Origin: Phoenix dactylifera
Taxonomy: Eukaryota; Streptophyta; Magnoliopsida; Arecales; Arecaceae
Reading direction: 5' to 3'
Length of the DNA: 64,000 nucleotides
Assembly: GCF_009389715.1 (NCBI RefSeq)
Contig: NC_052397.1
Span: forward strand, 16,750,129-16,814,128
In this document: positions 1 through 64,000 of the stretch, in pieces
Position numbering within the stretch: position 1 is the stretch's first letter
Layout of the letters: each line of letters starts with the position of its first letter
Translations under genes and position numbers: made by a program
Notes under the pieces: generated by a model
The model's database searches: none
The model's input: the letters and a program-made list of their open reading frames with translations, nothing else
What the model was told of the DNA's origin: nothing

Positions 1-2140
1 CCGGGAGGTCTCCTATCCAGACTGGCTCGCCAACGTGGTCCTCGTGAAAAAATCCAACGGGAAGTGGCGCATGTGCGTCGACTACACCGACTTGAACAAA
101 GCCTGCCCAAAGGACAGCTTTCCACTTCCCAGCATCGACCAGCTTGTCGATTTCACCTCGGGGCACCAGTTGCTGACCTTCATGGACGCCTTCTCGAAAT
201 ATAATCAAATCCGAATGGCGCCAGAAGACGAGGATAAGACAGCCTTCATCACCGACAAGGGCCTCTATTGCTATAAAGTGATGTCGTTCGGGTTGAAGAA
301 TGCCGGAGCAACATATCAAAGGTCGGTCAGCAAAATCTTTAAAAACCAAAAAGGCCGAAACATGGAGGTCTATGTAGACGACATGCTGGTAAAAAGCCGA
401 ACAGCGGAGGACCATGTGGCTGACCTCAACGAGACATTCTCCACACTTAGGAAGTATCGGATGAAGCTCAACCCTATTAAGTGCGCCTTCGGAGTCACCT
501 CGGGCAAGTTCCTTGGGTTCGTGGTAACCCAACGGGGAATCGAAGCAAACCTTGAGAAGATCCGAGCGCTGCAGAAGATGGTGCCGCCAAAGACGGTTAA
601 GGAGGTACAGCGGCTCACCGGACGGGTCGCAGCTCTAGGAAGATTTGTCTCCAGGTTAGCCGAGAGGTGCCTCCCATTCTTCAAAATTCTCAAGCGACCG
701 AAAGACTTCTTATGGTCGGAGGAATGCCAGCAAGCTTTTGAAGAGCTTAGGCACCTTCTTGCTTATCTGCCACTACTCACCAAATCCCAGCAGGGTGAGC
801 TCCTCTATTTGTACCTGGCCGTCTCCCCGGTTGCGGTAAGCTCAGTTCTGGTCCGAGAAGAGAACAAGCTCCAAAGACCAGTGTACTATACTAGCCGAGT
901 CCTGAGGGATGCTGAGACGAGATATTCCAAACTAGAGAAAACAATCTTTGCTCTGGTCATCTCGGCTCGGAGGCTCCGGTCCTATTTTCAGGCCCACACT
1001 GTGGCCACACTGACCGACCAGCCTATGAAGCAAATTCTGCAACGGTCGGATCGCGCCGGGAGGATCGCGAAGTGGGCAGTCGAGCTCGGGTAGTTCGACC
1101 TTGAATATCGTCCGAGGCCAGCAATCAAAGCCTAGGCGCTCGCTAACTTCATTGTGGAGTGCACCTTGCCGGATGATTCTTTGCTCGCACCCACACCAGC
1201 GGAGGAGACCCCGAGGCAACCATGGACTTTATATGTGGACGGCTCCTCGACCTCGGGAGTAGCGGAGCAGGCCTCATTCTCATTAGCCCGGACGTGGTGG
1301 TCGCAGAGCAGGCTATACGCCTCGAGTTCCCTGCCTCGAACAATGTGGCAGCATACGAGGCGCTCATCGCTGGGCTCAAACTGGCGAAGGAGCCGAAAGT
1401 GGAGGAGCTAAAGGTTTTCAGTGACTCCCAGCTGGTCGTGAGCCAGATTTTGGAAGATTTTGAAGCTAAATAGCTATCGATGCAGAAGTATCTCCAAAAG
1501 GTACGGAACTTCATATCTACCCTGGGCTCCTTTAACATCCAACATATTTCCAAAACGGAGAACCTAAGGGCGGATCAGTTGTCGAAGCTAGCGACTTTCC
1601 GCACGAGCGAGCTCCCGAAGACGACGGTACTCGAATACTTCCAAATGCCCAGCACTGAAGAGCTCGAGCCAGCCCTTTACATCGAGGTCGAGCCGAGCTG
1701 GATGGATGAACTCATCAACTACCTACATGATGGAATCCTCCCTGACGATGAGCTCGAGGTTTGCCGAATCAGGCGTCAAGCCCCCCGGTACATACTATAT
1801 GAAAGCAAGCTCTACTGCAGGTCTTTCACCTCGCCCCTCCTTAGATGTCTTCTCCCATCAGAGGCGGATTATGCTACGCGAGAGGCTCATGAAGGGATCT
1901 GCGGGAACCATTTGGGAGGCCGGGCACTGGCCCACAAAATCCTACGCCAGGGATACTACTGGCCCACACTTCAAAAAGATGCAACGGACTTCGTCCGAAG
2001 GTGCGACCGGTGTCAGCGGAATGCCAACATCCAACGCCGACCTGGGCTCGGGTGGGACCCCACCGGCTTTGGCTGCCCTCTTTCTGAATCGGGTATAGAG
2101 AGTCGCGTTGCTGGTCACTATCTTTGGGACGTCTGAAAAG
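1..2140 (+). pseudogene. Tat-type Ty3/gypsy pol fragment (RT, RNase H, integrase zinc finger)
   Basis: This is the 3' half of a gypsy polyprotein that enters from the left edge. Reverse transcriptase is recognisable by FMDAFSKYNQI (about 180-212) and YVDDMLV (about 370-390). RNase H follows at about 1205-1470 with a YVDGSS start and an FSDSQLV motif. The HHCC integrase zinc finger lies at about 1885-2030 (HEGICGNH, RCDRCQRNAN). In-frame stops at 1091-1093, 1132-1134 and 1471-1473 break the frame. The integrase catalytic core is missing: after about 2043 the sequence runs straight into the region that holds an antisense ORF. It closely resembles the gypsy polyprotein at 46153-50989, so both belong to related Tat lineages. 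The element is dead and cannot supply its own proteins. Confidence 0.93.
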
Positions 2141-2204
2141 ACAAAAAAAGAAAAACCCTGATGTCAGAGAAGAGGAGACGAGAGAAGAGAAGAAGGTATA
2201 AAAC

Positions 2205-2895
2205 GAATGAGACAAAAAATGATGACCACCCTTACCCTGGGGGCACGCCGAGCTCGAGCCGACATTGACCAAAGCATCCTCGCTCATGAGTGCATTCAAA
2301 AGAATATTTTCCTCGACGCCGTTAAGAGCGTCGAGGAACCTCTGCTCGTTCTCGGAAATTCTGGAGAGCTTGTTGGCGGTCTTGAGCCGGGCCTGCCCCC
2401 ACCTGGGGTCGAACCCCCATGCAAGCTCAGAGGATAAAAAGAAAAACTTCTCCTTCCACCCATTAATGGATGTAGGAGCGTCTCGGAAGAGCGACCGACC
2501 GCCCCGAAGGGCAAGGTAAAGCCACTCTCCGTCTTTCGGATTGGACTTCAGCAAGAAGCACCGCCGGAAGACATTGACCGATGTCGGTATCCCGTGCAAA
2601 AGGCAAAGGGACAAAAAACCGACAATAGTCCTCCACGCGTTCGGAGCGAGCTGCGCTGGGATAAGTTGGATAGGTCGCCAGGAGCTCGTTCACAAACCCG
2701 TGTAGGGGGAACCGCAGGTCGGCCCAGAGTGTCTCCATGTACACTCCAATCCGACCTGGGGGAGGCCTCGTCACCCGATCCTCCGACCCCACGGGTTCAA
2801 GACGGAACCCGCACTGAGGGAAAAAACCACTCGTCGGCCATTTCTAACTCCTCCTTACTCAAAGTGGACCCGACTTCGTCCGGACCACGACCCAT
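2205..2895 (-). pseudogene. Antisense additional ORF (aORF) of the Tat gypsy element, frameshifted
   Basis: Between pol and the 3' LTR the minus strand encodes a protein-like region that starts near an ATG at 2895-2893. It continues in three frames towards 2205. Recognisable blocks are MADEWFF (about 2845), GRIGVYMETLWADLRFPLHGF (about 2755-2695, split here by no gap) and SNPKDGEWLYLALRGGRSLF with GWKEKFFFLSSELAWGF further on. This is the conserved plant retrotransposon domain known from antisense aORFs of some Tat elements, recalled from family knowledge rather than searched. At least two frameshifts (about 2830 and about 2620-2680) break it. Its function in such elements is unknown to me. 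The position, antisense between pol and LTR, matches the known layout. Confidence 0.65.
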
Positions 2896-3493
2896 CCCAG
2901 AAAGAAAAAGATAGAAGAAGAAAAGGGAAAAGAAGGCAAAAACCCTCAAAGCAAACGAGGGGGGAGGCACCTACTGAAACCTCCGCCGGAAATGTCGACG
3001 ATTTGAAGGAGAAAAACTGAGACGATCGCCTGGAAATGCCTTAGAATGCCGCCAGAAGAAACTGGAGAACAGAAGAACAAGGAGAGAAGGAGCAACAATA
3101 ATGGCGGCCAAATAGAAGCCCTCAGAGTTAGGTTGGAGGTTTATATAGACCCCTCCAATGGCCCGGATCGGCAAGACGGGATCCCGCCTCCCGTCCAGAT
3201 CGTGCCACATGCCGGCCCCGGGGACCGAAATGGCATATCCAATTCAGACCGACGCTTTGAATACCGAATCGAGGCGGCGTCCCATCGGATCATGGAGCCC
3301 CATCCCGAGCCCACGATGCGAGGTCGCTTCGAAAGGCGAAAAGGTGTCGTCCCGTCTTCTCTCATTAAGAATGCCTCAAAGCATGCGGAGCGCCGGAATA
3401 ATTCAAAACTTCCTAGCCCACAGCGATACGGTAAAGACAGCTACTTCCCGCGTCCGAGCTCGCAAATGGCTCGAACTCGGAAGTCGGGGGTAG
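2896..3493 (+). other. Remaining internal region and polypurine tract of the first gypsy element
   Basis: No coding sequence is recognisable. The last bases before the LTR (about 3478-3493, ggaagtcgggggtag) are purine-rich and sit where the plus-strand primer (polypurine tract) of an LTR retrotransposon belongs. Confidence 0.5.
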
Positions 3494-4258
3494 TGTTGGG
3501 GGAAAAATAAGTTGTCCCGAAATACATGGGCGCATGGCCATCACGTACCTGAGGGCGCCCAACCTTAAGACGAGCAGCCGGACCCGACGTCCGACCAGGC
3601 GCTCGACTCCGGGATGCCTCATCCAAGCACTCGACCTCGGCCTGATCTCCCTCGGGAGCCTAACTTCGGAAGCCCGACCTTACCGTCCACCTACTGCGGT
3701 CACATCCTTCGGCAATTCGACCAGGGGCCATGCCCTGCTACCACCATCAACAATTAATGTGCATGGCCTCTGCTGATCTCCGGTTCACTCAACAATTAAT
3801 ACCATCTACGGATCTCAAGCCCTTCACGGCAAACAGCTGACTCACTCGGCCACGTCCGATCAGCCACGATGACTCACTGGCTCCAGCCTGATCTCTTACG
3901 GCAACGCAATAATTCACCCGATCGTGCATTAATTCGGGCGACGTGCTCAATCATGGCGGTAACCCGCTCGCCCCGCTACATCACAGGTGCACCTGTATCC
4001 CTCTAAAAAAGGAAAACCCCTCCTCCTTAGAGGGGGTTGGACTCAAAAAACTTCGGAGAGGACTCTCTCTCTCCCTCCTTCTACACATTAGCCTCCTCTG
4101 ACTTAAGCATCGGAGGGCCGGCACCGGAAACCCCGGCCATCGGCTTTTTGCAGGCCTCTCGGAGGATGCCGCTCGCCGACGGACCGCCACCTCACATCTC
4201 ACGCCGGAGCTCCTCCTTCTCAGCCGACGGCTACCCCCGGGTCCAAATTCTAGCAACA
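3494..4258 (+). repeat. 3' LTR of the first Tat gypsy element
   Basis: The segment starts TGTTGGGGG directly after a purine tract and ends TAGCAACA, giving the TG...CA ends of an LTR of 765 bp. It follows the decayed pol in the right order. The matching 5' LTR would lie left of the window, so the target duplication cannot be checked. HIPP copy 1 upstream sequence begins about 60 bp after it. Confidence 0.75.
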
Positions 4259-4317
4259 CTATAGGATCATCAAACTATGTACTGTTTCACAGGTCACGTA
4301 GTACCATCAAGTCTTCG

Positions 4318-5560
4318 ATTCAATCCTTTCCAATAGTTTGGATAGAAACAGTCACTGAAAATTTTTACCCTTAGCGTGCTGGCAATTCCAGCCACCCAAT
4401 TACAAGCCTCTCAAATGCTCCAATTATTGCTGGTAGGTTCCAGGTCACAGTCTCCCCTCCCTCTTTTCCGTCGGTCATTCGCGTTATAAAGAAGGCTACC
4501 CCCAACCTGCCCTCCCCGCCAACTACACTCGAAACCTCACATCCAGAATTAGGATCTGGCTTCAATCTAGGAATGGAGCAAAAGGTTGCAAATTCTCCTC
4601 CCTTCAGAAGCACTTCTCTATGTAATTTTGAAAGGCTAGCTCATGATGATTTTAACTCATGTCTCTTGTGGATCTCATAATATCATGATCTTTTTCCTAA
4701 AGCTCACAGATATATATGTTAATGATAGCATGAAGCTTTGGTGTTCCCTATCATATTTTTATCAGAATAAAACTTAGAGGCGGATTGTTTCATCACTCTT
4801 GCATCCTTCCTTTCTTTCTTTCTTGTTTTGATTAACCTGGCTATGTTTAACTTTGATATAAGTTATTGAGCCTCTCTTTATTAGCTTAAGATCACAATTA
4901 TTGTTAAATTATTTCTAAATATGTCAGTTGAGGAGGAAAGTTTCGACCTTTCCTTTTCTTTCTTTTTTTCGTTCCTTCTTTTTTTTCTTCTTATTCTTTT
5001 AATACTCATATTAGCACAACGACATCATCATTTGTATTGCATATTTGTTTTCACATATTCCCAAGCTGAGGTCCTTCATTTTATTTTCACTTTTACTAAA
5101 TAAATCCTATCACAGGTATGGTACTGTCCACCACCGTGCAAACGACCATGTCCACCACCGTGTCGACCACCGTGTCGACCACAAATTTGTCAGGTTTGGT
5201 GCTGGGTGCTCTGCTCTAGGGGGTGCCAAGGAACGTCTTGGTGTGGCACTTGTGGAAGGAACTGCGGATGTGTGTCTGGTAATCCACGAATGACCGATGG
5301 TGGAACCTAACACGGAGGATGCTAGTTGATTCTTAAGGAGGATCCATCAACGTCATGTACCGTCGTGTGATCTTGTGTATGCGTGTTTTTCCTTTGCCAA
5401 AAAATAATAACAATAATAAGGGTGAAGGATGTTAGATTTATATATGGGAGAATAATGTGGAAATAAATTGTTATTTCAGTGCAATATTTTCTTTTGGATT
5501 ATTGTGTGAAAGAAATATTTTATGTTTTATAATGTGAAGTTTTTTTCTTAGTATTTAATC
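4318..5560 (+). pseudogene. HIPP copy 1: HMA protein pseudogene with internal deletion
   Basis: This relic aligns with the intact paralogue at 13680-16020. It keeps the upstream region, a TATA box (4485-4490), the tiny first exon (4573-4584, reading MEQK instead of MAEK) and much of intron 1 up to the acceptor at about 5115. Exon 2, intron 2 and the HMA half of exon 3 are then missing. The sequence jumps directly from the intron-1 acceptor to the Cys/Pro repeat (5116 onward: CPPPCKRPCPPPCRPPC). The tail has a stop where paralogues read GGTSYGG, and a second stop follows. The last coding bases would give a CTVV CaaX end at 5359-5370. An AATAAA lies at 5462-5467. A single deletion joined at an acceptor site explains most of the loss. 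It cannot make a metal-binding protein. Confidence 0.85.
4485..4490 (+). promoter_or_regulatory. TATA box of HIPP copy 1
   Basis: TATAAA sits 88 bp upstream of the relic start codon, in the same place as in the intact paralogues. Confidence 0.6.
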
Positions 5561-5574
5561 CTCTTGTCTTCTAA

Positions 5575-6780
5575 GAGAGAGGTACCAGCAAATCCTCTGC
5601 CCCGGTTGGGTTCAAAGCTGGGTCTTGATTGCATCTTTCGCACGAAAAATGTATTCATCTTCCTTCACACGAATTCACCATTAGATCACCCAATGCACAG
5701 ATCTCAAAGCACTCCAAACTCCATTATTCATTCATATGCATAGATGTGTAAGCGACCAATGGATAATTCAAAGAAAGATACAACTCTGATCCTTTGAGAC
5801 TTCAAGTATTAAGCTTGGTCTGTTCTGGACTCAAGTACCGACAGAGTGGATAGGTGGTGGGGTGTCTTTGATCCCATTTATTTTCCTTTTTGAATAAAAT
5901 AATCGCATGTGGTTTATCTGTCAGCTCCTACGTACTTGATCTCTCAAGATTGTTTGTTAGAAAGTTTTTCTATCCACATTGGACTATTAGTTAACTTGAG
6001 GTCAGAAAACTGTCAACCAAAGAGTCCATAAACAATCAGCCAAATCCTCTTCACAAGAGATTGCCATTATGGTCTTTTAACAGATCTATTCTTGACAATA
6101 TTTTCTATAACACAACTGCATCTACTCCTTAATAAGTTTGTAGCTAAGCAGCAAATCCACTTGTCTTCTGAGTGAGAGGTTGGGTTCAAAGCTGGGCCGC
6201 GATTGTATCTTTTGCACCAAAGGAGTATTCATCTTCTTTCTTGGATCATCCAATGCGCAAATCTAAAAAAAATAACAATTAATTAAAGAATAATTATTTT
6301 AAAAATAAAATGATTAAAAAATTTAAAGAATTATTGATTAAAAATCCCATTTAAGGACATAAAAGTGATTAAAAAATATTTTTTGATTTGAATGATATCA
6401 TGTCAGTAAATATCTTGGATTTTACCGATTTATCTTGATCAAGAAAATAGGCCAAGCCTTTTGCGTATATTGTATCCAAAGTTGTCATACAACTCGAGAT
6501 CTCGATCGAGATAAAAAATCTTGGTTCCGTTTGATATTGATCCAGAATGATCATCAGACTTGATATAGATCAATTTGGATATTGCAAAAAAGATTGGACA
6601 TGGTTGAGGAGCAAGTCATCGCATCGGAGAGCTACATCGCGTACTAAACTTCCGAAGGCTATAAATTAGCCGTACGACACTAGATTAAGATGATTTTTTT
6701 TTTAAATCAGACAGCTTTTCAAGCTCTATAAGATGGAGCCACCTCTTTAAGGGTGCAGTGCAGTGAGCTAATAGTAACAA
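5575..6780 (+). repeat. Non-coding repeat downstream of HIPP copy 1
   Basis: This DNA matches the downstream flank of HIPP copy 2 (about 16240-18010) and, in part, of copies 4 and 5. Landmarks are repeated blocks with GTTGGGTTCAAAGCTGGG, TTCATCTTCCTTCACACGAA and TTAACTTGAGGTCA. The blocks recur within the segment (about 5600 and 6170), so it is a degenerate array of roughly 0.55-kb units. No coding frame is supported. Confidence 0.7.
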
Positions 6781-7289
6781 ATTTCATCGTTTAAATTCTA
6801 AAATGGACCAATCTAATAATAAGTTTTCCTTTTATGAGAGATTTTGACCGGATGTAACATTCCATATGGAAAAAAATTGGTGGAACAACTAGAGACAAAG
6901 TCAATGTAGGAGTCAAGATTTACCTCATTTTGGATTTTAACTTTTTAATACTTATTTTCACTGGTCATGTCGACGAGATCCAGTAGATTTTGAACTTTGT
7001 TGGAATGAGTTGAATCTGCCAATTCCATTCAAACTGGGTTACGTCAGGTTCATTCTTGGGTTGTCATTAAATTTTTTGATTCCTTATGATTTATTCTGTG
7101 TTTTGTGTTGTAGATTAATAAGATTGAAGTTAAGAGTGGTTTACCTAGGGCATCCAAAGAACAGGAACCAAGACCAATGCCTGCCTCTCGCTACTCCTCC
7201 GCTAGTAAATGCTTTGCACCACTTTTAAGTAACCAGTGCCAAATCAGGAGCCTTCACACAAATCCTTATGAAGAACAAGACACTAGCAG
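6781..7289. other. Gene-free stretch with a diverged duplicate at 11450-11610
   Basis: No gene seen. The part at about 7000-7140 resembles 11450-11600 (shared AGTTGA, GTCAGGTTCATTC, TCATTAA and TGTAGAT blocks), which suggests an old local duplication. Confidence 0.4.
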
Positions 7290-8290
7290 CACTACAGGAA
7301 AACTCATCTTTTTGGGCGCTTTTTACAACCTTTACCGATGCTAATAAGCGTCGGCTAAACTTCCGGCGATGCTTATCAAAATGTCGCAGAAGCGTCGGCG
7401 ATACCAGAGTTGCAAAAGTTTTTGTCGACGCTTCGTGAAAGCGTCGGCAAATATTATAAAGCATCGGCGAATACCAAATGGATGCGAACCTCAGGGTTTT
7501 CGCCGACGTTTTAAAGCATCGGCAAATCATAACCAAACTTTCACCAATGCTTTAAAGCATCGGCAAATCCCGTTTTTTCCGACACTAAATAAAAGTGTCG
7601 GCATACTAACTTTCGCCGACGCTTTAAAGCGTCGGCATAGGCGTGCCGGGCATGTGCCGAGCATACCCCTAACTTTCACCGACGCTTTAAAGCGTCGGCA
7701 AATCCATTTTTACCGACGCTTAAAAGCGTCGGAATTTGTATGTTTTTAAAAAAAATAAAAATACAGGTGCATATCATAAAACACACATTATAACAATATG
7801 AACCTGTATTACATTACATTGACACAAACATTCAGATCATTCGAAATATTTATATTGTCATATCTGATTAAATTTATATAATAAGTTTAGAATTACAATG
7901 TACTTTGAAAAATAAGAAACATATATATATATATATATATAAAACTCCATAAAAAATAGTCTAGAAGGTATCAGGGATGGGATTCAGCTCCATCATCATC
8001 ATCTCTACGAACATTTGAAGTATCAGGAATCTACAAAAAAAAAAAAGAGAAATCTTAGAAGTTAGGAATAATGTGATACATTAACTCATACATCATAATT
8101 GATAATATGTAAAGTATTCAAATATATATAGTTATTTATTTAAGAACGGAGAAATCGCTGTAACAAATATGAAATATTCGCAAGCTGAGACTGCAAATTT
8201 TTTTGATTCTGCTTCAGCACTTCAATAGTTGCTTGAAGATGACGAACTTCTGCAGTGTCACTACCTTCTCTGGCATTTCTTGTATACATG
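7290..8290 (-). mobile_element. CACTA (En/Spm) transposon end with transposase C-terminal remnant
   Basis: The terminal motif CACTACAGGAAAA starts at 7290. It is followed to about 7740 by a dense array of direct and inverted subterminal motifs based on CGACGCTTTAAAGCGTCGG, the usual architecture for CACTA transposase binding. Inside, on the minus strand, 8290-8145 reads a coiled, Gln-rich segment (EVRHLQATIEVLKQNQKN, LQSQLANISYLLQRFL) typical of the C-terminus of plant CACTA transposases. After an apparent intron a last exon at about 8035-7977 reads IPDTSNVRRDDDDGAE. The opposite terminal repeat was not found, so the element is truncated on its 5' side near 8290-8300. Confidence 0.75.
7921..7941. 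repeat. (AT)n microsatellite
   Basis: About ten uninterrupted AT dinucleotides inside the CACTA remnant. Confidence 0.9.
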
Positions 8291-8299
8291 CCCACTACA

Positions 8300-8785
8300 A
8301 ATTTTGGTGCTGGATCGAAAATCGCAAGAGCTATTATCTTCGAGTAACCTCAAGGTTTTCAGATCTTGGTTGGAATGAGTTGGTGATCATTTTGATTATT
8401 GTAGGTTGTCCAAACCTATCAACTTTGGGCCTGCATCAGGAGAGAGGAGATCAAGATGATTCGATCAGTACACGTCATATTCCACTTCCACCTATTTTAT
8501 GATGAAATTGATTCAAACCTCACTTGACCATCTTTCTAGATATGACTTACAGAGGCCATTACCTTATCTCCACCGGTGCGCAAAGCAGCGAGAGATTGCA
8601 TCAGTGGTGGTTCTCATGATTTCCCCCATAAGGATGGCACAACAAAAGGGTGATCTAGCATAAGCCAGAGTGTGGGACAGTTAGGAAATGATAATGTAAC
8701 CAATGTCACACTAGGTCAAGACTGCCAACCACAATGTGTAGAAAAAAAAACAAGCTACACACAAAAGACTCCAAAGATGAATAAG
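8300..8785. other. Gene-free stretch with a HIPP-upstream relic
   Basis: No gene seen. About 8535-8650 resembles 24560-24660, upstream of HIPP copy 4 (ATATGA, GAGGCC, CATCA-TGGTGGTTCT-ATGATTTCCC in order). It may be a fragment of an older duplication. Confidence 0.35.
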
Positions 8786-8905
8786 AGTGAACAATTAATT
8801 GAAGAATAAACAACTTGTAGTTGTGTTCCCAATGATAACTGATAGAAAAGTATTTTATCGACTTTATGGAGACTTTTAATGCATGCCTTCACATTAATTA
8901 CATGT
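8786..8905 (+). repeat. Direct repeat flanking a copia relic, left copy
   Basis: About 115 bp (CAACTTGT-GTTGTGT, GAAAGTATTTTAT, TTATGGAGACTT, ACATTAATTACAT) recurs at about 9370-9475 on the other side of the copia integrase fragment. Confidence 0.65.
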
Positions 8906-8909
8906 AATC

Positions 8910-9365
8910 AAGCACAGCTCAATTCTCTCTTATCTGTTCGCAGCCGTTTGATTTTCATCCCAAGTTCGCCTTTTACAGTCTCTTTGAACTCCAAAATCTG
9001 GCGAAAACTTATGACTTATGGTTTACAAAATAAACCCATGCAAATTTTGTAAAATCATCAACAAAAATTAACATGCAATGAAATCCAAAATAAGATAAAA
9101 TTCTAGTTAGTCCCATTACGTACACATTTTAATGGAGCCTTCCATGTTAAGAGAGATATGTCAAATGGAAGACGATGTGCCTTTACATATTGACAACCTC
9201 CACAAATTTCTCCATTATCAAAATTTGTTAATTTTGGAAGTCCTTTTACCAAGTTCTTTTGCACCATAACTCTTAACTTATTCATGTTACGATGCTCGAG
9301 TCTATTATGCCATACGAATGCATTATCATTGCTACTCAACTTCTAGCAACTCAATACAAAGACAG
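8910..9365 (-). pseudogene. Ty1/copia integrase fragment
   Basis: The minus strand at 9339-9103 encodes the pre-integrase HHCC zinc finger: WHNRLEHRNMNKL with a C-x2-C (ICGGCQYVKAHRLPF). After a break it continues into the catalytic core, with VDDFTKFAWVYF near 9045 and KIKRLRTDK near 8945. A stop replaces a Glu codon near 9015 and frames shift several times. LTRs, gag and RT are absent, so this is an isolated relic. It is flanked by direct repeats of about 115 bp. Confidence 0.8.
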
Positions 9366-9369
9366 AAAA

Positions 9370-9475
9370 CAATCAACTTGTCGTTGTGTATCCAAATACA
9401 GCGGATAGGAAAGTATTTTATAGACATTATGGAGACTTCTAGTACATGCATTTACATTAATTACATATATTAAGA
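9370..9475 (+). repeat. Direct repeat flanking a copia relic, right copy
   Basis: Partner of 8786-8905, with the same order of blocks. Confidence 0.65.
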
Positions 9476-9479
9476 GTGC

Positions 9480-10040
9480 ATAGAAAAATGAATAGACATT
9501 GGATAAGCACACAAATATATTAATAATCCTTGTAGGAATCTATACTAATATCTATCTAGACTATTCCAAAAAATCAATTGCACTAATTCGACCATCGTGA
9601 TCTGCTGGACGCTATGGAAAGAGAGGAATTCTGGGCCTTATTAGTTCGAAGCATACTCTATTGCTAAGGTGTTCCAACGTACCATGATGCTGCTGAAACA
9701 ATGGACATCCTGCTATGAAGGCAAATGGGAAAATGCATATCCTCAAGCTTTTAGTGGAGTTGTCGAATCAAAGTCCCAATGAACCGTTGGTCTGGATCCT
9801 GAGTCATGGTAGACAACAACTACGTCCCTCTTCATGGACCACGTCGTAGTCGCATCGCTTTTTGGAATTGGGTACAGGATGTTGAAAATTCTCCCGTTTT
9901 CATCACCAAAAAAAAAAAAACAAAGAGAAAGGTTCCACAAAGGGAGTGGTCCTCTTGAGCTGGCTGCTAGTGATGTATGGGCTTACAGCAGAAGTGGAGT
10001 GTCGGCCAAGTGAGGAAACAACCTGGTACATAAATTATAT
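9480..10040 (+). repeat. Tandem duplication of unrecognised sequence, first copy
   Basis: This stretch of about 560 bp is repeated at 10055-10615. Shared blocks include GTGATCTGCTG, TATGGAAAGAGAGGAAT, CATGATGCTGCTGAAACAATGG, GAAGGCAAATGGGAAAATGC and AAAGGGAGTGGTCCTCTTGAG. Neither copy has a convincing open frame throughout. Confidence 0.8.
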
Positions 10041-10054
10041 TTTATTAAGATCGC

Positions 10055-10615
10055 AGGGAAAAATGAGTAGCCATTGTAGAAAGAAGCAAAGATGGATAAA
10101 TAAACGAATGTATATATTAATGATCCTTGCATGAATTTAGATTAATATATATCTAAACCATTCCAAAAATTCAACTGCACTAATTTTAACACCGTGATCT
10201 GCTGCCCGCCATGGAAAGAGAGGAATGCTTGGCTTTTTCAGTTGGAAGCTAGCATACTCGTTTGCTAAGGTGTTTCAACCTAGCATGATGCTGCTGAAAC
10301 AATGGACCTCCTGTTATGAAGGCAAATGGGAAAATGCAAATTCTCAAGCTTTTACCGGAGTAATCGAATCCAAGTCCCACACGAACGGGTCTGGGTCCAA
10401 ATACAACTACGTTCCCTCTTCATGGACCACATGTGGTAGTCGCATCGCTTTATGGAATTGGGTACAGGATGTTGAAAATTCTCCTGTTTTCATCACCCAG
10501 AAAAAAGAGAGAGAGCGAGAGGTTTCATAAAGGGAGTGGTCCTCTTGAGCTGGTTGCTAGTGATGTAGGGGCTTGCAGCAGAAGTGGAGTGCCAGCCAAG
10601 TGAGCCACCAACCTC
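10055..10615 (+). repeat. Tandem duplication of unrecognised sequence, second copy
   Basis: Second copy of 9480-10040. It carries an open frame at 10225-10530 (101 codons, no recognised domain) that the first copy does not keep, so I do not call it a gene. Confidence 0.8.
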
Positions 10616-11830
10616 AGCCCATGTCCATCTTTGACACCATCTAAGTATTGAAAAAAAATACAATAAAAAAATAATGATGCCGCAAATTTATTTTCTCTCT
10701 TTATATAATTAAATAGGATATCACTCACCAAGCAACAATAATCTCTATAATCTACTCAAGTAATTAACAGATAAAATTGTCAAGTAATCCAGAAACAAGA
10801 GACAACACATATTTTAATGTAGAAAATCCTTTTATGTGAAGAAAAAAATTTACTGGATCTAGTCCAACAAAATCTTTTACTATTTAGAATAATAAGATTA
10901 CAATAGATTCTCTCTAGTTTAACTAGAGGTGGTACAAATATTAACAAGATTTAATTTTGGCTTCCACAATAAGAACATCATGACCAATAAGACAAATTTC
11001 AACAATAAATAGTAAAATAGAGAATAGATCTCACTGAGTATTGATGCTTGAAATAATCAAAAGAGATCACTTTTCAAAAATTCAAACAGTTCAACCTGTA
11101 GCTCTCAATACCGGGAACAATATACTGAACTTTCTGCCAAATTTGGATACAATCAATCATCCGATCATTCGGTAAAGCAACACATTTTTTATTTCTTTTT
11201 CTTCTCTTTTTTTTTCTCTCTTCCATTTCCGTAGAACCCCAAGACTCCTAATTTCTTTTCAATTCGCCTCACCCAAGCCAGTGGTTTTCTTCTTATCCAC
11301 TTTTTTTTTTTTAAATTCAAATGGGTGGGTCCCACATGAGGAGGGTCCATACCAGCAATTCTCTCCCTTTCGACTCATGGGGGGAGTTCTACCAAGCCTA
11401 TTCGCTTTCACCTCGAAGATCCTATTTGAGTTTCAACTTTGTAGGCACGAGTTAAAAGTTAGTCCATTAATTTCAAATTCAGACTAGCTTAAGTCAGGTT
11501 CATTCACGAGTCTTGTCATTAATTTGGTTGGTTTGCTATGATTAATTCTATGCTTTATGTCGTAGATCAAATAGATTAATTAAAGTTAAATTTCATTTAA
11601 TGAACCAGGCTTGTGCCAAAGATTACATCCTCTTCTTAGGAGTCAAATATTCTGGATTTGAATCTTAGATAGAGAGTTTATAAGTATTGAGACTTGGAAA
11701 ATTAATATGCAGATAGTTTCTCTTTCTCGGTGACCAGTTTTACCAAGGTGTTCTGGTGGATTAGTCTCTCTTCTTCGAGACTCCTTGTCAATGAAAGGCC
11801 AATCATAATCATTGTTTGTTATAAATTAAA
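10616..11830. other. Gene-free stretch
   Basis: No gene or RNA seen. It is AT-rich with a pyrimidine-rich patch at about 11185-11230. About 11450-11610 is the diverged partner of 7000-7140. Confidence 0.5.
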
Positions 11831-12280
11831 GAATTTTTTGCATGATACCCTCCTAAATATTCAATTTTGCATGAATACCCTTCCAAAATTGATATTTGCA
11901 TATATATACCCTCGTAAAACACTTGTTTTGCTATTCTATCCTTTTTTATTCTTGTTTTTGCATATGTACCCACGTCATCTAATACTGTTAAAAAAAATTG
12001 GCTGTTTCAAATTAAAACGACCAAAATATCCTTAATAGATAGATGTAAAAAAGAAACATATATAAGGCGATTGCGATGGAGGGCAAAATAGTAATTTTAA
12101 ATTTTTATTTTATTTTTAATTAAAATAAACATGGTTTTTATTAACGGTGTTTGAGGAATCGTTATATTAAGGGCATTTGTGCAAAAACAGTATTTTATAA
12201 GGGTACAAAAATAAATATAAATTTTAAAAGGATATTCATGCAAATTTGAATTTTTAAAAGGGTATTCATGCAAAATATCC
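11831..12280. mobile_element. Mutator-like MITE with long terminal inverted repeats
   Basis: The left end (TTTTTTGCATGATACCC, then TTGCATGAATACCCTTC) and the reverse complement of the right end (ATTTTGCATGAATACCC, then TTTGCATGAATATCC) pair over more than 100 bp. The flanks are 9-bp near-identical target duplications, TAAATTAAA (11822-11830) and TAAGTTAAA (12281-12289). A 9-bp duplication with long TIRs fits a non-autonomous Mutator-like element. There is no coding capacity. Confidence 0.75.
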
Positions 12281-12289
12281 TAAGTTAAA

Positions 12290-13675
12290 TGAAACAAAAT
12301 AGTCCTTGTCGTGCAATTAATAATTGATTTTCTTAATATCTTCACATTAAATAATAAGTATGATGTTAATTTTTCTATTATAAAAAATATAAACTCCTCC
12401 AATGATTGATGTGTCCACTCTTGTTGTTTCAAATGGTAATAAATGAAATAGGTTACGCTTATAATCTTTATTTAAATATAAAAAATCAATAAAATTAGTT
12501 ACTAATTAATTAGAATATAGAGACTACTCCATCTTTTAATAAAAAAATTAAGTTTGACACAAAGAAGAACTACGTTGGAATTGGGCTGAGAAAAAAAAAA
12601 AGGACTGATACGCCTAAATTAAATCTCTTGAAGAAAACAAAAGTGAAGAAAGAAAAAGCAAATAAAATGGTGATCTTAGAATATAATAGTTAGTAAAATG
12701 AGATAACTAAAACTAAAGTAGCTAGTATATTATATATTTTAGTTTATTTTATTTGTTTTCTTTCATATAATGCTATATTGTGATTTTAAGAAGGGTATAG
12801 GAAAATATGGGAATAGGATTAAAAAGGTGGTAGGAGCAGGAAAACCCTGTTTTAGTCGCCCAGCGTTTAGGGCGCGTTAAGTAAAGGACGTACGGAGGAT
12901 TAAGCACCAGATTCTTGCGACCCAGCTGGTCGGCATGATGCATCAGGGGCAAGCTCACAACTTTTTGTCACATGGGCGGCGACAGTCCGATTGAGAGATG
13001 ACGTCGACACGGTTCTATGAGCACGCGTCATGATAATTGCGTACTGTGTCGGCAATCCATCACACTTTACTTTCATCTTAAATAGTGGTTGAAAGATAAA
13101 GTAATAATTTCAGAAAAAAAAAGATAAAGTAATAATATCTATTTGTTTTTATATTTTTCTTTTAAGATTGAAAGCTGGGCCCACTCACTCGTATGAACTT
13201 GGATTGAACTTGTTCTCCGCCTTGCATGACAGCCATGATCGTATAGCTCTATCAAAATTTGTGGTTTTGAACACGAATTCTGCATTGAAGCCGTTTTATT
13301 ATTATATTAATATGTAAATATCGATGCACCTTTTATTATATACTAGTATTAAATTAATATGATACTGTGTGCAGTGTGCTACGTATTATTTGATATAGTA
13401 TCATATATTTTGGTCTCCATATACTGTATGGCACAGAAAGTTACGTATAAGACCCATGTAATCACGGTCACAGTGCATTAATGGCCATAATTTGCCATGC
13501 ACGACGAACATGACTGCATGAGCCTCGTGCATGAAATGTAGCCAGCTTTGTCATGCATTACGTAGAGCTGATGCGATCACGAATCATAACCCGCAGATCC
13601 CGTCGCTTCTCACACACGACTCCGGTTATGATATCAGAGCTTCCTTAATTACGGCCTCCACCAGCGTCACCATCC
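12290..13675. other. Gene-free stretch upstream of HIPP copy 2
   Basis: No gene seen. It is AT-rich to about 12780. The part at 12830-13070 is richer in GC but has no recognised product on either strand. Confidence 0.5.
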
Positions 13676-13899
13676 TAGTGTTCTATTCCATCCTATTCAG
13701 TAGTTTGGATGTAGCAGTCGCTGAAAAATTCTTACCCCTTTTTTTTTTCCTTGTTTTTGGTGAAAACGGCAAAAAATTATTATCCTTAGCGTACGTGATG
13801 GCACTTCCAAGCAGCCGGCGAGCCTCTCAAGTGATCGCACATTTGCTGGTAGGTTCCCGATCACGTCTCCCCTCTCTCTTCTGTCGGTCATTTCGCGTT

Positions 13900-13907
13900 T
13901 ATAAATA
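13900..13907 (+). promoter_or_regulatory. TATA box of HIPP copy 2
   Basis: TATAAATA lies 88 bp upstream of the start codon. Its surroundings (TCGGTCATTTCGCG before, CTACACTCGAAACC after) are conserved in the paralogues, which supports a real core promoter with a leader of roughly 50 nt. Confidence 0.75.
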
Positions 13908-13987
13908 GGGCTAACCAAGACCTACCCTCCCCGCCAACTACACTCGAAACCAAACATCCAGAATTAGGATCTGGGTTCAATCTAGCA

Positions 13988-15821
13988 ATGGCAGAAAAGG
14001 TTGCAAATTCTCCTCCCTTCAGAACCTCGCTTCTCTATGTATTTTTCAAAGGCTATAGCTTATGATGATTTTAACTCATGTCTCTAGCGGATCTTATATT
14101 ATCGTGATCTTTTTCCTAAAGCTTACTGTTTTATGTTTTTATTTTATTTTATTTTCTTTTTTTTGATGATAAGGGAGGCCCAAAAAAAGGCCACCCAGAT
14201 TTTATTGAGAAAAAGAAATGTGCACAATGGAGGACTATGTACAACAAAGAGAGGAGTAAAAAATGATTAAGCTAAAAGTTTTGAAGTTGTAAAGTTAAAA
14301 TTTGCCAGTTAAATAGTAGTTAGAATATAATATACTCTGATTATATTTGACTTCCAAGAGAATATTTCATAGAAGATGTAGCTGGTTGGAACTTTCATCA
14401 TATGCAACCAAGGCAGAACTATGCTGACAAAAAAAAAAATAGAATTCTCTATTTGAGCAATCTGAAATGAGAACATTCCATGAAAAAATTAAGCATAGAA
14501 ATCTAACGGATCTGAAATTAGCTTATAGTTATATGTTGATGATAGCATGAAGCTTTGGTATTCCCTTTTATATTTTTATCGGAATAAAACTTAGAGGTGG
14601 ATTGTTTCATCACTCTTGAATCTTTTCTAACCTGACTATGTTTAACTTTGATATACATTGTTGAGCTTTTCTTTATTAGCTTAAGATTACAATTATTATT
14701 AAATTATTTCTACATTTATCAGTTGAAGCAAGTTTTGATCTTTCCTTTTCTCCCCCTCCCTTGCTCTCTTTTTCTCTCTCTATAATAGCAGGTTAAATGC
14801 TTCGTTTCTAGAAAAAGCAATAAATGCATTTTTGCGGCCTTTCTTTTTCCTTCCTTCGTTTTTCTTTCTTATTATTTTAATACTCATATTAAGACAATGG
14901 TATCATCATTTGTAATGCATATTTATTTGCGCATGTTCCCTAGCTGTGGTCCTTCATATTATTTTCACGTTCGCTAAATAAATCATATCACAGACCTTCA
15001 AGTTAACCATAAAAGTTGACCTACGCTGCTGTTGTTGCTACAAAAAGATTCAAAAGATTCTATGCAAGATCCAAGGTACGTAATTAAACCTCCCCACACT
15101 TCACCGCCTCCATTCTAGTCCAATATTTTAGCTACTAATGATTGTTCGTATCATCCAATTTCACCCTATGATATCCATCAACAAAGAACGATATCAGAGC
15201 ATAAAAACTATCACCTATGACGTGAAGAACAATACTGTCACACTATCCGGCCCATTCGATGCCGAGATGCTCGAGAGGAAGCTCCGCTGCATGGCCTGCA
15301 GGGTGATCATAGACATAAAAAGTGAAGAGGTCAAGCCACCCAAACCAAAAACTACGGAGATAACAGAAGAAATCTTAGTATGTGAGCCTTGCAAGAAGCC
15401 CAAATGCACGGTGATTAAGAAGCGGATCACCGAGAAAACTAAGGACACTCCATCCAAAAAGGATGACGAGAAAAAAACTAAGGACGTTCACGTCGTAGTA
15501 TGTGGCCATCCACAATGCTCGGATCCCTGTCCGCCACCGTGTGAATCACCATGTCAGCCAAAGTGTGAACCACCGTGTCCACCATCGTGTGAACCACCGT
15601 GTCCACCACCGTGTCCGCCACCGTGTCAACCACCAATTTGTCAGGTTTGTTGCCGGATGCCCTCCTCTGGGGGGAACCAAGGAGGGTCTTGCTGTTACTC
15701 TTGTGGAAGGATCTACGGATGTGCGCCTGATTGTCCACCAATGCCCTATGGTGGAACCTCTTATGGAGGATACCAGTTCATTCTTAAGGAGGATCCATCA
15801 ACGTCATGTACCATCATGTGA
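13988..15821 (+). CDS. HIPP copy 2: heavy-metal-associated isoprenylated protein (PI21-like), 242 aa
   Basis: Proposed exons are 13988-13999, 14994-15075 and 15187-15821, all with GT-AG introns and compatible phases. The N-terminal HMA fold (residues about 5-75) has its metal-binding CxxC as four consecutive cysteines (16-19) in VDLRCCCCYKKIQKIL, then TITYDVKNNTVTLSGPFD. A Lys-rich linker follows, then a Cys/Pro repeat (CPPPCESPCQPKCEPPCPP and more). A Gly/Cys-rich tail ends CTIM, a CaaX box expected to be farnesylated and to bring the protein to membranes. The architecture matches rice PI21 and other HIPPs, which bind metal ions and act in stress or pathogen responses; that role is inferred. 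The downstream ATG at 15138 lies in intron 2 and would lose the CxxC. A LINE fragment sits in intron 1. Splicing is predicted, not proven. Confidence 0.85.
14127..14525 (-). mobile_element. LINE 3'-end fragment in intron 1 of HIPP copy 2
   Basis: This insertion of about 400 bp is absent from intron 1 of the paralogues. Read on the minus strand it ends with CTCAATAAAATCTGGGTGGCC, then GGGCCTCCCTTATCATC and an A-rich tail. That is the usual 3' end of plant L1-type LINEs. AGCTTA occurs on both sides and may be part of a target duplication. Confidence 0.6.
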
Positions 15822-15916
15822 TCGATCGTGTGTATCCATGTTTTTCCTTTGCCAAAAAATAATAATAGTAATAAGGGTGAAGGATGTTAGAGTTATATGT
15901 GGGAGAATAATGTGGA

Positions 15917-15922
15917 AATAAA
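15917..15922 (+). terminator. Poly(A) signal of HIPP copy 2
   Basis: AATAAA 96 bp after the stop codon, conserved at the same place in copies 1, 4 and 5. Confidence 0.6.
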
Positions 15923-16233
15923 GTGTTATTTCCGTGTAATATTTTCATTTGGAATATTGTGTGAAAGAAATATTATATATATGCTTGATAATGCGAAGTC
16001 TTTTTTCTTAGTGTTTTTTTCTTGATAAAGCCTATTGGGAAGGTAAAGAGTGAGGATTTTAACGTGGGATTCGTTGGAGGTGCGAGAGAGGCAAGGTTAC
16101 CGATCCTTGTACCGATGGTGGAGCCCCCTTCCAGCCAAATTTGGAAGGATCCGAATTTTAGGAAAGTAGGACGAACACCTGTTCTGCTACAGGAACTGAA
16201 CAAGGAGGCGAGGACCCTGAAGTTGCACAAATG

Positions 16234-17560
16234 TAGCTTACATTATGGTCTTCTAACAAAATTACTCTTGATAATATTTGCTATAACACAACTGCGTCTG
16301 CTCCTAGAGTTTGCAGCTGAGCAGCAAATCCTCTTGTCTTCTAAGCAAGAGGTTGGGTTCAAAGCTGAGTCTCGATTGCATCTTTCGCACAAAAGAAGTA
16401 TTCATCTTACTTCGCACGAATCTATCATTGGATTGCCCAATGCACAGATCTCAAAGTACTCCAAGCTCTATTATTTATCTGTATGTATAGATCTCAAAGT
16501 AACTAATGGATAATTCAAAGGCCCGTGAAAGATACAACTCTAATCCTTCGAGGCTTTAAGTATTAGGCTTGGCCTGTTTTGGACTGCAGTACCTATAGAG
16601 TGAGTAAGAGCAGGCTCCTATGTGCTTGATCTCAAGATTGTTTACGAATTTCTTAACCACATTGGACTATTAGTTGACTTGAGGTCAAGAGACTGCCAAT
16701 CAAAATGTCGGTTAACAACCAGCCAAATCCTCTTCACAAGAGACTGCCATTGTGGTCTTGAATAGAGTTATTCTTCACAATATTTTCTATAACGCAATTA
16801 CGCCTCTACTCCTTGAGTTTGTAGCTAAGCAGCAAATCTTCTTGTCTTCTTGGTGAGAGGTTGGATTAAAATCTGGGTTACGATTGTATCTTTCGCACGA
16901 AAAGAGTATTCATCTTCCTTCACGCGAATCCATCAATGGATCAACCAATGAACAGATCTCAAAACATTCTGAACTCTGTTATTTATTCACCTACATAGAT
17001 CTCAATGCAACCAGTGGGTAATTCAAAGGACCTGTGAAAGATACAACTCTAATCCTTCAAGGCTTCAAGTAGTAAGCTTGGTGATCTGTTCTGTACTCTG
17101 GTACCTATGGAGTAGGTAAGAGCAGGCGGTGGGGTGGGTTGGATCCCCTTTATTTTATTTTTTTTTTGAAAAAATAATCGCATGTGGTACCTATCAGCTC
17201 TTATATATGTGCTTGATCTCAAGACTGTTTGTTAGAAAGTTTTCCCATCCACATTGGACTACTAGTTGACATCATGAGGTCAAGAAACTGTCAACCAAAG
17301 AGTCTAAAAACAACCAGTCAAATCCTCTTCACAAGTGACTGCCATTATGGTTTTTTAACAGAACCATTCTTCACAATATTTTATATTACACAATTGCATC
17401 TACTCCTCGAGTTTGTAGCTAAATCCTCATCTTCTAGGTGAGAGGTTGCGTTCAAAGCTGGCCCGCTATTGTATTTTTGCAGGAAAGAAGTATTCATCTA
17501 CCTTTGGACGAATTCACTGTTGGATCATCCAATACACAAATCTCAAAAAATAATTATTTA
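16234..17560 (+). repeat. Tandem array of ~0.55-kb non-coding units downstream of HIPP copy 2
   Basis: Blocks such as CTTCACAAGAGACTGCCATT, TTTGTAGCTAAGCAGCAAAT, GAGAGGTTGG, AGTATTCATCTTCCTTC and TTAGTTGACTTGAGGTCA recur three times, starting near 16235, 16740 and 17330. The same unit follows the other HIPP copies. It shows no coding frame. The sequence at 16845-16849 (TCTTC) is the intact form of the site where the copia element inserted in the inverted copy. Confidence 0.8.
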
Positions 17561-18164
17561 AAAAAATAAAAGTGATTAAAAAAATTTAAAGAATTATTAA
17601 TTAAGATCCTATTTAAAGAAATAAAAATGATTAAAAAATATTTTTGATATGCATAGTATCGTGTCAGCTAATATCTTGGATTTTATTGATTTATCTTGAT
17701 TGAGAAAATAGGCCAGGACTTTTGCATATATTATATCCAAAGTCACCCTACAAATCGAGATCTCGACTAAGATGAAAATCCTGGTCCTATTTGATATTGA
17801 TGCAGGGGGATCATCAAATTCTATGTAGATCATTTTGGCCATTATAGGTAGGATTGGATATGGTCTAGGAGCAAGATTCACAACATTGAGAAGTCAAATC
17901 ACGTGCTAAACTTCCTAAAGCTACAATGTGGTCGTACGATGCCAGATTAAGATTATTTTTTTCAAAAATCAGATAACTTTTCAAACTTTATAACACGGCG
18001 CCACCCCTTTAATAAATTAGGATATTTAAGATGTTTTATTGTTAACAGGTTACCGGTAAGCTACCAAGTTACCAACCTCCTTTTTTTTTTTTTTGAAAAA
18101 TAGAACATTCTATTATTTTGGCTCTACTTCACTGACCCATCGCGATGGTGGATGCAGGCCACTG
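17561..18164. other. AT-rich continuation of the HIPP downstream flank
   Basis: No gene seen. About 17600-18010 matches 6290-6770 behind HIPP copy 1, so the duplicated unit extends to here. A short T-run near 18080 precedes unrelated sequence. Confidence 0.55.
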
Positions 18165-18769
18165 CTAGGGCTGGAAGTGGGCCGGGCCAGCTCTTATCCG
18201 AACCCGACCCGAATTTTTTTTGGGCTTTGGGTCAAGATCGGGCCTAGGTATTTTTAGATAATCTTGGCCCGAGTTTAGCCCAATCCCAGGCCTGAACCCA
18301 ATTGTTCCAGCCCGAATTATCCATTTGGGCCAAAAATAGGTCCAACCAAAATTTGATTGAAATTTAATAGTTCATAATATTACTTTATAAAAAAATGAGT
18401 TGATTAAAAAGTAGGCATTCTCTTATAATACAAGTAAATGATACATAAGACATTATTCTCATTTAAATTCATTTTGATTTGTCCTTTACTTTCTCATTAT
18501 TTTCTTTAAATAACAACATACAAAAATAAATTGATTCGGACCTAAATTTGGACTTTGTTTCGAGCCTTGTTTGGGCTCGGGCTCGGGCCTGGCCTAACTC
18601 CGGGCCCGAGTTAGGCCAGTGACATACCCAAGCCCGGTCTGAAAAATAAATGGGTTCTATATTTTAGCCCAAACCCAGTTTGACTCTTTCAAGCCTAAAC
18701 TGAAGCCCTGTCCAAAATCGGCCTGACCCAATGTGCTTAAGCTAGGTCCGAGCCCATTTCTAGCCCTAG
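18165..18769. mobile_element. Probable hAT-type non-autonomous element
   Basis: The ends CTAGGGCTGGAAGTGGGCC and, reverse-complemented, CTAGGGCTAGAAATGGGCT form imperfect terminal inverted repeats of about 25 bp. The interior is dominated by GGGCTCGGGCCTGGCC-like motifs seen in many plant hAT MITEs. I could not find a matching 8-bp target duplication, so the class is a judgement from the ends. Confidence 0.55.
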
Positions 18770-19590
18770 TTGTTGCCTACGCTTTCGGGATTAGGGATGA
18801 GGTAGCAGTAAAAGGAATAAAATGCCTTTTGGAGTACCGTAGTAAAGCCCTATAACTATATAGGAGTTACCTGTGATATAAGTGGTCTGCTGTCATATTA
18901 ATGTCTTACACTAGACTACATGCTTGCTTAACTTGCTTGTGTTTGGTGTTTACTTGACTCGATGAGTTCTTTTGATCAAAGTTTTTTAGGTTAGATCTAA
19001 TGAAATTCCCATTTTGTTGCAATAAATTGTGTCCATTCCATGTAGACTAGGTTATAATAATGCAACCTCGGTTATAATGGCCAGAAATAGGCTGTATGTT
19101 TCTTCGATACATGCTAGGTTACGCTTGCTTTGAATGGGATTAATAGAGATGGAACTAGTTTAGTGCATAGAATTTCGAAGTCCAAAAATGTGGTCCAAAA
19201 TTTTTGACAACAGCAATCTGTCTACCACCACCAAACAGACCAACTAAGGGTTCTAAGCTTTGTAAGCATCATAGACCATTGATGCACGAGCTAGAAGCCT
19301 TAGATAGTATTTGGTGACCCAAATAGGATCACCAACGTGATCTTAGATCACTAGTGATTCTTATCTTAGAATAATCTGATCTCAAATAATTTAAGATACT
19401 ATGTTCAGTATATTATGCTCGAGTAATTAAAGATTTTCAGGTATCCACAAGCAACCTATTTGGTATTCAATGGAAATCCAAGATTACTGATTATATATTA
19501 CTAAAACTATCCTTGATATACCCCATAAAATATATTTATTAATCATATAAATATATTATAATACAATATTAATATATTTATTAATATATT
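18770..19590. other. Gene-free stretch
   Basis: No gene seen. About 18910-19000 resembles the two flanks of the putative solo LTR at 35065-37319 (around 35020-35064 and 37325-37375). It therefore gives an uninterrupted version of that insertion site. Confidence 0.4.
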
Positions 19591-20573
19591 TGTTGTGGTT
19601 CAAGTTTGGCCCGAGGGCGACCACGTCGAAGGAGTCGGAGGAGCTGCCAGTCGAGACGGAGAAAGGACGCCACCTCCCGCGCGCCGGCGTACTTGCATAA
19701 GCCTCACCGATGTTCTCGGTGAGGGACCTCCGATGCTTAAGTTAGCGTGGAGTTTATGTTGGCCAAAAAGTCCTTTAGGCGTTACCTGATTGGGCTATTT
19801 ATAGTCCTCACGGAGGTGCCCAGGTGGCGGAGATATGGCTCGTCCTCATCATGGAAAGAGATGGCGCTGGTCAGGTGACGCGCGGCCACGGTTTGCTTGA
19901 GGCACACAGTTTGAACTGTCTCTGCCCACGGTATGGCTCTGGCACGTGCCGCAGGGTATGGAACTTGTCAGCAGGCATGGCTGGGGCAGCAAGGCGTAGT
20001 CCTTTGTTTGCGTGTCTTGGCGTGGCCATCAAACGAAGCATGGTGCGGTGAGGTTGTCGCAGGGCATGGCCGCGGCGCGTACTGGGTGAGATTAGCTCGG
20101 CCTTTAGTAGGGACCGAGATCGGCCTTGCCCGCTTGGTAGGGTGCTGAGGTCGTGCCGACACGGGGGGCCACGACAAATATTCGGTGAGGTCGGCTCAGT
20201 AGGCGTTGAGGTCGGGCCGATTTGGGAGCCACAATGTTTGATGAGGTCAGCTTGGCGGGTCCTGAGATCGGCCTAGCCTCCTTGACTTTAAGATCTACTC
20301 AGCAGGGCGCCCCGAGCTCGAGCCGGGGCGCGTCGTCGAATAGGCCGCCCCGAACTTAGCCGAGGCAGGTCGTCATTGTAGACTCCAAAGGAGGTTGATG
20401 TAGGTCGTAGCAGCGGAGAGATCTGGCCAAGGTCGGCTTGACCTTCGGCGATGTCCAAGATCGAACTGCTCTTAGCAGAACCGAGGTCCCGCCTGGTCGG
20501 TGTCGAGGTCTACTTGGCTAGAGTGGGGTGGTCCCATGTTATGAGCAGGACGATTCATTTTACCCCCCATCAA
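19591..20573 (-). repeat. Solo LTR in the left arm
   Basis: On the minus strand it begins TGATGGGGGG and ends ACCACAACA (983 bp). Perfect 5-bp duplications ATATT flank it (19586-19590 and 20574-20578). A minus-strand TATAAATA in GGACTATAAATAGCCC (about 19793-19808) fits an LTR promoter. No internal domain is present, so recombination between two LTRs removed it. The same insertion with the same target site recurs inverted at 41652-42535. Confidence 0.85.
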
Positions 20574-21065
20574 TATTAATTATTAATATAGTCCACAAAA
20601 ATATATTTATTAGTCCTATAAATTATTAATCCTATAAATATATATTAACTATTATTATAAAATTAATATCTTTATTTATACTTATAATATATTTTTAGTA
20701 CTAATATTTATTTTGATGAGAAAAATAAGGTAAATAGAAGTAATATATTAAATAATTTCATTATATAAATATAAAATACAATAATATATTTCTACTATAA
20801 TTTAAAATTATCATTCAATATTAATTTGACAATAATATGATTAATAATATATTATAATATGATATATATCATAAATAAATATATATAATATAAATATAAT
20901 ATGATTATATATATAATATTAATATAATATATTAATGGTGTATTGATATACTAATTTGTTTTGCTAGATTGAGAGATATTTTGTCCGTAAATTTTAGCCC
21001 ATGATCATTTTCTTGAGGCGATCATGCATTTCCAACCTTAAGGACGAGTATCCTATTGCTAGGTT
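20574..21065. repeat. AT-rich repeat, copy a
   Basis: Very AT-rich DNA to about 20960, then TTTGTCCGTAAATTTTAGCC and GGACGAGTATCCTATTGCTA. It is repeated directly at 23690-24180 and inverted in the right arm. No gene seen. Confidence 0.8.
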
Positions 21066-22041
21066 TAAAGCCGGTCCGAGCGTTAGGCGACCGAGGCGGT
21101 CGTCTAAGGCCTCGGGCCAATGGAAGGCCTCCAGGAGGCATGACCAATAGGAAGCAAAGGCTCCATATAAAAATGGGAACAGGAGCTGGCTACGAGTTTT
21201 CCCCCTTGATGGAAGGGAGGTGGAGAGTTTCCTGGCCTGCAGAGGGGCAATTTGGGAAGTTGGGGACAGTAGTTTTATTTTGGGTGGAGAGGGAGGGAGA
21301 GAGAGAGAGAGAGGAGGGATTTGGTTGGCTTGAAAAACGCCTGAAGCCACTCTTATCTTTCATCCCTTCTCTTTTTTGGTTTTGGTCTTGGTTTTCCTTC
21401 CCTCACATTACTCCCAATCCAGCTGGGCCATCAGGAAGAAAGATAGGGGGATTGGAGATGGACTTTTGGGAGGGTGGAGATTCTTTTAATTTTCTCCTCT
21501 CGGTTTCTTCTCCCCTCTTGGTTGGTAGAGAGAGAGAGGAGGGAGGTTGGAGATTGAATGGCTGCTGTGCTGTGATGTTGCAGTTGCTGCTTGGGTACTC
21601 GCTTGAAGGGGAGATGGTGGGATGGGACTTTATTAATTAGATGAAGTGAATTTCCCATAATGCCCCTACTTTCTCTCATAGAGAGGACCCTTTTTGGACA
21701 AATTCTTTCTTTTAACCATGAAATGCCATAGGATAACCTTTTCCTAGTCTACTCTTAACATGGTAAACAGTACTGCCAAGCATTATCTCAGGTATTTAAT
21801 CAGTTTTATAGGTCTTTCTTTAGCGTAATTACAATTCCGTTTCTTTATTTAAAAATTATATTAAACTGAAGAGGCTTCTTGTCTAGATTCATGTATCTTT
21901 GTTGGAATAGTGTACTTGATAGCTACCTATTTTCATATTATTTTTTTAAGTTACATATTAAAAAATTTTATTATTAAAAAAAAAGAAGCCTCATTTATTG
22001 GATCCGCCTTAGGCCTCCAAATGTGTTGAGCCGGCCCTGCC
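21066..22041. mobile_element. hAT-type non-autonomous element in the left arm
   Basis: The left end AAAGCCGGTCCGAGCGTTAGGC and the right end, reverse-complemented CAGGGCCGGCTCAACAC then GGAGGCCTAAGGC, are typical hAT terminal repeats. The copy at 24170 runs through GCTAGGTTGTGTGG without the element and shows a related uninterrupted sequence. Open frames inside are low-complexity and not convincing. Confidence 0.65.
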
Positions 22042-22557
22042 CACCCACCCCCACCGCCCCAACCCCCACTATAAACTCGCTTGAAGGGGAGATGGTGGGA
22101 TGGGACTTTTATTAATTAGATGGAGTGAATTTTCCATAATGCCCCTACTTTCTCTTATAGACAGGTTCCTTTCTGGACAAATTCTTTTCTTTGCCTTGGT
22201 CATGAAGTGCCATGGGATAACCTTCCCTATTCTACTCTTGCTTGACATAGTAAACAGTATTGCCAAGCATTATCCCAGTTATTTAATCAGTTTCATGGCC
22301 CTTCTTTTAGAGCAATTATATTTCTGTGCCTCCATTCAAAAATTATATTAAACTGAAGAGGCTTCTTGTCTAGATTCATGTATCTTTGTTGGAATAGTGT
22401 ACTTGATAGCTACCTATTTTCATATTATTTTTTTTAAATTACATATTAAAAATTTTTATTATTAAAAAAAAGAGGCCTCATTCATTGGATCCGCCTTAGA
22501 CCTCCAAATGTATTGAGCCGCCCCTGCCCACCCACCCCCCACCACCCCACCGCCCCA
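21597..22557. repeat. Tandem duplication of the hAT right half (offset 478 bp)
   Basis: 21597-22040 is repeated at 22075-22518 (CTCGCTTGAAGGGGAGATGG to GCCCTGCCC). The 34 bp in between are C-rich and end in TATAA, like the HIPP copy 3 promoter just downstream. The duplication therefore copied a piece of that promoter too. Confidence 0.8.
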
Positions 22558-22559
22558 CC

Positions 22560-23296
22560 CCCCGCTATAAAAAAGACTGCCCCCGCCCTGCCCTCCCTGC
22601 AAACCACACTCGAAACCATACATTCAGAATTAAGATATGGCTTCAATCTAGCAATGGCGGAAAAGGTTGCGAATTCTCCTATTTGTTGTGTCTTATCTAT
22701 GTAATTTTCAAAGGCTTATGATGATTTTCACTCATTTCACTTATAGAAGTCACAATATCATGATCTCTTCCTTAAAACTTATAGTTATATGTTTATGATA
22801 GTACGAAGCTTTAGTATTCCCTTTTATATTTTTTTATCATAATAAAACTTGGAAGCAGGTCGTTTTCATCACTCTTAAATCTTTTGTTTCGTTCTTATTT
22901 AGATCAATCTGACCATGTTTAACTTTGATATACATTATTTATCCTTTCTGTATTAGCTTTAGCTCACAATTATTGTTAAATTATTTCTAACTATGCCAGT
23001 GAAAGCAAGTTTCAAGTTTTCCAAATTTTTTTCTCACTCGCTCTCTCCTTCTTTCTTTAATATATAGCAGGCTAATGCGTCAACTCTAGAAAAGCAGATA
23101 AATGCATTTTTGCTGCCTTCTTTTTTTCCCTTCCTTCCTTTTTCTTTCTTATTATTTTAATACTCATATTAAGACAATGGTATCATCATTTGTAATGCAC
23201 ATTTATTTTCGGATATTCCCTAGCTGAGGTCCTTCATATTATTTTCACATTCACTAAACAAATCATATCACAGATCTCCAAGTTAGCCATAAAATT
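22560..23296 (+). pseudogene. HIPP copy 3: 5' half only, broken in exon 2
   Basis: The TATA box (22566-22574), leader, start codon and exon 1 (22654-22665, MAEK) and intron 1 are well preserved. The exon 2 acceptor (CACAG) is at 23269-23273. Exon 2 then reads only seven codons (ISKLAIK, 23274-23294) before unrelated sequence takes over. The CxxC loop, the rest of the HMA domain, the tail and the CaaX box are gone. A hAT element lies directly upstream of the promoter. An inverted duplicate with the same break lies at 39150-39935. Confidence 0.85.
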
Positions 23297-23681
23297 TGTT
23301 GGAGGCAACGAAAGCAAAGTGGGATGAAAAAGACTAGAAGAATGGATTTGCTTCAGAATGTTTTCTTTTCATTCAAAATGGGGGCTGATTACAATAATTC
23401 AGATACATCAGAGCTACTGCATTTTTAAAGTTCTGTATCTTTTTTTCAGAATGTTTTCTTTTCATTCAAAATGGGGGCTGATTACAATAATTCAGATACA
23501 TCAAAGCTACTACATTTTTAAAGTTCTGTATCTTTTTTTTTAACATTTTTTTTGAGCCTACAATGAACGACATATTTCTAGTAGATAACTCTAGAACATC
23601 ATTTAAGCTGATTCAACAAGTTCTAAAGTCTAGGGAATATAAAGAGTCATTCAACATTCAGTCAAAAATATCTTCTGCACA
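23297..23681. repeat. LTR-like insertion in HIPP copy 3, with a 93-bp tandem duplication
   Basis: The segment begins TGTTGGAGGC and ends TCTGCACA, which would suit a small solo LTR. No target duplication was found. Inside, 23354-23446 is repeated at 23447-23539 (period 93 bp, about 98% identical by eye). The inverted arm carries the same insertion and duplication. Confidence 0.5.
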
Positions 23682-23689
23682 ATCTAGAA

Positions 23690-24180
23690 AATTAATATAT
23701 TAATCCTATAAATATATTTATTAGTCCTATAAATTATTAATCCTATAAATATATATTAACTATTATTATAAAATTAATATCTTTATTTATACTTACAATA
23801 TATTTTTTAGTACTAATATTTATTTTGATAAGAAAAATAAGGTAAATAGAAGTAATATATTAAATAATTTCATTATATAAATATAAAATACAATAATATA
23901 TTTCTACTATAATTTAAAATTATCATTCAATAATAATTTGACAATAATATGATTAATAATATATTATAATATGATATATATCATAAATACAATATATATA
24001 ATATAAATATAATCTGATTATATATATATAATATTAATATAATATATTAATGGTGTATTGATATACTAATTTGTTTTGCTAGATTGAAAGATATTTTGTC
24101 CTCAAATTTTAGCCCATCATCATTTTCTTGAGGCGATCATGCATTTTCAACCTTAAGGACGAGTATCCTATCGCTAGGTT
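23690..24180. repeat. AT-rich repeat, copy b
   Basis: Direct repeat of 20580-21066, ending in the same GAGTATCCTAT-GCTAGG block. Its part up to about 24030 also has an inverted match starting at 38412. Confidence 0.8.
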
Positions 24181-24870
24181 GTGTGGTGATTTGAAGAGTA
24201 TGTGTGCTTTGGAATCACTACCATATAGGATCATCATAGTACAAGATGATCTCATCATCTCCACCAATATCACCTTCAGTCTCGCGATGATCATCCCTTC
24301 TTAAAATTTTATGAAACCATTTCCAAAAGATATAGAGATCACTACTAGCTAGCATATAAAGTATTAACCGACACCCCAGGTCAGCCTGTCGGATCTATCT
24401 TCTATTGACTTGACTCGCGTTGACGCCACCAACCTCATATTAGTACAAAAGCTGCCTCGAAGTAGATCAGGCCCCACAGATAAAACAAAGGCAGTGCTAC
24501 CATTGGCTTTGTTTGCCAAGCTTTTAAACTTTAATACAAACTTTATCTTTATCGTTTTAGATATGACGAGGCTGATCGTAAAGAGGCCTTTGCATCATAT
24601 CCCTCAAAGTGGAAGGCAGCGGGAGATGCATCAATGGTGGTTCTTATGATTTCCCAGCATGACGATGGTAATTTAGCACTTTAAGATTCATAAAGGGAGT
24701 GGTCCTCCCCATGAGTAATCACATCTTAAATTTCGTAGTTTAATACTTTGAATGCAACGGCTATCGAATTTTTTCTCTTGATAACAACTAGGAAAAGTTA
24801 TTTTGGTGGATATGATGGTCGTTAAAATATTTTAAAAAAAAGGCTCCCACCCACCCCCAACCGCCCCACC
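24181..24870. other. Upstream region of HIPP copy 4
   Basis: No gene seen. 24335-24830 matches 28200-28760 upstream of HIPP copy 5 (ACTACTAGCTAGCATATAAAGT, CAAAAGC-GCCTCGAAGTAG, GGTGGATATGATGGTCGTTAA). The duplicated unit of copies 4 and 5 therefore begins near 24335. Confidence 0.6.
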
Positions 24871-24876
24871 CCCAGC

Positions 24877-24885
24877 TATAAAAAA
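24877..24885 (+). promoter_or_regulatory. TATA box of HIPP copy 4
   Basis: TATAAAAAA lies 88 bp upstream of the start codon, after a C-rich tract shared with copies 3 and 5. Confidence 0.7.
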
Positions 24886-24964
24886 GACTGCCCCCGCCCT
24901 GCCCTCCCCGCAAACCACACTCGAAACCAAACATTCAGAATTAAGATCTGGCTTCAATCTAGCA

Positions 24965-26334
24965 ATGGCGGAAAAGGTTGCAAATTCTTCTCTTTGTTGT
25001 GTCTTATCTATGTAATTTTCAAAGGCTTATGATGATTTTAACTCATTTCACTTATAGAACACACAATATCATGATCTTTTCCCTAAACCTTACAGTTATA
25101 TGTTTATGATAGTACGAAGCTTTAGTATTCCCTTTTATATTTTTTTATCATAATAAAACTTGGAAGCAGGTCGTTTCATCACTCTTGAATCTTTTGTTCC
25201 GTTCTTATTTGGATCAATCTGACCATATTTAACTTTGATATACATTATTTATCCTTTCTCTATTGGCTTTAGATCACAATTATTGTTAAATTATTTCTAA
25301 CTATGCCAGGGAAAGCAAGTTTCAAGTTTTCCATTTTTCTTTCTCACTCGCTCTCTCCTTATTTCTTTAACAGCAGGCTAAATGCGTCGGCTCTAGGAAA
25401 GCAGATAAATGCATTTTTGCTGCTTTTTTTTTTCCTTCCTTCCTTTTTCTTTCTTATTATTTTAATACTCATATTAAAACAATGGTATCATCATTTGTAA
25501 TGCACATTTATTTTCGCATATTCCCTAGCTGAGGTCCTTCATATTATTTTCACATTCGCTAAACAAATCGTATCACAGGTCTCCAAGTTAGCCATAAAAG
25601 TTGACCTAGGCTGCCGTTGTTGCTACAAAAAGATTCAAAAGATTCTATGCAAGATCCAAGGTACGTAATTAAACCTCCCCACACTTCACTGCCTCCATTC
25701 TAGTCCAATATTTCAGCTACTAATGATTGTACGTACCAATCATCCAATTTCCCCCCATGATCTCCATCACAAAGAACGAGAGAACATAAAAACCATCTCC
25801 TATGACGAGAAGAACAATACTGTCACAATCTCCGGCCCATTCGATCCCGAGAAGCTCTCCAAGAAGCTCCGCTGCAAGGCCTGCAAGGTGATCATAGACA
25901 TAGTAATTGTAGTGGAGAAACCGCCGCCGCCACCCCCACCAGAAACTAAGAAGATAGAACTTACCAACGAGCTGCACAACGACATTCAGATCATATTATA
26001 CGACCTTCACAAGGATCCCAAATGCACGGTGACTAAGAAGGTGATCAAGGAACCTACTCCCGAGAAGAAAAAGGATGCTAAGGATAAAAAAACTGCCGAA
26101 ATAGAAACTAAAAACGAGGTGACCAACGACATTGAGATCATAGTACGGGAGCATCCAAAATGCCTGGATCCCTGCATGGAGCTGCCAAAAAAGGTACCGT
26201 GTCAACCACCAATTTGTCAGGTTTGTTGCTGGATGCCCTGCTCTTGTCCACCAATGCCCTATGGTGGAACCTCTCATGGAGGATACCGGTTGATTTGCGA
26301 GGAGGATTCATCAACCTCCTGTACCATCATGTGA
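24965..26334 (+). CDS. HIPP copy 4: heavy-metal-associated isoprenylated protein (PI21-like), 217 aa
   Basis: Exons are 24965-24976, 25579-25660 and 25775-26334. Introns are GT-AG (602 and 114 bp) in the same phases as copy 2. The HMA domain (residues about 5-75) carries CRCC (C16-C19) in VDLGCRCCYKKIQ, then TISYDEKNNTVTISGPFD and KLRCKACKVI. A PPPPPPP stretch follows. Next come two related modules, each with an N-x-x-x-N-D-I core and a PKC: ELTNELHNDIQIILYD with HKDPKC, and EVTNDIEIIV with EHPKC. They are separated by a Lys/Glu-rich linker. The long Cys/Pro repeat of copy 2 is reduced to CQPPICQVCC. The end is CTIM, a predicted farnesylation box. Metal binding and membrane targeting follow from the family; a disease or stress role is inference. 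The ATG at 25723 is intronic in this model. Confidence 0.85.
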
Positions 26335-26421
26335 TCATGTGTATCCGTGTTTTTCCTTTGCCAAAAAATAACAACAGAGATAAGGGTGAAGGATGTTAGA
26401 TTCATGCGAGAATAATGTGAA

Positions 26422-26427
26422 AATAAA
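26422..26427 (+). terminator. Poly(A) signal of HIPP copy 4
   Basis: AATAAA about 90 bp after the stop codon, conserved with the paralogues. Confidence 0.6.
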
Positions 26428-26529
26428 ATGTTATTTTGGTGTGTTTTTTGTTTTGAATATTGTGTGAAAGGATTTTATGCCTGAATAATATGAAGTTCTT
26501 TTTCCTTGGTGTTTTTCTCCAAAACTAAA

Positions 26530-27230
26530 TAAATTTATATCAGCCAGAGGCTATTGGGAAGGTAATTAAAGGGTGAGAAGTGAGGTCTCAGGAATTTTTT
26601 GAACTCTCAGATACAAGCTGCTGGCTAATCAATAATATACCAGTAGGAATTTTTTGAGCTGCCAATGGAGTACGAGCAGGCAGGGACCCTAAGGCCGCAT
26701 GACAGTAGCTTGCCATTGTGGTCTCTTACTAGAATTTACTTCACAATATTTCTATGAGGCAACCGCATCTACTTCCCGAGTTTGTAGGTTAGCGGCGCAT
26801 CCTCTTGGCTTTTAAGTGACAGGTGGGGTTCGGAGTTAGGTTGCGATTATATCTTCCGTATGAAAGAATTATGCATCTTCCTTCACACGAATCTACTATT
26901 AGATCATCTAAAAATAACAAGAGTTATAAAATATTTATAGTTAAACCCTAATTCCTATCAGCATCCTTGGTGAAATAAAATATTACATAATTATTTCGAA
27001 AATAAACAAATATCGTCGCTTCGCTCCGTTCTGTTAGAATATCAATATACCACTCAAATAAGAATATCAGTATACTATTCAATATGTGCCACTTATTCTA
27101 ATAAAAAAATAAAAATGGTTTAAATTTTCAAAAACACAAACAAAGCGGACTACTTCTGCAAAATTTTTGAGAATTTATAGAACAGACAGTATTCAGTAAG
27201 ATTTTTATTTTCCGCTGCATGCATGGTGAC
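26530..27230 (+). repeat. Downstream repeat of HIPP copy 4 and gene-free DNA
   Basis: 26535-26910 matches 31010-31400 behind copy 5 (TATATCAGCCAGAGGCT, GAGCTGCCAATGGAGTAC, GTAGCTTGCCATTGTGGTCT) and is a diverged form of the unit behind copies 1 and 2. About 26920-27230 is AT-rich with no gene seen. Confidence 0.65.
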
Positions 27231-27440
27231 AACAGTCAGATATAAGAGCACTAAGAAGAAGAAGGGAAGAAGATTCAACTATCATCTTTTACTTTTTTTT
27301 TTTTTCTTATTTGTTTTTTCATTTATTGATGACAGGCTCTGCTCTTAAGTGTACTGAGCAAGCAGGCCGGCAAATATCAAACCCTATGCTGCAACTTTTC
27401 TCCATTCTACCTCGGGAGTAGTGACAAATAGCATTTCCAA

Positions 27441-27722
27441 TTAATTGTCACAAGCAGCACTGACATGACCACAAATATTTCTCTGGATTGTTGATCCTGC
27501 CCTCTCCTTTGTAACTTCTCCAATCTTCTGTGCTTCAAACTTAGCTTCCGCCTTCCCTTGAGGTGTCTTTTCCCACAGGTTCTTGAAGGACAAGCCTTCA
27601 TTTCGGTCCTGCTTGTTCTGATCCTCAAATTCCTCCAACACCCTCTTATTTGTTTCAATGTCCTGTTTGTTAATTTCTGCGGTCCCTTTAAAAGCCTGCT
27701 TCAGATTCTCCAGGTTTGCCAT
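27441..27722 (-). CDS. Hypothetical small protein, 93 codons, Lys/Glu-rich
   Basis: This open frame starts with ATG and encodes a hydrophilic, probably helical protein (MANLENLKQAFKGTAEINKQ at the start, KAEAKFEAQKIGEV in the middle). No domain is recognised. There are no signal peptide, membrane segments or cysteine motifs. The sequence is not repetitive and does not look like a transposon protein. A second short frame in the same direction lies just upstream (27729-27914). The two could be exons of one gene or a decayed gene, since I see no clear promoter. No other copy of this sequence occurs in the window. It is a candidate only. Confidence 0.3.
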   Translation of the reverse strand: MANLENLKQAFKGTAEINKQDIETNKRVLEEFEDQNKQDRNEGLSFKNLWEKTPQGKAEAKFEAQKIGEVTKERAGSTIQRNICGHVSAACDN

Positions 27723-27728
27723 GATCTG

Positions 27729-27914
27729 CTACGTCAGAAGAACTGTTGTTATTTGGAGGAGAGATTTTGCAAAATAGCAGATGCTGTCATGTATTGTAAA
27801 AGTAAAAGCTTCAAGTGACAAGCAGACCCTGACACTGGCTTCATCAAGCTCTTCGCAACTGCTCCCTACAATTTTATTGAACTCAGCGCTGGCATGCTCG
27901 GCAAACTGAGCCAC
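27729..27914 (-). other. Possible upstream exon or ORF of the hypothetical minus-strand gene
   Basis: An open frame of 61 codons starts MAQFAEHASAEFNKIVGS and ends in a stop just before the next frame. Family unknown. It may belong with 27441-27722. Confidence 0.2.
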
Positions 27915-27929
27915 GTATGTTTTATTTAT

Positions 27930-28795
27930 AATTAAAATTTTTTAAAATTAAAATTGATAAAATTTTATGTATAGTTAATTATATAAAAAAATTAAATGAA
28001 TTAGTTATATTATCGACTGAAAATAGTATTTTAATGAATCTTGAGTACAAAAATTTGATTAGTAATTTTGCATCTTAAAAAGCTAGACAAATTATTGTTT
28101 AAAAAGATTAAAATATTCTGAACTTATTAAAAATTTTTCATCATTTTTTATGAAAAAAAGAGTCTTACTTTAGAGTCCTCAAATGCATTGAGCCGCCTCT
28201 AAGACCACTACTAGCTAGCATATAAAGTATAAACTGGCATGCGAGGCTAGCCTGTCCGAGCTAACTTCTATTGACTTAATTTGGGTCGGCGCCGCCGACC
28301 TCATATTAGTACAAAAGCAGCCTCGAAGTAGATCAGGCCCCGCAGATGAAGCAAACGCAGCGCTAGCATTGGCTTTGTTTGTCAGGCTTTTAAACTTTAA
28401 TACAGACTTCATCTTTATCGTCTTAGATATGAGAAGGCTGATCGTAAAGAGGCCTTTACATCATATCCATCAAAGTGGAAGGAAGCGAGACATGCATCAA
28501 TGGTGGGTCTTATGATTTCCCTGCATGCGGATGGTAATTTAGCACTTTAAGATTCATAAATTTCGTAGTTTAATACATTTAATGCAACGGCTATCGAATT
28601 TTTTCCTCCCAAAGTGGAGAACGATATTGAACAAATCTTGGGATGAGTTTTCTCTTGATAACAAATAGGAAAAGTTATTTTGGTGGATATGATGGTCGTT
28701 AAAAAAATATTTCCATTTGTGCGATGGCACTTCCACTTAGTTAAAAAAATAATAATAAAGAAAAGGCTCCCACCACCACCCACCCCCTCTCTCTC
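27930..28795. other. Upstream region of HIPP copy 5
   Basis: AT-rich to about 28190, then the duplicate (28200-28760) of the region upstream of copy 4. No gene seen. Confidence 0.6.
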
Positions 28796-28803
28796 ACTCT
28801 CGC

Positions 28804-28809
28804 TATAAA
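28804..28809 (+). promoter_or_regulatory. TATA box of HIPP copy 5
   Basis: TATAAA lies 87 bp upstream of the start codon, in the same context as the paralogues. Confidence 0.7.
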
Positions 28810-28890
28810 CAAGACTGCGCCCGCCCTGCCCTCCCGCAAACCACCCTCGAAACCAAGCATCCAGAATTAGGATCTGGCTTCAATCTAGCA

Positions 28891-30284
28891 ATGGCGGAAA
28901 AGGTTGCAAATTCTCCTCTTTGTTGTGTCTTATCTATGTAATTTTCAAAGGCTTATGATGATTTTAATTCATTTCATTTATAGAATTCATAATATCATGA
29001 TCCTTTCCCTTAAACTTACAGTTATATGTTAATGATAGTTTGAAGTTTTGGTATTCCCTTTTATATTTTTTTTATCATAATAAAACTTAGAAACAGGTCG
29101 ATTTTTAATCACTCTTCAATCTTTTCTTTCATTCTTATTTAGATCAATCTGACCATGTTTAACTTTGATATACATTATTTATCCTTTCTCTATTAGCTTA
29201 AGATCACAATTCTTGTTAAATTATTTCTAACTATGCCAGTAAAAGCAAGTTTCAAATTTTCCATTTTTTTTTCTCACTCGCTCTCTCCTTCTTTCTTTAA
29301 TATATAGCAGGCTAAATGCGTCGGCTCTAGAAAAGCAGATAAATGCATTTTTGCTGCCTTCTTTTTTTTCCTTCCTTCTTTTTTCTTTCTTATTATTTTA
29401 ATACTCATATTAAGACAATGGTATCATCATTTATAATGCATATTTATTTTCGGATATTCCCTAGCTGAGGTCCTTCATATTATTTTCACATTCACTAAAC
29501 AAATCGTATCACAGATCTCCAAGTTAGCCATAAAAGTTGATCTAGGCTGCCGTTTTTGCTACAAAAAGATTCAAAAGACTCTGTGCAAGCTGCAAGGTAC
29601 GTAATTAAACCTCCCCACACTTCACTGCCTCCATTCTAGTTCAGTATTTTAGCTACTAATTAAAGATTGCACGTACCAATCATCCAATTTCCCCCCATGA
29701 TCTCCATCAACAAAGAACAAGAGAACATAAAAACCATCTCCTATGGCGAGAAGAACAATACTGTCACAATCTCCGGCCCATTCGATCCCGAGAAGCTCTC
29801 CAAGAAGCTCCGCTGCAAGGCCTGCAAGGTGATCAAAGACATAGTAATTGTACGAGACCCGCCGCCGCCACCCCCACCAGAAACTAAGAAGATAGAACTT
29901 ACCAACGAGCTGCACAACGACATTCAAATCATATTATACGACCTTCACAAGGATCCCAAATGCACGATGACTAAGAAGGTGATCGGGGAACCTACTCCCG
30001 AGAAGAAAAAGGATGCTAAGGAAAAAAAAACTGCCGAAATAGAAACTAAAAACGAGGTGACCAACGACATTGAGATCATAGTATGGGAGCATCCAAAATG
30101 CCTGGATCCCTGCATGGAGCTACCAAAAAATGTACCATGTCCACCACCATGTCAACCACCAATTTGCCAGGTTTGTTGCTGGACGCCCTGCTCTTGTCGA
30201 CCAATGCCCAATGGTGGAACCTCTCATGGAGGATTCCGGTTGATTTGTGAGGAGGATCCATCAACCTCCTGTACCATCCTGTGA
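28891..30284 (+). CDS. HIPP copy 5: heavy-metal-associated isoprenylated protein (PI21-like), 220 aa
   Basis: Exons are 28891-28902, 29515-29596 and 29716-30284, with GT-AG introns of 612 and 119 bp. The HMA domain has CRFC (C16-C19) in VDLGCRFCYKKIQ and the usual TISYGEKNNTVTISGPFD. A PPPPPPP stretch and the two NDI/PKC modules follow, as in copy 4. The tail has CPPPCQPPICQVCC and ends CTIL. Leu at the last position is usually read by geranylgeranyl transferase I rather than farnesyl transferase, so its lipid may differ from copies 2 and 4. Exon sequence is very close to copy 4, which indicates a recent duplication of the whole unit. A Tourist-like MITE sits about 170 bp downstream. In this model the first exon has only four codons. 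Confidence 0.85.
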
Positions 30285-30370
30285 TCATGTGTATCCGTGT
30301 TTTCCTTTGCCAAAAAATAATAACAGAAATAAGGGTGAAGGATGTTGGATTCATGGGAGAATAATGTGGA

Positions 30371-30376
30371 AATAAA
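30371..30376 (+). terminator. Poly(A) signal of HIPP copy 5
   Basis: AATAAA 87 bp after the stop codon, conserved with the paralogues. Confidence 0.6.
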
Positions 30377-30457
30377 ATGTTATTTTGGTGTGTTTTTTGT
30401 TTTGAATATTGTGTGAAAGGATTTTATGCCTGAATAATATGATGCTCTTTTTCCTTA

Positions 30458-30994
30458 GGGCTCGTTTGGTTCGCGGGAAAAGAAGGGGGGAAAGTGTGGT
30501 CAACGGGAAAGTAATGAGATGCCTCTTGTTTGGTTGGAGTTTTCAAAGGAGAGAGAAGGGAAAGTTATATTCCCATGGGAATGTGATTCCCACATTTCAT
30601 GGGAAAGTCTTTCCCATGAGAAACATGGGAAAGTTACTTTCCCATGAGAAACATGGGAAAGTTACTTTCCCATGAGAAACATGGGAAAGTTACTTTCCCA
30701 TGAGGCGGGAATCACTCCATTTTTACTTTTTCCCAAAAAGTCCCTTCAGCATTAAAGAAGCATTAAAGAGGCATTAAAAATCTAATTTTTATTAAGGGCA
30801 TAATAGGAATTATATATAACTTTCCTAGGAAAGTGGATGGCCAACCAAACATAAGCACCTTGAAAATTTGTCACTTTCCCATGGTCAACCAAACATACCA
30901 AAAATACTTTCCTAGGCATCCTCTTCCTAGAAATTTGTTTCCCAGGAATCATATTCCTAGAAAGGAAAATGCTTCCCGCGAACCAAACGAGTCC
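30458..30994. mobile_element. Tourist-like (PIF/Harbinger) MITE
   Basis: A 537-bp element with terminal inverted repeats: GGGCTCGTTTGGTTCGCGGG at the left, and at the right the complement reads GGACTCGTTTGGTTCGCGGG. TTA duplications flank it (30455-30457 and 30995-30997), the trinucleotide preferred by Harbinger elements. The same place behind copy 2 reads CTTAGTG without the element, an empty site. The interior at 30590-30700 has several copies of a palindromic motif (GGGAAAGT-ACTTTCCCATGAGAAACAT). No coding capacity. Confidence 0.9.
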
Positions 30995-30999
30995 TTAGT

Positions 31000-31785
31000 G
31001 TTTTGCTCCAAGAATAAATAAATTTATATCAGCCAGAGGCTGCTGGGAAGGTAATTAAAGGGTGAGAAGCGAGAACTCTCAGATATAAGATATCTATTGG
31101 TACCACTGCTGGCTTGCCAATAATTATATACTAGTAGGAATTTTTTGAGCTGCCAATGGAGTACAAGCAGGCAGGGACTCTGAGGCTGCATGATAGTAGC
31201 TTGCCATTGTGGTCTCTTAATAGAATTTACTTCACAATACCCTCTATGAAGCAACCGCATCTACTCTCTGAGTTTGCAGCTTAGCAGCGCACCCTCTTGG
31301 CTTTTAAGTGATAGGTGGGGTTCAGAGCTGGGTTGCGATTGTATCTTTTGTATGAAAGAATTATACATCTTTCTTCACACGAATCCATCATTAGATTACT
31401 CAATGCACAAATTTGATAGTGTTCCAAACCAAGTCATTCATCTATATATGCAGATCTCAAAGCAACTGGTGCATAATTCAAAAGTCTCTTGAAAGGTACA
31501 ACTTTCTAAACCTTGGAAGCTTCAAATATTAAGCTTGGTCTGTTCTAGACTCTAGTACCTATATATAAAGTTGGAAAGAGTGGGTGGTGGGGTGCCTTGG
31601 GTCCCCTTTATTTTTTTGAAAAAATAATCACTTCAGGTTTATTTATCAGCTCCCATGTGCTCGATCTAAAGATTGGTTGTCAGAAAGTTTTCCTATCCAC
31701 GTTGGACTGGTAGTTGACTTGAGGTCAAGGGACTATCAATCATCATGTGTTGTAAACAAAAACAACCCACAAGCTATTGCCAAAA
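31000..31785 (+). repeat. Downstream repeat of HIPP copy 5
   Basis: Matches 26535-26910 and the ~0.55-kb units behind copies 1 and 2 (CACACGAATCCATCA, CAGATCTCAAAGCAACT, GGACT-GTAGTTGACTTGAGGTCA). No gene seen. Confidence 0.7.
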
Positions 31786-33640
31786 GCCATAAGCTAAATC
31801 ATTACAATGTTGGAGGGACACGTATGGGCTCACGAACAAGTACGGAATTGATTGTCAAACCAAAATCGATTCGTTGGGCACAACAATTATTTTTTTTTTC
31901 ATTTTTAAGTCCTTTCTTTACTGTCTATGATGTCGAAATAGCATCTAGTAGTTAAGCTCGTTGGCTGAAAGCACAGTGCCTGACGTGCCCTTTAATTACG
32001 TACGTAACAAACAACCTTTGACTCAACACGACGTAATAAGAAGCAATCCTCAGCGTCACGTTATGGATTATCCCTTTTTTATGGAACATAATCATTCATT
32101 TTTTTCCCATAAGTAGCTTGGTCCATCTTTATTCCATTTCATATATGTCTGAGGATCCGCATAGCCCTCGATTTATGTGTTATTTATCCATTCCTACCTT
32201 TTTTATGGTTCAGTATCTTACCACGAATTAGTGAATCAGGCAGGATGTTTTTGTGCGGTTTTTCTTTTTGCGGGGCAGCAGGAGCCTTTGATAAAAAATT
32301 ACGTAGAGCATCAATAGGCAAAATTAATATAGAAGTCGAAATTCTTCGTATATAATTTTACTAATTATGTTCGGAAAGGTTGAGTATTGTTTGAATTATA
32401 AAAAAAAATCTGATTCGAACCGTACAAAAATGGACCTCACTAACATAAATAGATGCTATATATCTTAATGCATTATTGGTCAATGAAAGAAAAAAAGGCC
32501 AAAATCTTATTTTTGCAATTTTTTTATTTTTTTCTAAATCATTTGGGAGATCCGAGTTGAACAGATTAAGAAAGTTTTTTCTTCGCTTCGATGGGATTAG
32601 ATATTTGGCTAGAAGGTATATTTTTTGCTTGCAATTCTAATTCTTACGAGCTAAATATAGGTTGCAACTATAAATGCTACATTTGATATTGCAATTGCAA
32701 AAATTGTTTCTTTTTTTGCTAGGAAAAAATTGTTTCTTTTTCATTGCTTATAATTGAAAATAACAAATACAATTGTGACTACTTAGTTTTATGGAGCTAC
32801 AATAGATAAGATAGCTCTATAAATGATTCAATAAGGTTATCCTTTGAAAATAATAAACTTTTTACCTTGTATTATAGCATATTAATTATCATATAATTTT
32901 ATAACTATAACAGAAAAATTAATAATATTACAAATTACTATAATAATAATTGCTACAGTAATTATATCGATATATCACTACAAAATAATTTTCCCTTAAA
33001 TATATTTTTATAATCATGAATATTGATTTATAATATATTATTTTAATAACAAATAATTATTGTACAACAAGAATCATCATGTTATAATAGAAACAATTAA
33101 ACAAGTATGGCATGATCATAAAACAATAATTATATTATCAATATTATAACATTAATTATTACATTAATATACTTTTAGAAAATTATATAATATTATATTA
33201 ATTATATATTTTGTTATAATAATTTATATTTTAATAAAATATAGAATATTAAGTTTCAATAGTTGAAGAGAGGTGCAATATCTCTTTTGGAGATTTCTTC
33301 CAATTGCAACAAATTTTGTAATTGAAAATATGATCAATTTTGCCTATATTTTCAATTACAAAATTTAGATTCATGTTTTTAGTCCAAATGCAATTTGTAG
33401 TTGCAATTGAAAATATCTAAATAGTTGTTTTAGATGCTTGCAACTCAAATTCTATATTTGTAAACACACTATATCCGATAGCAGGCAAATGAGCAAAGCC
33501 TTAGACAATCGACTATCAACTTGGATAAAGGTTGCATCCCATGTTCAACAAAAAAAAGGTCTCTCACATAAAGTAATCAAGGACATTTATAACAAATCCA
33601 GTAGAATTTATTTTGAATTTAATTTGCGCTGCTAGCTATT
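31786..33640. other. Gene-free AT-rich stretch
   Basis: No gene seen. It is strongly AT-rich from about 32760 to 33260. A 39-bp segment at 32623-32661 has a perfect inverted match at 38364-38402, next to the start of the right arm. Confidence 0.5.
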
Positions 33641-35064
33641 GTTAGACTGCTCATGGGCAGGGCTCTCTTAACCCCATGCTTAGAGAGAGAATCTCTTGGA
33701 AGCATTCTTCCCTTAGGCTCCTTGGTCCGTTGTGGCTAGGGAACCCCTGGCAGTCCCCTTTCTTGCTCTCCTCCCCAAGGTTTCTCTCCTCTATTCCTCT
33801 TCTGACCCGCCCCCAACCTTGTGCCTTTCTCTTCCTCCTTTTCTTGCCCGTTTCCCCACTCCTCTCTCTCTCACACACACCAGTCAAGTGGTTTGAGTCT
33901 CCATTCCTTCCCTCAGGGTTCTCCATATGGTTTGAGGCCTAATTAGACCTGTTCAAATCCCGGGTGGCTCGCCTGGCCCGCTTGTGGTTGGAGAATTGTA
34001 GACGGGCTGGGTCGGGCCTGATGTTTGAGCTCCCTAATAAATGGGCCGGGCTCAGGTTCACATCAACCTGGCCCAAGCCCGACCCAAGCCCTAGCCTTGC
34101 CTCCCCTCTCTCTTTCCTCCCATATGTTGGTAGAGAGCTTTAATATCCCCTCTCGTCCTCCCCATGCCGAATTAGTTGTGAGATTTTGATACGCTGCCTC
34201 AGTTGGGGCAATGGAGCTCATGATGAACGTGGTTTTAATCTTATCATAAGCAGTGTTGCAATATAAAGTCTCATAGTAGGTTTTAGATTCATTCGCTTTC
34301 CTTCCGAAAATCTTATCATTTGTCATTTCCTTGACCTTCACTTGCTTTTCTTCTTTCTCCCCCGCCATCGTTTGGCGGATATGGCTGCCTATAGATTTGG
34401 AATAGAGAGCACGTACCGTTTGCTTTATACCTTAGCCTCCCACTCTTTCAAAGGAAAAGAAAAAATATTATTCCAATTAGATTGTAACATCGAGTCTTTT
34501 TTTTTTTTTTTAAAGTGACTACAATAATTTGTGGTTCCTTTGATCATGAAACTAGGATTGCAACCGGGATTGCGATCCAGCTGGTGGGAGGGATTTGTTC
34601 GTGGTGATTTGGGCGGTGGCAGATTTGGGCGGAGGATGGAGCACGGGAGGGGGAGAAATTAGGCGTGGAGTTATAGTTTTTAATTAGGACTTTTTTTTAA
34701 TTTTAATCCAGGCTTTTAATTAGTTACTTTATTAAAGCTGGCAAAAGTACATTATTAACGGGCATGTTTAACTTGTATGGGCTAATCATACAATAAGAAT
34801 ATATTTATATAACCAGCATTTCACCAAAAATGTTGGGTAAAATAATGTTCCGTGGCATTCCCAAAAATACTGGAAAATAATATCGCTAATTCAATGGATT
34901 TCACAAAAGACCCGGTAATTTGATTTAAATGCGGGCTAAACAAGCATTTCCCAACATTTTTTGAAAAACAACACTAAAATAATGTTAGGGATTCCTAATT
35001 TTGTTGTAATGTGCCTAAAAGCAAACTCCTCGCTTACTCAACTTGTTTGTGTTTAGTCTTTGCG
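33641..35064. other. Stretch with weak ORFs and possible DNA-transposon ends
   Basis: 33651-33926 and 34063-34368 have minus-strand open frames without a recognised domain; I do not call genes. About 33945-34095 carries GGGCTGGGTCGGGCCTGA and GGGCCGGGCTC motifs like those of hAT MITEs. About 34780-35010 holds repeated AATGTTGGG-AAAATAATGTT motifs and ends TTTTGTTGTAATG. That could be a CACTA terminus, but I could not find its partner. Confidence 0.3.
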
Positions 35065-35126
35065 TGAACTGGCCCATTGGGCCTATTCTGGACTGAAGTT
35101 GGCAGGCCCAACCGACTTCAGTTCGC

Positions 35127-35166
<40 letters not shown>

Positions 35167-37319
35167 TTGGAATAAAAGAACTACATTCCTCTACCCGATC
35201 TCCTATTCATTGGAGATATGGCTGCCGACATGATCTCTACGGGGCTGGTGCCAATTGAGGTCACTGCCAACCAGCGAACGGCCGTTGTTATCACTGTTAT
35301 GCCGGACTTATCCTTTTCAGAAACCTTCTTTTAAATCCCCTCCTCATCCCGCACGACGGACCACCTCTGAGCCCCCTCCTCCCTTTCTTCCTTTTCTCCA
35401 GTGTGCCACCACAGCCAAGTGTTGTCGCCCGAAATCTCGTCCTCACTCTGTTTTTTTCTGTTGCCCTGTTTCTCTATTTCAAGACCTATATCACCGAAAT
35501 CCGCTGAAATCTACCACCACAGTTGAGTGCCATCGCCACTACAGCTCATCGAAGAGCTTCTTTTCTACCTTTTTGCTTCTTCCTTGCCATCGAGGCAGCT
35601 AGGGGCGCTGCCACTCTTTGCTTTCCTTCTCTAGTTTTGGCCATGTGACCCATTTCCACCAGCCACCACCACCTCCGGCTGGCCGTTGACCCCCCTACCA
35701 CCACAACTTGGCTGCCACCACCGTTCCTTGGTCTCGTCTCTCCTCTTCCCTCTCTTTCATCTCATTTTCTTCTTATTATTATTTCTTCTTTTCTCTTCAC
35801 TTTGTCCTTATTTATTTATTAATTTAAAAAAAAAAACTGATTTCTCTTGGGCCTATGGATTAGATGCAAGGATGGCCCGTGCTATTGACAACCAAGACCA
35901 AATTTTTGATTGAACCCAGACTAATAAGATTCTCTCTCTTCAATTTACAATGAAGATTGGTATTTTGATCGGAAGTCAACTAGTAAATCCCAAAAATGTT
36001 GGTAGTTTGAATAATTTTTGGGTTGGTTAGAAATAGCATCGCTTTGCTTTGGAAAAGTTTTTGATGGTTTTTCTTGTCAGGGAGAATTTCATTTTCAAAG
36101 GAAAAGATGGTATTTTTGATTCTTGATTGATTAGGTTATCATTATATTATTTCATTATTAGGTTCTCCTATATACCATGCAAAGAAAATTTCTAGCAACT
36201 GAAGTCTATGATTAGTGGAATGTTGGTTCTAGCATTAATTGATCTCGGTTTTTGAACGTTTTATTATGGACTTTCTTTTTTCTCTTAGATTTTTAGCTTA
36301 TGCTTTTGAAAGAATTTGAGTATAATTATCAATCTTGAAGAATATTTTATGCTCAAATGCTCTACGATGGATAAAGTGCTATAGTTTATGATCTTGTGAT
36401 AGATCAATTAAATTAATATTAGTTGATATTTTGACAAAAAAAATCATGTTGATTGTGGTAATTAGTTTATTATATTTGATTGTGATATTTATTTTACACT
36501 TAATTACATGGGTCAAGCATGTTATTATTACAATAGTATTTATTTTAATATATATATATATTATGTATTATGTTATGAAATTTAGATAATATGACTAGAT
36601 AAATTAAAAAATTTGTTTAATATTTATGTATTCTCAACACGGTTATGATCTAGCCCCACCAATGCCCCATCAACTTATAATATGAGAAACTGATTTCGAC
36701 ACTAAACTACCGGTGATTAGAATAGTGACATCTGGCACTTTGTGCATCCTGTATCTGACCCATGCCACTAAGTTATATAGCCATAGCTTGATGTTGGATC
36801 TTTAATATCAGTTTATGAAAATAATAATAAATTTTAAAAGATATATATGTATTATTTGAAATTTGATTTATTTTCAGTCATTATCATGCTATTTAATTAT
36901 TTAATTTGTATGCGTAGACCTCATTTTGTGGTGTTATGTTGGTTACTGAGCTAGTGTAGCTCATTACTTTTTCTTTCTTTATTTTTGAGATCCTGAATCA
37001 TAATTGATCGGAACTTGGGGAAGTATGCTAGATATTTTGAAGATATTTGCAATTACCGGTTTAGACTACTTATACTAGTTTGGTTTGAACAATTTTTTTT
37101 GAATTGAATAATAATAAATAGTTAGCATTTTTGCCTGATGTGCTTTGGAACAATTGATTATAATGATTTGTTTAGTTCTTGATTAAATAAATTTTTAAAA
37201 ATTGAAGAATTATTATTATTACTTTGAGATAATATGATTTAATTAGTAGCATTGCATGCTCGTATGGTCCGCCCTATAGGTATGCGGCGTCTATTGCGCT
37301 CTAGGTTTGAGGTGTAACA
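35065..37319 (+). repeat. Probable solo LTR of a chromovirus-type gypsy element
   Basis: Sequence on both sides is contiguous in the related segment at about 18910-19000, so roughly 2.25 kb are inserted here. The insert begins TGAACTGGCCC and ends GGTTTGAGGTGTAACA. That resembles the end GGGTTCGGGGCGTGACA of the 2.29-kb chromovirus LTR at 59694-61985, and its length is similar. The interior has a pyrimidine-rich, Ser/Pro/Arg-coding look near 35255-35900 as in that LTR. TTTGC occurs on both sides, one base out of register, so the target duplication is doubtful. Confidence 0.5.
35131..35160. repeat. (AG)n microsatellite
   Basis: About 15 AG units. Confidence 0.95.
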
Positions 37320-38411
37320 TTTTGCCTGGCTCGATGAGTTCTTTTTATCAGAGATTTTTAGGTCAGACCTAATAAAATTTGAGCCACAGGAATGAGCCGA
37401 GGTGATTGGCCTGGTGAACAGCTATATAGTGCATACAATGGACTATATAATTTCTCCTGATTAATTATGATATGGACTTGCAGCAAGAGGACTAGAGTGC
37501 AGGAAACTTTGGCCCCCAATCTCAGTCCGTCGATTCTCATCCAACCATTGGCACCATTGCAATGACATTTTTTCCTACATCATTTTGTGGATTTTCATGC
37601 AGAATGTTTAAGGCCATGAGGTGCAGTATTTCCTTGCAGAGAAAATCAAATTCTATTCCCTCGTACAACGAGTCTTCTATCACATCTAGAGGTACTTTAT
37701 GGATCTTCTTTCACATCTTATCTTAAATTTCCTAGTTTGATACTTTTAGTGCAATGGTTATCGCTTTCTTCGCTCCCAAAGCGGAGAAAGTTTGAGCTGA
37801 TCTTGAGATGACATCTCTCTTGATAACTCATGCTCGTACATACATGGATGCAAATATTTGGACAACAATAACCAGATGATTGGCTGAAATTACCACAGTC
37901 ATGCTCATGTCAACCAGAAAGAAATCTGTCACGACCTCCCCATCAAAAAATATTGCTATCTTCTCTTCTGTTCTTAATCGATATCACTATTCTCAAGATC
38001 ACAAATATGGTGCAATGGATCAGAAGACTCTCCATGTTGGGATAATTAAAATTAATATTATAATTCTCAAAATATTGCTAATCATGCAGAATTTTTTTTT
38101 TTGTGTGTGTGAAAGAGATTACCGATTGTTCTTTTAATCTATTCATCATATACAAGGTAGGACATATAGATTATTGAGGAGTACAATACTTCTCTATAGA
38201 TGCCTGTCATGTGTAGTATTGTCATACAAATTACTAGGGTTTTTATGGCTTTCTTTTGGTAGTTGGTTTATGGCTTTCAATGACCATAGTTTGCAACCTG
38301 GCCTAAAGGTTCAACCATAAATGTATTTCAAAAGTTCTTGCCGAAGAAAGAGGGAGTGGGGAACCTATATTTAGCTCGTAAGAATTAGAATTGCAAGCAA
38401 AACACAAACCT
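37320..38411. other. Spacer left of the right arm, with a HIPP-upstream relic
   Basis: No gene seen. 37690-37830 resembles the HIPP upstream sequence at 28550-28690 (TTT-TAGTTT-ATAC, TGCAA-GGTTATCG, CCCAAAG-GGAGAA, TCTCTTGATAAC). A further partial HIPP unit may therefore once have been here. Confidence 0.45.
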
Positions 38412-38769
38412 TTTATATATATAAAATCAGATTATATTTATATTATATATATTGTATTTATGATATATATCATATTATAATATATTATTAATCATATTAT
38501 TGTCAAATTATTATTGAATGATAATTTTAAATTATAGTAGAAATATATTATTGTATTTTATATTTATATAATGAAATTATTTAATATATTACTTCTATTT
38601 ACCTTATTTTTCTTATCAAAATAAATATTAGTACTAAAAAATATATTATAAGTATAAATAAAGATATTAATTTTATAATAATAGTTAATATATATTTATA
38701 GGATTAATAATTTATAGGACTAATAAATATATTTATAGGATTAATATATTAATTTTCTAGATTGTGCAG

Positions 38770-39149
38770 AAGATATTTTTGACTAAATGTTGAATAACTC
38801 TTTATATTCCCTAGACTTTGGAACTTGTTGAATCAGCTTAAATGATGTTCTAGGATTATCTACTAGAAATATGTCGTTCATTGTAGGCTCAACAAAAATG
38901 TGAAAAAAAAAGATACAGAACTTTAAAAATGTAGTAGCTCTGATGTATCCGAATTATTGTAATCAGCCCCCATTTTGAATGAAAAGAAAACATTCTAAAA
39001 AAAAGATACAGAACTTTAAAAATGCAGTAGCTCTGATGTATCTGAATTATTGTAATCAGCCCCCATTTTGAATGAAAAGAAAACATTCTGAAGCAAATCC
39101 ATTCTTCTAGTCTTTTTCATCCCACTTTGCTTTCGTTGCCTCCAACAAA
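38770..39149 (-). repeat. LTR-like insertion with 93-bp tandem duplication, inverted copy
   Basis: Inverted copy of 23297-23681. The two 93-bp units lie at about 38905-39090. Confidence 0.7.
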
Positions 39150-39935
39150 TTTTATGGCTAACTTGGAGATATGTGATACGATTTGTTTAGTGAATGTGAA
39201 AATAATATGAAGGACCTCAGCTAGGGAATATTCGAAAATAAATATGCATTACAAATGATGATACCATTGTCTTAATATGAGTATTAAAATACTAAGAAAG
39301 AAAAAGGAAGGAAGGAAAAAAAAAGAAGGCAACAAAAATGCAGTTATCTACTTTTCTAGAGTCGACGCATTTAGCCTGCTATATATTAAAGAAAGAAGGA
39401 GAGAGCGAGTGAGAAAAAAAATAGAAAACTTGAAACTTGCTTTCACTAGCATAGTTAAAAATAATTTAATAATAATTGTGAGCTAAAGCTAATACAGAAA
39501 GGATAAATAATGTATATCAAAGTTAAACATGGTCAGATTGATCTAAATAAGAACGAAACAAAAGATTCAAGAGTGATGAAACGACCTGCTTCCAAGTTTT
39601 ATAATGATAAAAAAATATAAAAGGGAATGCTAAAGCTTCGTACTACATAAACATATAACTGTAAGTTTTAGGGAAAAGATCATGATATTGTGACTTCTAT
39701 AAGTGAAATGAGTTAAAATCATCATAAGCCTTTGAAAATTACATAGATAAGACACAACAAATAGGAGAATTTGCAACCTTTTCTGCCATTGCTAGATTGA
39801 AGCCAGATCTTAATTCTGAATGTTTGGTTTCGAGTGTGGTTTGTGGGGAGGGCAGGGCGGGCGGTATTTTTTATAGCGGGGGTGGGGCGGTGGGGGGTGG
39901 GTGGGCGGGGGGCGGCTCAATACATTTGGAGGCCT
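39150..39935 (-). pseudogene. HIPP copy 3 mirror: 5' half only, splice acceptor lost
   Basis: Inverted duplicate of 22560-23296. The minus-strand TATA box is within 39865-39875. Exon 1 (MAEK) is 39789-39778, followed by intron 1, and the exon 2 stub (ISKLAIK) is 39170-39150. It breaks at the same codon as copy 3, so the break predates the duplication. In addition the intron-1 acceptor reads CACAT instead of CACAG, so this copy could not even be spliced normally. Confidence 0.85.
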
Positions 39936-40895
39936 AAGGCGGATCCAATGAATGAAGCCTCTCTTTTTTTAATAATAAAAATTTTTAATATATAATTTAA
40001 AAAAAATAATATGAAAATATGTAGCTATCATGTACACTATTCCAACAAAGATACCTGAATCTAGACAAGAAGCCTCTTCAGTTTAATATAATTTTTGAAT
40101 GGAGGCGCAAAAATATAATTGCTCTAAAAGAAGGGCCATGAAACTGATTAAATAACTGGGATGATGCTTGGCAATACTGTTTACCATGTCAAGCAAGAGC
40201 AAAAAAGGGAAGGTCATCCCAGGGCACTTCATGGCCAAGTTAAGAAAAGAATATGTCCAGAAAGGAACCTCTGAGAAAGTAGGGGCATTATGGAAAATTT
40301 ACTCCATCTAATTAATAGAAGTCCCATCTATAGCGGGGGTTGGGCGGTGGCGGATCCAATGAATGAGGCATCTTTTTATTCAATAATAAAAAATTTTAAT
40401 ATGTAATTTTAAAAAAATAATTTGATAATAAGTAGCTATCAAGTACACTATTCCAACAAAGATATATGAATCTAGACAAAAAGCCTCTTTAGTTTAATAT
40501 AATTTTTAAATAAAAGAATTTGTCCAAAAAGGGTCCTCTCTATGAGAGAAAGTAGCGGCATTATGGAAAATTCACTTCATCTAATTAATAAAAGTCCCAT
40601 CCCACCATCTCCCCTTCAAGCGAGTACCCAAGCAGCAACTGCAACATCACAGCACAGTAGCCATTCAATCTCCAACCTCCCTCCTTTTCTCTCTCTACCA
40701 GCCAGGAGGGGAGAAGAAACCGAGAGGAGAAAATTAAAAGAATCTCCACCCTCCAAGAAGTCCATCTCCAATCCCCCTATCTTTTTCCTGATGGCCCAGC
40801 TGGATTGGGAGTAATGTGAGGGAAGGAAAACCAAGACCAAAACCAAAAAAGAGAAGGGATGAAAGATAAGAGTGGCTTCAGGCGTGTATCAAGCC

Positions 40896-40936
<41 letters not shown>

Positions 40937-41155
40937 CCCAAAACAAAACTACTGTCCCCAACTTCCCAAATTGCCCCTCTGCAGGCCAGGAAACTCTCCA
41001 CCTCCCTTCCATCAAGGGGGAACACTGGTAGCCAGCTCCTATTCTCGTTTTTATATGGGGCCTTTGCTTCCTTTTGGTCACGCCTCTCGGAGGCCTTCCA
41101 TTGGCTCGAGGCCTTAGGCGACTGCCTCGGTCGCCTAACGCTCGGGCCGGCCTTG
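39909..41155 (-). mobile_element. hAT-type element with partial tandem copy, inverted
   Basis: Mirror of 21066-22520. The end near 39910 reads GGCTCAATACATTTGGAGGCC and the other end GCTCGGGCCGGCCTTG. A (CT)n run occupies 40903-40934 where the left arm has a GA run. Confidence 0.7.
40903..40934. repeat. (CT)n microsatellite
   Basis: About 16 CT units inside the inverted hAT element. The left-arm counterpart near 21290-21322 is shorter and interrupted. Confidence 0.95.
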
Positions 41156-41224
41156 AACCCAGCGATAGGATACTCGTCCTTAAGATTGGAAATGCATGAT
41201 CGCCTCAAGAAAATGATCATGGAC

Positions 41225-41651
41225 TAAAATTTGCGGACAAAATATCTCTTAATCTAGCAAAACAAATTAGTATATCAATACACCATTAATATATTATATT
41301 AATAATATATATATAATCATATTATATTTATATTATATATATTGTATTTATGATATATATATCATATTATAATATATTATTAATCATATTATTGTCAAAT
41401 TAATATTGAATGATAATTTTAAATTATAGTAGAAATATATTATTGTATTTTATATTTATATAATAAAATTATTTAATATATTACTTCTATTTACCTTATT
41501 TTTTAATCAAAATAAATATTAGTACTAAAAAATATATTATAAGTATAAATAAAGATATCAGTTTTATAATAATAGTTAATATATATTTATAGGATTAATA
41601 ATTTATAGGACTAATAAATATATTTTTGTGGACTATATTAATAATTAATAT
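41225..41651 (-). repeat. AT-rich repeat, inverted copy
   Basis: Inverted copy of 20574-21000, ending in the AATAT target duplication of the solo LTR (41647-41651). Confidence 0.8.
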
Positions 41652-42535
41652 TGATGGGGGGCAAAATGAATCATCCTGCACACAACATGGGACCACCCCA
41701 CTCTGGCCAAGTAGACCTCAACACCGACCAGGCGGGACCTCGATCCTACTAAGAGCCAGTTCGATCTCGGACATCGCCGAAGGTCAAGCCAACCTTAGCC
41801 AGATCTCTCCGCTGCTACGACCTACAGCAACCTCCTTTGGAGTCTACAATGACGACCTACCCCGGCTAAGTTCGGGGCAGCCTATTCGACGATGCGCCCC
41901 GGCTCAAGCTCGGGGCGTCCTGCTGAGCAGATCTTAAAGTCAAGGAGGCTAAGCTGATCTCAGGACCCACCAAGCTGACCTCATCAAACATTGTGGCCCC
42001 CAAATCGGCCTGACCTCAACGCCTACTGAGCCAACCTCACCGAATATTTGTCGTGGCCCCCCCTGTCGGCACGACCTCAGCACCCTACCAAGCGGGCAAG
42101 GCCGATCTCGGTCCCTACTAAAGGCTGAGCTAATCTCATCCAGTACGCGCCGCGGCCATGCCCAGCAACAACCTCACCGCACCATGCTTCGTTTGATGGC
42201 CACGCCAAGACACCGAAACAAAGGACTACACCTTGCTACCCCAGCCATGCCTGCTGACAAGTTTCATACCCTGCAGCATGCGCCAGAGCCATACCGTGGG
42301 CAGGGACAGCTCAAACTGTGTGCCTCAAGCAAACCATGGCCGCGCGTCACTAGGCCAGTGCCATCTCCTCCCATGATGAGGATGAGCCATATCTCCGCCA
42401 CCTGGGCACCTCCGTGAGGACTATAAATAGCCCAATCTGGTAACGCCTAAAGAACTTTTTTGGTCAACATAAACTCCACGCTAACTTAAGCATCGGAGGT
42501 CCCTCACCGAAAACACGGTGAGGCTTTATGCAAAA
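41652..42535 (+). repeat. Solo LTR in the right arm, truncated
   Basis: Starts TGATGGGGGG after AATAT. It matches the reverse complement of 19591-20573, including GGACTATAAATAGCCC (about 42419). The last ~100 bp are missing: the sequence leaves the LTR at TTTATGCAA (about 42535) and joins the equivalent of 17880 in the left arm. Confidence 0.85.
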
Positions 42536-43594
42536 GTGAATCTTGCTCCTAGACTATATCCAATCCTACCTATAATGGCCAAAATGATCTACATAGAGTT
42601 TGATGATCCCCCAGCATCAATATCAAATAGGACCAGGATTTTCATCTTGGTCGAGATCTCGGTTTGTAGGGTGACTTTGGATATAATATATGCAAAAGTC
42701 CTGGCCTATTTTCTCAATCAAGATAAATCAATAAAATCCAAGATATTAGCTGACACGATACTATTCATATCAAAAATATTTTTTAATCATTTTTATTTCT
42801 TTAAATAGGATCTTAATTAATAATTCTTTAAATTTTTTTAATCACTTTTATTTTCTTAAATAATTATTTTTAAAATAATAATTATTTTTTGAGATTTGTG
42901 TATTGGATGATCCAACAGTGAATTCGTCCAAAGGAAGATGAATACTTCTTTCCTGCAAAAATCCAATCACGGGCCAGCTTTGAACGCAACCTCTCACCTA
43001 GAAGATGAGGATTTAGCTACAAACTCGAGGAGTAGATGCAATTGTGTAATAGAAAATATTGTGAAGAATAGTTCTGTTAAAAAACCATAATGGCAGTCAC
43101 TTGTGAAGAGGATTTGACTGGTTGTTTTTAGACTCTTTGGTTGACAGTTTCTTGACCTCATCATGATGTCAACTAATAGTCCAATGTGGATGGGAAAACT
43201 TTCTAACAAACAGTCTTGAGATCAAGCACATATATAAGAGCTGATAGGTACCACGTGCGATTATTTTTTCAAAACAAAAAAAAAAAAAAAGGGGATCCAA
43301 CCCACCCCACCACCTGCTCTTACCTACTCCATAGGTACCAGAGTCCAGAACAGATCACCAAGCTTACTACTTGAAGCCTTGAAGGATTAGAGTTGTATCT
43401 TTCACAGGTCCTTTGAATTACCCATTGGTTGCATTGAGATCTATGTAGGTGAATAAATAACAGAGTTCAGAGTGCTTTGAGATCTGTTCATTAGTTGATC
43501 CATTGATGGATTCGCGTGAAGGAAGATGAATACTCTTTTCGTGCAAAAGATACAATCGTAACCCAGATTTTAATCCAACCTCTCACCAAGAAGA
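42536..43594 (-). repeat. Inverted HIPP downstream units, up to the copia insertion
   Basis: Mirror of about 16850-17880. The final GAAGA (43590-43594) is the copia target duplication. Confidence 0.85.
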
Positions 43595-43903
43595 TATTAG
43601 GAAGTAATTTGCAATTAATGCACATGACTTTTCGGTGTTGATACAACTCTATTATTTCAAAGAGTCAACTTAGTAATCCAAAGAGTCATTTTGTAATCCA
43701 AAGTGTCATTTTGGAAATCTCAGAAGTACTTATATTTCAAAAAGTCATTTTAGTATTCCAAGGGCATTAAATGTTACTTAAAGTGTCATTCTATATAAAA
43801 ATGGCTTTAGCAAGATTGTAAGATGCAGAAAAAACTATGAATGAAAAATATCTCTTGCTTCATTCATGATCCTATCCCATCAACTTTACATTTTGTTCCA
43901 ACA
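43595..43903 (+). repeat. 5' LTR of the copia element
   Basis: 309 bp from TATTAGGAAG to GTTCCAACA. The usual TG start has become TA in both LTRs. It repeats at 63288-63597 with a scatter of differences, so the insertion is not very young. Confidence 0.95.
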
Positions 43904-43907
43904 AATT

Positions 43908-43919
43908 TGGTATCAGAGC
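43908..43919 (+). other. Primer binding site of the copia element
   Basis: TGGTATCAGAGC, complementary to the 3' end of initiator methionine tRNA, four bases after the LTR. Confidence 0.9.
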
Positions 43920-43941
43920 CTGGAAAAAAATACTTGTCAAG

Positions 43942-44613
43942 ATGGCATCTTCATCAACTACCATGTTCTCCTACACTTCAAACCAAGTTCCCATCCTTGA
44001 TGGTGAGCATTATGACTATTGGAGTAGTCAAATGCAAACCATATTTATCTCCCAAGACCTTTGGGACATGGTCGAAGGTTCATATGCAGAGCCACCTCAA
44101 CCACAAGAAGTTACAAAAAATTGGACAGTAGAACAACAAGGAGAGTACAAGGAGAATGTGAAGAAAGATGCACGTGCTCTTCGATACATTCAAGAAGGAA
44201 TAAGCAAAACTATCTATCCCAGAATTTTTGGAGCAAGCAAAGCAAAGCAAGCATGGAAAATACTCAAAGAAGGTTTCCAAGGTAATGAGAAAGTCATCTC
44301 ATTAAAGTTACAATCACTGTGGAGAGATTTTGACAACATGCAAATGAAAGAAGGCCAAGGTATGCAAAGTTTTCTTACCAAAGTTACTGAAGTTGTTAAT
44401 CAAACTAGAAGTCTTGGAGATACTATTAAAGATAGAAAAGTTGTTCAAAGGTTCTTAGAAGTCTTCCTACAAATTATGATCATGTTGTCACTGCAATAGA
44501 AGAATCAAAAGATCTCTTTACCTACAGTTTTAATGAACTAATGAGTTCTTTACAAGTTCATGAGGAAAGAATGAATAGGTCTTCTACTCAACCTCTTGAG
44601 CAAGCTTTTAAAC
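43942..44613 (+). pseudogene. Copia gag, first part
   Basis: Begins MASSSTTMFSYTSNQVPILD with the UBN2-type gag pattern (YDYWSSQMQTIF, AKQAWKILKEGFQG, LKLQSLWRDFDNM). A frameshift near 44462 moves the remainder (AIEESKDLFTYSFNELMSSL and so on) to another frame. The gypsy element interrupts gag after 44613. Confidence 0.9.
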
Positions 44614-45480
44614 TGTTACGGGGGAACTTAGCCACCATGCCCCACGTGACCGGCACGCGCGCCCAGGAAGACTACGGCTGCCCCTTGATCCAGCAATCCG
44701 ACCTCGGGTCGGATTGCTTCGGCTCCGCAGCCCGACCCCGAGTCGGCTGCCCCTTGGTCCAGCAATCCGACCTCGGGTCGGATATCTTCGGCTCCGCAGC
44801 CCGACCCCGAGTCGGCTGCCCCTTGATCCATCAATCCGACCTCGGGTCGGATATCTTCGGCTCCGCAGCCCGACCCCGAGTCGGCTACCCCTTGATCCAG
44901 CAATCCGACATCGGGTCGGATATCTTCGGCTCCGCAGCCCGACCCCAAGTCGGCTGCCCCTTGATCCAGCAATCCGACCTCAAGTCGGCAATCTCTTGAC
45001 AACAACAGACTGTTCCCCTGAGGCACGCCGCGGCCCCCTGCTCCACTACTCCCTGCAACGGCCGTATCCGGCGCTGCCCCACGATCCCCTGTAACAGCCG
45101 TACAAAGCGGAGCTCCACTACGCCCTGCCATGGCCGTACCCAGCGCTGCCCCACGATGCCCTGTAACGACCATGTCAGTGGCAACCCCATCGGGCCACAC
45201 GATGACCAATCCCCAGAAAAACCCCCCAGCCTGATATATATGCGGCTGGGGGGGAAGGGGAGGGTAAGCAAGATTTTCCAGAGTATTATCTTACCTGCTA
45301 CCTCTTCTTCTCCTTCGATCTCCCCTAACTTGATCGTCGGAGGGCCCCCACCACCCCGGTGGTGGTGCGAGGCTTGCTTGCAGGTTTCCCGGCGGAAGGT
45401 GGAGCGCAACCGAAGTAATTCCAAGGGAACCCCGTTCACACCGCTGTGCCAATCGTTCTCGGTTTGGACCCCCAGCAACA
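44614..45480 (+). repeat. 5' LTR of the gypsy element
   Basis: 867 bp, TGTTACGGGG to CCCAGCAACA. It holds four full 69-bp tandem units plus a partial one (about 44677-44997), one more than the 3' LTR. A TATA-like GATATATATGC lies near 45232. Confidence 0.95.
44677..44997 (+). repeat. 69-bp tandem repeats in the 5' LTR
   Basis: Each unit contains CCGACCTCGGGTCGG and CCGACCCCGAGTCGG, which are near-palindromes, separated by ATATCTTCGGCTCCGCAGC. The 3' LTR array (55407-55660) has one unit fewer, which accounts exactly for the LTR length difference of 69 bp. Confidence 0.95.
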
Positions 45481-45500
45481 GTTGGCGCTAGAGGAAGGGC
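45481..45500 (+). other. Putative primer binding site of the gypsy element
   Basis: TTGGCGCTAGAGGAAGGG directly after the 5' LTR, in the position and style of Tat primer sites. The tRNA was not identified. Confidence 0.6.
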
Positions 45501-45521
45501 CCGGATCTCAGAGCGATCGTA

Positions 45522-46152
45522 ATGGCACGGCGAGGTGGTCGTGGAGCTTCCAATGCTTCCGGTCGCGGGGCCTCTCGCGCCTCTGGCCGGAGGGCCGCTG
45601 CATCTCCAACACACTCTCAGCAACACTCCACCTCCCCACCGCCCGCTCAGACGGTCGAAGCCGCCCAGTTCGACCAGCTAACCCAGCAGGTTCGCACCCT
45701 CGCGGAGGCGGTGCAGAATCTGCAGGGTACGATGTTCCGGGCGCCGCAGCGGGCTCAGGAGCCGCCGCTGCCTGAGCGTTCGCCTGTCCTCCTCAACCCG
45801 CGCTCCTTCCTATCCCATGGGGAGGAGCGCCGGCGCGAGAAGGATTCTCGAGCACGCTCCATTCTACCGGGACCTTCCCACCGGAGCTGCGCGGGGTACG
45901 AGAGGCGGGCCCGGGCGCGTTCCCAGACCCCCCCAGTCCTCGAGGAACCCGCGCTCCAGTCGGTCCCTCTCTCGCCGCTCCTTGTCTCCCACCCACCGGT
46001 CGCGCTCCCTGGACCGGCGGGTGGACGATCTCCACTGACAACTCCAGGTCCTGAAGGGCCATTCCAAAGATCCCTTCGCCGACTTAGAGATCTCCTCCCA
46101 GCCGGCGCTTGCCTCGAGGATCCTGCGGACCCCGAATCCGCCGGGGTTCAAA
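45522..46152 (+). pseudogene. Gypsy gag N-terminal region, disrupted
   Basis: Starts MARRGGRGASNASGRGASRA, a basic Ser/Arg-rich leader, then a helical segment (DQLTQQVRTLAEAVQNLQG). A frameshift near 45840-45900 takes the original frame out of this reading. In the frame that continues into the next ORF a TGA stop lies at 46036-46038 (after VDDLH). Full-length gag therefore cannot be made from one frame. Confidence 0.8.
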
Positions 46153-49100
46153 ATGCCGGCGATCGAGCCCTATGACGGGGCGGCGGACCCGCGGGATCAC
46201 GTCGAGAGTTTCAGGACCCTTATGCTCCTCCACGGAGCATCAGATCCCCTTCTCTGCAAGGCTTTCCCGGCAACCCTCCGTGGCCCGGCGAGGGCGTGGT
46301 TCGCCGGGCTGGAGGCTGACTCAATCCGGTCCTTCGACCAGTTCACTCGCCTCTTCGTCACTCATTTCGCCGTCAGTAGCCGGCGGCGACTGGTCTCCGA
46401 CTCCCTCTTTGATGTCCGGCAAAACGAGGGAGAAAGCCTGCGGGATTATCTTACCCGATTCAACAGGGCTACGCTGGAGGTCCGGAACCTGAGTCAGGAG
46501 GTAGCTCTTTCAGCCCTGAAGCGTGGCTTCCGGAAGGGCAGACTCACCTTCTCCCTGGACAAACGCCTGCCGCGGAGCTTCCCAGAGCTGTTGTCCCGGG
46601 CGAACCAGTATGCGGACGCCGAGGAGGCGGCCGCCCACCGGAGCAAGGAGGCCGCCGAGATCCCTCCAAGGCTTGGGAAGAAAAGGCGGAAAGAGGCACG
46701 CCAGAGGAGGAGCCCGACGCCCCAGCGTCGGCGCAGAAGCCCGTCGCCGGCGAAGAACCACGGCGCCCCACGCCCTCGTTCTCCGCCCCGACGTTTCAAC
46801 CGGTACACCCCTCTCCTGACTCCCCGGGCCCAGATCCTTATGGAGATCAAGGGGCGGGAGGACCTCCCGGCCCCGAGACAGATGCGGAAGATCCCTGGGA
46901 AGAGGCCCTCCCGGGCGTACTGTGAGTACCACCGAGACCACGGCTACGACACAGAAGACTGCTTCCAGCTTCGGGACGAGATCGAGGCTCTCATCCGCCG
47001 GGGGCGTCTCGGTCGATATGTGAGCGACCGACGTCCCCCCGCAGACCCGCGTCCGGCCGACCCGGCTCCTCCGGAGCCTCGGGAGCAGAATCGACCCGTT
47101 GCGGGCATGATCCACACTATCACTGGGGGCTGCCCCCGGCCCGTGAGGAACGCAGGGGGCTCGACGGAGGCGTCAGGTGCGGCCGTCGCAAAGAGGCAGA
47201 GGGTCGGCAATGTAATCACCTTTTGTGATAAGGATGTAATGGGGGTTCAGACCCCCCACGATGACGCCATGGTAATCTCCCTCACTATGGCAAACTATGA
47301 CGTAAGGCGTGTTCTTGTGGATAGTGGAAGCTCAGCTGATATCTTGTTTTACGAGGCCTTCCAAAAGATGGGCTTGTCCAGACAATTGTTGCACAAAATA
47401 TCCACCCCCCTCATAGGATTCACCGGTGACGCTGTCCCGGCGGAAGGTGTCGTTGAGCTGCCTGTGACTGCGGGCATCGCACCCGCAGAAGCCACGGTGC
47501 GACTCGGGTTCTTGGTCGTCCGTATTCCCTCGGCCTACAACGCTATCCTCGGACGACCCGGACTGAACGCCCTTCGCGCGGTGGTCTCTACGTACCACTT
47601 GCTCATGCGGTTCCCCACAACGGTCGGGATCGGGGAGGTCCGAGGTGACCAACCGACCGCACGGCAATGTTTCTTAGCGACCCTCAAAAGGAAGAAGCCC
47701 GCAGAAGCCCTCAACGTCGAGTCCCTTGATGCCAGAGACGAGGTGGCCTTGCGGCAGGGGGAGCCGGCCGAGGGTGTGGTCGAAGTTCCCCTCGAGGAAG
47801 GCCGCCGGGACCGGGCGGTCCGGGTCGGCGCCAATCTCGACCCGGGAGCTCGGGCCCGGTTGGTGGAATTCCTCCGAGCCAATGCCGATGTATTTGCCTG
47901 GTCGGCGGCCGATGTACCTGGGATCGACCCGGAGGTCATTTCTCACGCCCTCAACGTCGACCCGACCCACCGGCCAGTGAAGCAGAAGAAGAGACACTGT
48001 GCCCCGGATCGGATCCGGGTGGTCGACCAGGAGGTAGACAAGCTCTTGGAGGCAGGATTCATAAGGGAGGTGAGTCCCCGAGTGGCTGGCAAATGTCGTA
48101 CTTGTCCGGAAGGCGAGCGGGAGTGGAGGATGTGCGTCGACTATACCGACCTGAACAAGGCGTGCCCTAAGGATAGCTTTCCGCTTCCGCGGATAGACCA
48201 ACTGGTCGACGCGACTTCCGGATATCAGCTGCTGTCTTTCATGGACGCCTTCTCCGGTTACAACCAGATAATGATGGTCCCACAGGACGAGGAGAAAACT
48301 GCCTTTATAACAGACCGGGGGCTGTACTGCTACAAGGTAATGCCCTTCGGTCTGAAGAATGCTGGCGCCACTTACCAGCGCCTCGTCAACAAAATCTTCA
48401 AAGAGCAAATCGGCCGGAACATGGAGGTGTACGTGGACGATATGCTGGTGAAGAGTTGCCAGGCAGACCAGCACATCGTGGATCTGGAGGAGACTTTCAC
48501 CACCTTGCGGAAGTTTCGCATGAAGCTGAACCCAGCGAAGTGCGCCTTTGGCGCTTCGGCCGGGAGGTTCCTCGGTTTCATTGTCAACCAGCGGGGTATC
48601 GAAGCCAACCCGGATAAAATCAAGGCCATCCAAGGTATATCCCCTCCGACCAAAGTGAAGGAGGTTCAGGAGCTCGCTGGAAGGGTCGCCGCGCTCGGAC
48701 GATTTGTGGCAAAATCGGCCGAACGCTGCCAACCATTCTTCAAAGTGTTAAAACACCCGAAAGACTTCCTCTGGACGGCCGAATGCCAAGCAGCATTCGA
48801 CCAGCTCAAGAAATATCTGGCGTCTCCTCCCCTGCTGTCCAAGCCGCAAGAAGGGGAGATGCTCTACCTCTATCTGGCGGTCTCCCCAACCGCGGTCAGT
48901 GCGGTGCTGGTTCGGGAAGAGGCAAAGCTCCAGAAGCCCGTGTACTACATCAGCCGGGTCCTACGGGATGCCGAGACGCGGTATACGAAGGCTGAAAAGA
49001 TCGCCTTCGTGCTGCTGACCGCGACCAGGAGGCTCCGCCCCTATTTCCATGCCCATTCTGTCACCCTCTTAACTGATCAACCACTACGACAGATCCTCAG

Positions 49101-50340
49101 CAACCCCGAGAATGCGGGACGGCTGGTGAAGTGGGCAGTAGAACTCGGTGAGTTCGACATCCGCTACCAGCCTCGACCCGCCATCAAGGCCCAGGTGCTC
49201 GCGGACTTCCTCGCTGAGTGCACGGTGCAGGAGGCGGAGCCTAGACCGTCGGAAATGCCCAGCCTCGACCTCCCGACCTGGACGCTTCACATCGATGGGT
49301 CGTCGAACCCCGAGGGTGGAGGAGCCGGGCTGATCCTTACCAGTCCTGATGGAGTGATAGCCGAGTATGCCTTGAGGTTTGGATTTTCAGTGACCAACAA
49401 CGAGGCGGAGTACGAGGCCCTAGTCGCGGGACTCAAACTCATAGGGGAGCTCGGCATCCGGCGTTTGAAGGTTTTCACCGACTCCCAGCTGGTGGTCGGG
49501 CAGGTCCGTGGGGAGTTCGAGGCCCGGAGCCCGACCATGCAGAACTACATCCGGAAGGTGCAAGCACTCATTCCCGACCTCGGCAGCGTCGACCTCCAGC
49601 AGGTCCCCAGAAGCGAAAATGCCAGGGCCGACAGGTTGTCCCGCTTGGTGGGCGCAGAGGCGCACAACTTGTCGAGGGCAATCTACCTGGAGACCCTGGA
49701 TGCCCCGAGCATCGGCGAGGCTGGAGCGGTGATGGCGATTGATCCGGAGCCGTCTTGGATGGACCCGCTCGTCGCCTACCTCGCCGAAGGAATCCTCCCT
49801 GAAGACGAAGATCAAGCTCGGCGACTTGTCAGGAAGTCCGCCCACTACGTACTCTATGAAGGGAGGCTGTATCGGACCTCATTTACCGCCCCCCTCTTAA
49901 GGTGCCTCCGCCCCTCGGAGGCGGCCTACGTCCTCGGCGAAGTCCACGAGGGCGTCTGCGGATCGCACTCGGGGGCTAGGTCCTTGGCGCACAAGATCAT
50001 GAGGCAAGGCTATTATTGGCCTACCTTGTTGGAGGACTCAAAGGGTCACGTACGGAAATGCGACGCCTGCCAGCGCCACGCCAACGTCCAGAGAGTCCCT
50101 TCTGTCCCCTTGGCACCAATCACCGCACCCTGGCCCTTCGCACAATGGGGAATGGATATCCTCGGACCATTCCCCGTCGCTTCCGCCCAGCGGAAATTCT
50201 TGATTGTTGCAATCGACTACTTCACCAAGTGGGTGGAGGCAGAGCCGCTGGCCACTATCACGGAGGCGCAAGTCCGGAAGTTCGTGAAGAAAAAACATCA
50301 TTGTCCGATTTGGGGTACCCCGGGTCCTCATCTCGGATAA
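46153..50340 (+). pseudogene. Gypsy gag-pol polyprotein, 1395-codon open frame
   Basis: Domains in order are: retrotransposon gag (about 46180-46490, GPARAWFAGLEADSI), the CEYHRDHGYDTEDC motif (46915-46960), and protease with VDSGSSADIL (about 47320). RT follows with FMDAFSGYNQI (about 48238) and YVDDMLV (about 48430). RNase H is at about 49285-49640 (HIDGSSNPEGGGAG, FTDSQLV). The integrase zinc finger is at about 49940-50075 (HEGVCGSH, KCDACQRH), with the start of the catalytic core (WGMDILGPF). Two nearby shifts cancel in the RT N-terminus (about 48070-48122), leaving a scrambled stretch of about 15 residues. An extra A near 50290 ends the frame inside integrase. It is defective despite its length. 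Confidence 0.93.
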
Positions 50341-50989
50341 TGGTCGACAGTTCGACAACAAGCATTTCCGTGACTTCTGCGAGGGGTTCGGGATCGAGCA
50401 TCGGTTCATATCTGTGTCGCATCCCCAAACCAACGGCGAGGCCGAGGTGACAAATCGGACAATCCTCCAAGGAATTAAGGCGTGAATCGGTCGGACGAGG
50501 CAAGCTTGGGTCGAAGAACTCGAGAACGTCCTTTGGGCGTATCGGACCACGCATCGGACCCCTACCGGGGAGACGCCTTTCAGCCTAACCTATGGCACGG
50601 AAGCGGTTGTCCCCGTGGAGCTCGGACTCCCCTCGCCCCGGGTGGCTGCGCACCAACCCGAGGCCAATTCGGAGCAACTCCGAGGGAACCTGGACCTCTT
50701 GGAAGAAGCGAGGGAAATGGCGCAGGTTCGGATGGCGATGTATCAGCGGAGGGTAGCCCGATATTATAACTCCAAGGTCCGACCAAAACTTTTCAGAATC
50801 GGAGATCTGGTGCTAAGGCGAGCCAAAGCATCTCAACCCGCGGAAGGTGGGAAGCTGGCGCCAAATTGGGAAGGCCCGTATAGGGTTCGCTGGGTAAACC
50901 GACCTGGCTCCTACCAGTTGGAGGCCCTAGATGGTCGAGAAATTCCAAGGAGCTGGAATTCCGCTAACCTGCGGGTGTATTGCCAGTAG
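50285..50989 (+). pseudogene. Gypsy integrase C-terminal half, after frameshift
   Basis: Continues the catalytic core in another frame (LISDNGRQFDNKHF, HPQTNGEAEVTNRTI) to the C-terminal domain (KLAPNWEGPYRVRWV, ending ANLRVYCQ). An in-frame TGA interrupts it at about 50482, where an Arg codon is expected. Confidence 0.9.
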
Positions 50990-52057
50990 AAAGACAAAGC
51001 CAGAAAGACAGTTCAAAAAATGTATAGTCCTTTTCATCTCAATAATTCCTGGTTACAATGGCGTGTTCGTGTGATTACAAAGAATTCCCGGAGGAGAATT
51101 GGGGAGTAAAGAAAGTAAGGAAGAGGTGGGGACTCCGTGGAGCTGAAGATCCGGGATCCCGAACCCTCCACCCGAAGCAGCTGCAATCCCACCGGACGTG
51201 GGTGCTTCCCTCCGGAGGCGCCATCGACGCCTCACGCAACAGACGAAGAGCCGGCGCGGACGAAGAAGAAGTTCGCACTGCTTCTAGAGGAACGCCACCT
51301 CCAAGGGATATTCCGGTCCTCCCCAGGAGAAGGGGAGGAAAGGAATACAAGGGAGAAGAGCGCGAGGAGGCGCGTCCCGGATGAAGCGTCTAGCGCAGAG
51401 CTCAATCGGGAGGTGGGACTGAAAAGAGGGGGGATGTGATCCCGGATGAAACGCCTAGAGCGGAGTTCCACCGGGGAGAATCTCCCTGTTGATCCCAGAT
51501 GAAACGACTAGTTGGCGGAAGTTGCGAGGGGCGTGCCTCCCGTTCCTCCGGCAGGGGTTTTCCAGCCACGCGCCGGAGAGGAGGTCCACGATCCATGGCA
51601 ACCTGAACAGCTCCGGCTTGGCAGGCTCCACCGCACCTGCGCTTATATTTATAGCCAAACTGTGGCCCCCTGGTCGTTCCGATGCGGGTGGCTCCAATAA
51701 ATGCGGGCACATCGAATCAGGAGCCGTTCCGGCTCTCGAGGTTTATCCCCCCACGATCTCCTAAGCGTCGTTCTCCTTAATTGCATTCTTCGTGCAGGAT
51801 ACTCCGGGCGGCGTGTATCCCGCAGCCCACATATCTCCGCATGCGTCCAGGCCGCATCCGCCTCGAAGAACGCGCGTATCGCGGCCGCTTAACTGGCACT
51901 CCTCGCAAGCAGCAACTGGCCGGTCCGATTTCCCAGGTAACGCCTCAATTAGCATTTAATGGCCTTCTGGTGTTCCCAGGCGACGCTTCGAGAGGAGGAG
52001 AAACACGATCGCAGCTGGCCACGGAGAAACCCCGTCGAGCGGCAAGTGATAGGGGCG
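50990..52057 (+). other. Gypsy non-coding region before the tandem arrays
   Basis: No gene recognised on either strand. GGATGAA-CG-CTAG occurs three times (about 51380, 51444 and 51498) in degenerate 60-70-bp repeats. A TATA-like CTTATATTTATAGCC is at about 51640. Confidence 0.5.
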
Positions 52058-53508
52058 CGACCAACGAGCGGAATTCTCCGAGGCTCGGTCCTCGGATGCC
52101 AGGCTAACCCGATGATCATCCCGGGAGCAGACTAGCCTGAAGCCCCGACCGGTCGCCTCGGCTTGCGCCAGCCTTGGCCGACCAACGAGCGGAATTCCCC
52201 GAGGCTCGGTCCTCGGATGCCAGGCTAACCCGATGACCATCCCGGGAGCAGACTAGCCTGAAGCCCCGACCGGTCGCCTCGGCTTGCGCCAGCCTTGGCC
52301 GACCAACGAGCGGAATTCTCCGAGGCTCGGCCCTCGGATGCCAGGCTAACCCGATGATCATCCCGGGAGCAGACTAGCCTGAAGCCCCAACCGGTCGCCT
52401 CGGCTTGCGCCAGCCTTGGCCGACCAACGAGCGGAATTCTCCGAGGCTCGGCCCTCGGATGCCAGGCTAACCCGATGACCATCCCGGGAGCAGACTAGCC
52501 TGAAGCCCCGACCGGTCGCCTCGGCTTGCGCCAGCCTTGGCCGACCAACGAGCGGAATTCTCCGAGGCTCGGTCCTCGGATGCCAGGCTAACCCGATGAT
52601 CATCCCGGGAGCAGACTAGCCTGAAGCCCCGACCGGTCGCCTCGGCTTGCGCCAGCCTTAACCGACCAACGAGCGGAATTCTCCGAGGCTCGGTCCTCGA
52701 TGCCAGGCTAACCCGATGACCATCCCGGGAGCAGACTAGCCTGAAGCCCCGACCGGTCGCCTCGGCTTGCGCCAGCCTTGGCCGACCAACGAGCGGAATT
52801 CTCCGAGGCTCGGCCCTCGGATGCTAGGCTAACCCGATGATCATTCCGGGAGCAGACTAGCCTGAAGCCCCGACCGGTCGCCTCGGCTTGCGCCAGCCTT
52901 GGCCGACCAACGAGCGGAATTCCCCGAGGCTCGGCCCTCGGATGCCAGGCTAACCCGATGACCATCCCGGGAGCAGACTAGCCTGAAGCCCCGACCGGTC
53001 GCCTCGGCTTGCGCCAGCCTTGGCCGACCAACGAGCGAAATTCCCCGAGGCTCGGTCCTCGGATGCCAGGCTAACCCGATGATCATCCCGGGAGCAGACT
53101 AGCCTGAAGCCCCGACCGGTCGCCTCGGCTTGCGCCAGCCTTGGCCGACCAACGAGCGGAATTCCCCGAGGCTCGGCCCTCGGATGCCAGGCTAACCCGA
53201 TGACCATCCTGGGAGCAGACTAGCCTGAAGCCCCGACCGGTCGCCTCGGCTTGCGCCAGCCTTGGCCGACCAACGAGCGGAATTCCCCGAGGCTCGGCCC
53301 TCGGATGCCAGGCTAACCCGATGATCATCCCGGGAGCAGACTAGCCTGAAGCCCCGACCGGTCGCCTCGGCTTGCGCCAGCCTTGGCCGACCAACGAGCG
53401 GAATTTCCCGAGGCTCGGCCCTCGGATGCCAGGCTAACCCGATGATCATCCCGGGAGCAGACTAGCCTGAAGCCCCGACCGGTCGCCTCGGCTTGCACCA
53501 GCCTTGGC
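52058..53508 (+). repeat. 121-bp tandem array inside the gypsy element, 12 units
   Basis: Units begin GACCAACGAGCGGAATT and run through GGCTCGG-CCTCGGATGCCAGG, AACCCGATGA-CATCCCGGG and CCGGTCGCCTCGGCTTGCG. Starts fall near 52058, 52179, 52300 and so on every 121 bp (one unit of 120) to 53388, with a thirteenth cut short. Units are nearly identical. Overlapping open frames here are only by-products of a period that is not a multiple of three. Confidence 0.97.
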
Positions 53509-54722
53509 CGACCAACGAGCGGAATTTCCTGAGGCCTAACCCTCGGATGCCTGGCCTAGCGCCGGAAGAATTTCCTGAGGCCTAACCCTCGGATGCCCGG
53601 CCTAGCGCCGGAAGAATTTCCTGAGGCCTAACCCTCGGATGCCCGGCCTAGCGCCGGAAGAATTTTCTGAGGCCTAACCCTCGGATGCCCGGCCTAGCGC
53701 CGGAAGAATTTCCTGAGGCCTAACCCTCGGATGCCTGGCCTTGCGCCGGAAGAATTTCCTGAGGCCTAACCCTCGGATGCCTGGCCTAGCGCCGGAAGAA
53801 TTTCCTGAGGCCTAACCCTCGGATGCCCGGCCTAGCGCCGGAAGAATTTTCTGAGGCCTAACCCTCGGATGCCTGGCCTAGCGCCGGAAGAATTTCCTGA
53901 GGCCTAACCCTCGGATGCCTGGCCTAGCGCCGGAAGAATTTTCTGAGGCCTAACCCTCGGATGCCCGGCCTAGCGCCGGAAGAATTTCCTGAGGCCTAAC
54001 CCTCGGATGCCCGGCCTAGCGCCGGAAGAATTTCCTGAGGCCTAACCCTCGGATGCCCGGCCTAGCGCCGGAAGAATTTCCTGAGGCCTAACCCTCGGAT
54101 GCCTGGCCTAGCGCCGGAAGAATTTTCTGAGGCCTAACCCTCGGATGCCTGGCCTAGCGCCGGAAGAATTTCCTGAGGCCTAACCCTCGGATGCCCGGCC
54201 TAGCGCCGGAAGAATTTTCTGAGGCCTAACCCTCGGATGCCTGGCCTAGCGCCGGAAGAATTTCCTGAGGCCTAACCCTCGGATGCCTGGCCTAGCGCCG
54301 GAAGAATTTTCTGAGGCCTAACCCTCGGATGCCCGGCCTAGCGCCGGAAGAATTTCCTGAGGCCTAACCCTCGGATGCCCGGCCTAGCGCCGGAAGAATT
54401 TCCTGAGGCCTAACCCTCGGATGCCCGGCCTAGCGCCGGAAGAATTTCCTGAGGCCTAACCCTCGGATGCCCGGCCTAGCGCCGGAAGAATTTTCTGAGG
54501 CCTAACCCTCGGATGCCTGGCCTAGCGCCGGAAGAATTTCCTGAGGCCTAATCCTCGGATGCCTGGCCTAGCGCCGGATGAATTTCCTGAGGCCTAACCC
54601 TCGGATGCCTGGCCTAGCGCCGGAAGAATTTCTTGAGGCCTAGCCCTCGGATGCCTGGCCTAGCGCCGGAAGAATTTCCTGAGGCCTAACCCTCGGATGC
54701 CTGGCCTAGCGCCGGAAGAACT
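53509..54722 (+). repeat. 46-bp tandem array inside the gypsy element, about 26 units
   Basis: Unit GAATTTCCTGAGGCCTAACC then CTCGGATGC-CGGCCTAGCG then CCGGAA, 46 bp. It begins inside the last 121-bp unit and continues without a gap. Units differ mainly at TTTCC/TTTTC and GCCC/GCCT. Confidence 0.97.
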
Positions 54723-55343
54723 TCAAGAGTCAGGAGTCGGCGAGGCGCTACCAGGAGTTAAAAAGAGGAAGGACGAAAGTGAAATGAGGAAACACTTTGT
54801 TTGCATTAACTTTCGTTGCATCAGGGCCGAGACCCATACAACATGGCAAAACGCCAACATACAAAGAAAAGAACAAAGAAAAGTACAGAGAGTCAGCTTA
54901 GAGGAACCCCTGGGTCTGGAACGGCGAGCACGTCCGCGAAGGAAAGGGAGAACGGCTCCGAGAGAGTCAAAGGAGGAGCGAACGAACAGTCCGACGGCAA
55001 CGGCAGCAGCACAAGGGAGAAACTCGAGGATGCCTGTGAAAAGAAAGGCGGACGGGGGAGGGCCCCCGGTTAAATAGGCGGAAAGGCGGGTGACGCCTCG
55101 GTGACGCCAGAGGACGCCTGGCTGCCGAAGGATCGTTCGCGCCCCAAAGGCGAATCGACGCCATTAAGGAAGGATGTCCGCCGAAATCCGCAGACCGCCA
55201 GATCAGCGACAACCGCCATACGCCATAAAGAAGGTGGGGAGCTCGGAGCGCGCGCACCTTTCCGAGGGATGGCGGCAATCTCGAAGCGTCACTCCCTTCA
55301 CCCGTTCCCCTCCTGGTTCCAGGCTCGGAAGTGGGGGGGCTAC
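54723..55343 (+). other. Gypsy 3' internal region and polypurine tract
   Basis: No recognised protein. The last bases, GTGGGGGGGCTAC (55331-55343), are the likely polypurine tract in front of the 3' LTR. Confidence 0.6.
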
Positions 55344-56141
55344 TGTTACGGGGGAACTTAGCCACCATGCCCCACGTGACCGGCACGCGCGCCCAGGAAG
55401 ACTACGGCTGCCCCTTGATCCAGCAATCCGACCTCGGGTCGGATATCTTCGGCTCCGCAGCCCGACCCCGAGTCGGCTGCCCCTTGGTCCAGCAATCCGA
55501 CCTCGGGTCGGATATCTTCGGCTCCGCAGCCCGACCCCGAGTCGGCTGCCCCTTGATCCAGCAATCCGACCTCGGGTCGGATATCTTCGGCTCCGCAGCC
55601 CGACCCCAAGTCGGCTGCCCCTTGATCCAGCAATCCGACCTCAAGTCGGCAATCTCTTGACAACAACAGACTGTTCCCCTGAGGCACGCCGCGGCCCCCT
55701 GCTCCACTACTCCCTGCAACGGCCGTATCCGGCGCTGCCCCACGATCCCCTGTAACAGCCGTACAAAGCGGAGCTCCACTACGCCCTGCCATGGCCGTAC
55801 CCAGCGCTGCCCCACGACGCCCTGTAACGACCATGTCAATGGCAACCCCATCGGGCCACACGATGACCAATCCCCAGAAAAACCCCCCAGCCTGATATAT
55901 ATGCGGCTGGGGGGGAAGGGGAGGGTAAGCAAGATTTTCCAGAGTATTATCTTACCTGCTACCTCTTCTTCTCCTTCGATCTCCCCTAACTTGATCGTCG
56001 GAGGGCCCCCACCACCCCGGTGGTGGTGCGAGGCTTGCTTGCAGGTTTCCCGGCGGAAGGTGGAGCGCAACCGAAGTAATTCCAAGGGAACCCCGTTCAC
56101 ACCGCTGTGCCAATCGTTCTCGGTTTGGACCCCCAGCAACA
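55344..56141 (+). repeat. 3' LTR of the gypsy element
   Basis: 798 bp, TGTTACGGGG to CCCAGCAACA, with three full 69-bp units plus a partial one (55407-55660). Followed by the TAAAC target duplication. Confidence 0.95.
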
Positions 56142-56860
56142 TAAACCAAGCTCAACACCTCAGAGAAAAAGAATTTTAAACAGAAATACAGAGGAGGAGC
56201 ATTCCAAAAGAAGGAAAAAGGCAACTATCAAGGAGGAGCAAACCAACAACAATCAGATGGTTTCAATCCTCGATGCCGAGTTTGCAAGAAGAACAACCAT
56301 GACTCAAAAGATTATCGATATAGATGCAATAAGTACTGCAAGATCCCCAACCATTCACAAAGGGACTGTTGGTACCGAAAGAAGAATGGAAATGAAGAAG
56401 CCAACTTCACTAAAAATGAAGCAGAAACTCAACAACTCTTCTCTTGCATGAATGTTCAAGAAGATTCTCAAAATGTATGGTATTTGGATAGTGGGTGTAG
56501 CAACCACATGACGGGGAACCAAAAGATCTTCATCCAACTTGACAAAAATTATTCTTCCAAGTTATGCTCGGAGACGGCAAACTCCAAACTATTGAAGGCA
56601 AAGGATCTATTGAAGTTCTCACCAAAGGAGGTAACAAAAGGCTTATTAATGATGTTCTTTATGTGCCAAATTTATCTCATGACCTCCTAAGCATTGGGCA
56701 ACTTACTCAAAAAGGATATGCTATCAACTTCAATAACAATAGCTGCAAAATTTTTGATAAAAAGAATAACTATCTAGTTGCTACTGTTCCTATAAGCACA
56801 AACAATGTTTTTCCTCTAACTATGTTATGACAAGATGTCGTATTCAAAAGTGAAACTATC
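56142..56860 (+). pseudogene. Copia gag zinc knuckle and protease
   Basis: Continues the copia frame after the gypsy insertion. A Cys/His cluster (CRVCKKNNHDSKDYRY, about 56265) is the degenerate zinc knuckle. The protease site VWYLDSGCSNHMTG lies at about 56475-56515. The protease C-terminal part (LYVPNLSHDLLSIGQLTQKG) is at 56564-56830 in a shifted frame. Confidence 0.88.
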
Positions 56861-58070
56861 AATATGTCAACTTTATGGCATCTTCGATATGGACATTTGA
56901 ATATGAAGGGGTTGCATCTACTCAAGCAAAAAAATATGGTGATTGGTCTCCCTTCCATCGAAGGAAGAAGTCAAGTATGTGAAGGCTGCATATATGGAAA
57001 AATGCATAAGTTACCATTTCCAAAGTCTTCATGGAAAACCAAAGCACCTCTTGAACTTGTTCATGCTGATATATGTGGACCCACAGTAACTCCATCACAC
57101 AACAACCGAAGGTACTTCATTCTGTTTGTTGATGATTATACTAGAATGATGTGGGTTTACTTCTTGCATGCCAAGTCTGAAGCCTTCTCTATGTTTCTAC
57201 AATTCAAAGCACTAGTTGAGAAACAAAGTAGATTCCAAATCAAGACTCTTCGAACTAATCGAGGAGGAGTGTTTATCTACAAACCATTTATGGAGTACTG
57301 CAAACATAATGGTATCCAAAGACAACTCACAGTTCGTATGAGTCCTCAACAAAATGGAGTTGCTGAAAGAAGGAATCGCACCATTGTTGAAATGGCCTGA
57401 AGCATGTTGAAAGGAAAAGGCTTACCAAATAATTTTTGGGCTGAAGTTGTGCATACTGCTATTTACATTCTTAATATATCTCCTACAAAAACAGTGTTTA
57501 ACAAAACTCCATTTGAAGCATGGCACAAAAGAAAACCAACAGTACATCATCTTAAAGTATTTGGTTGTATTACCTATTCTCACATTCCATCACGATACCG
57601 GGAGAAATTTGATGAAAAAGGAGAAAAACTAATATTTATTGGTTACAGTGATGAATCCAAAGGTTACAGATTGTTCAATCCAAAAACCAAGAAGCTTGTC
57701 GTCTCAAGAGATGTAATTTTTGATGAAGCATCTAACTGGAATTGGACACAGAACTCATCTCAAATGCCAAACTCATATGAATTCATGGAGCCACAAGCTA
57801 AACAAGAAGAGCACCAACAAACTCCTTCTACACCAACATCAATTTCTTCACCAATACAAATTTCACCATCTATTTCACAAACTTCTTCTTCTTCATCAAG
57901 TTCAATCCATTCTCCCTCTTTTTTAGAAACCATGGATACAGATTCTTTACCAAAGAAAGTTCGATCTATGCAAGATATTTATAACACTTCTCACTTTGCT
58001 TTCTTTGGTTATGAACCTCAGAATTTTGAGAAAGCTGTTGTAAAGGAAGAACGGAAAAAGGCAAAAGGCA
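56861..58070 (+). pseudogene. Copia integrase
   Basis: The HHCC finger (LWHLRYGHLNMKGL, CEGCIYGKMHKLPF) is followed by the catalytic core (HADICGP, FVDDYTRMMWVYFL, MSPQQNGVAERRNRTI). A TGA stop at 57398-57400 replaces an Arg codon, and the integrase C-terminus continues to about 58070 (WAEVVHTAIYILN, KLIFIGYSDESKGYRLFNP). In the core the usual DNGGE reads NRGG, so a catalytic Asp is lost. Confidence 0.9.
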
Positions 58071-59108
58071 ATGGATGATGAGATTGCAACACTTCAAAGG
58101 AATAAAACTTGGGAGCTCGTCAACCTGCCAAAAGGGAAAGACGTGATCGGGCTAAAATGGATTTACAAAATCAAGTATAAAGAATATGGATCTATTCAAA
58201 AGCATAAAGCTCAACTTGTCGCCAAGGGATACTCACAGCAGCCTAGCATCGATTTTACCAAAACATTTGCACCAATTGCAAGAATGGAGACAATCTATAT
58301 TGTTCTTGCTCTTGCTGCACAACTTGAGCTTCAAGTCCTCCAACTTGACGTCAAATCTGCTTTTCTCAATGGCTAACTGAAGGAGGAGGTATACGTCAAA
58401 CAACCTTAAGGCTATGAAGTGGCAAGTATGGAACACAAAGTCTATAAACTTCATAAAGCTCTATATGGCTTGAAGCAAGCTCCACGAGCTTGGAACAGAA
58501 GGATTGATAAATACTTTTGTTCAAATGGATTCCAAAGAAGCCCAAGTGAACCATCTCTTTATGTAAAGAGATTTGATGCTACTAACTTTCTTGTTGCATG
58601 TATCTATGTTGATGAACTTATCTACATGGGTGCTAACATACAAGTTGTAGAAGAATTCAAGCAAAGCATGATGAAGGAATTCGAGATGACAGATCTCGGA
58701 TTAATGAAGTATTTTCTTGGAATCCAAGTAAAGCAAGCCAAAGGAGAAATTTTTATCTCACAAGAGAAATACATTAAAGATATGTTACAGAAATTTCAAA
58801 TGGACAAGAGCAAACCAGTTTCAACTCCAATGGCATTGAATGAAAAGTTAAAACAAGATGATGATGCTGAAAAAGCTGATGCACAGCTCTATAGAAGTTT
58901 AGTTGGTTCATTAATATATCTAGCCAACACACGGCCTGACATTATTTATGCTGTGAATGTTGTTTCAAGATTTATGCAAGAACCAAGCAAACTACATTAT
59001 GCTGCTGCAAAACGCATTCTGAGATATCTTCAAGGAAGTCAAAGGCAAAGCATAAAATATGTTAAAGAAGAAAATAACAATCTTGTTGGTTATTTCGATA
59101 GTGACTAG
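58071..59108 (+). pseudogene. Copia reverse transcriptase with altered active site
   Basis: RT motifs are WELVNLPKGKDVIGLKWIYK, LDVKSAFLNG, LHKALYGLKQAPRAW and LGIQVKQ. Stops lie at 58374-58376 and about 58408. The active-site box, normally YVDD, reads YVDE (58605-58616). The second catalytic Asp is therefore Glu, which should abolish or severely reduce activity. A TAG stop at 59106-59108 lies at the RNase H boundary. Confidence 0.92.
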
Positions 59109-59390
59109 GCTGGTTCAATTGATGATAGAAAAAGCACGTTTGGCTATATTTTTTGTCTTGGTTCAAAGATGATTTCATGGAGTTCAAAGAAACAAAAATC
59201 AATTGCTTTATCTTCAGCAGAAGCAGAGTACATCGCAGCTACAGATGCTGCATGTGAAGCGGTTTGGTTAGGAAAAGTTCTCTTGGACCTACAACAAACT
59301 CAAGTTCAACCAACTATCATTTATTGTGACAACATGTCAGCAATTGCTTTGTTTAAAAATCCAGTCTTCCATGCAAGGTCCAAGCATATT
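59109..59390 (+). pseudogene. Copia RNase H, 5' part
   Basis: RNase H motifs SSKKQKSIALSSAEAEYIA and YCDNMSAIAL are present. The domain is cut after ARSKHI by the composite insertion at 59391 and resumes at 63130. Confidence 0.92.
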
Positions 59391-59527
59391 TGTAACAACC
59401 CAGGACCTCACCCAAAATGGCTAGCCGGAAGTTATTGTTTGGATTCCTTGATCCTGTATAAGTACCCAAGATCTACCCAGCGAATAACCGATGTGGGACT
59501 AAACACATGCCCGCATGGGTCCTCGCA
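59391..59527 (-). repeat. TRIM-like LTR, inverted, left end of the composite
   Basis: Minus strand TGCGAGGACCC to GGGTTGTTACA, 137 bp, matching 62691-62827 and 62993-63129. Followed on the minus-strand 5' side by a leader of about 165 bp (59528-59693) shared with the right-hand units. Confidence 0.9.
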
Positions 59528-59678
59528 TACTTTTCCTGTTCAAGCCCTGACGTCCTCGTCAGGCTAAGGGTTCAAATCCATTCAAATCTAATCACAAACA
59601 CCACGAACGGTCCGTGGTCAACCCCAATGGATCCGTACTGCAGTGTTCCCTAGTCCACATAAGTTATGGGCCAGGTCC

Positions 59679-59690
59679 GCTCTGATACCA
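59679..59690 (-). other. Primer binding site next to the chromovirus LTR
   Basis: Minus strand TGGTATCAGAGC, three bases after the LTR end GCGTGACA. This is the initiator methionine tRNA type. Confidence 0.8.
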
Positions 59691-59693
59691 CTC

Positions 59694-61985
59694 TGTCACG
59701 CCCCGAACCCATCACCCGGGTCCGGTACGTGACCGGCCGCATGAGCCCTAGAGCAGTGCCCTAAAGATCATGCAAGGCCTAAGATAAACAAATAATTTCA
59801 ATAATTTCATAAATGCCAAAATTAATGATTAATGAAATTAAATCAAATCCAACCAAAATGTGCGGAATTATTACATAATTTTCCAATGTCCATAAACAAA
59901 AGATAAATTAACTTCTATCTATCTAGCAGTCAGACTCCATGTTGATCTCATTTCTCGTCCCACCCAATGGACTCTACAAATCCAGTGCCTCTGAAAAAGA
60001 AAGTAAGAGTAATATGAGCTTTTCCAGCCCTTAAAAATCCCAACAGCCACACACAAAATATTAATAAAATAAATCAAGCATCAAATAAATGCTATTTCAT
60101 CATTCAAAAAGCTCAACAAACAACAAATATATATAACTATTTCATATACATAAATCCTTTTTCACATTATGTGATCCATTCACATATTACTCTGATTCCC
60201 AAGTTTCAAAATTTTTCACTTCTGGCATTGGACTAACCAAGTTCATGTCCCAGTCCAAGACTGCACAAATCCCACGCATAAGCTCGTGGCAGCTATCCCA
60301 CACGTAAGCCCGTGGAGGCTATCCTACGCATAAGATCGTAGAGGCTATCCCACGCATAAGCCCGTGGAGGCTATCCTACGCATAAGCTCGTAGAGGCTAT
60401 CCCATGACAAGGTTAGTCCAACCCATTTTACATGTCTAGTTTTACATGTTTAATCAAATTCCAATCACATCACATATTTTCATAATTTCTCAAAAATATG
60501 TTAATTCTTCCCAATTTAATTATTTCAATATTTTCATAGCAATCAAAATGCACATCTCATATGTATCATACAAGCTCATAAAACAAATAGCAACATACTG
60601 ATAAAATATATCCAACGATAAATCCAATATATGTATAAATAAAAGTGCTCAGATGTAGGGATTCTTACAGAGATTGTAGACTGACTCAAACACGGGTCCG
60701 AATCACAACCTACGCGCTGGGGTGCTAAGTCCCCTGATCAAAATCTCCTGGCACCGCCGGCTCTTCCTCTACAACATCAATTATAAATCACAACTAAATT
60801 ATTTAATATTTAAATATTCTAAACCATAATTCATATCTACTATGGGGTCCATCATCAGGTCCCCAAACATCTCAATCCCTCCAAATCTAGGGCAGTCGGG
60901 GTGGCCCGACTTCCACCCTTGTACCACCGGCCTGTGTCGTCGCCAGTCGGGGCCGCTGCCATGCCGGCGACGATGGCCGGTCTCGATGAAAAGACCAAAA
61001 GAAAGGAAAAAATCCTTCATGGTTGGGAGTACATCTCCCTCCTACTATTTACTTGGGTCCAAGGGTAATAGCCATGGTAGCTGTGCCCTCTCCTTCCCCA
61101 ACCCGACAACACCACTGGCCGAACCATCATCGGCCGTCTTTGCTGCAGTCGCCGGCGATGGTGGCTGGCCAAAGAAAGAGAGGAGAGAAGATCCCTCTTC
61201 TTCTCCTTCCCTTAGAACCGAAAGGGTCCTCCCCCTTTTCCTGCATTATTGACAGAAGGCAAGCATCCTCACAGCCACCGTGATGGTGGCTCGGCTCCCC
61301 CCCACCCGACAGCAGCCATGGTGGCCCACGACCGCCGCCGCCATCGCCGCTGGTGGCCATCCGACGAGGGGAAGAGGAGGAGAGGATGGGATCCCGAGGA
61401 AGAGGACCTCGAATCCACCCTCCCTCATCACATACACAGCCTAGTAAATCCTCTCCGACCTTCATACGAACCCGACCAGCCCCACCGCCATGCATCTCGG
61501 CCATCCCGGCGGCCGGCGGCCGGCGGCGGCCAAAAATTGGAAAGAAGAGGCCGAAACAGGGGTACCCTGTTTCGGGCCCTTCTCCGACGATTCACCGGCC
61601 AACTCTTCACCCATACCACCCAAAATTCAGGAAATAAAACACAAAGGAAGGATTACCTCGGTCCGGCGGGGGGTTCCAGCGATCCTTCCAGCGAGAAATC
61701 GGAGGAGGAACCGTGAGCAACTCCCCTCGGATCCACGCTTCTTCACCCGTCGGAATCTTCGGCGAAGGGAAGTGGTCTTCCTCCGCGGCCAGTTCCATTG
61801 TGAATCTCGACGCTTGTCTCCTCTCCGGCATCAACCCCTCCGGCGACCTCCTCTCCAACGCCGCCGCCCTCACCCCTCAACAGCCCCCTCTTCCACGATC
61901 GTGCCTAGGGCACGATCGTAAAAGAGGAGACGGGCCCGGTCTTTTCGGGCCGGCCCGTTTCCCTTTTTTTGGGGGGGGGTTCACA
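59694..61985 (-). repeat. Chromovirus (Tekay-like) LTR
   Basis: Minus strand from TGTGAACCCCCC (61985), preceded by a purine tract (AGGAGGGGAGAA), to GGGGCGTGACA (59694), 2292 bp. A chromodomain-bearing pol end lies upstream and a primer site downstream, so this is LTR sequence in a pol-LTR-leader junction. Open frames around 60800-61900 are GC-rich and without known domains; I treat them as LTR sequence. It contains five 26-bp units (60274-60402). Confidence 0.75.
60274..60402. repeat. 26-bp tandem repeat in the chromovirus LTR
   Basis: Five units of ACGCATAAG-CCGTGGAGGCTATCC, alternating GTGGAGG and GTAGAGG forms. Confidence 0.9.
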
Positions 61986-62020
61986 TTCTCCCCTCCTAAA
62001 AAAAAATTCGTCCGCTAAAT

Positions 62021-62403
62021 TTACGTACCTGTAATACCAAAGAGTTGAGGATGTTTGGCTTTTATTTCTTCCTCGAGCTCCCAAGTGGCCTCTCTTTTTG
62101 AGTGATTGCTCCATTGCACCTTTACATAAGGAATGGTCCGTCGTCGCAACACTAGATCCTTTCTATTCACAATCCGTACCGGGTACTCTTCATAAGTTAG
62201 GTCCTCATGCAGACTTATAGGCTCAAAATTTACCATATGGTTCGGGTCCGGAATATGTTTTCTCAGCATTGAAACATGGAATACATTATGTACACCTGAT
62301 AAGCTGGTGGTAGAGCCAAGCGATATGCTACTTCTCCAACTCTGTCCAAGATCTCGAATGGACCAACATACCTAGTGCTCAATTTGCCACGAACCCCGAA
62401 CCT
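62021..62403 (-). pseudogene. Chromovirus integrase C-terminus with chromodomain
   Basis: Minus strand: RFGVRGKLSTRYVGPFEILD, VGEVAYRLALPP, then after a 1-nt shift near 62305 VHNVFHVSMLRKHIPDP. The chromodomain-like end follows: RKDLVLRRRTIPYVKVQW, EATWELEEEIKAKHPQLF. This is the diagnostic C-terminus of plant chromoviruses. The rest of pol is absent; the sequence meets a TRIM-like LTR at about 62413. Confidence 0.88.
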
Positions 62404-62412
62404 CATCACACC

Positions 62413-62525
62413 TTTAGTCCCACATCGGTTATTCGCTGGGTAGATCTTGGTTATTTATACTGGATCAAGGAACCCAAATAGTAACTTCTGGCTAGCCATT
62501 TTGGGTGAGGTCCTGGGTTGTTATA
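62413..62525 (+). repeat. TRIM-like LTR, 5'-truncated
   Basis: Lacks the first ~24 bp (begins TTTAGTCCCACATCGG), ends TTGTTATA, and is followed by TGATATCAGAGC, a mutated primer site. Confidence 0.85.
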
Positions 62526-62690
62526 AATGATATCAGAGCGGACCTGGCCCATAACTTATGTGGACTAGGGAACACTGCAGTACGGATCCATTGGGGTTGA
62601 CCACGGACCGTTCGTGGTGTTTGTGATTAGATTTGAATGGATTTGAACCCTTAGCCTGACGAGGACGTCAGGGCTTGAACAGGGGGAGTA

Positions 62691-62827
62691 TGTGAGGACC
62701 CGTGCGGGCATATGTTTAGTCCCACATCGGTTATTCGCTGGGTAGATCTTTGGTACTTATAAAGGATCAAGGAATCCAAACAATAACTTCCGGCTAGCCA
62801 TTTTGGGTGAGGTCCTGGGTTGTTACA
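62691..62827 (+). repeat. TRIM-like LTR, middle copy
   Basis: TGTGAGGACCCGTGCGGG to GGGTTGTTACA, 137 bp, preceded by a purine tract (AGGGGGAGTA). The primer site TGGTATCAGAGC follows at 62830-62841. Confidence 0.92.
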
Positions 62828-62992
62828 AATGGTATCAGAGCAGACCCGGCCCATAATCTATGTGGACTAGGGGACACTGCAGCACGGATCCATTGGGGCT
62901 AACCATGAGCCGATCATGGTGTTTGTGATTAGATTTGAATGGATTTGAACCCTTAGCCTGACGAGGATGTCAGGGCTTGAACGGGGGGAGTA

Positions 62993-63129
62993 TGTGAGGA
63001 CCCGTGCGGGCGTGTGTTTAGTCCCACATCGGTTATTCGCTGGGTAGATCTTGGGTATTTATACAGGATCAAGGAACCCAAATAGTAACTTCCGGCTAGC
63101 CATTTTGGGTGAGGTCCTGGGTTGTTACA
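62993..63129 (+). repeat. TRIM-like LTR, right end of the composite
   Basis: 137 bp, preceded by ACGGGGGGAGTA. Together with 62691-62827 it encloses a 165-bp internal region, so one complete TRIM unit is 439 bp. Confidence 0.92.
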
Positions 63130-63293
63130 ATATTGAACTTCGACATCATTTCATTCGGAATTTGGTAAACAAAGAAGAAATCATTTTGAAGTATGTTGGC
63201 ACAAATGAGCAAGTTGCAGATTTTCTTACCAAAGCTGTCACCATAGAAAAATTCAGAAAGGTTAAGAATCAATTGCAAATTAAGGAGTATTAG
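63130..63293 (+). pseudogene. Copia RNase H, 3' end
   Basis: Resumes the copia frame after the composite: IELRHHFIRNLVNKEEIILK and ADFLTKAVTIEKF, the standard end of copia pol. It stops inside the start of the 3' LTR. Confidence 0.92.
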
Positions 63294-63597
63294 GAAGTAA
63301 TTTGCAATTAATGCACATGACTCTTCGGTGTTGATACAACTCTGTCATTCCAAAGAGTCAACTTAGTAATCCAAAGAGTTATTTTGTAATCCAAAATGTC
63401 ACTTTGGAAATCTCAGAAGTACTTGTATTTCAAAGAGTCATTTTAGTATTCCAAGGGCATTAAATGTTACTTAAAGTGTCATTCTATATAAGAATGGCTT
63501 TAGCAAGATTGTAAGATGCAGAAAAAAACTATGAATGAAAAATATCTCTTGCTTCAATCATGATCCTATCCCATCAACTTTACATCTTGTTCCAACA
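63288..63597 (+). repeat. 3' LTR of the copia element
   Basis: 310 bp, TATTAGGAAG to GTTCCAACA, after a short purine tract (AAGGAG). The GAAGA duplication follows. Confidence 0.95.
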
Positions 63598-64000
63598 GAA
63601 GATAAGAAGATTTGCTGCTTAGCTACAAACTCAAGGAGTAGAGGCGTAATTGCGTTATAGAAAATATTGTGAAGAATAACTCTATTCAAGACCACAATGG
63701 CAGTCTCTTGTGAAGAGGATTTGACTGGTTGTTAACCGACATTTTGATTGGCAGTCTCTTGACCTCAAGTTAACTAATAGTCCAATGTGGTTAAGAAATT
63801 CGTAAACAATCTTGAGATCAAGCACATAGGAGCCTGCTCTTACTCTATAGGTACTGCAGTCCAAAACAGGCCAAGCCTAATACTTAAAGCTTCGAAGGAT
63901 TAGAGTTGTATCTTTCACGGGCCTTTGAATTATCCATTAGTTACTTTGAGATCTATACATACAGATAAATAATAGAGCTTGGAGTACTTTGAGATCTGTG
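63598..64000 (-). repeat. Right arm of the large inverted duplication (part 2)
   Basis: Mirror of 16440-16849 to the last base of the window (CACAGATCTCAAAGTACTCC on the minus strand at the edge). The duplication therefore continues beyond the window. Confidence 0.92.

Follow-up and report, generated by a model that had tools for sequence, protein, structure and literature searches.

The window analysed here, a stretch of 64,000 nucleotides from the date palm (Phoenix dactylifera), holds a series of HIPP units that all point the same way along the + strand: A (4.4-6.7 kb), which is broken, the intact B, the broken C, the intact D, and E, which is open. Proteins of the HIPP or Pi21-like type carry an HMA domain and a C-terminal CaaX box. 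The known proteins that equal the spliced products of D and B (P0001 and P0004) are both named 'protein PYRICULARIA ORYZAE RESISTANCE 21-like' and come from Phoenix dactylifera. HIPP D matched the Pfam HMA family with an E-value of 1.1e-4 and 22.9 bits, less than the family cut-off of 24.8, and the last-exon frames of B and E, searched alone, gave no family match.

Part of this array recurs in opposite orientation farther to the right, where a second broken copy, C2, is found together with a nest of retrotransposons (Table 1). A search of the available literature for work on both Phoenix dactylifera and 'Pyricularia oryzae resistance 21' gave no paper, and among the matches listed in other searches none named this locus in its title or the start of its abstract.

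Table 1. Positions of genes, arms and insertions in the window, counted from its first base
Feature	Positions	Strand	Remarks
HIPP B, intact, 3 exons	13988..15821	+	spliced protein identical to P0004 (Phoenix dactylifera); ends CTIM
HIPP C (left), broken	22563..23298	+	truncated in exon 2
HIPP D, intact, 3 exons	24965..26334	+	spliced protein identical to P0001 (Phoenix dactylifera); ends CTIM
HIPP E, with an open frame through the same 3 exons	28891..30284	+	220 aa; ends CTIL
HIPP C2 (right), broken	39146..39877	-	same truncation as C
Left (native) arm, as delimited here	16443..32663	+	at least 16.2 kb; outer limit may be further left; inverted matches to right-arm blocks
Right arm, inner part	38362..43594	-	inverted matches; 43590-43594 doubles as one copia TSD copy
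Right arm, outer part	63598..64000	-	cut by window end; 64000 aligns to 16443
Putative relic of inner arm end, 54 bp	38362..38415	-	inverted 32610-32663; its final 3 bases align on the 24031 side as well
Spacer between arms, as delimited here	32664..38361		5,698 bp; without inverted homology beyond the junction
Left-arm stretch without right-arm counterpart, 8.6 kb	24032..32612	+	8,581 bp; contains HIPP D and E
Left-arm stretch absent from right arm, 1.8 kb	17882..19692	+	right join carries 2 extra T
Solo LTR flanked by ATATT	19591..20572	+	left arm; right copy keeps 3' part from 19693 on
AT-rich repeat X, first copy	20599..21065	+	right counterpart 41156-41625
AT-rich repeat X, second copy, whole	23710..24180	+	right counterpart 38413-38734, cut
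Copia element	43595..63597	+	TSD GAAGA (43590-43594, 63598-63602); two further insertions inside; absent from left arm
Gypsy element nested in copia gag region	44614..56141	+	TSD TAAAC

Alignment and common descent of the arms

Comparison of the window with itself gave inverted matches between 16443-16850 and 64000-63597, 16845-17881 and 43594-42536, 19693-21715 and 42533-40506, and 22099-24031 and 40328-38413. These matches and the alignment of the arms confirm the inverted repeat reported in an initial annotation of this DNA, including the absence from the right arm of the equivalent of 17880-19690. The arms are collinear in opposite orientation, with a gene fragment, tandem repeats, a hAT-like block and flanks in one order, and the homology thus goes beyond dispersed repeats. 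The aligned blocks are 96.3% identical over 5,418 bases, a count that is free of overlaps, includes the 51-bp patch described below and leaves out gaps and stretches present in a single arm. The 201 differences comprise 148 transitions and 53 transversions, which corresponds to a K2P divergence of 0.038 +/- 0.003.

Several features common to both arms argue for common descent, as the initial annotation had proposed. One is a HIPP copy that is truncated within exon 2, at an identical codon in the two arms; others are a 93-bp tandem duplication, a second tandem duplication of ~487 bp that is incomplete on the right, and the hAT-like block, whose label is presumptive and comes from reading its ends against known terminal repeats. 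Both arms also hold the solo LTR, for which the same ATATT site had been claimed. That claim stands in part: the left copy has ATATT on either side and the right copy keeps the 3' ATATT, but the 5' end has been deleted from the right arm, so that the comparison extends to the 3' side only. At the nucleotide level 31 of 730 sites differ between C and C2, and C is hardly more distant from D, with 38 of 726; the pairing of C with C2, as opposed to D and E, has 5 sites in its favour versus 2 and 1. With so few sites this grouping would be weak if taken alone, and the shared truncation appears to be the stronger evidence.

Inverted repeats are a usual place for misassembly, and the locus was assessed from the assembled sequence alone; a false join or a folded read could then be imagined as the source of the second arm. 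Duplication of one sequence by such an error would not be expected to yield arms that differ by 3.7%, deletions private to one arm and a TSD-flanked insertion in one arm. An assembly error therefore seems unlikely, and we would choose it last among the explanations considered here.

The divergence is not even along the arms. At non-CpG sites the outer blocks differ at 25 of 1393 positions versus 129 of 3714 in the inner blocks (p 0.0013), so that one age is a poor fit for the whole; conversion, constraint or local rate may account for the lower value in the outer blocks. The outer end of the duplication lies beyond 64000, since this last base of the window still pairs with 16443. The '7.6-kb arms' of the initial annotation are thus a floor set by the window end. 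A search among known proteins for an inverted copy of gene B gave 6 matches, none near B except itself, in a set where clustering at 90% could hide one.

The inner boundary and the spacer

Where do the two arms end on the inner side? The arms had been taken to stop at 24030 and 38412, which would leave a spacer of 14 kb and enclose two intact HIPP genes. Around the junction (38100-38420), the one exact match of at least 15 bp is an inverted match of 41 bp, between 38362-38402 and 32623-32663. Gapless extension of this match up to the arm end gives 48 identical bases of 51, and a BLAST alignment of the patch pairs 32610-32663 with 38362-38415 at 50 of 54 positions, 41 of them consecutive. The patch adjoins the end of the arm without a gap, and it is inverted and collinear with it, such that the right arm reads as 16443...24031 and then 32613...32663. 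Its alignment score of 87 compares with at most 39 in 200 shuffles. Over its 54 bases the patch has a K of 0.078 +/- 0.040, a divergence that agrees within error with the 0.038 of the arms. Past 32663/38361 there is no inverted homology: the alignment score there is 10, a value matched by 298 of 300 shuffles, and a within-arm control scored 296.

The 54-bp relic implies that the right arm once reached, or jumped to, 32663. We therefore place the inner arm boundary, with a probability of roughly 0.8, at 32663/38362, with the counterpart of 24032-32612 probably absent from the right copy. With the boundary at this point the spacer is 5.7 kb long, and the duplicated interval covers 16.2 kb or more of the left arm. 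The earlier arm ends, the 14-kb spacer and the enclosure of the two genes would all have to be given up, and both genes would instead fall within the left arm.

The original description of 7.6-kb arms around a 14-kb spacer with two genes could be kept if the match at 32.6 kb were an unrelated repeat. The patch is short, a small transposon is conceivable in the AT-rich region at 32.6-33.5 kb, and other copies of the 54-bp piece were sought within this window only. It is difficult to see, however, why such a repeat should adjoin the arm end in inverted and collinear position, with a score of 88, when none of 105 spacer tiles, compared on both strands, scored above 52. Neither side of the 41-bp core has an exact match of at least 15 bp to a third place within the window. 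Nor does the region at 32.6-33.5 kb look like a transposon of which the 54-bp match would be a remnant: its end-to-end alignment is weak, with no clear terminal inverted repeats, and the best 25 of 218 candidate pairs are AT-rich, with none at both ends. We consider the unrelated-repeat reading very unlikely and retain the boundary at 32663/38362.

Sequence missing from the right arm

If the boundary lies at 32663/38362, the two arms differ by an 8.6-kb stretch in addition to the 1.8-kb one, and the question arises whether these stretches were gained on the left or lost on the right. For the 8.6 kb, the AT-rich repeat X provides an answer. In the left arm this repeat continues as far as 24180, and the other copies end correspondingly (at 21065, and at 41156 on the right), whereas the right-arm copy is cut exactly at the equivalent of 24031. 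Sequence is thus missing from the right arm and was not gained by the left one, since an insertion that arrived there later could not account for the complete left copy unless it also supplied the tail that repeat X lacks on the right. For the 1.8 kb, homology to the distant copy A (5604-6750) continues up to 18012 and so crosses the left edge of the gap. An insertion into the left arm is ruled out at that edge, and 17882-19692 appears, at least there, to be a loss from the right arm. The two deletion joins have no clear microhomology, with none at 24031/32613, and this result, along with the two extra T at the 1.8-kb join, fits end joining.

Was the 8.6-kb stretch copied first and lost later, or was it skipped when the right arm formed? 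In the second case replication would have switched templates twice, with some 50 bp copied at 32.6 kb before it resumed at 24.0 kb (a FoSTeS/MMBIR-like course), and the right arm would never have had counterparts of D and E. The two pieces do follow one another in collinear order, both inverted, and the product would be the same as that of duplication followed by deletion. Skipping nevertheless needs a second switch at formation and finds no microhomology at the 24031/32613 join, and a loss by end joining is required in any case for the 1.8 kb. Taken as a share within the same structure and boundary as our best explanation, skipping is a sizeable minority possibility. The 1.8-kb deletion tips the balance somewhat towards a later loss of the 8.6 kb.

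The retrotransposon nest and the age of the duplication

The 20-kb retrotransposon nest reported for the right arm is clearly present. The outermost element has LTRs of 309 and 310 bp and gag, IN and RT domains, and its 5' LTR is followed by the motif TGGTATCAGAGC, which we take to be typical of copia. Its TSD and the left arm, which represents the empty site, mark it as an insertion into the right arm. A third insertion, flanked by ATATT, lies in the RNase H region of the copia element, a region that was read by eye. The copia LTRs differ at 12 of 309 positions (K 0.040 +/- 0.012) and the gypsy LTRs at 6 of 798 (K 0.008), which suggests that the gypsy insertion is the younger of the two. The copia value equals that of the arms within error, and this element may therefore have landed soon after the duplication.

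For palm LTRs, the available text of PMC7822834 gives a rate of 7e-9 per site per year, related to a rate of 2.61e-9 for Adh. At the LTR rate, the K of 0.038 translates into an arm age of ~2.7 My (2.2 My on non-CpG sites), and at the Adh rate into ~7.3 My (5.9 My on non-CpG sites). The duplication would thus be about 2-3 My old by the palm LTR rate.

Origin of the inverted duplication

These alignments show a real inverted duplication of a stretch of the date palm HIPP cluster. We propose that one inverted segmental duplication took place within the tandem Pi21-like HIPP array. A copy of the sequence from 32663 back to 16443, or further, would have been joined in reverse at 38361, leaving the 5.7-kb spacer. 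The likeliest route is fold-back or break-induced replication, in which a broken or stalled end turned back on itself and took its own chromosome as the template. The right copy would then have lost the 1.8 kb and the 8.6 kb (the counterpart of D and E) through end joining, and would have received the copia element and, inside it, the gypsy element. This replicative route is less sure than the structure itself, that is, the homology and orientation of the arms, the 54-bp relic, the identity of the arm that lacks sequence and the copia TSD.

The closest parallel comes from inverted duplications formed by fold-back in humans, non-recurrent events with a disomic spacer, in which, as far as the available text of PMC3907307 describes them, an inverted and a native copy are likewise set apart by a spacer. 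Most of these spacers are a few kb, but sequenced ones reach 70 kb (PMC3907307), so that spacer length alone does not favour 5.7 over 14 kb. Among the 21 sequenced human junctions that this source describes, 13 have 2-8 bp of microhomology, 3 lie in homologous repeats and 5 carry insertions (PMC3907307). The date palm junction at 32663/38361 has 0 bp of inverted microhomology (CTAAATATAGGTT continues with GCAA on one side, with CCCC at the corresponding place on the other). This counts against fold-back, and we do not class the locus as a proven fold-back product. The same portion of PMC3907307 places the human cases beside terminal deletions, translocations or rings, with junctions mostly in microhomology or repeats, whereas the date palm event lies in a tandem gene array, is 3.7% diverged and lacks microhomology, and its outer end is beyond the window.

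Two other routes deserve mention. A tandem duplication in direct orientation, one copy of which was then inverted, would give a similar end product, and the locus is itself a direct tandem array; since this course needs an extra event, we regard it as improbable. Alternatively, the rearrangement could have been driven by a transposon, through alternative transposition of hAT-type ends or transposon capture. A hAT-like block does lie within the arms, and Ac transposition between sister chromatids is said, in the part of PMC3744419 available, to give flanking inverted duplications and deletions. The likeness to these plant cases (PMC3744419) consists in local duplications, some of them inverted, with hAT elements; the date palm differs in that no transposon end or terminal repeat was recognised at the inner junction 32663/38362, which lies away from the hAT-like block. 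A transposon-driven origin is thus very improbable, and replicative copying within the array stays our preferred account.

Could the arms still recombine, so that the 5.7-kb spacer (and the D-E stretch between the arm blocks) flips or is converted among date palms? This seems doubtful to us. If it were true, there would be orientation or copy-number variants of the Pi21-like cluster, and the low divergence of the outer blocks would be a trace of exchange.

The inverted segmental duplication at this locus is a known kind of event and part of ordinary genome evolution, but its shape differs from that in the initial annotation. Other palm Pi21-like or HIPP genes are known from Phoenix (P0001-P0004, P0007) and Elaeis (P0005), and B and D are themselves annotated date palm Pi21-like genes; what this locus adds is an inverted, gene-depleted copy. 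As a more general point, a relic of 54 bp can reveal that a duplication was once longer than it looks in a dot plot. For this crop tree, the analysis yields a corrected structure of a Pi21-like HIPP cluster, in which the intact D and E would lie in one arm, without an inverted counterpart.

Extent of the inverted copy, and broken or possible further units of the HIPP array

The end of the window, at 64000 (counterpart 16443 in the left arm), truncates the right arm of the inverted copy, and the arm length is a lower bound only. Because of this truncation, the inverted copy may also contain gene B, one of the intact HIPP genes. Three pieces of the spacer match, in direct orientation, the sequence at 18.9-19.0 kb and that lying upstream of genes D and E, the match of the 35.03-kb piece having been recognised by eye; together the pieces are perhaps an old additional array unit, divided by an insertion of about 2.3 kb. 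HIPP copy A lacks its HMA-coding middle part, has stops within the last-exon frame, and is an older broken unit.

Other repeats and mobile elements

The direct repeat pair emerged from self-comparison of the window, with a likeness of 84%. Large tandem arrays (a 121-bp unit x12.4 and a 46-bp unit x26.2) lie in the nested gypsy element, to which the gypsy reverse-transcriptase frame at the left window edge shows 72% DNA similarity. The insertion within the copia element is an odd element, with a repeat of about 303 bp present as one copy at one end and about 2.4 inverted copies at the other.

Positions of the features, counted from the window start
Feature	Position	Ends	Flanks
Gypsy reverse-transcriptase frame	35-1093		
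HIPP copy A	4405-6750		
Direct repeat pair	9515-10024 / 10112-10614		
Spacer pieces	35033-35065, 37321-37379, 37721-37827		
Tandem arrays	52058-54724		
Insertion within copia element	59391-63129	TGTAACAACC...GGTTGTTACA	ATATT on both
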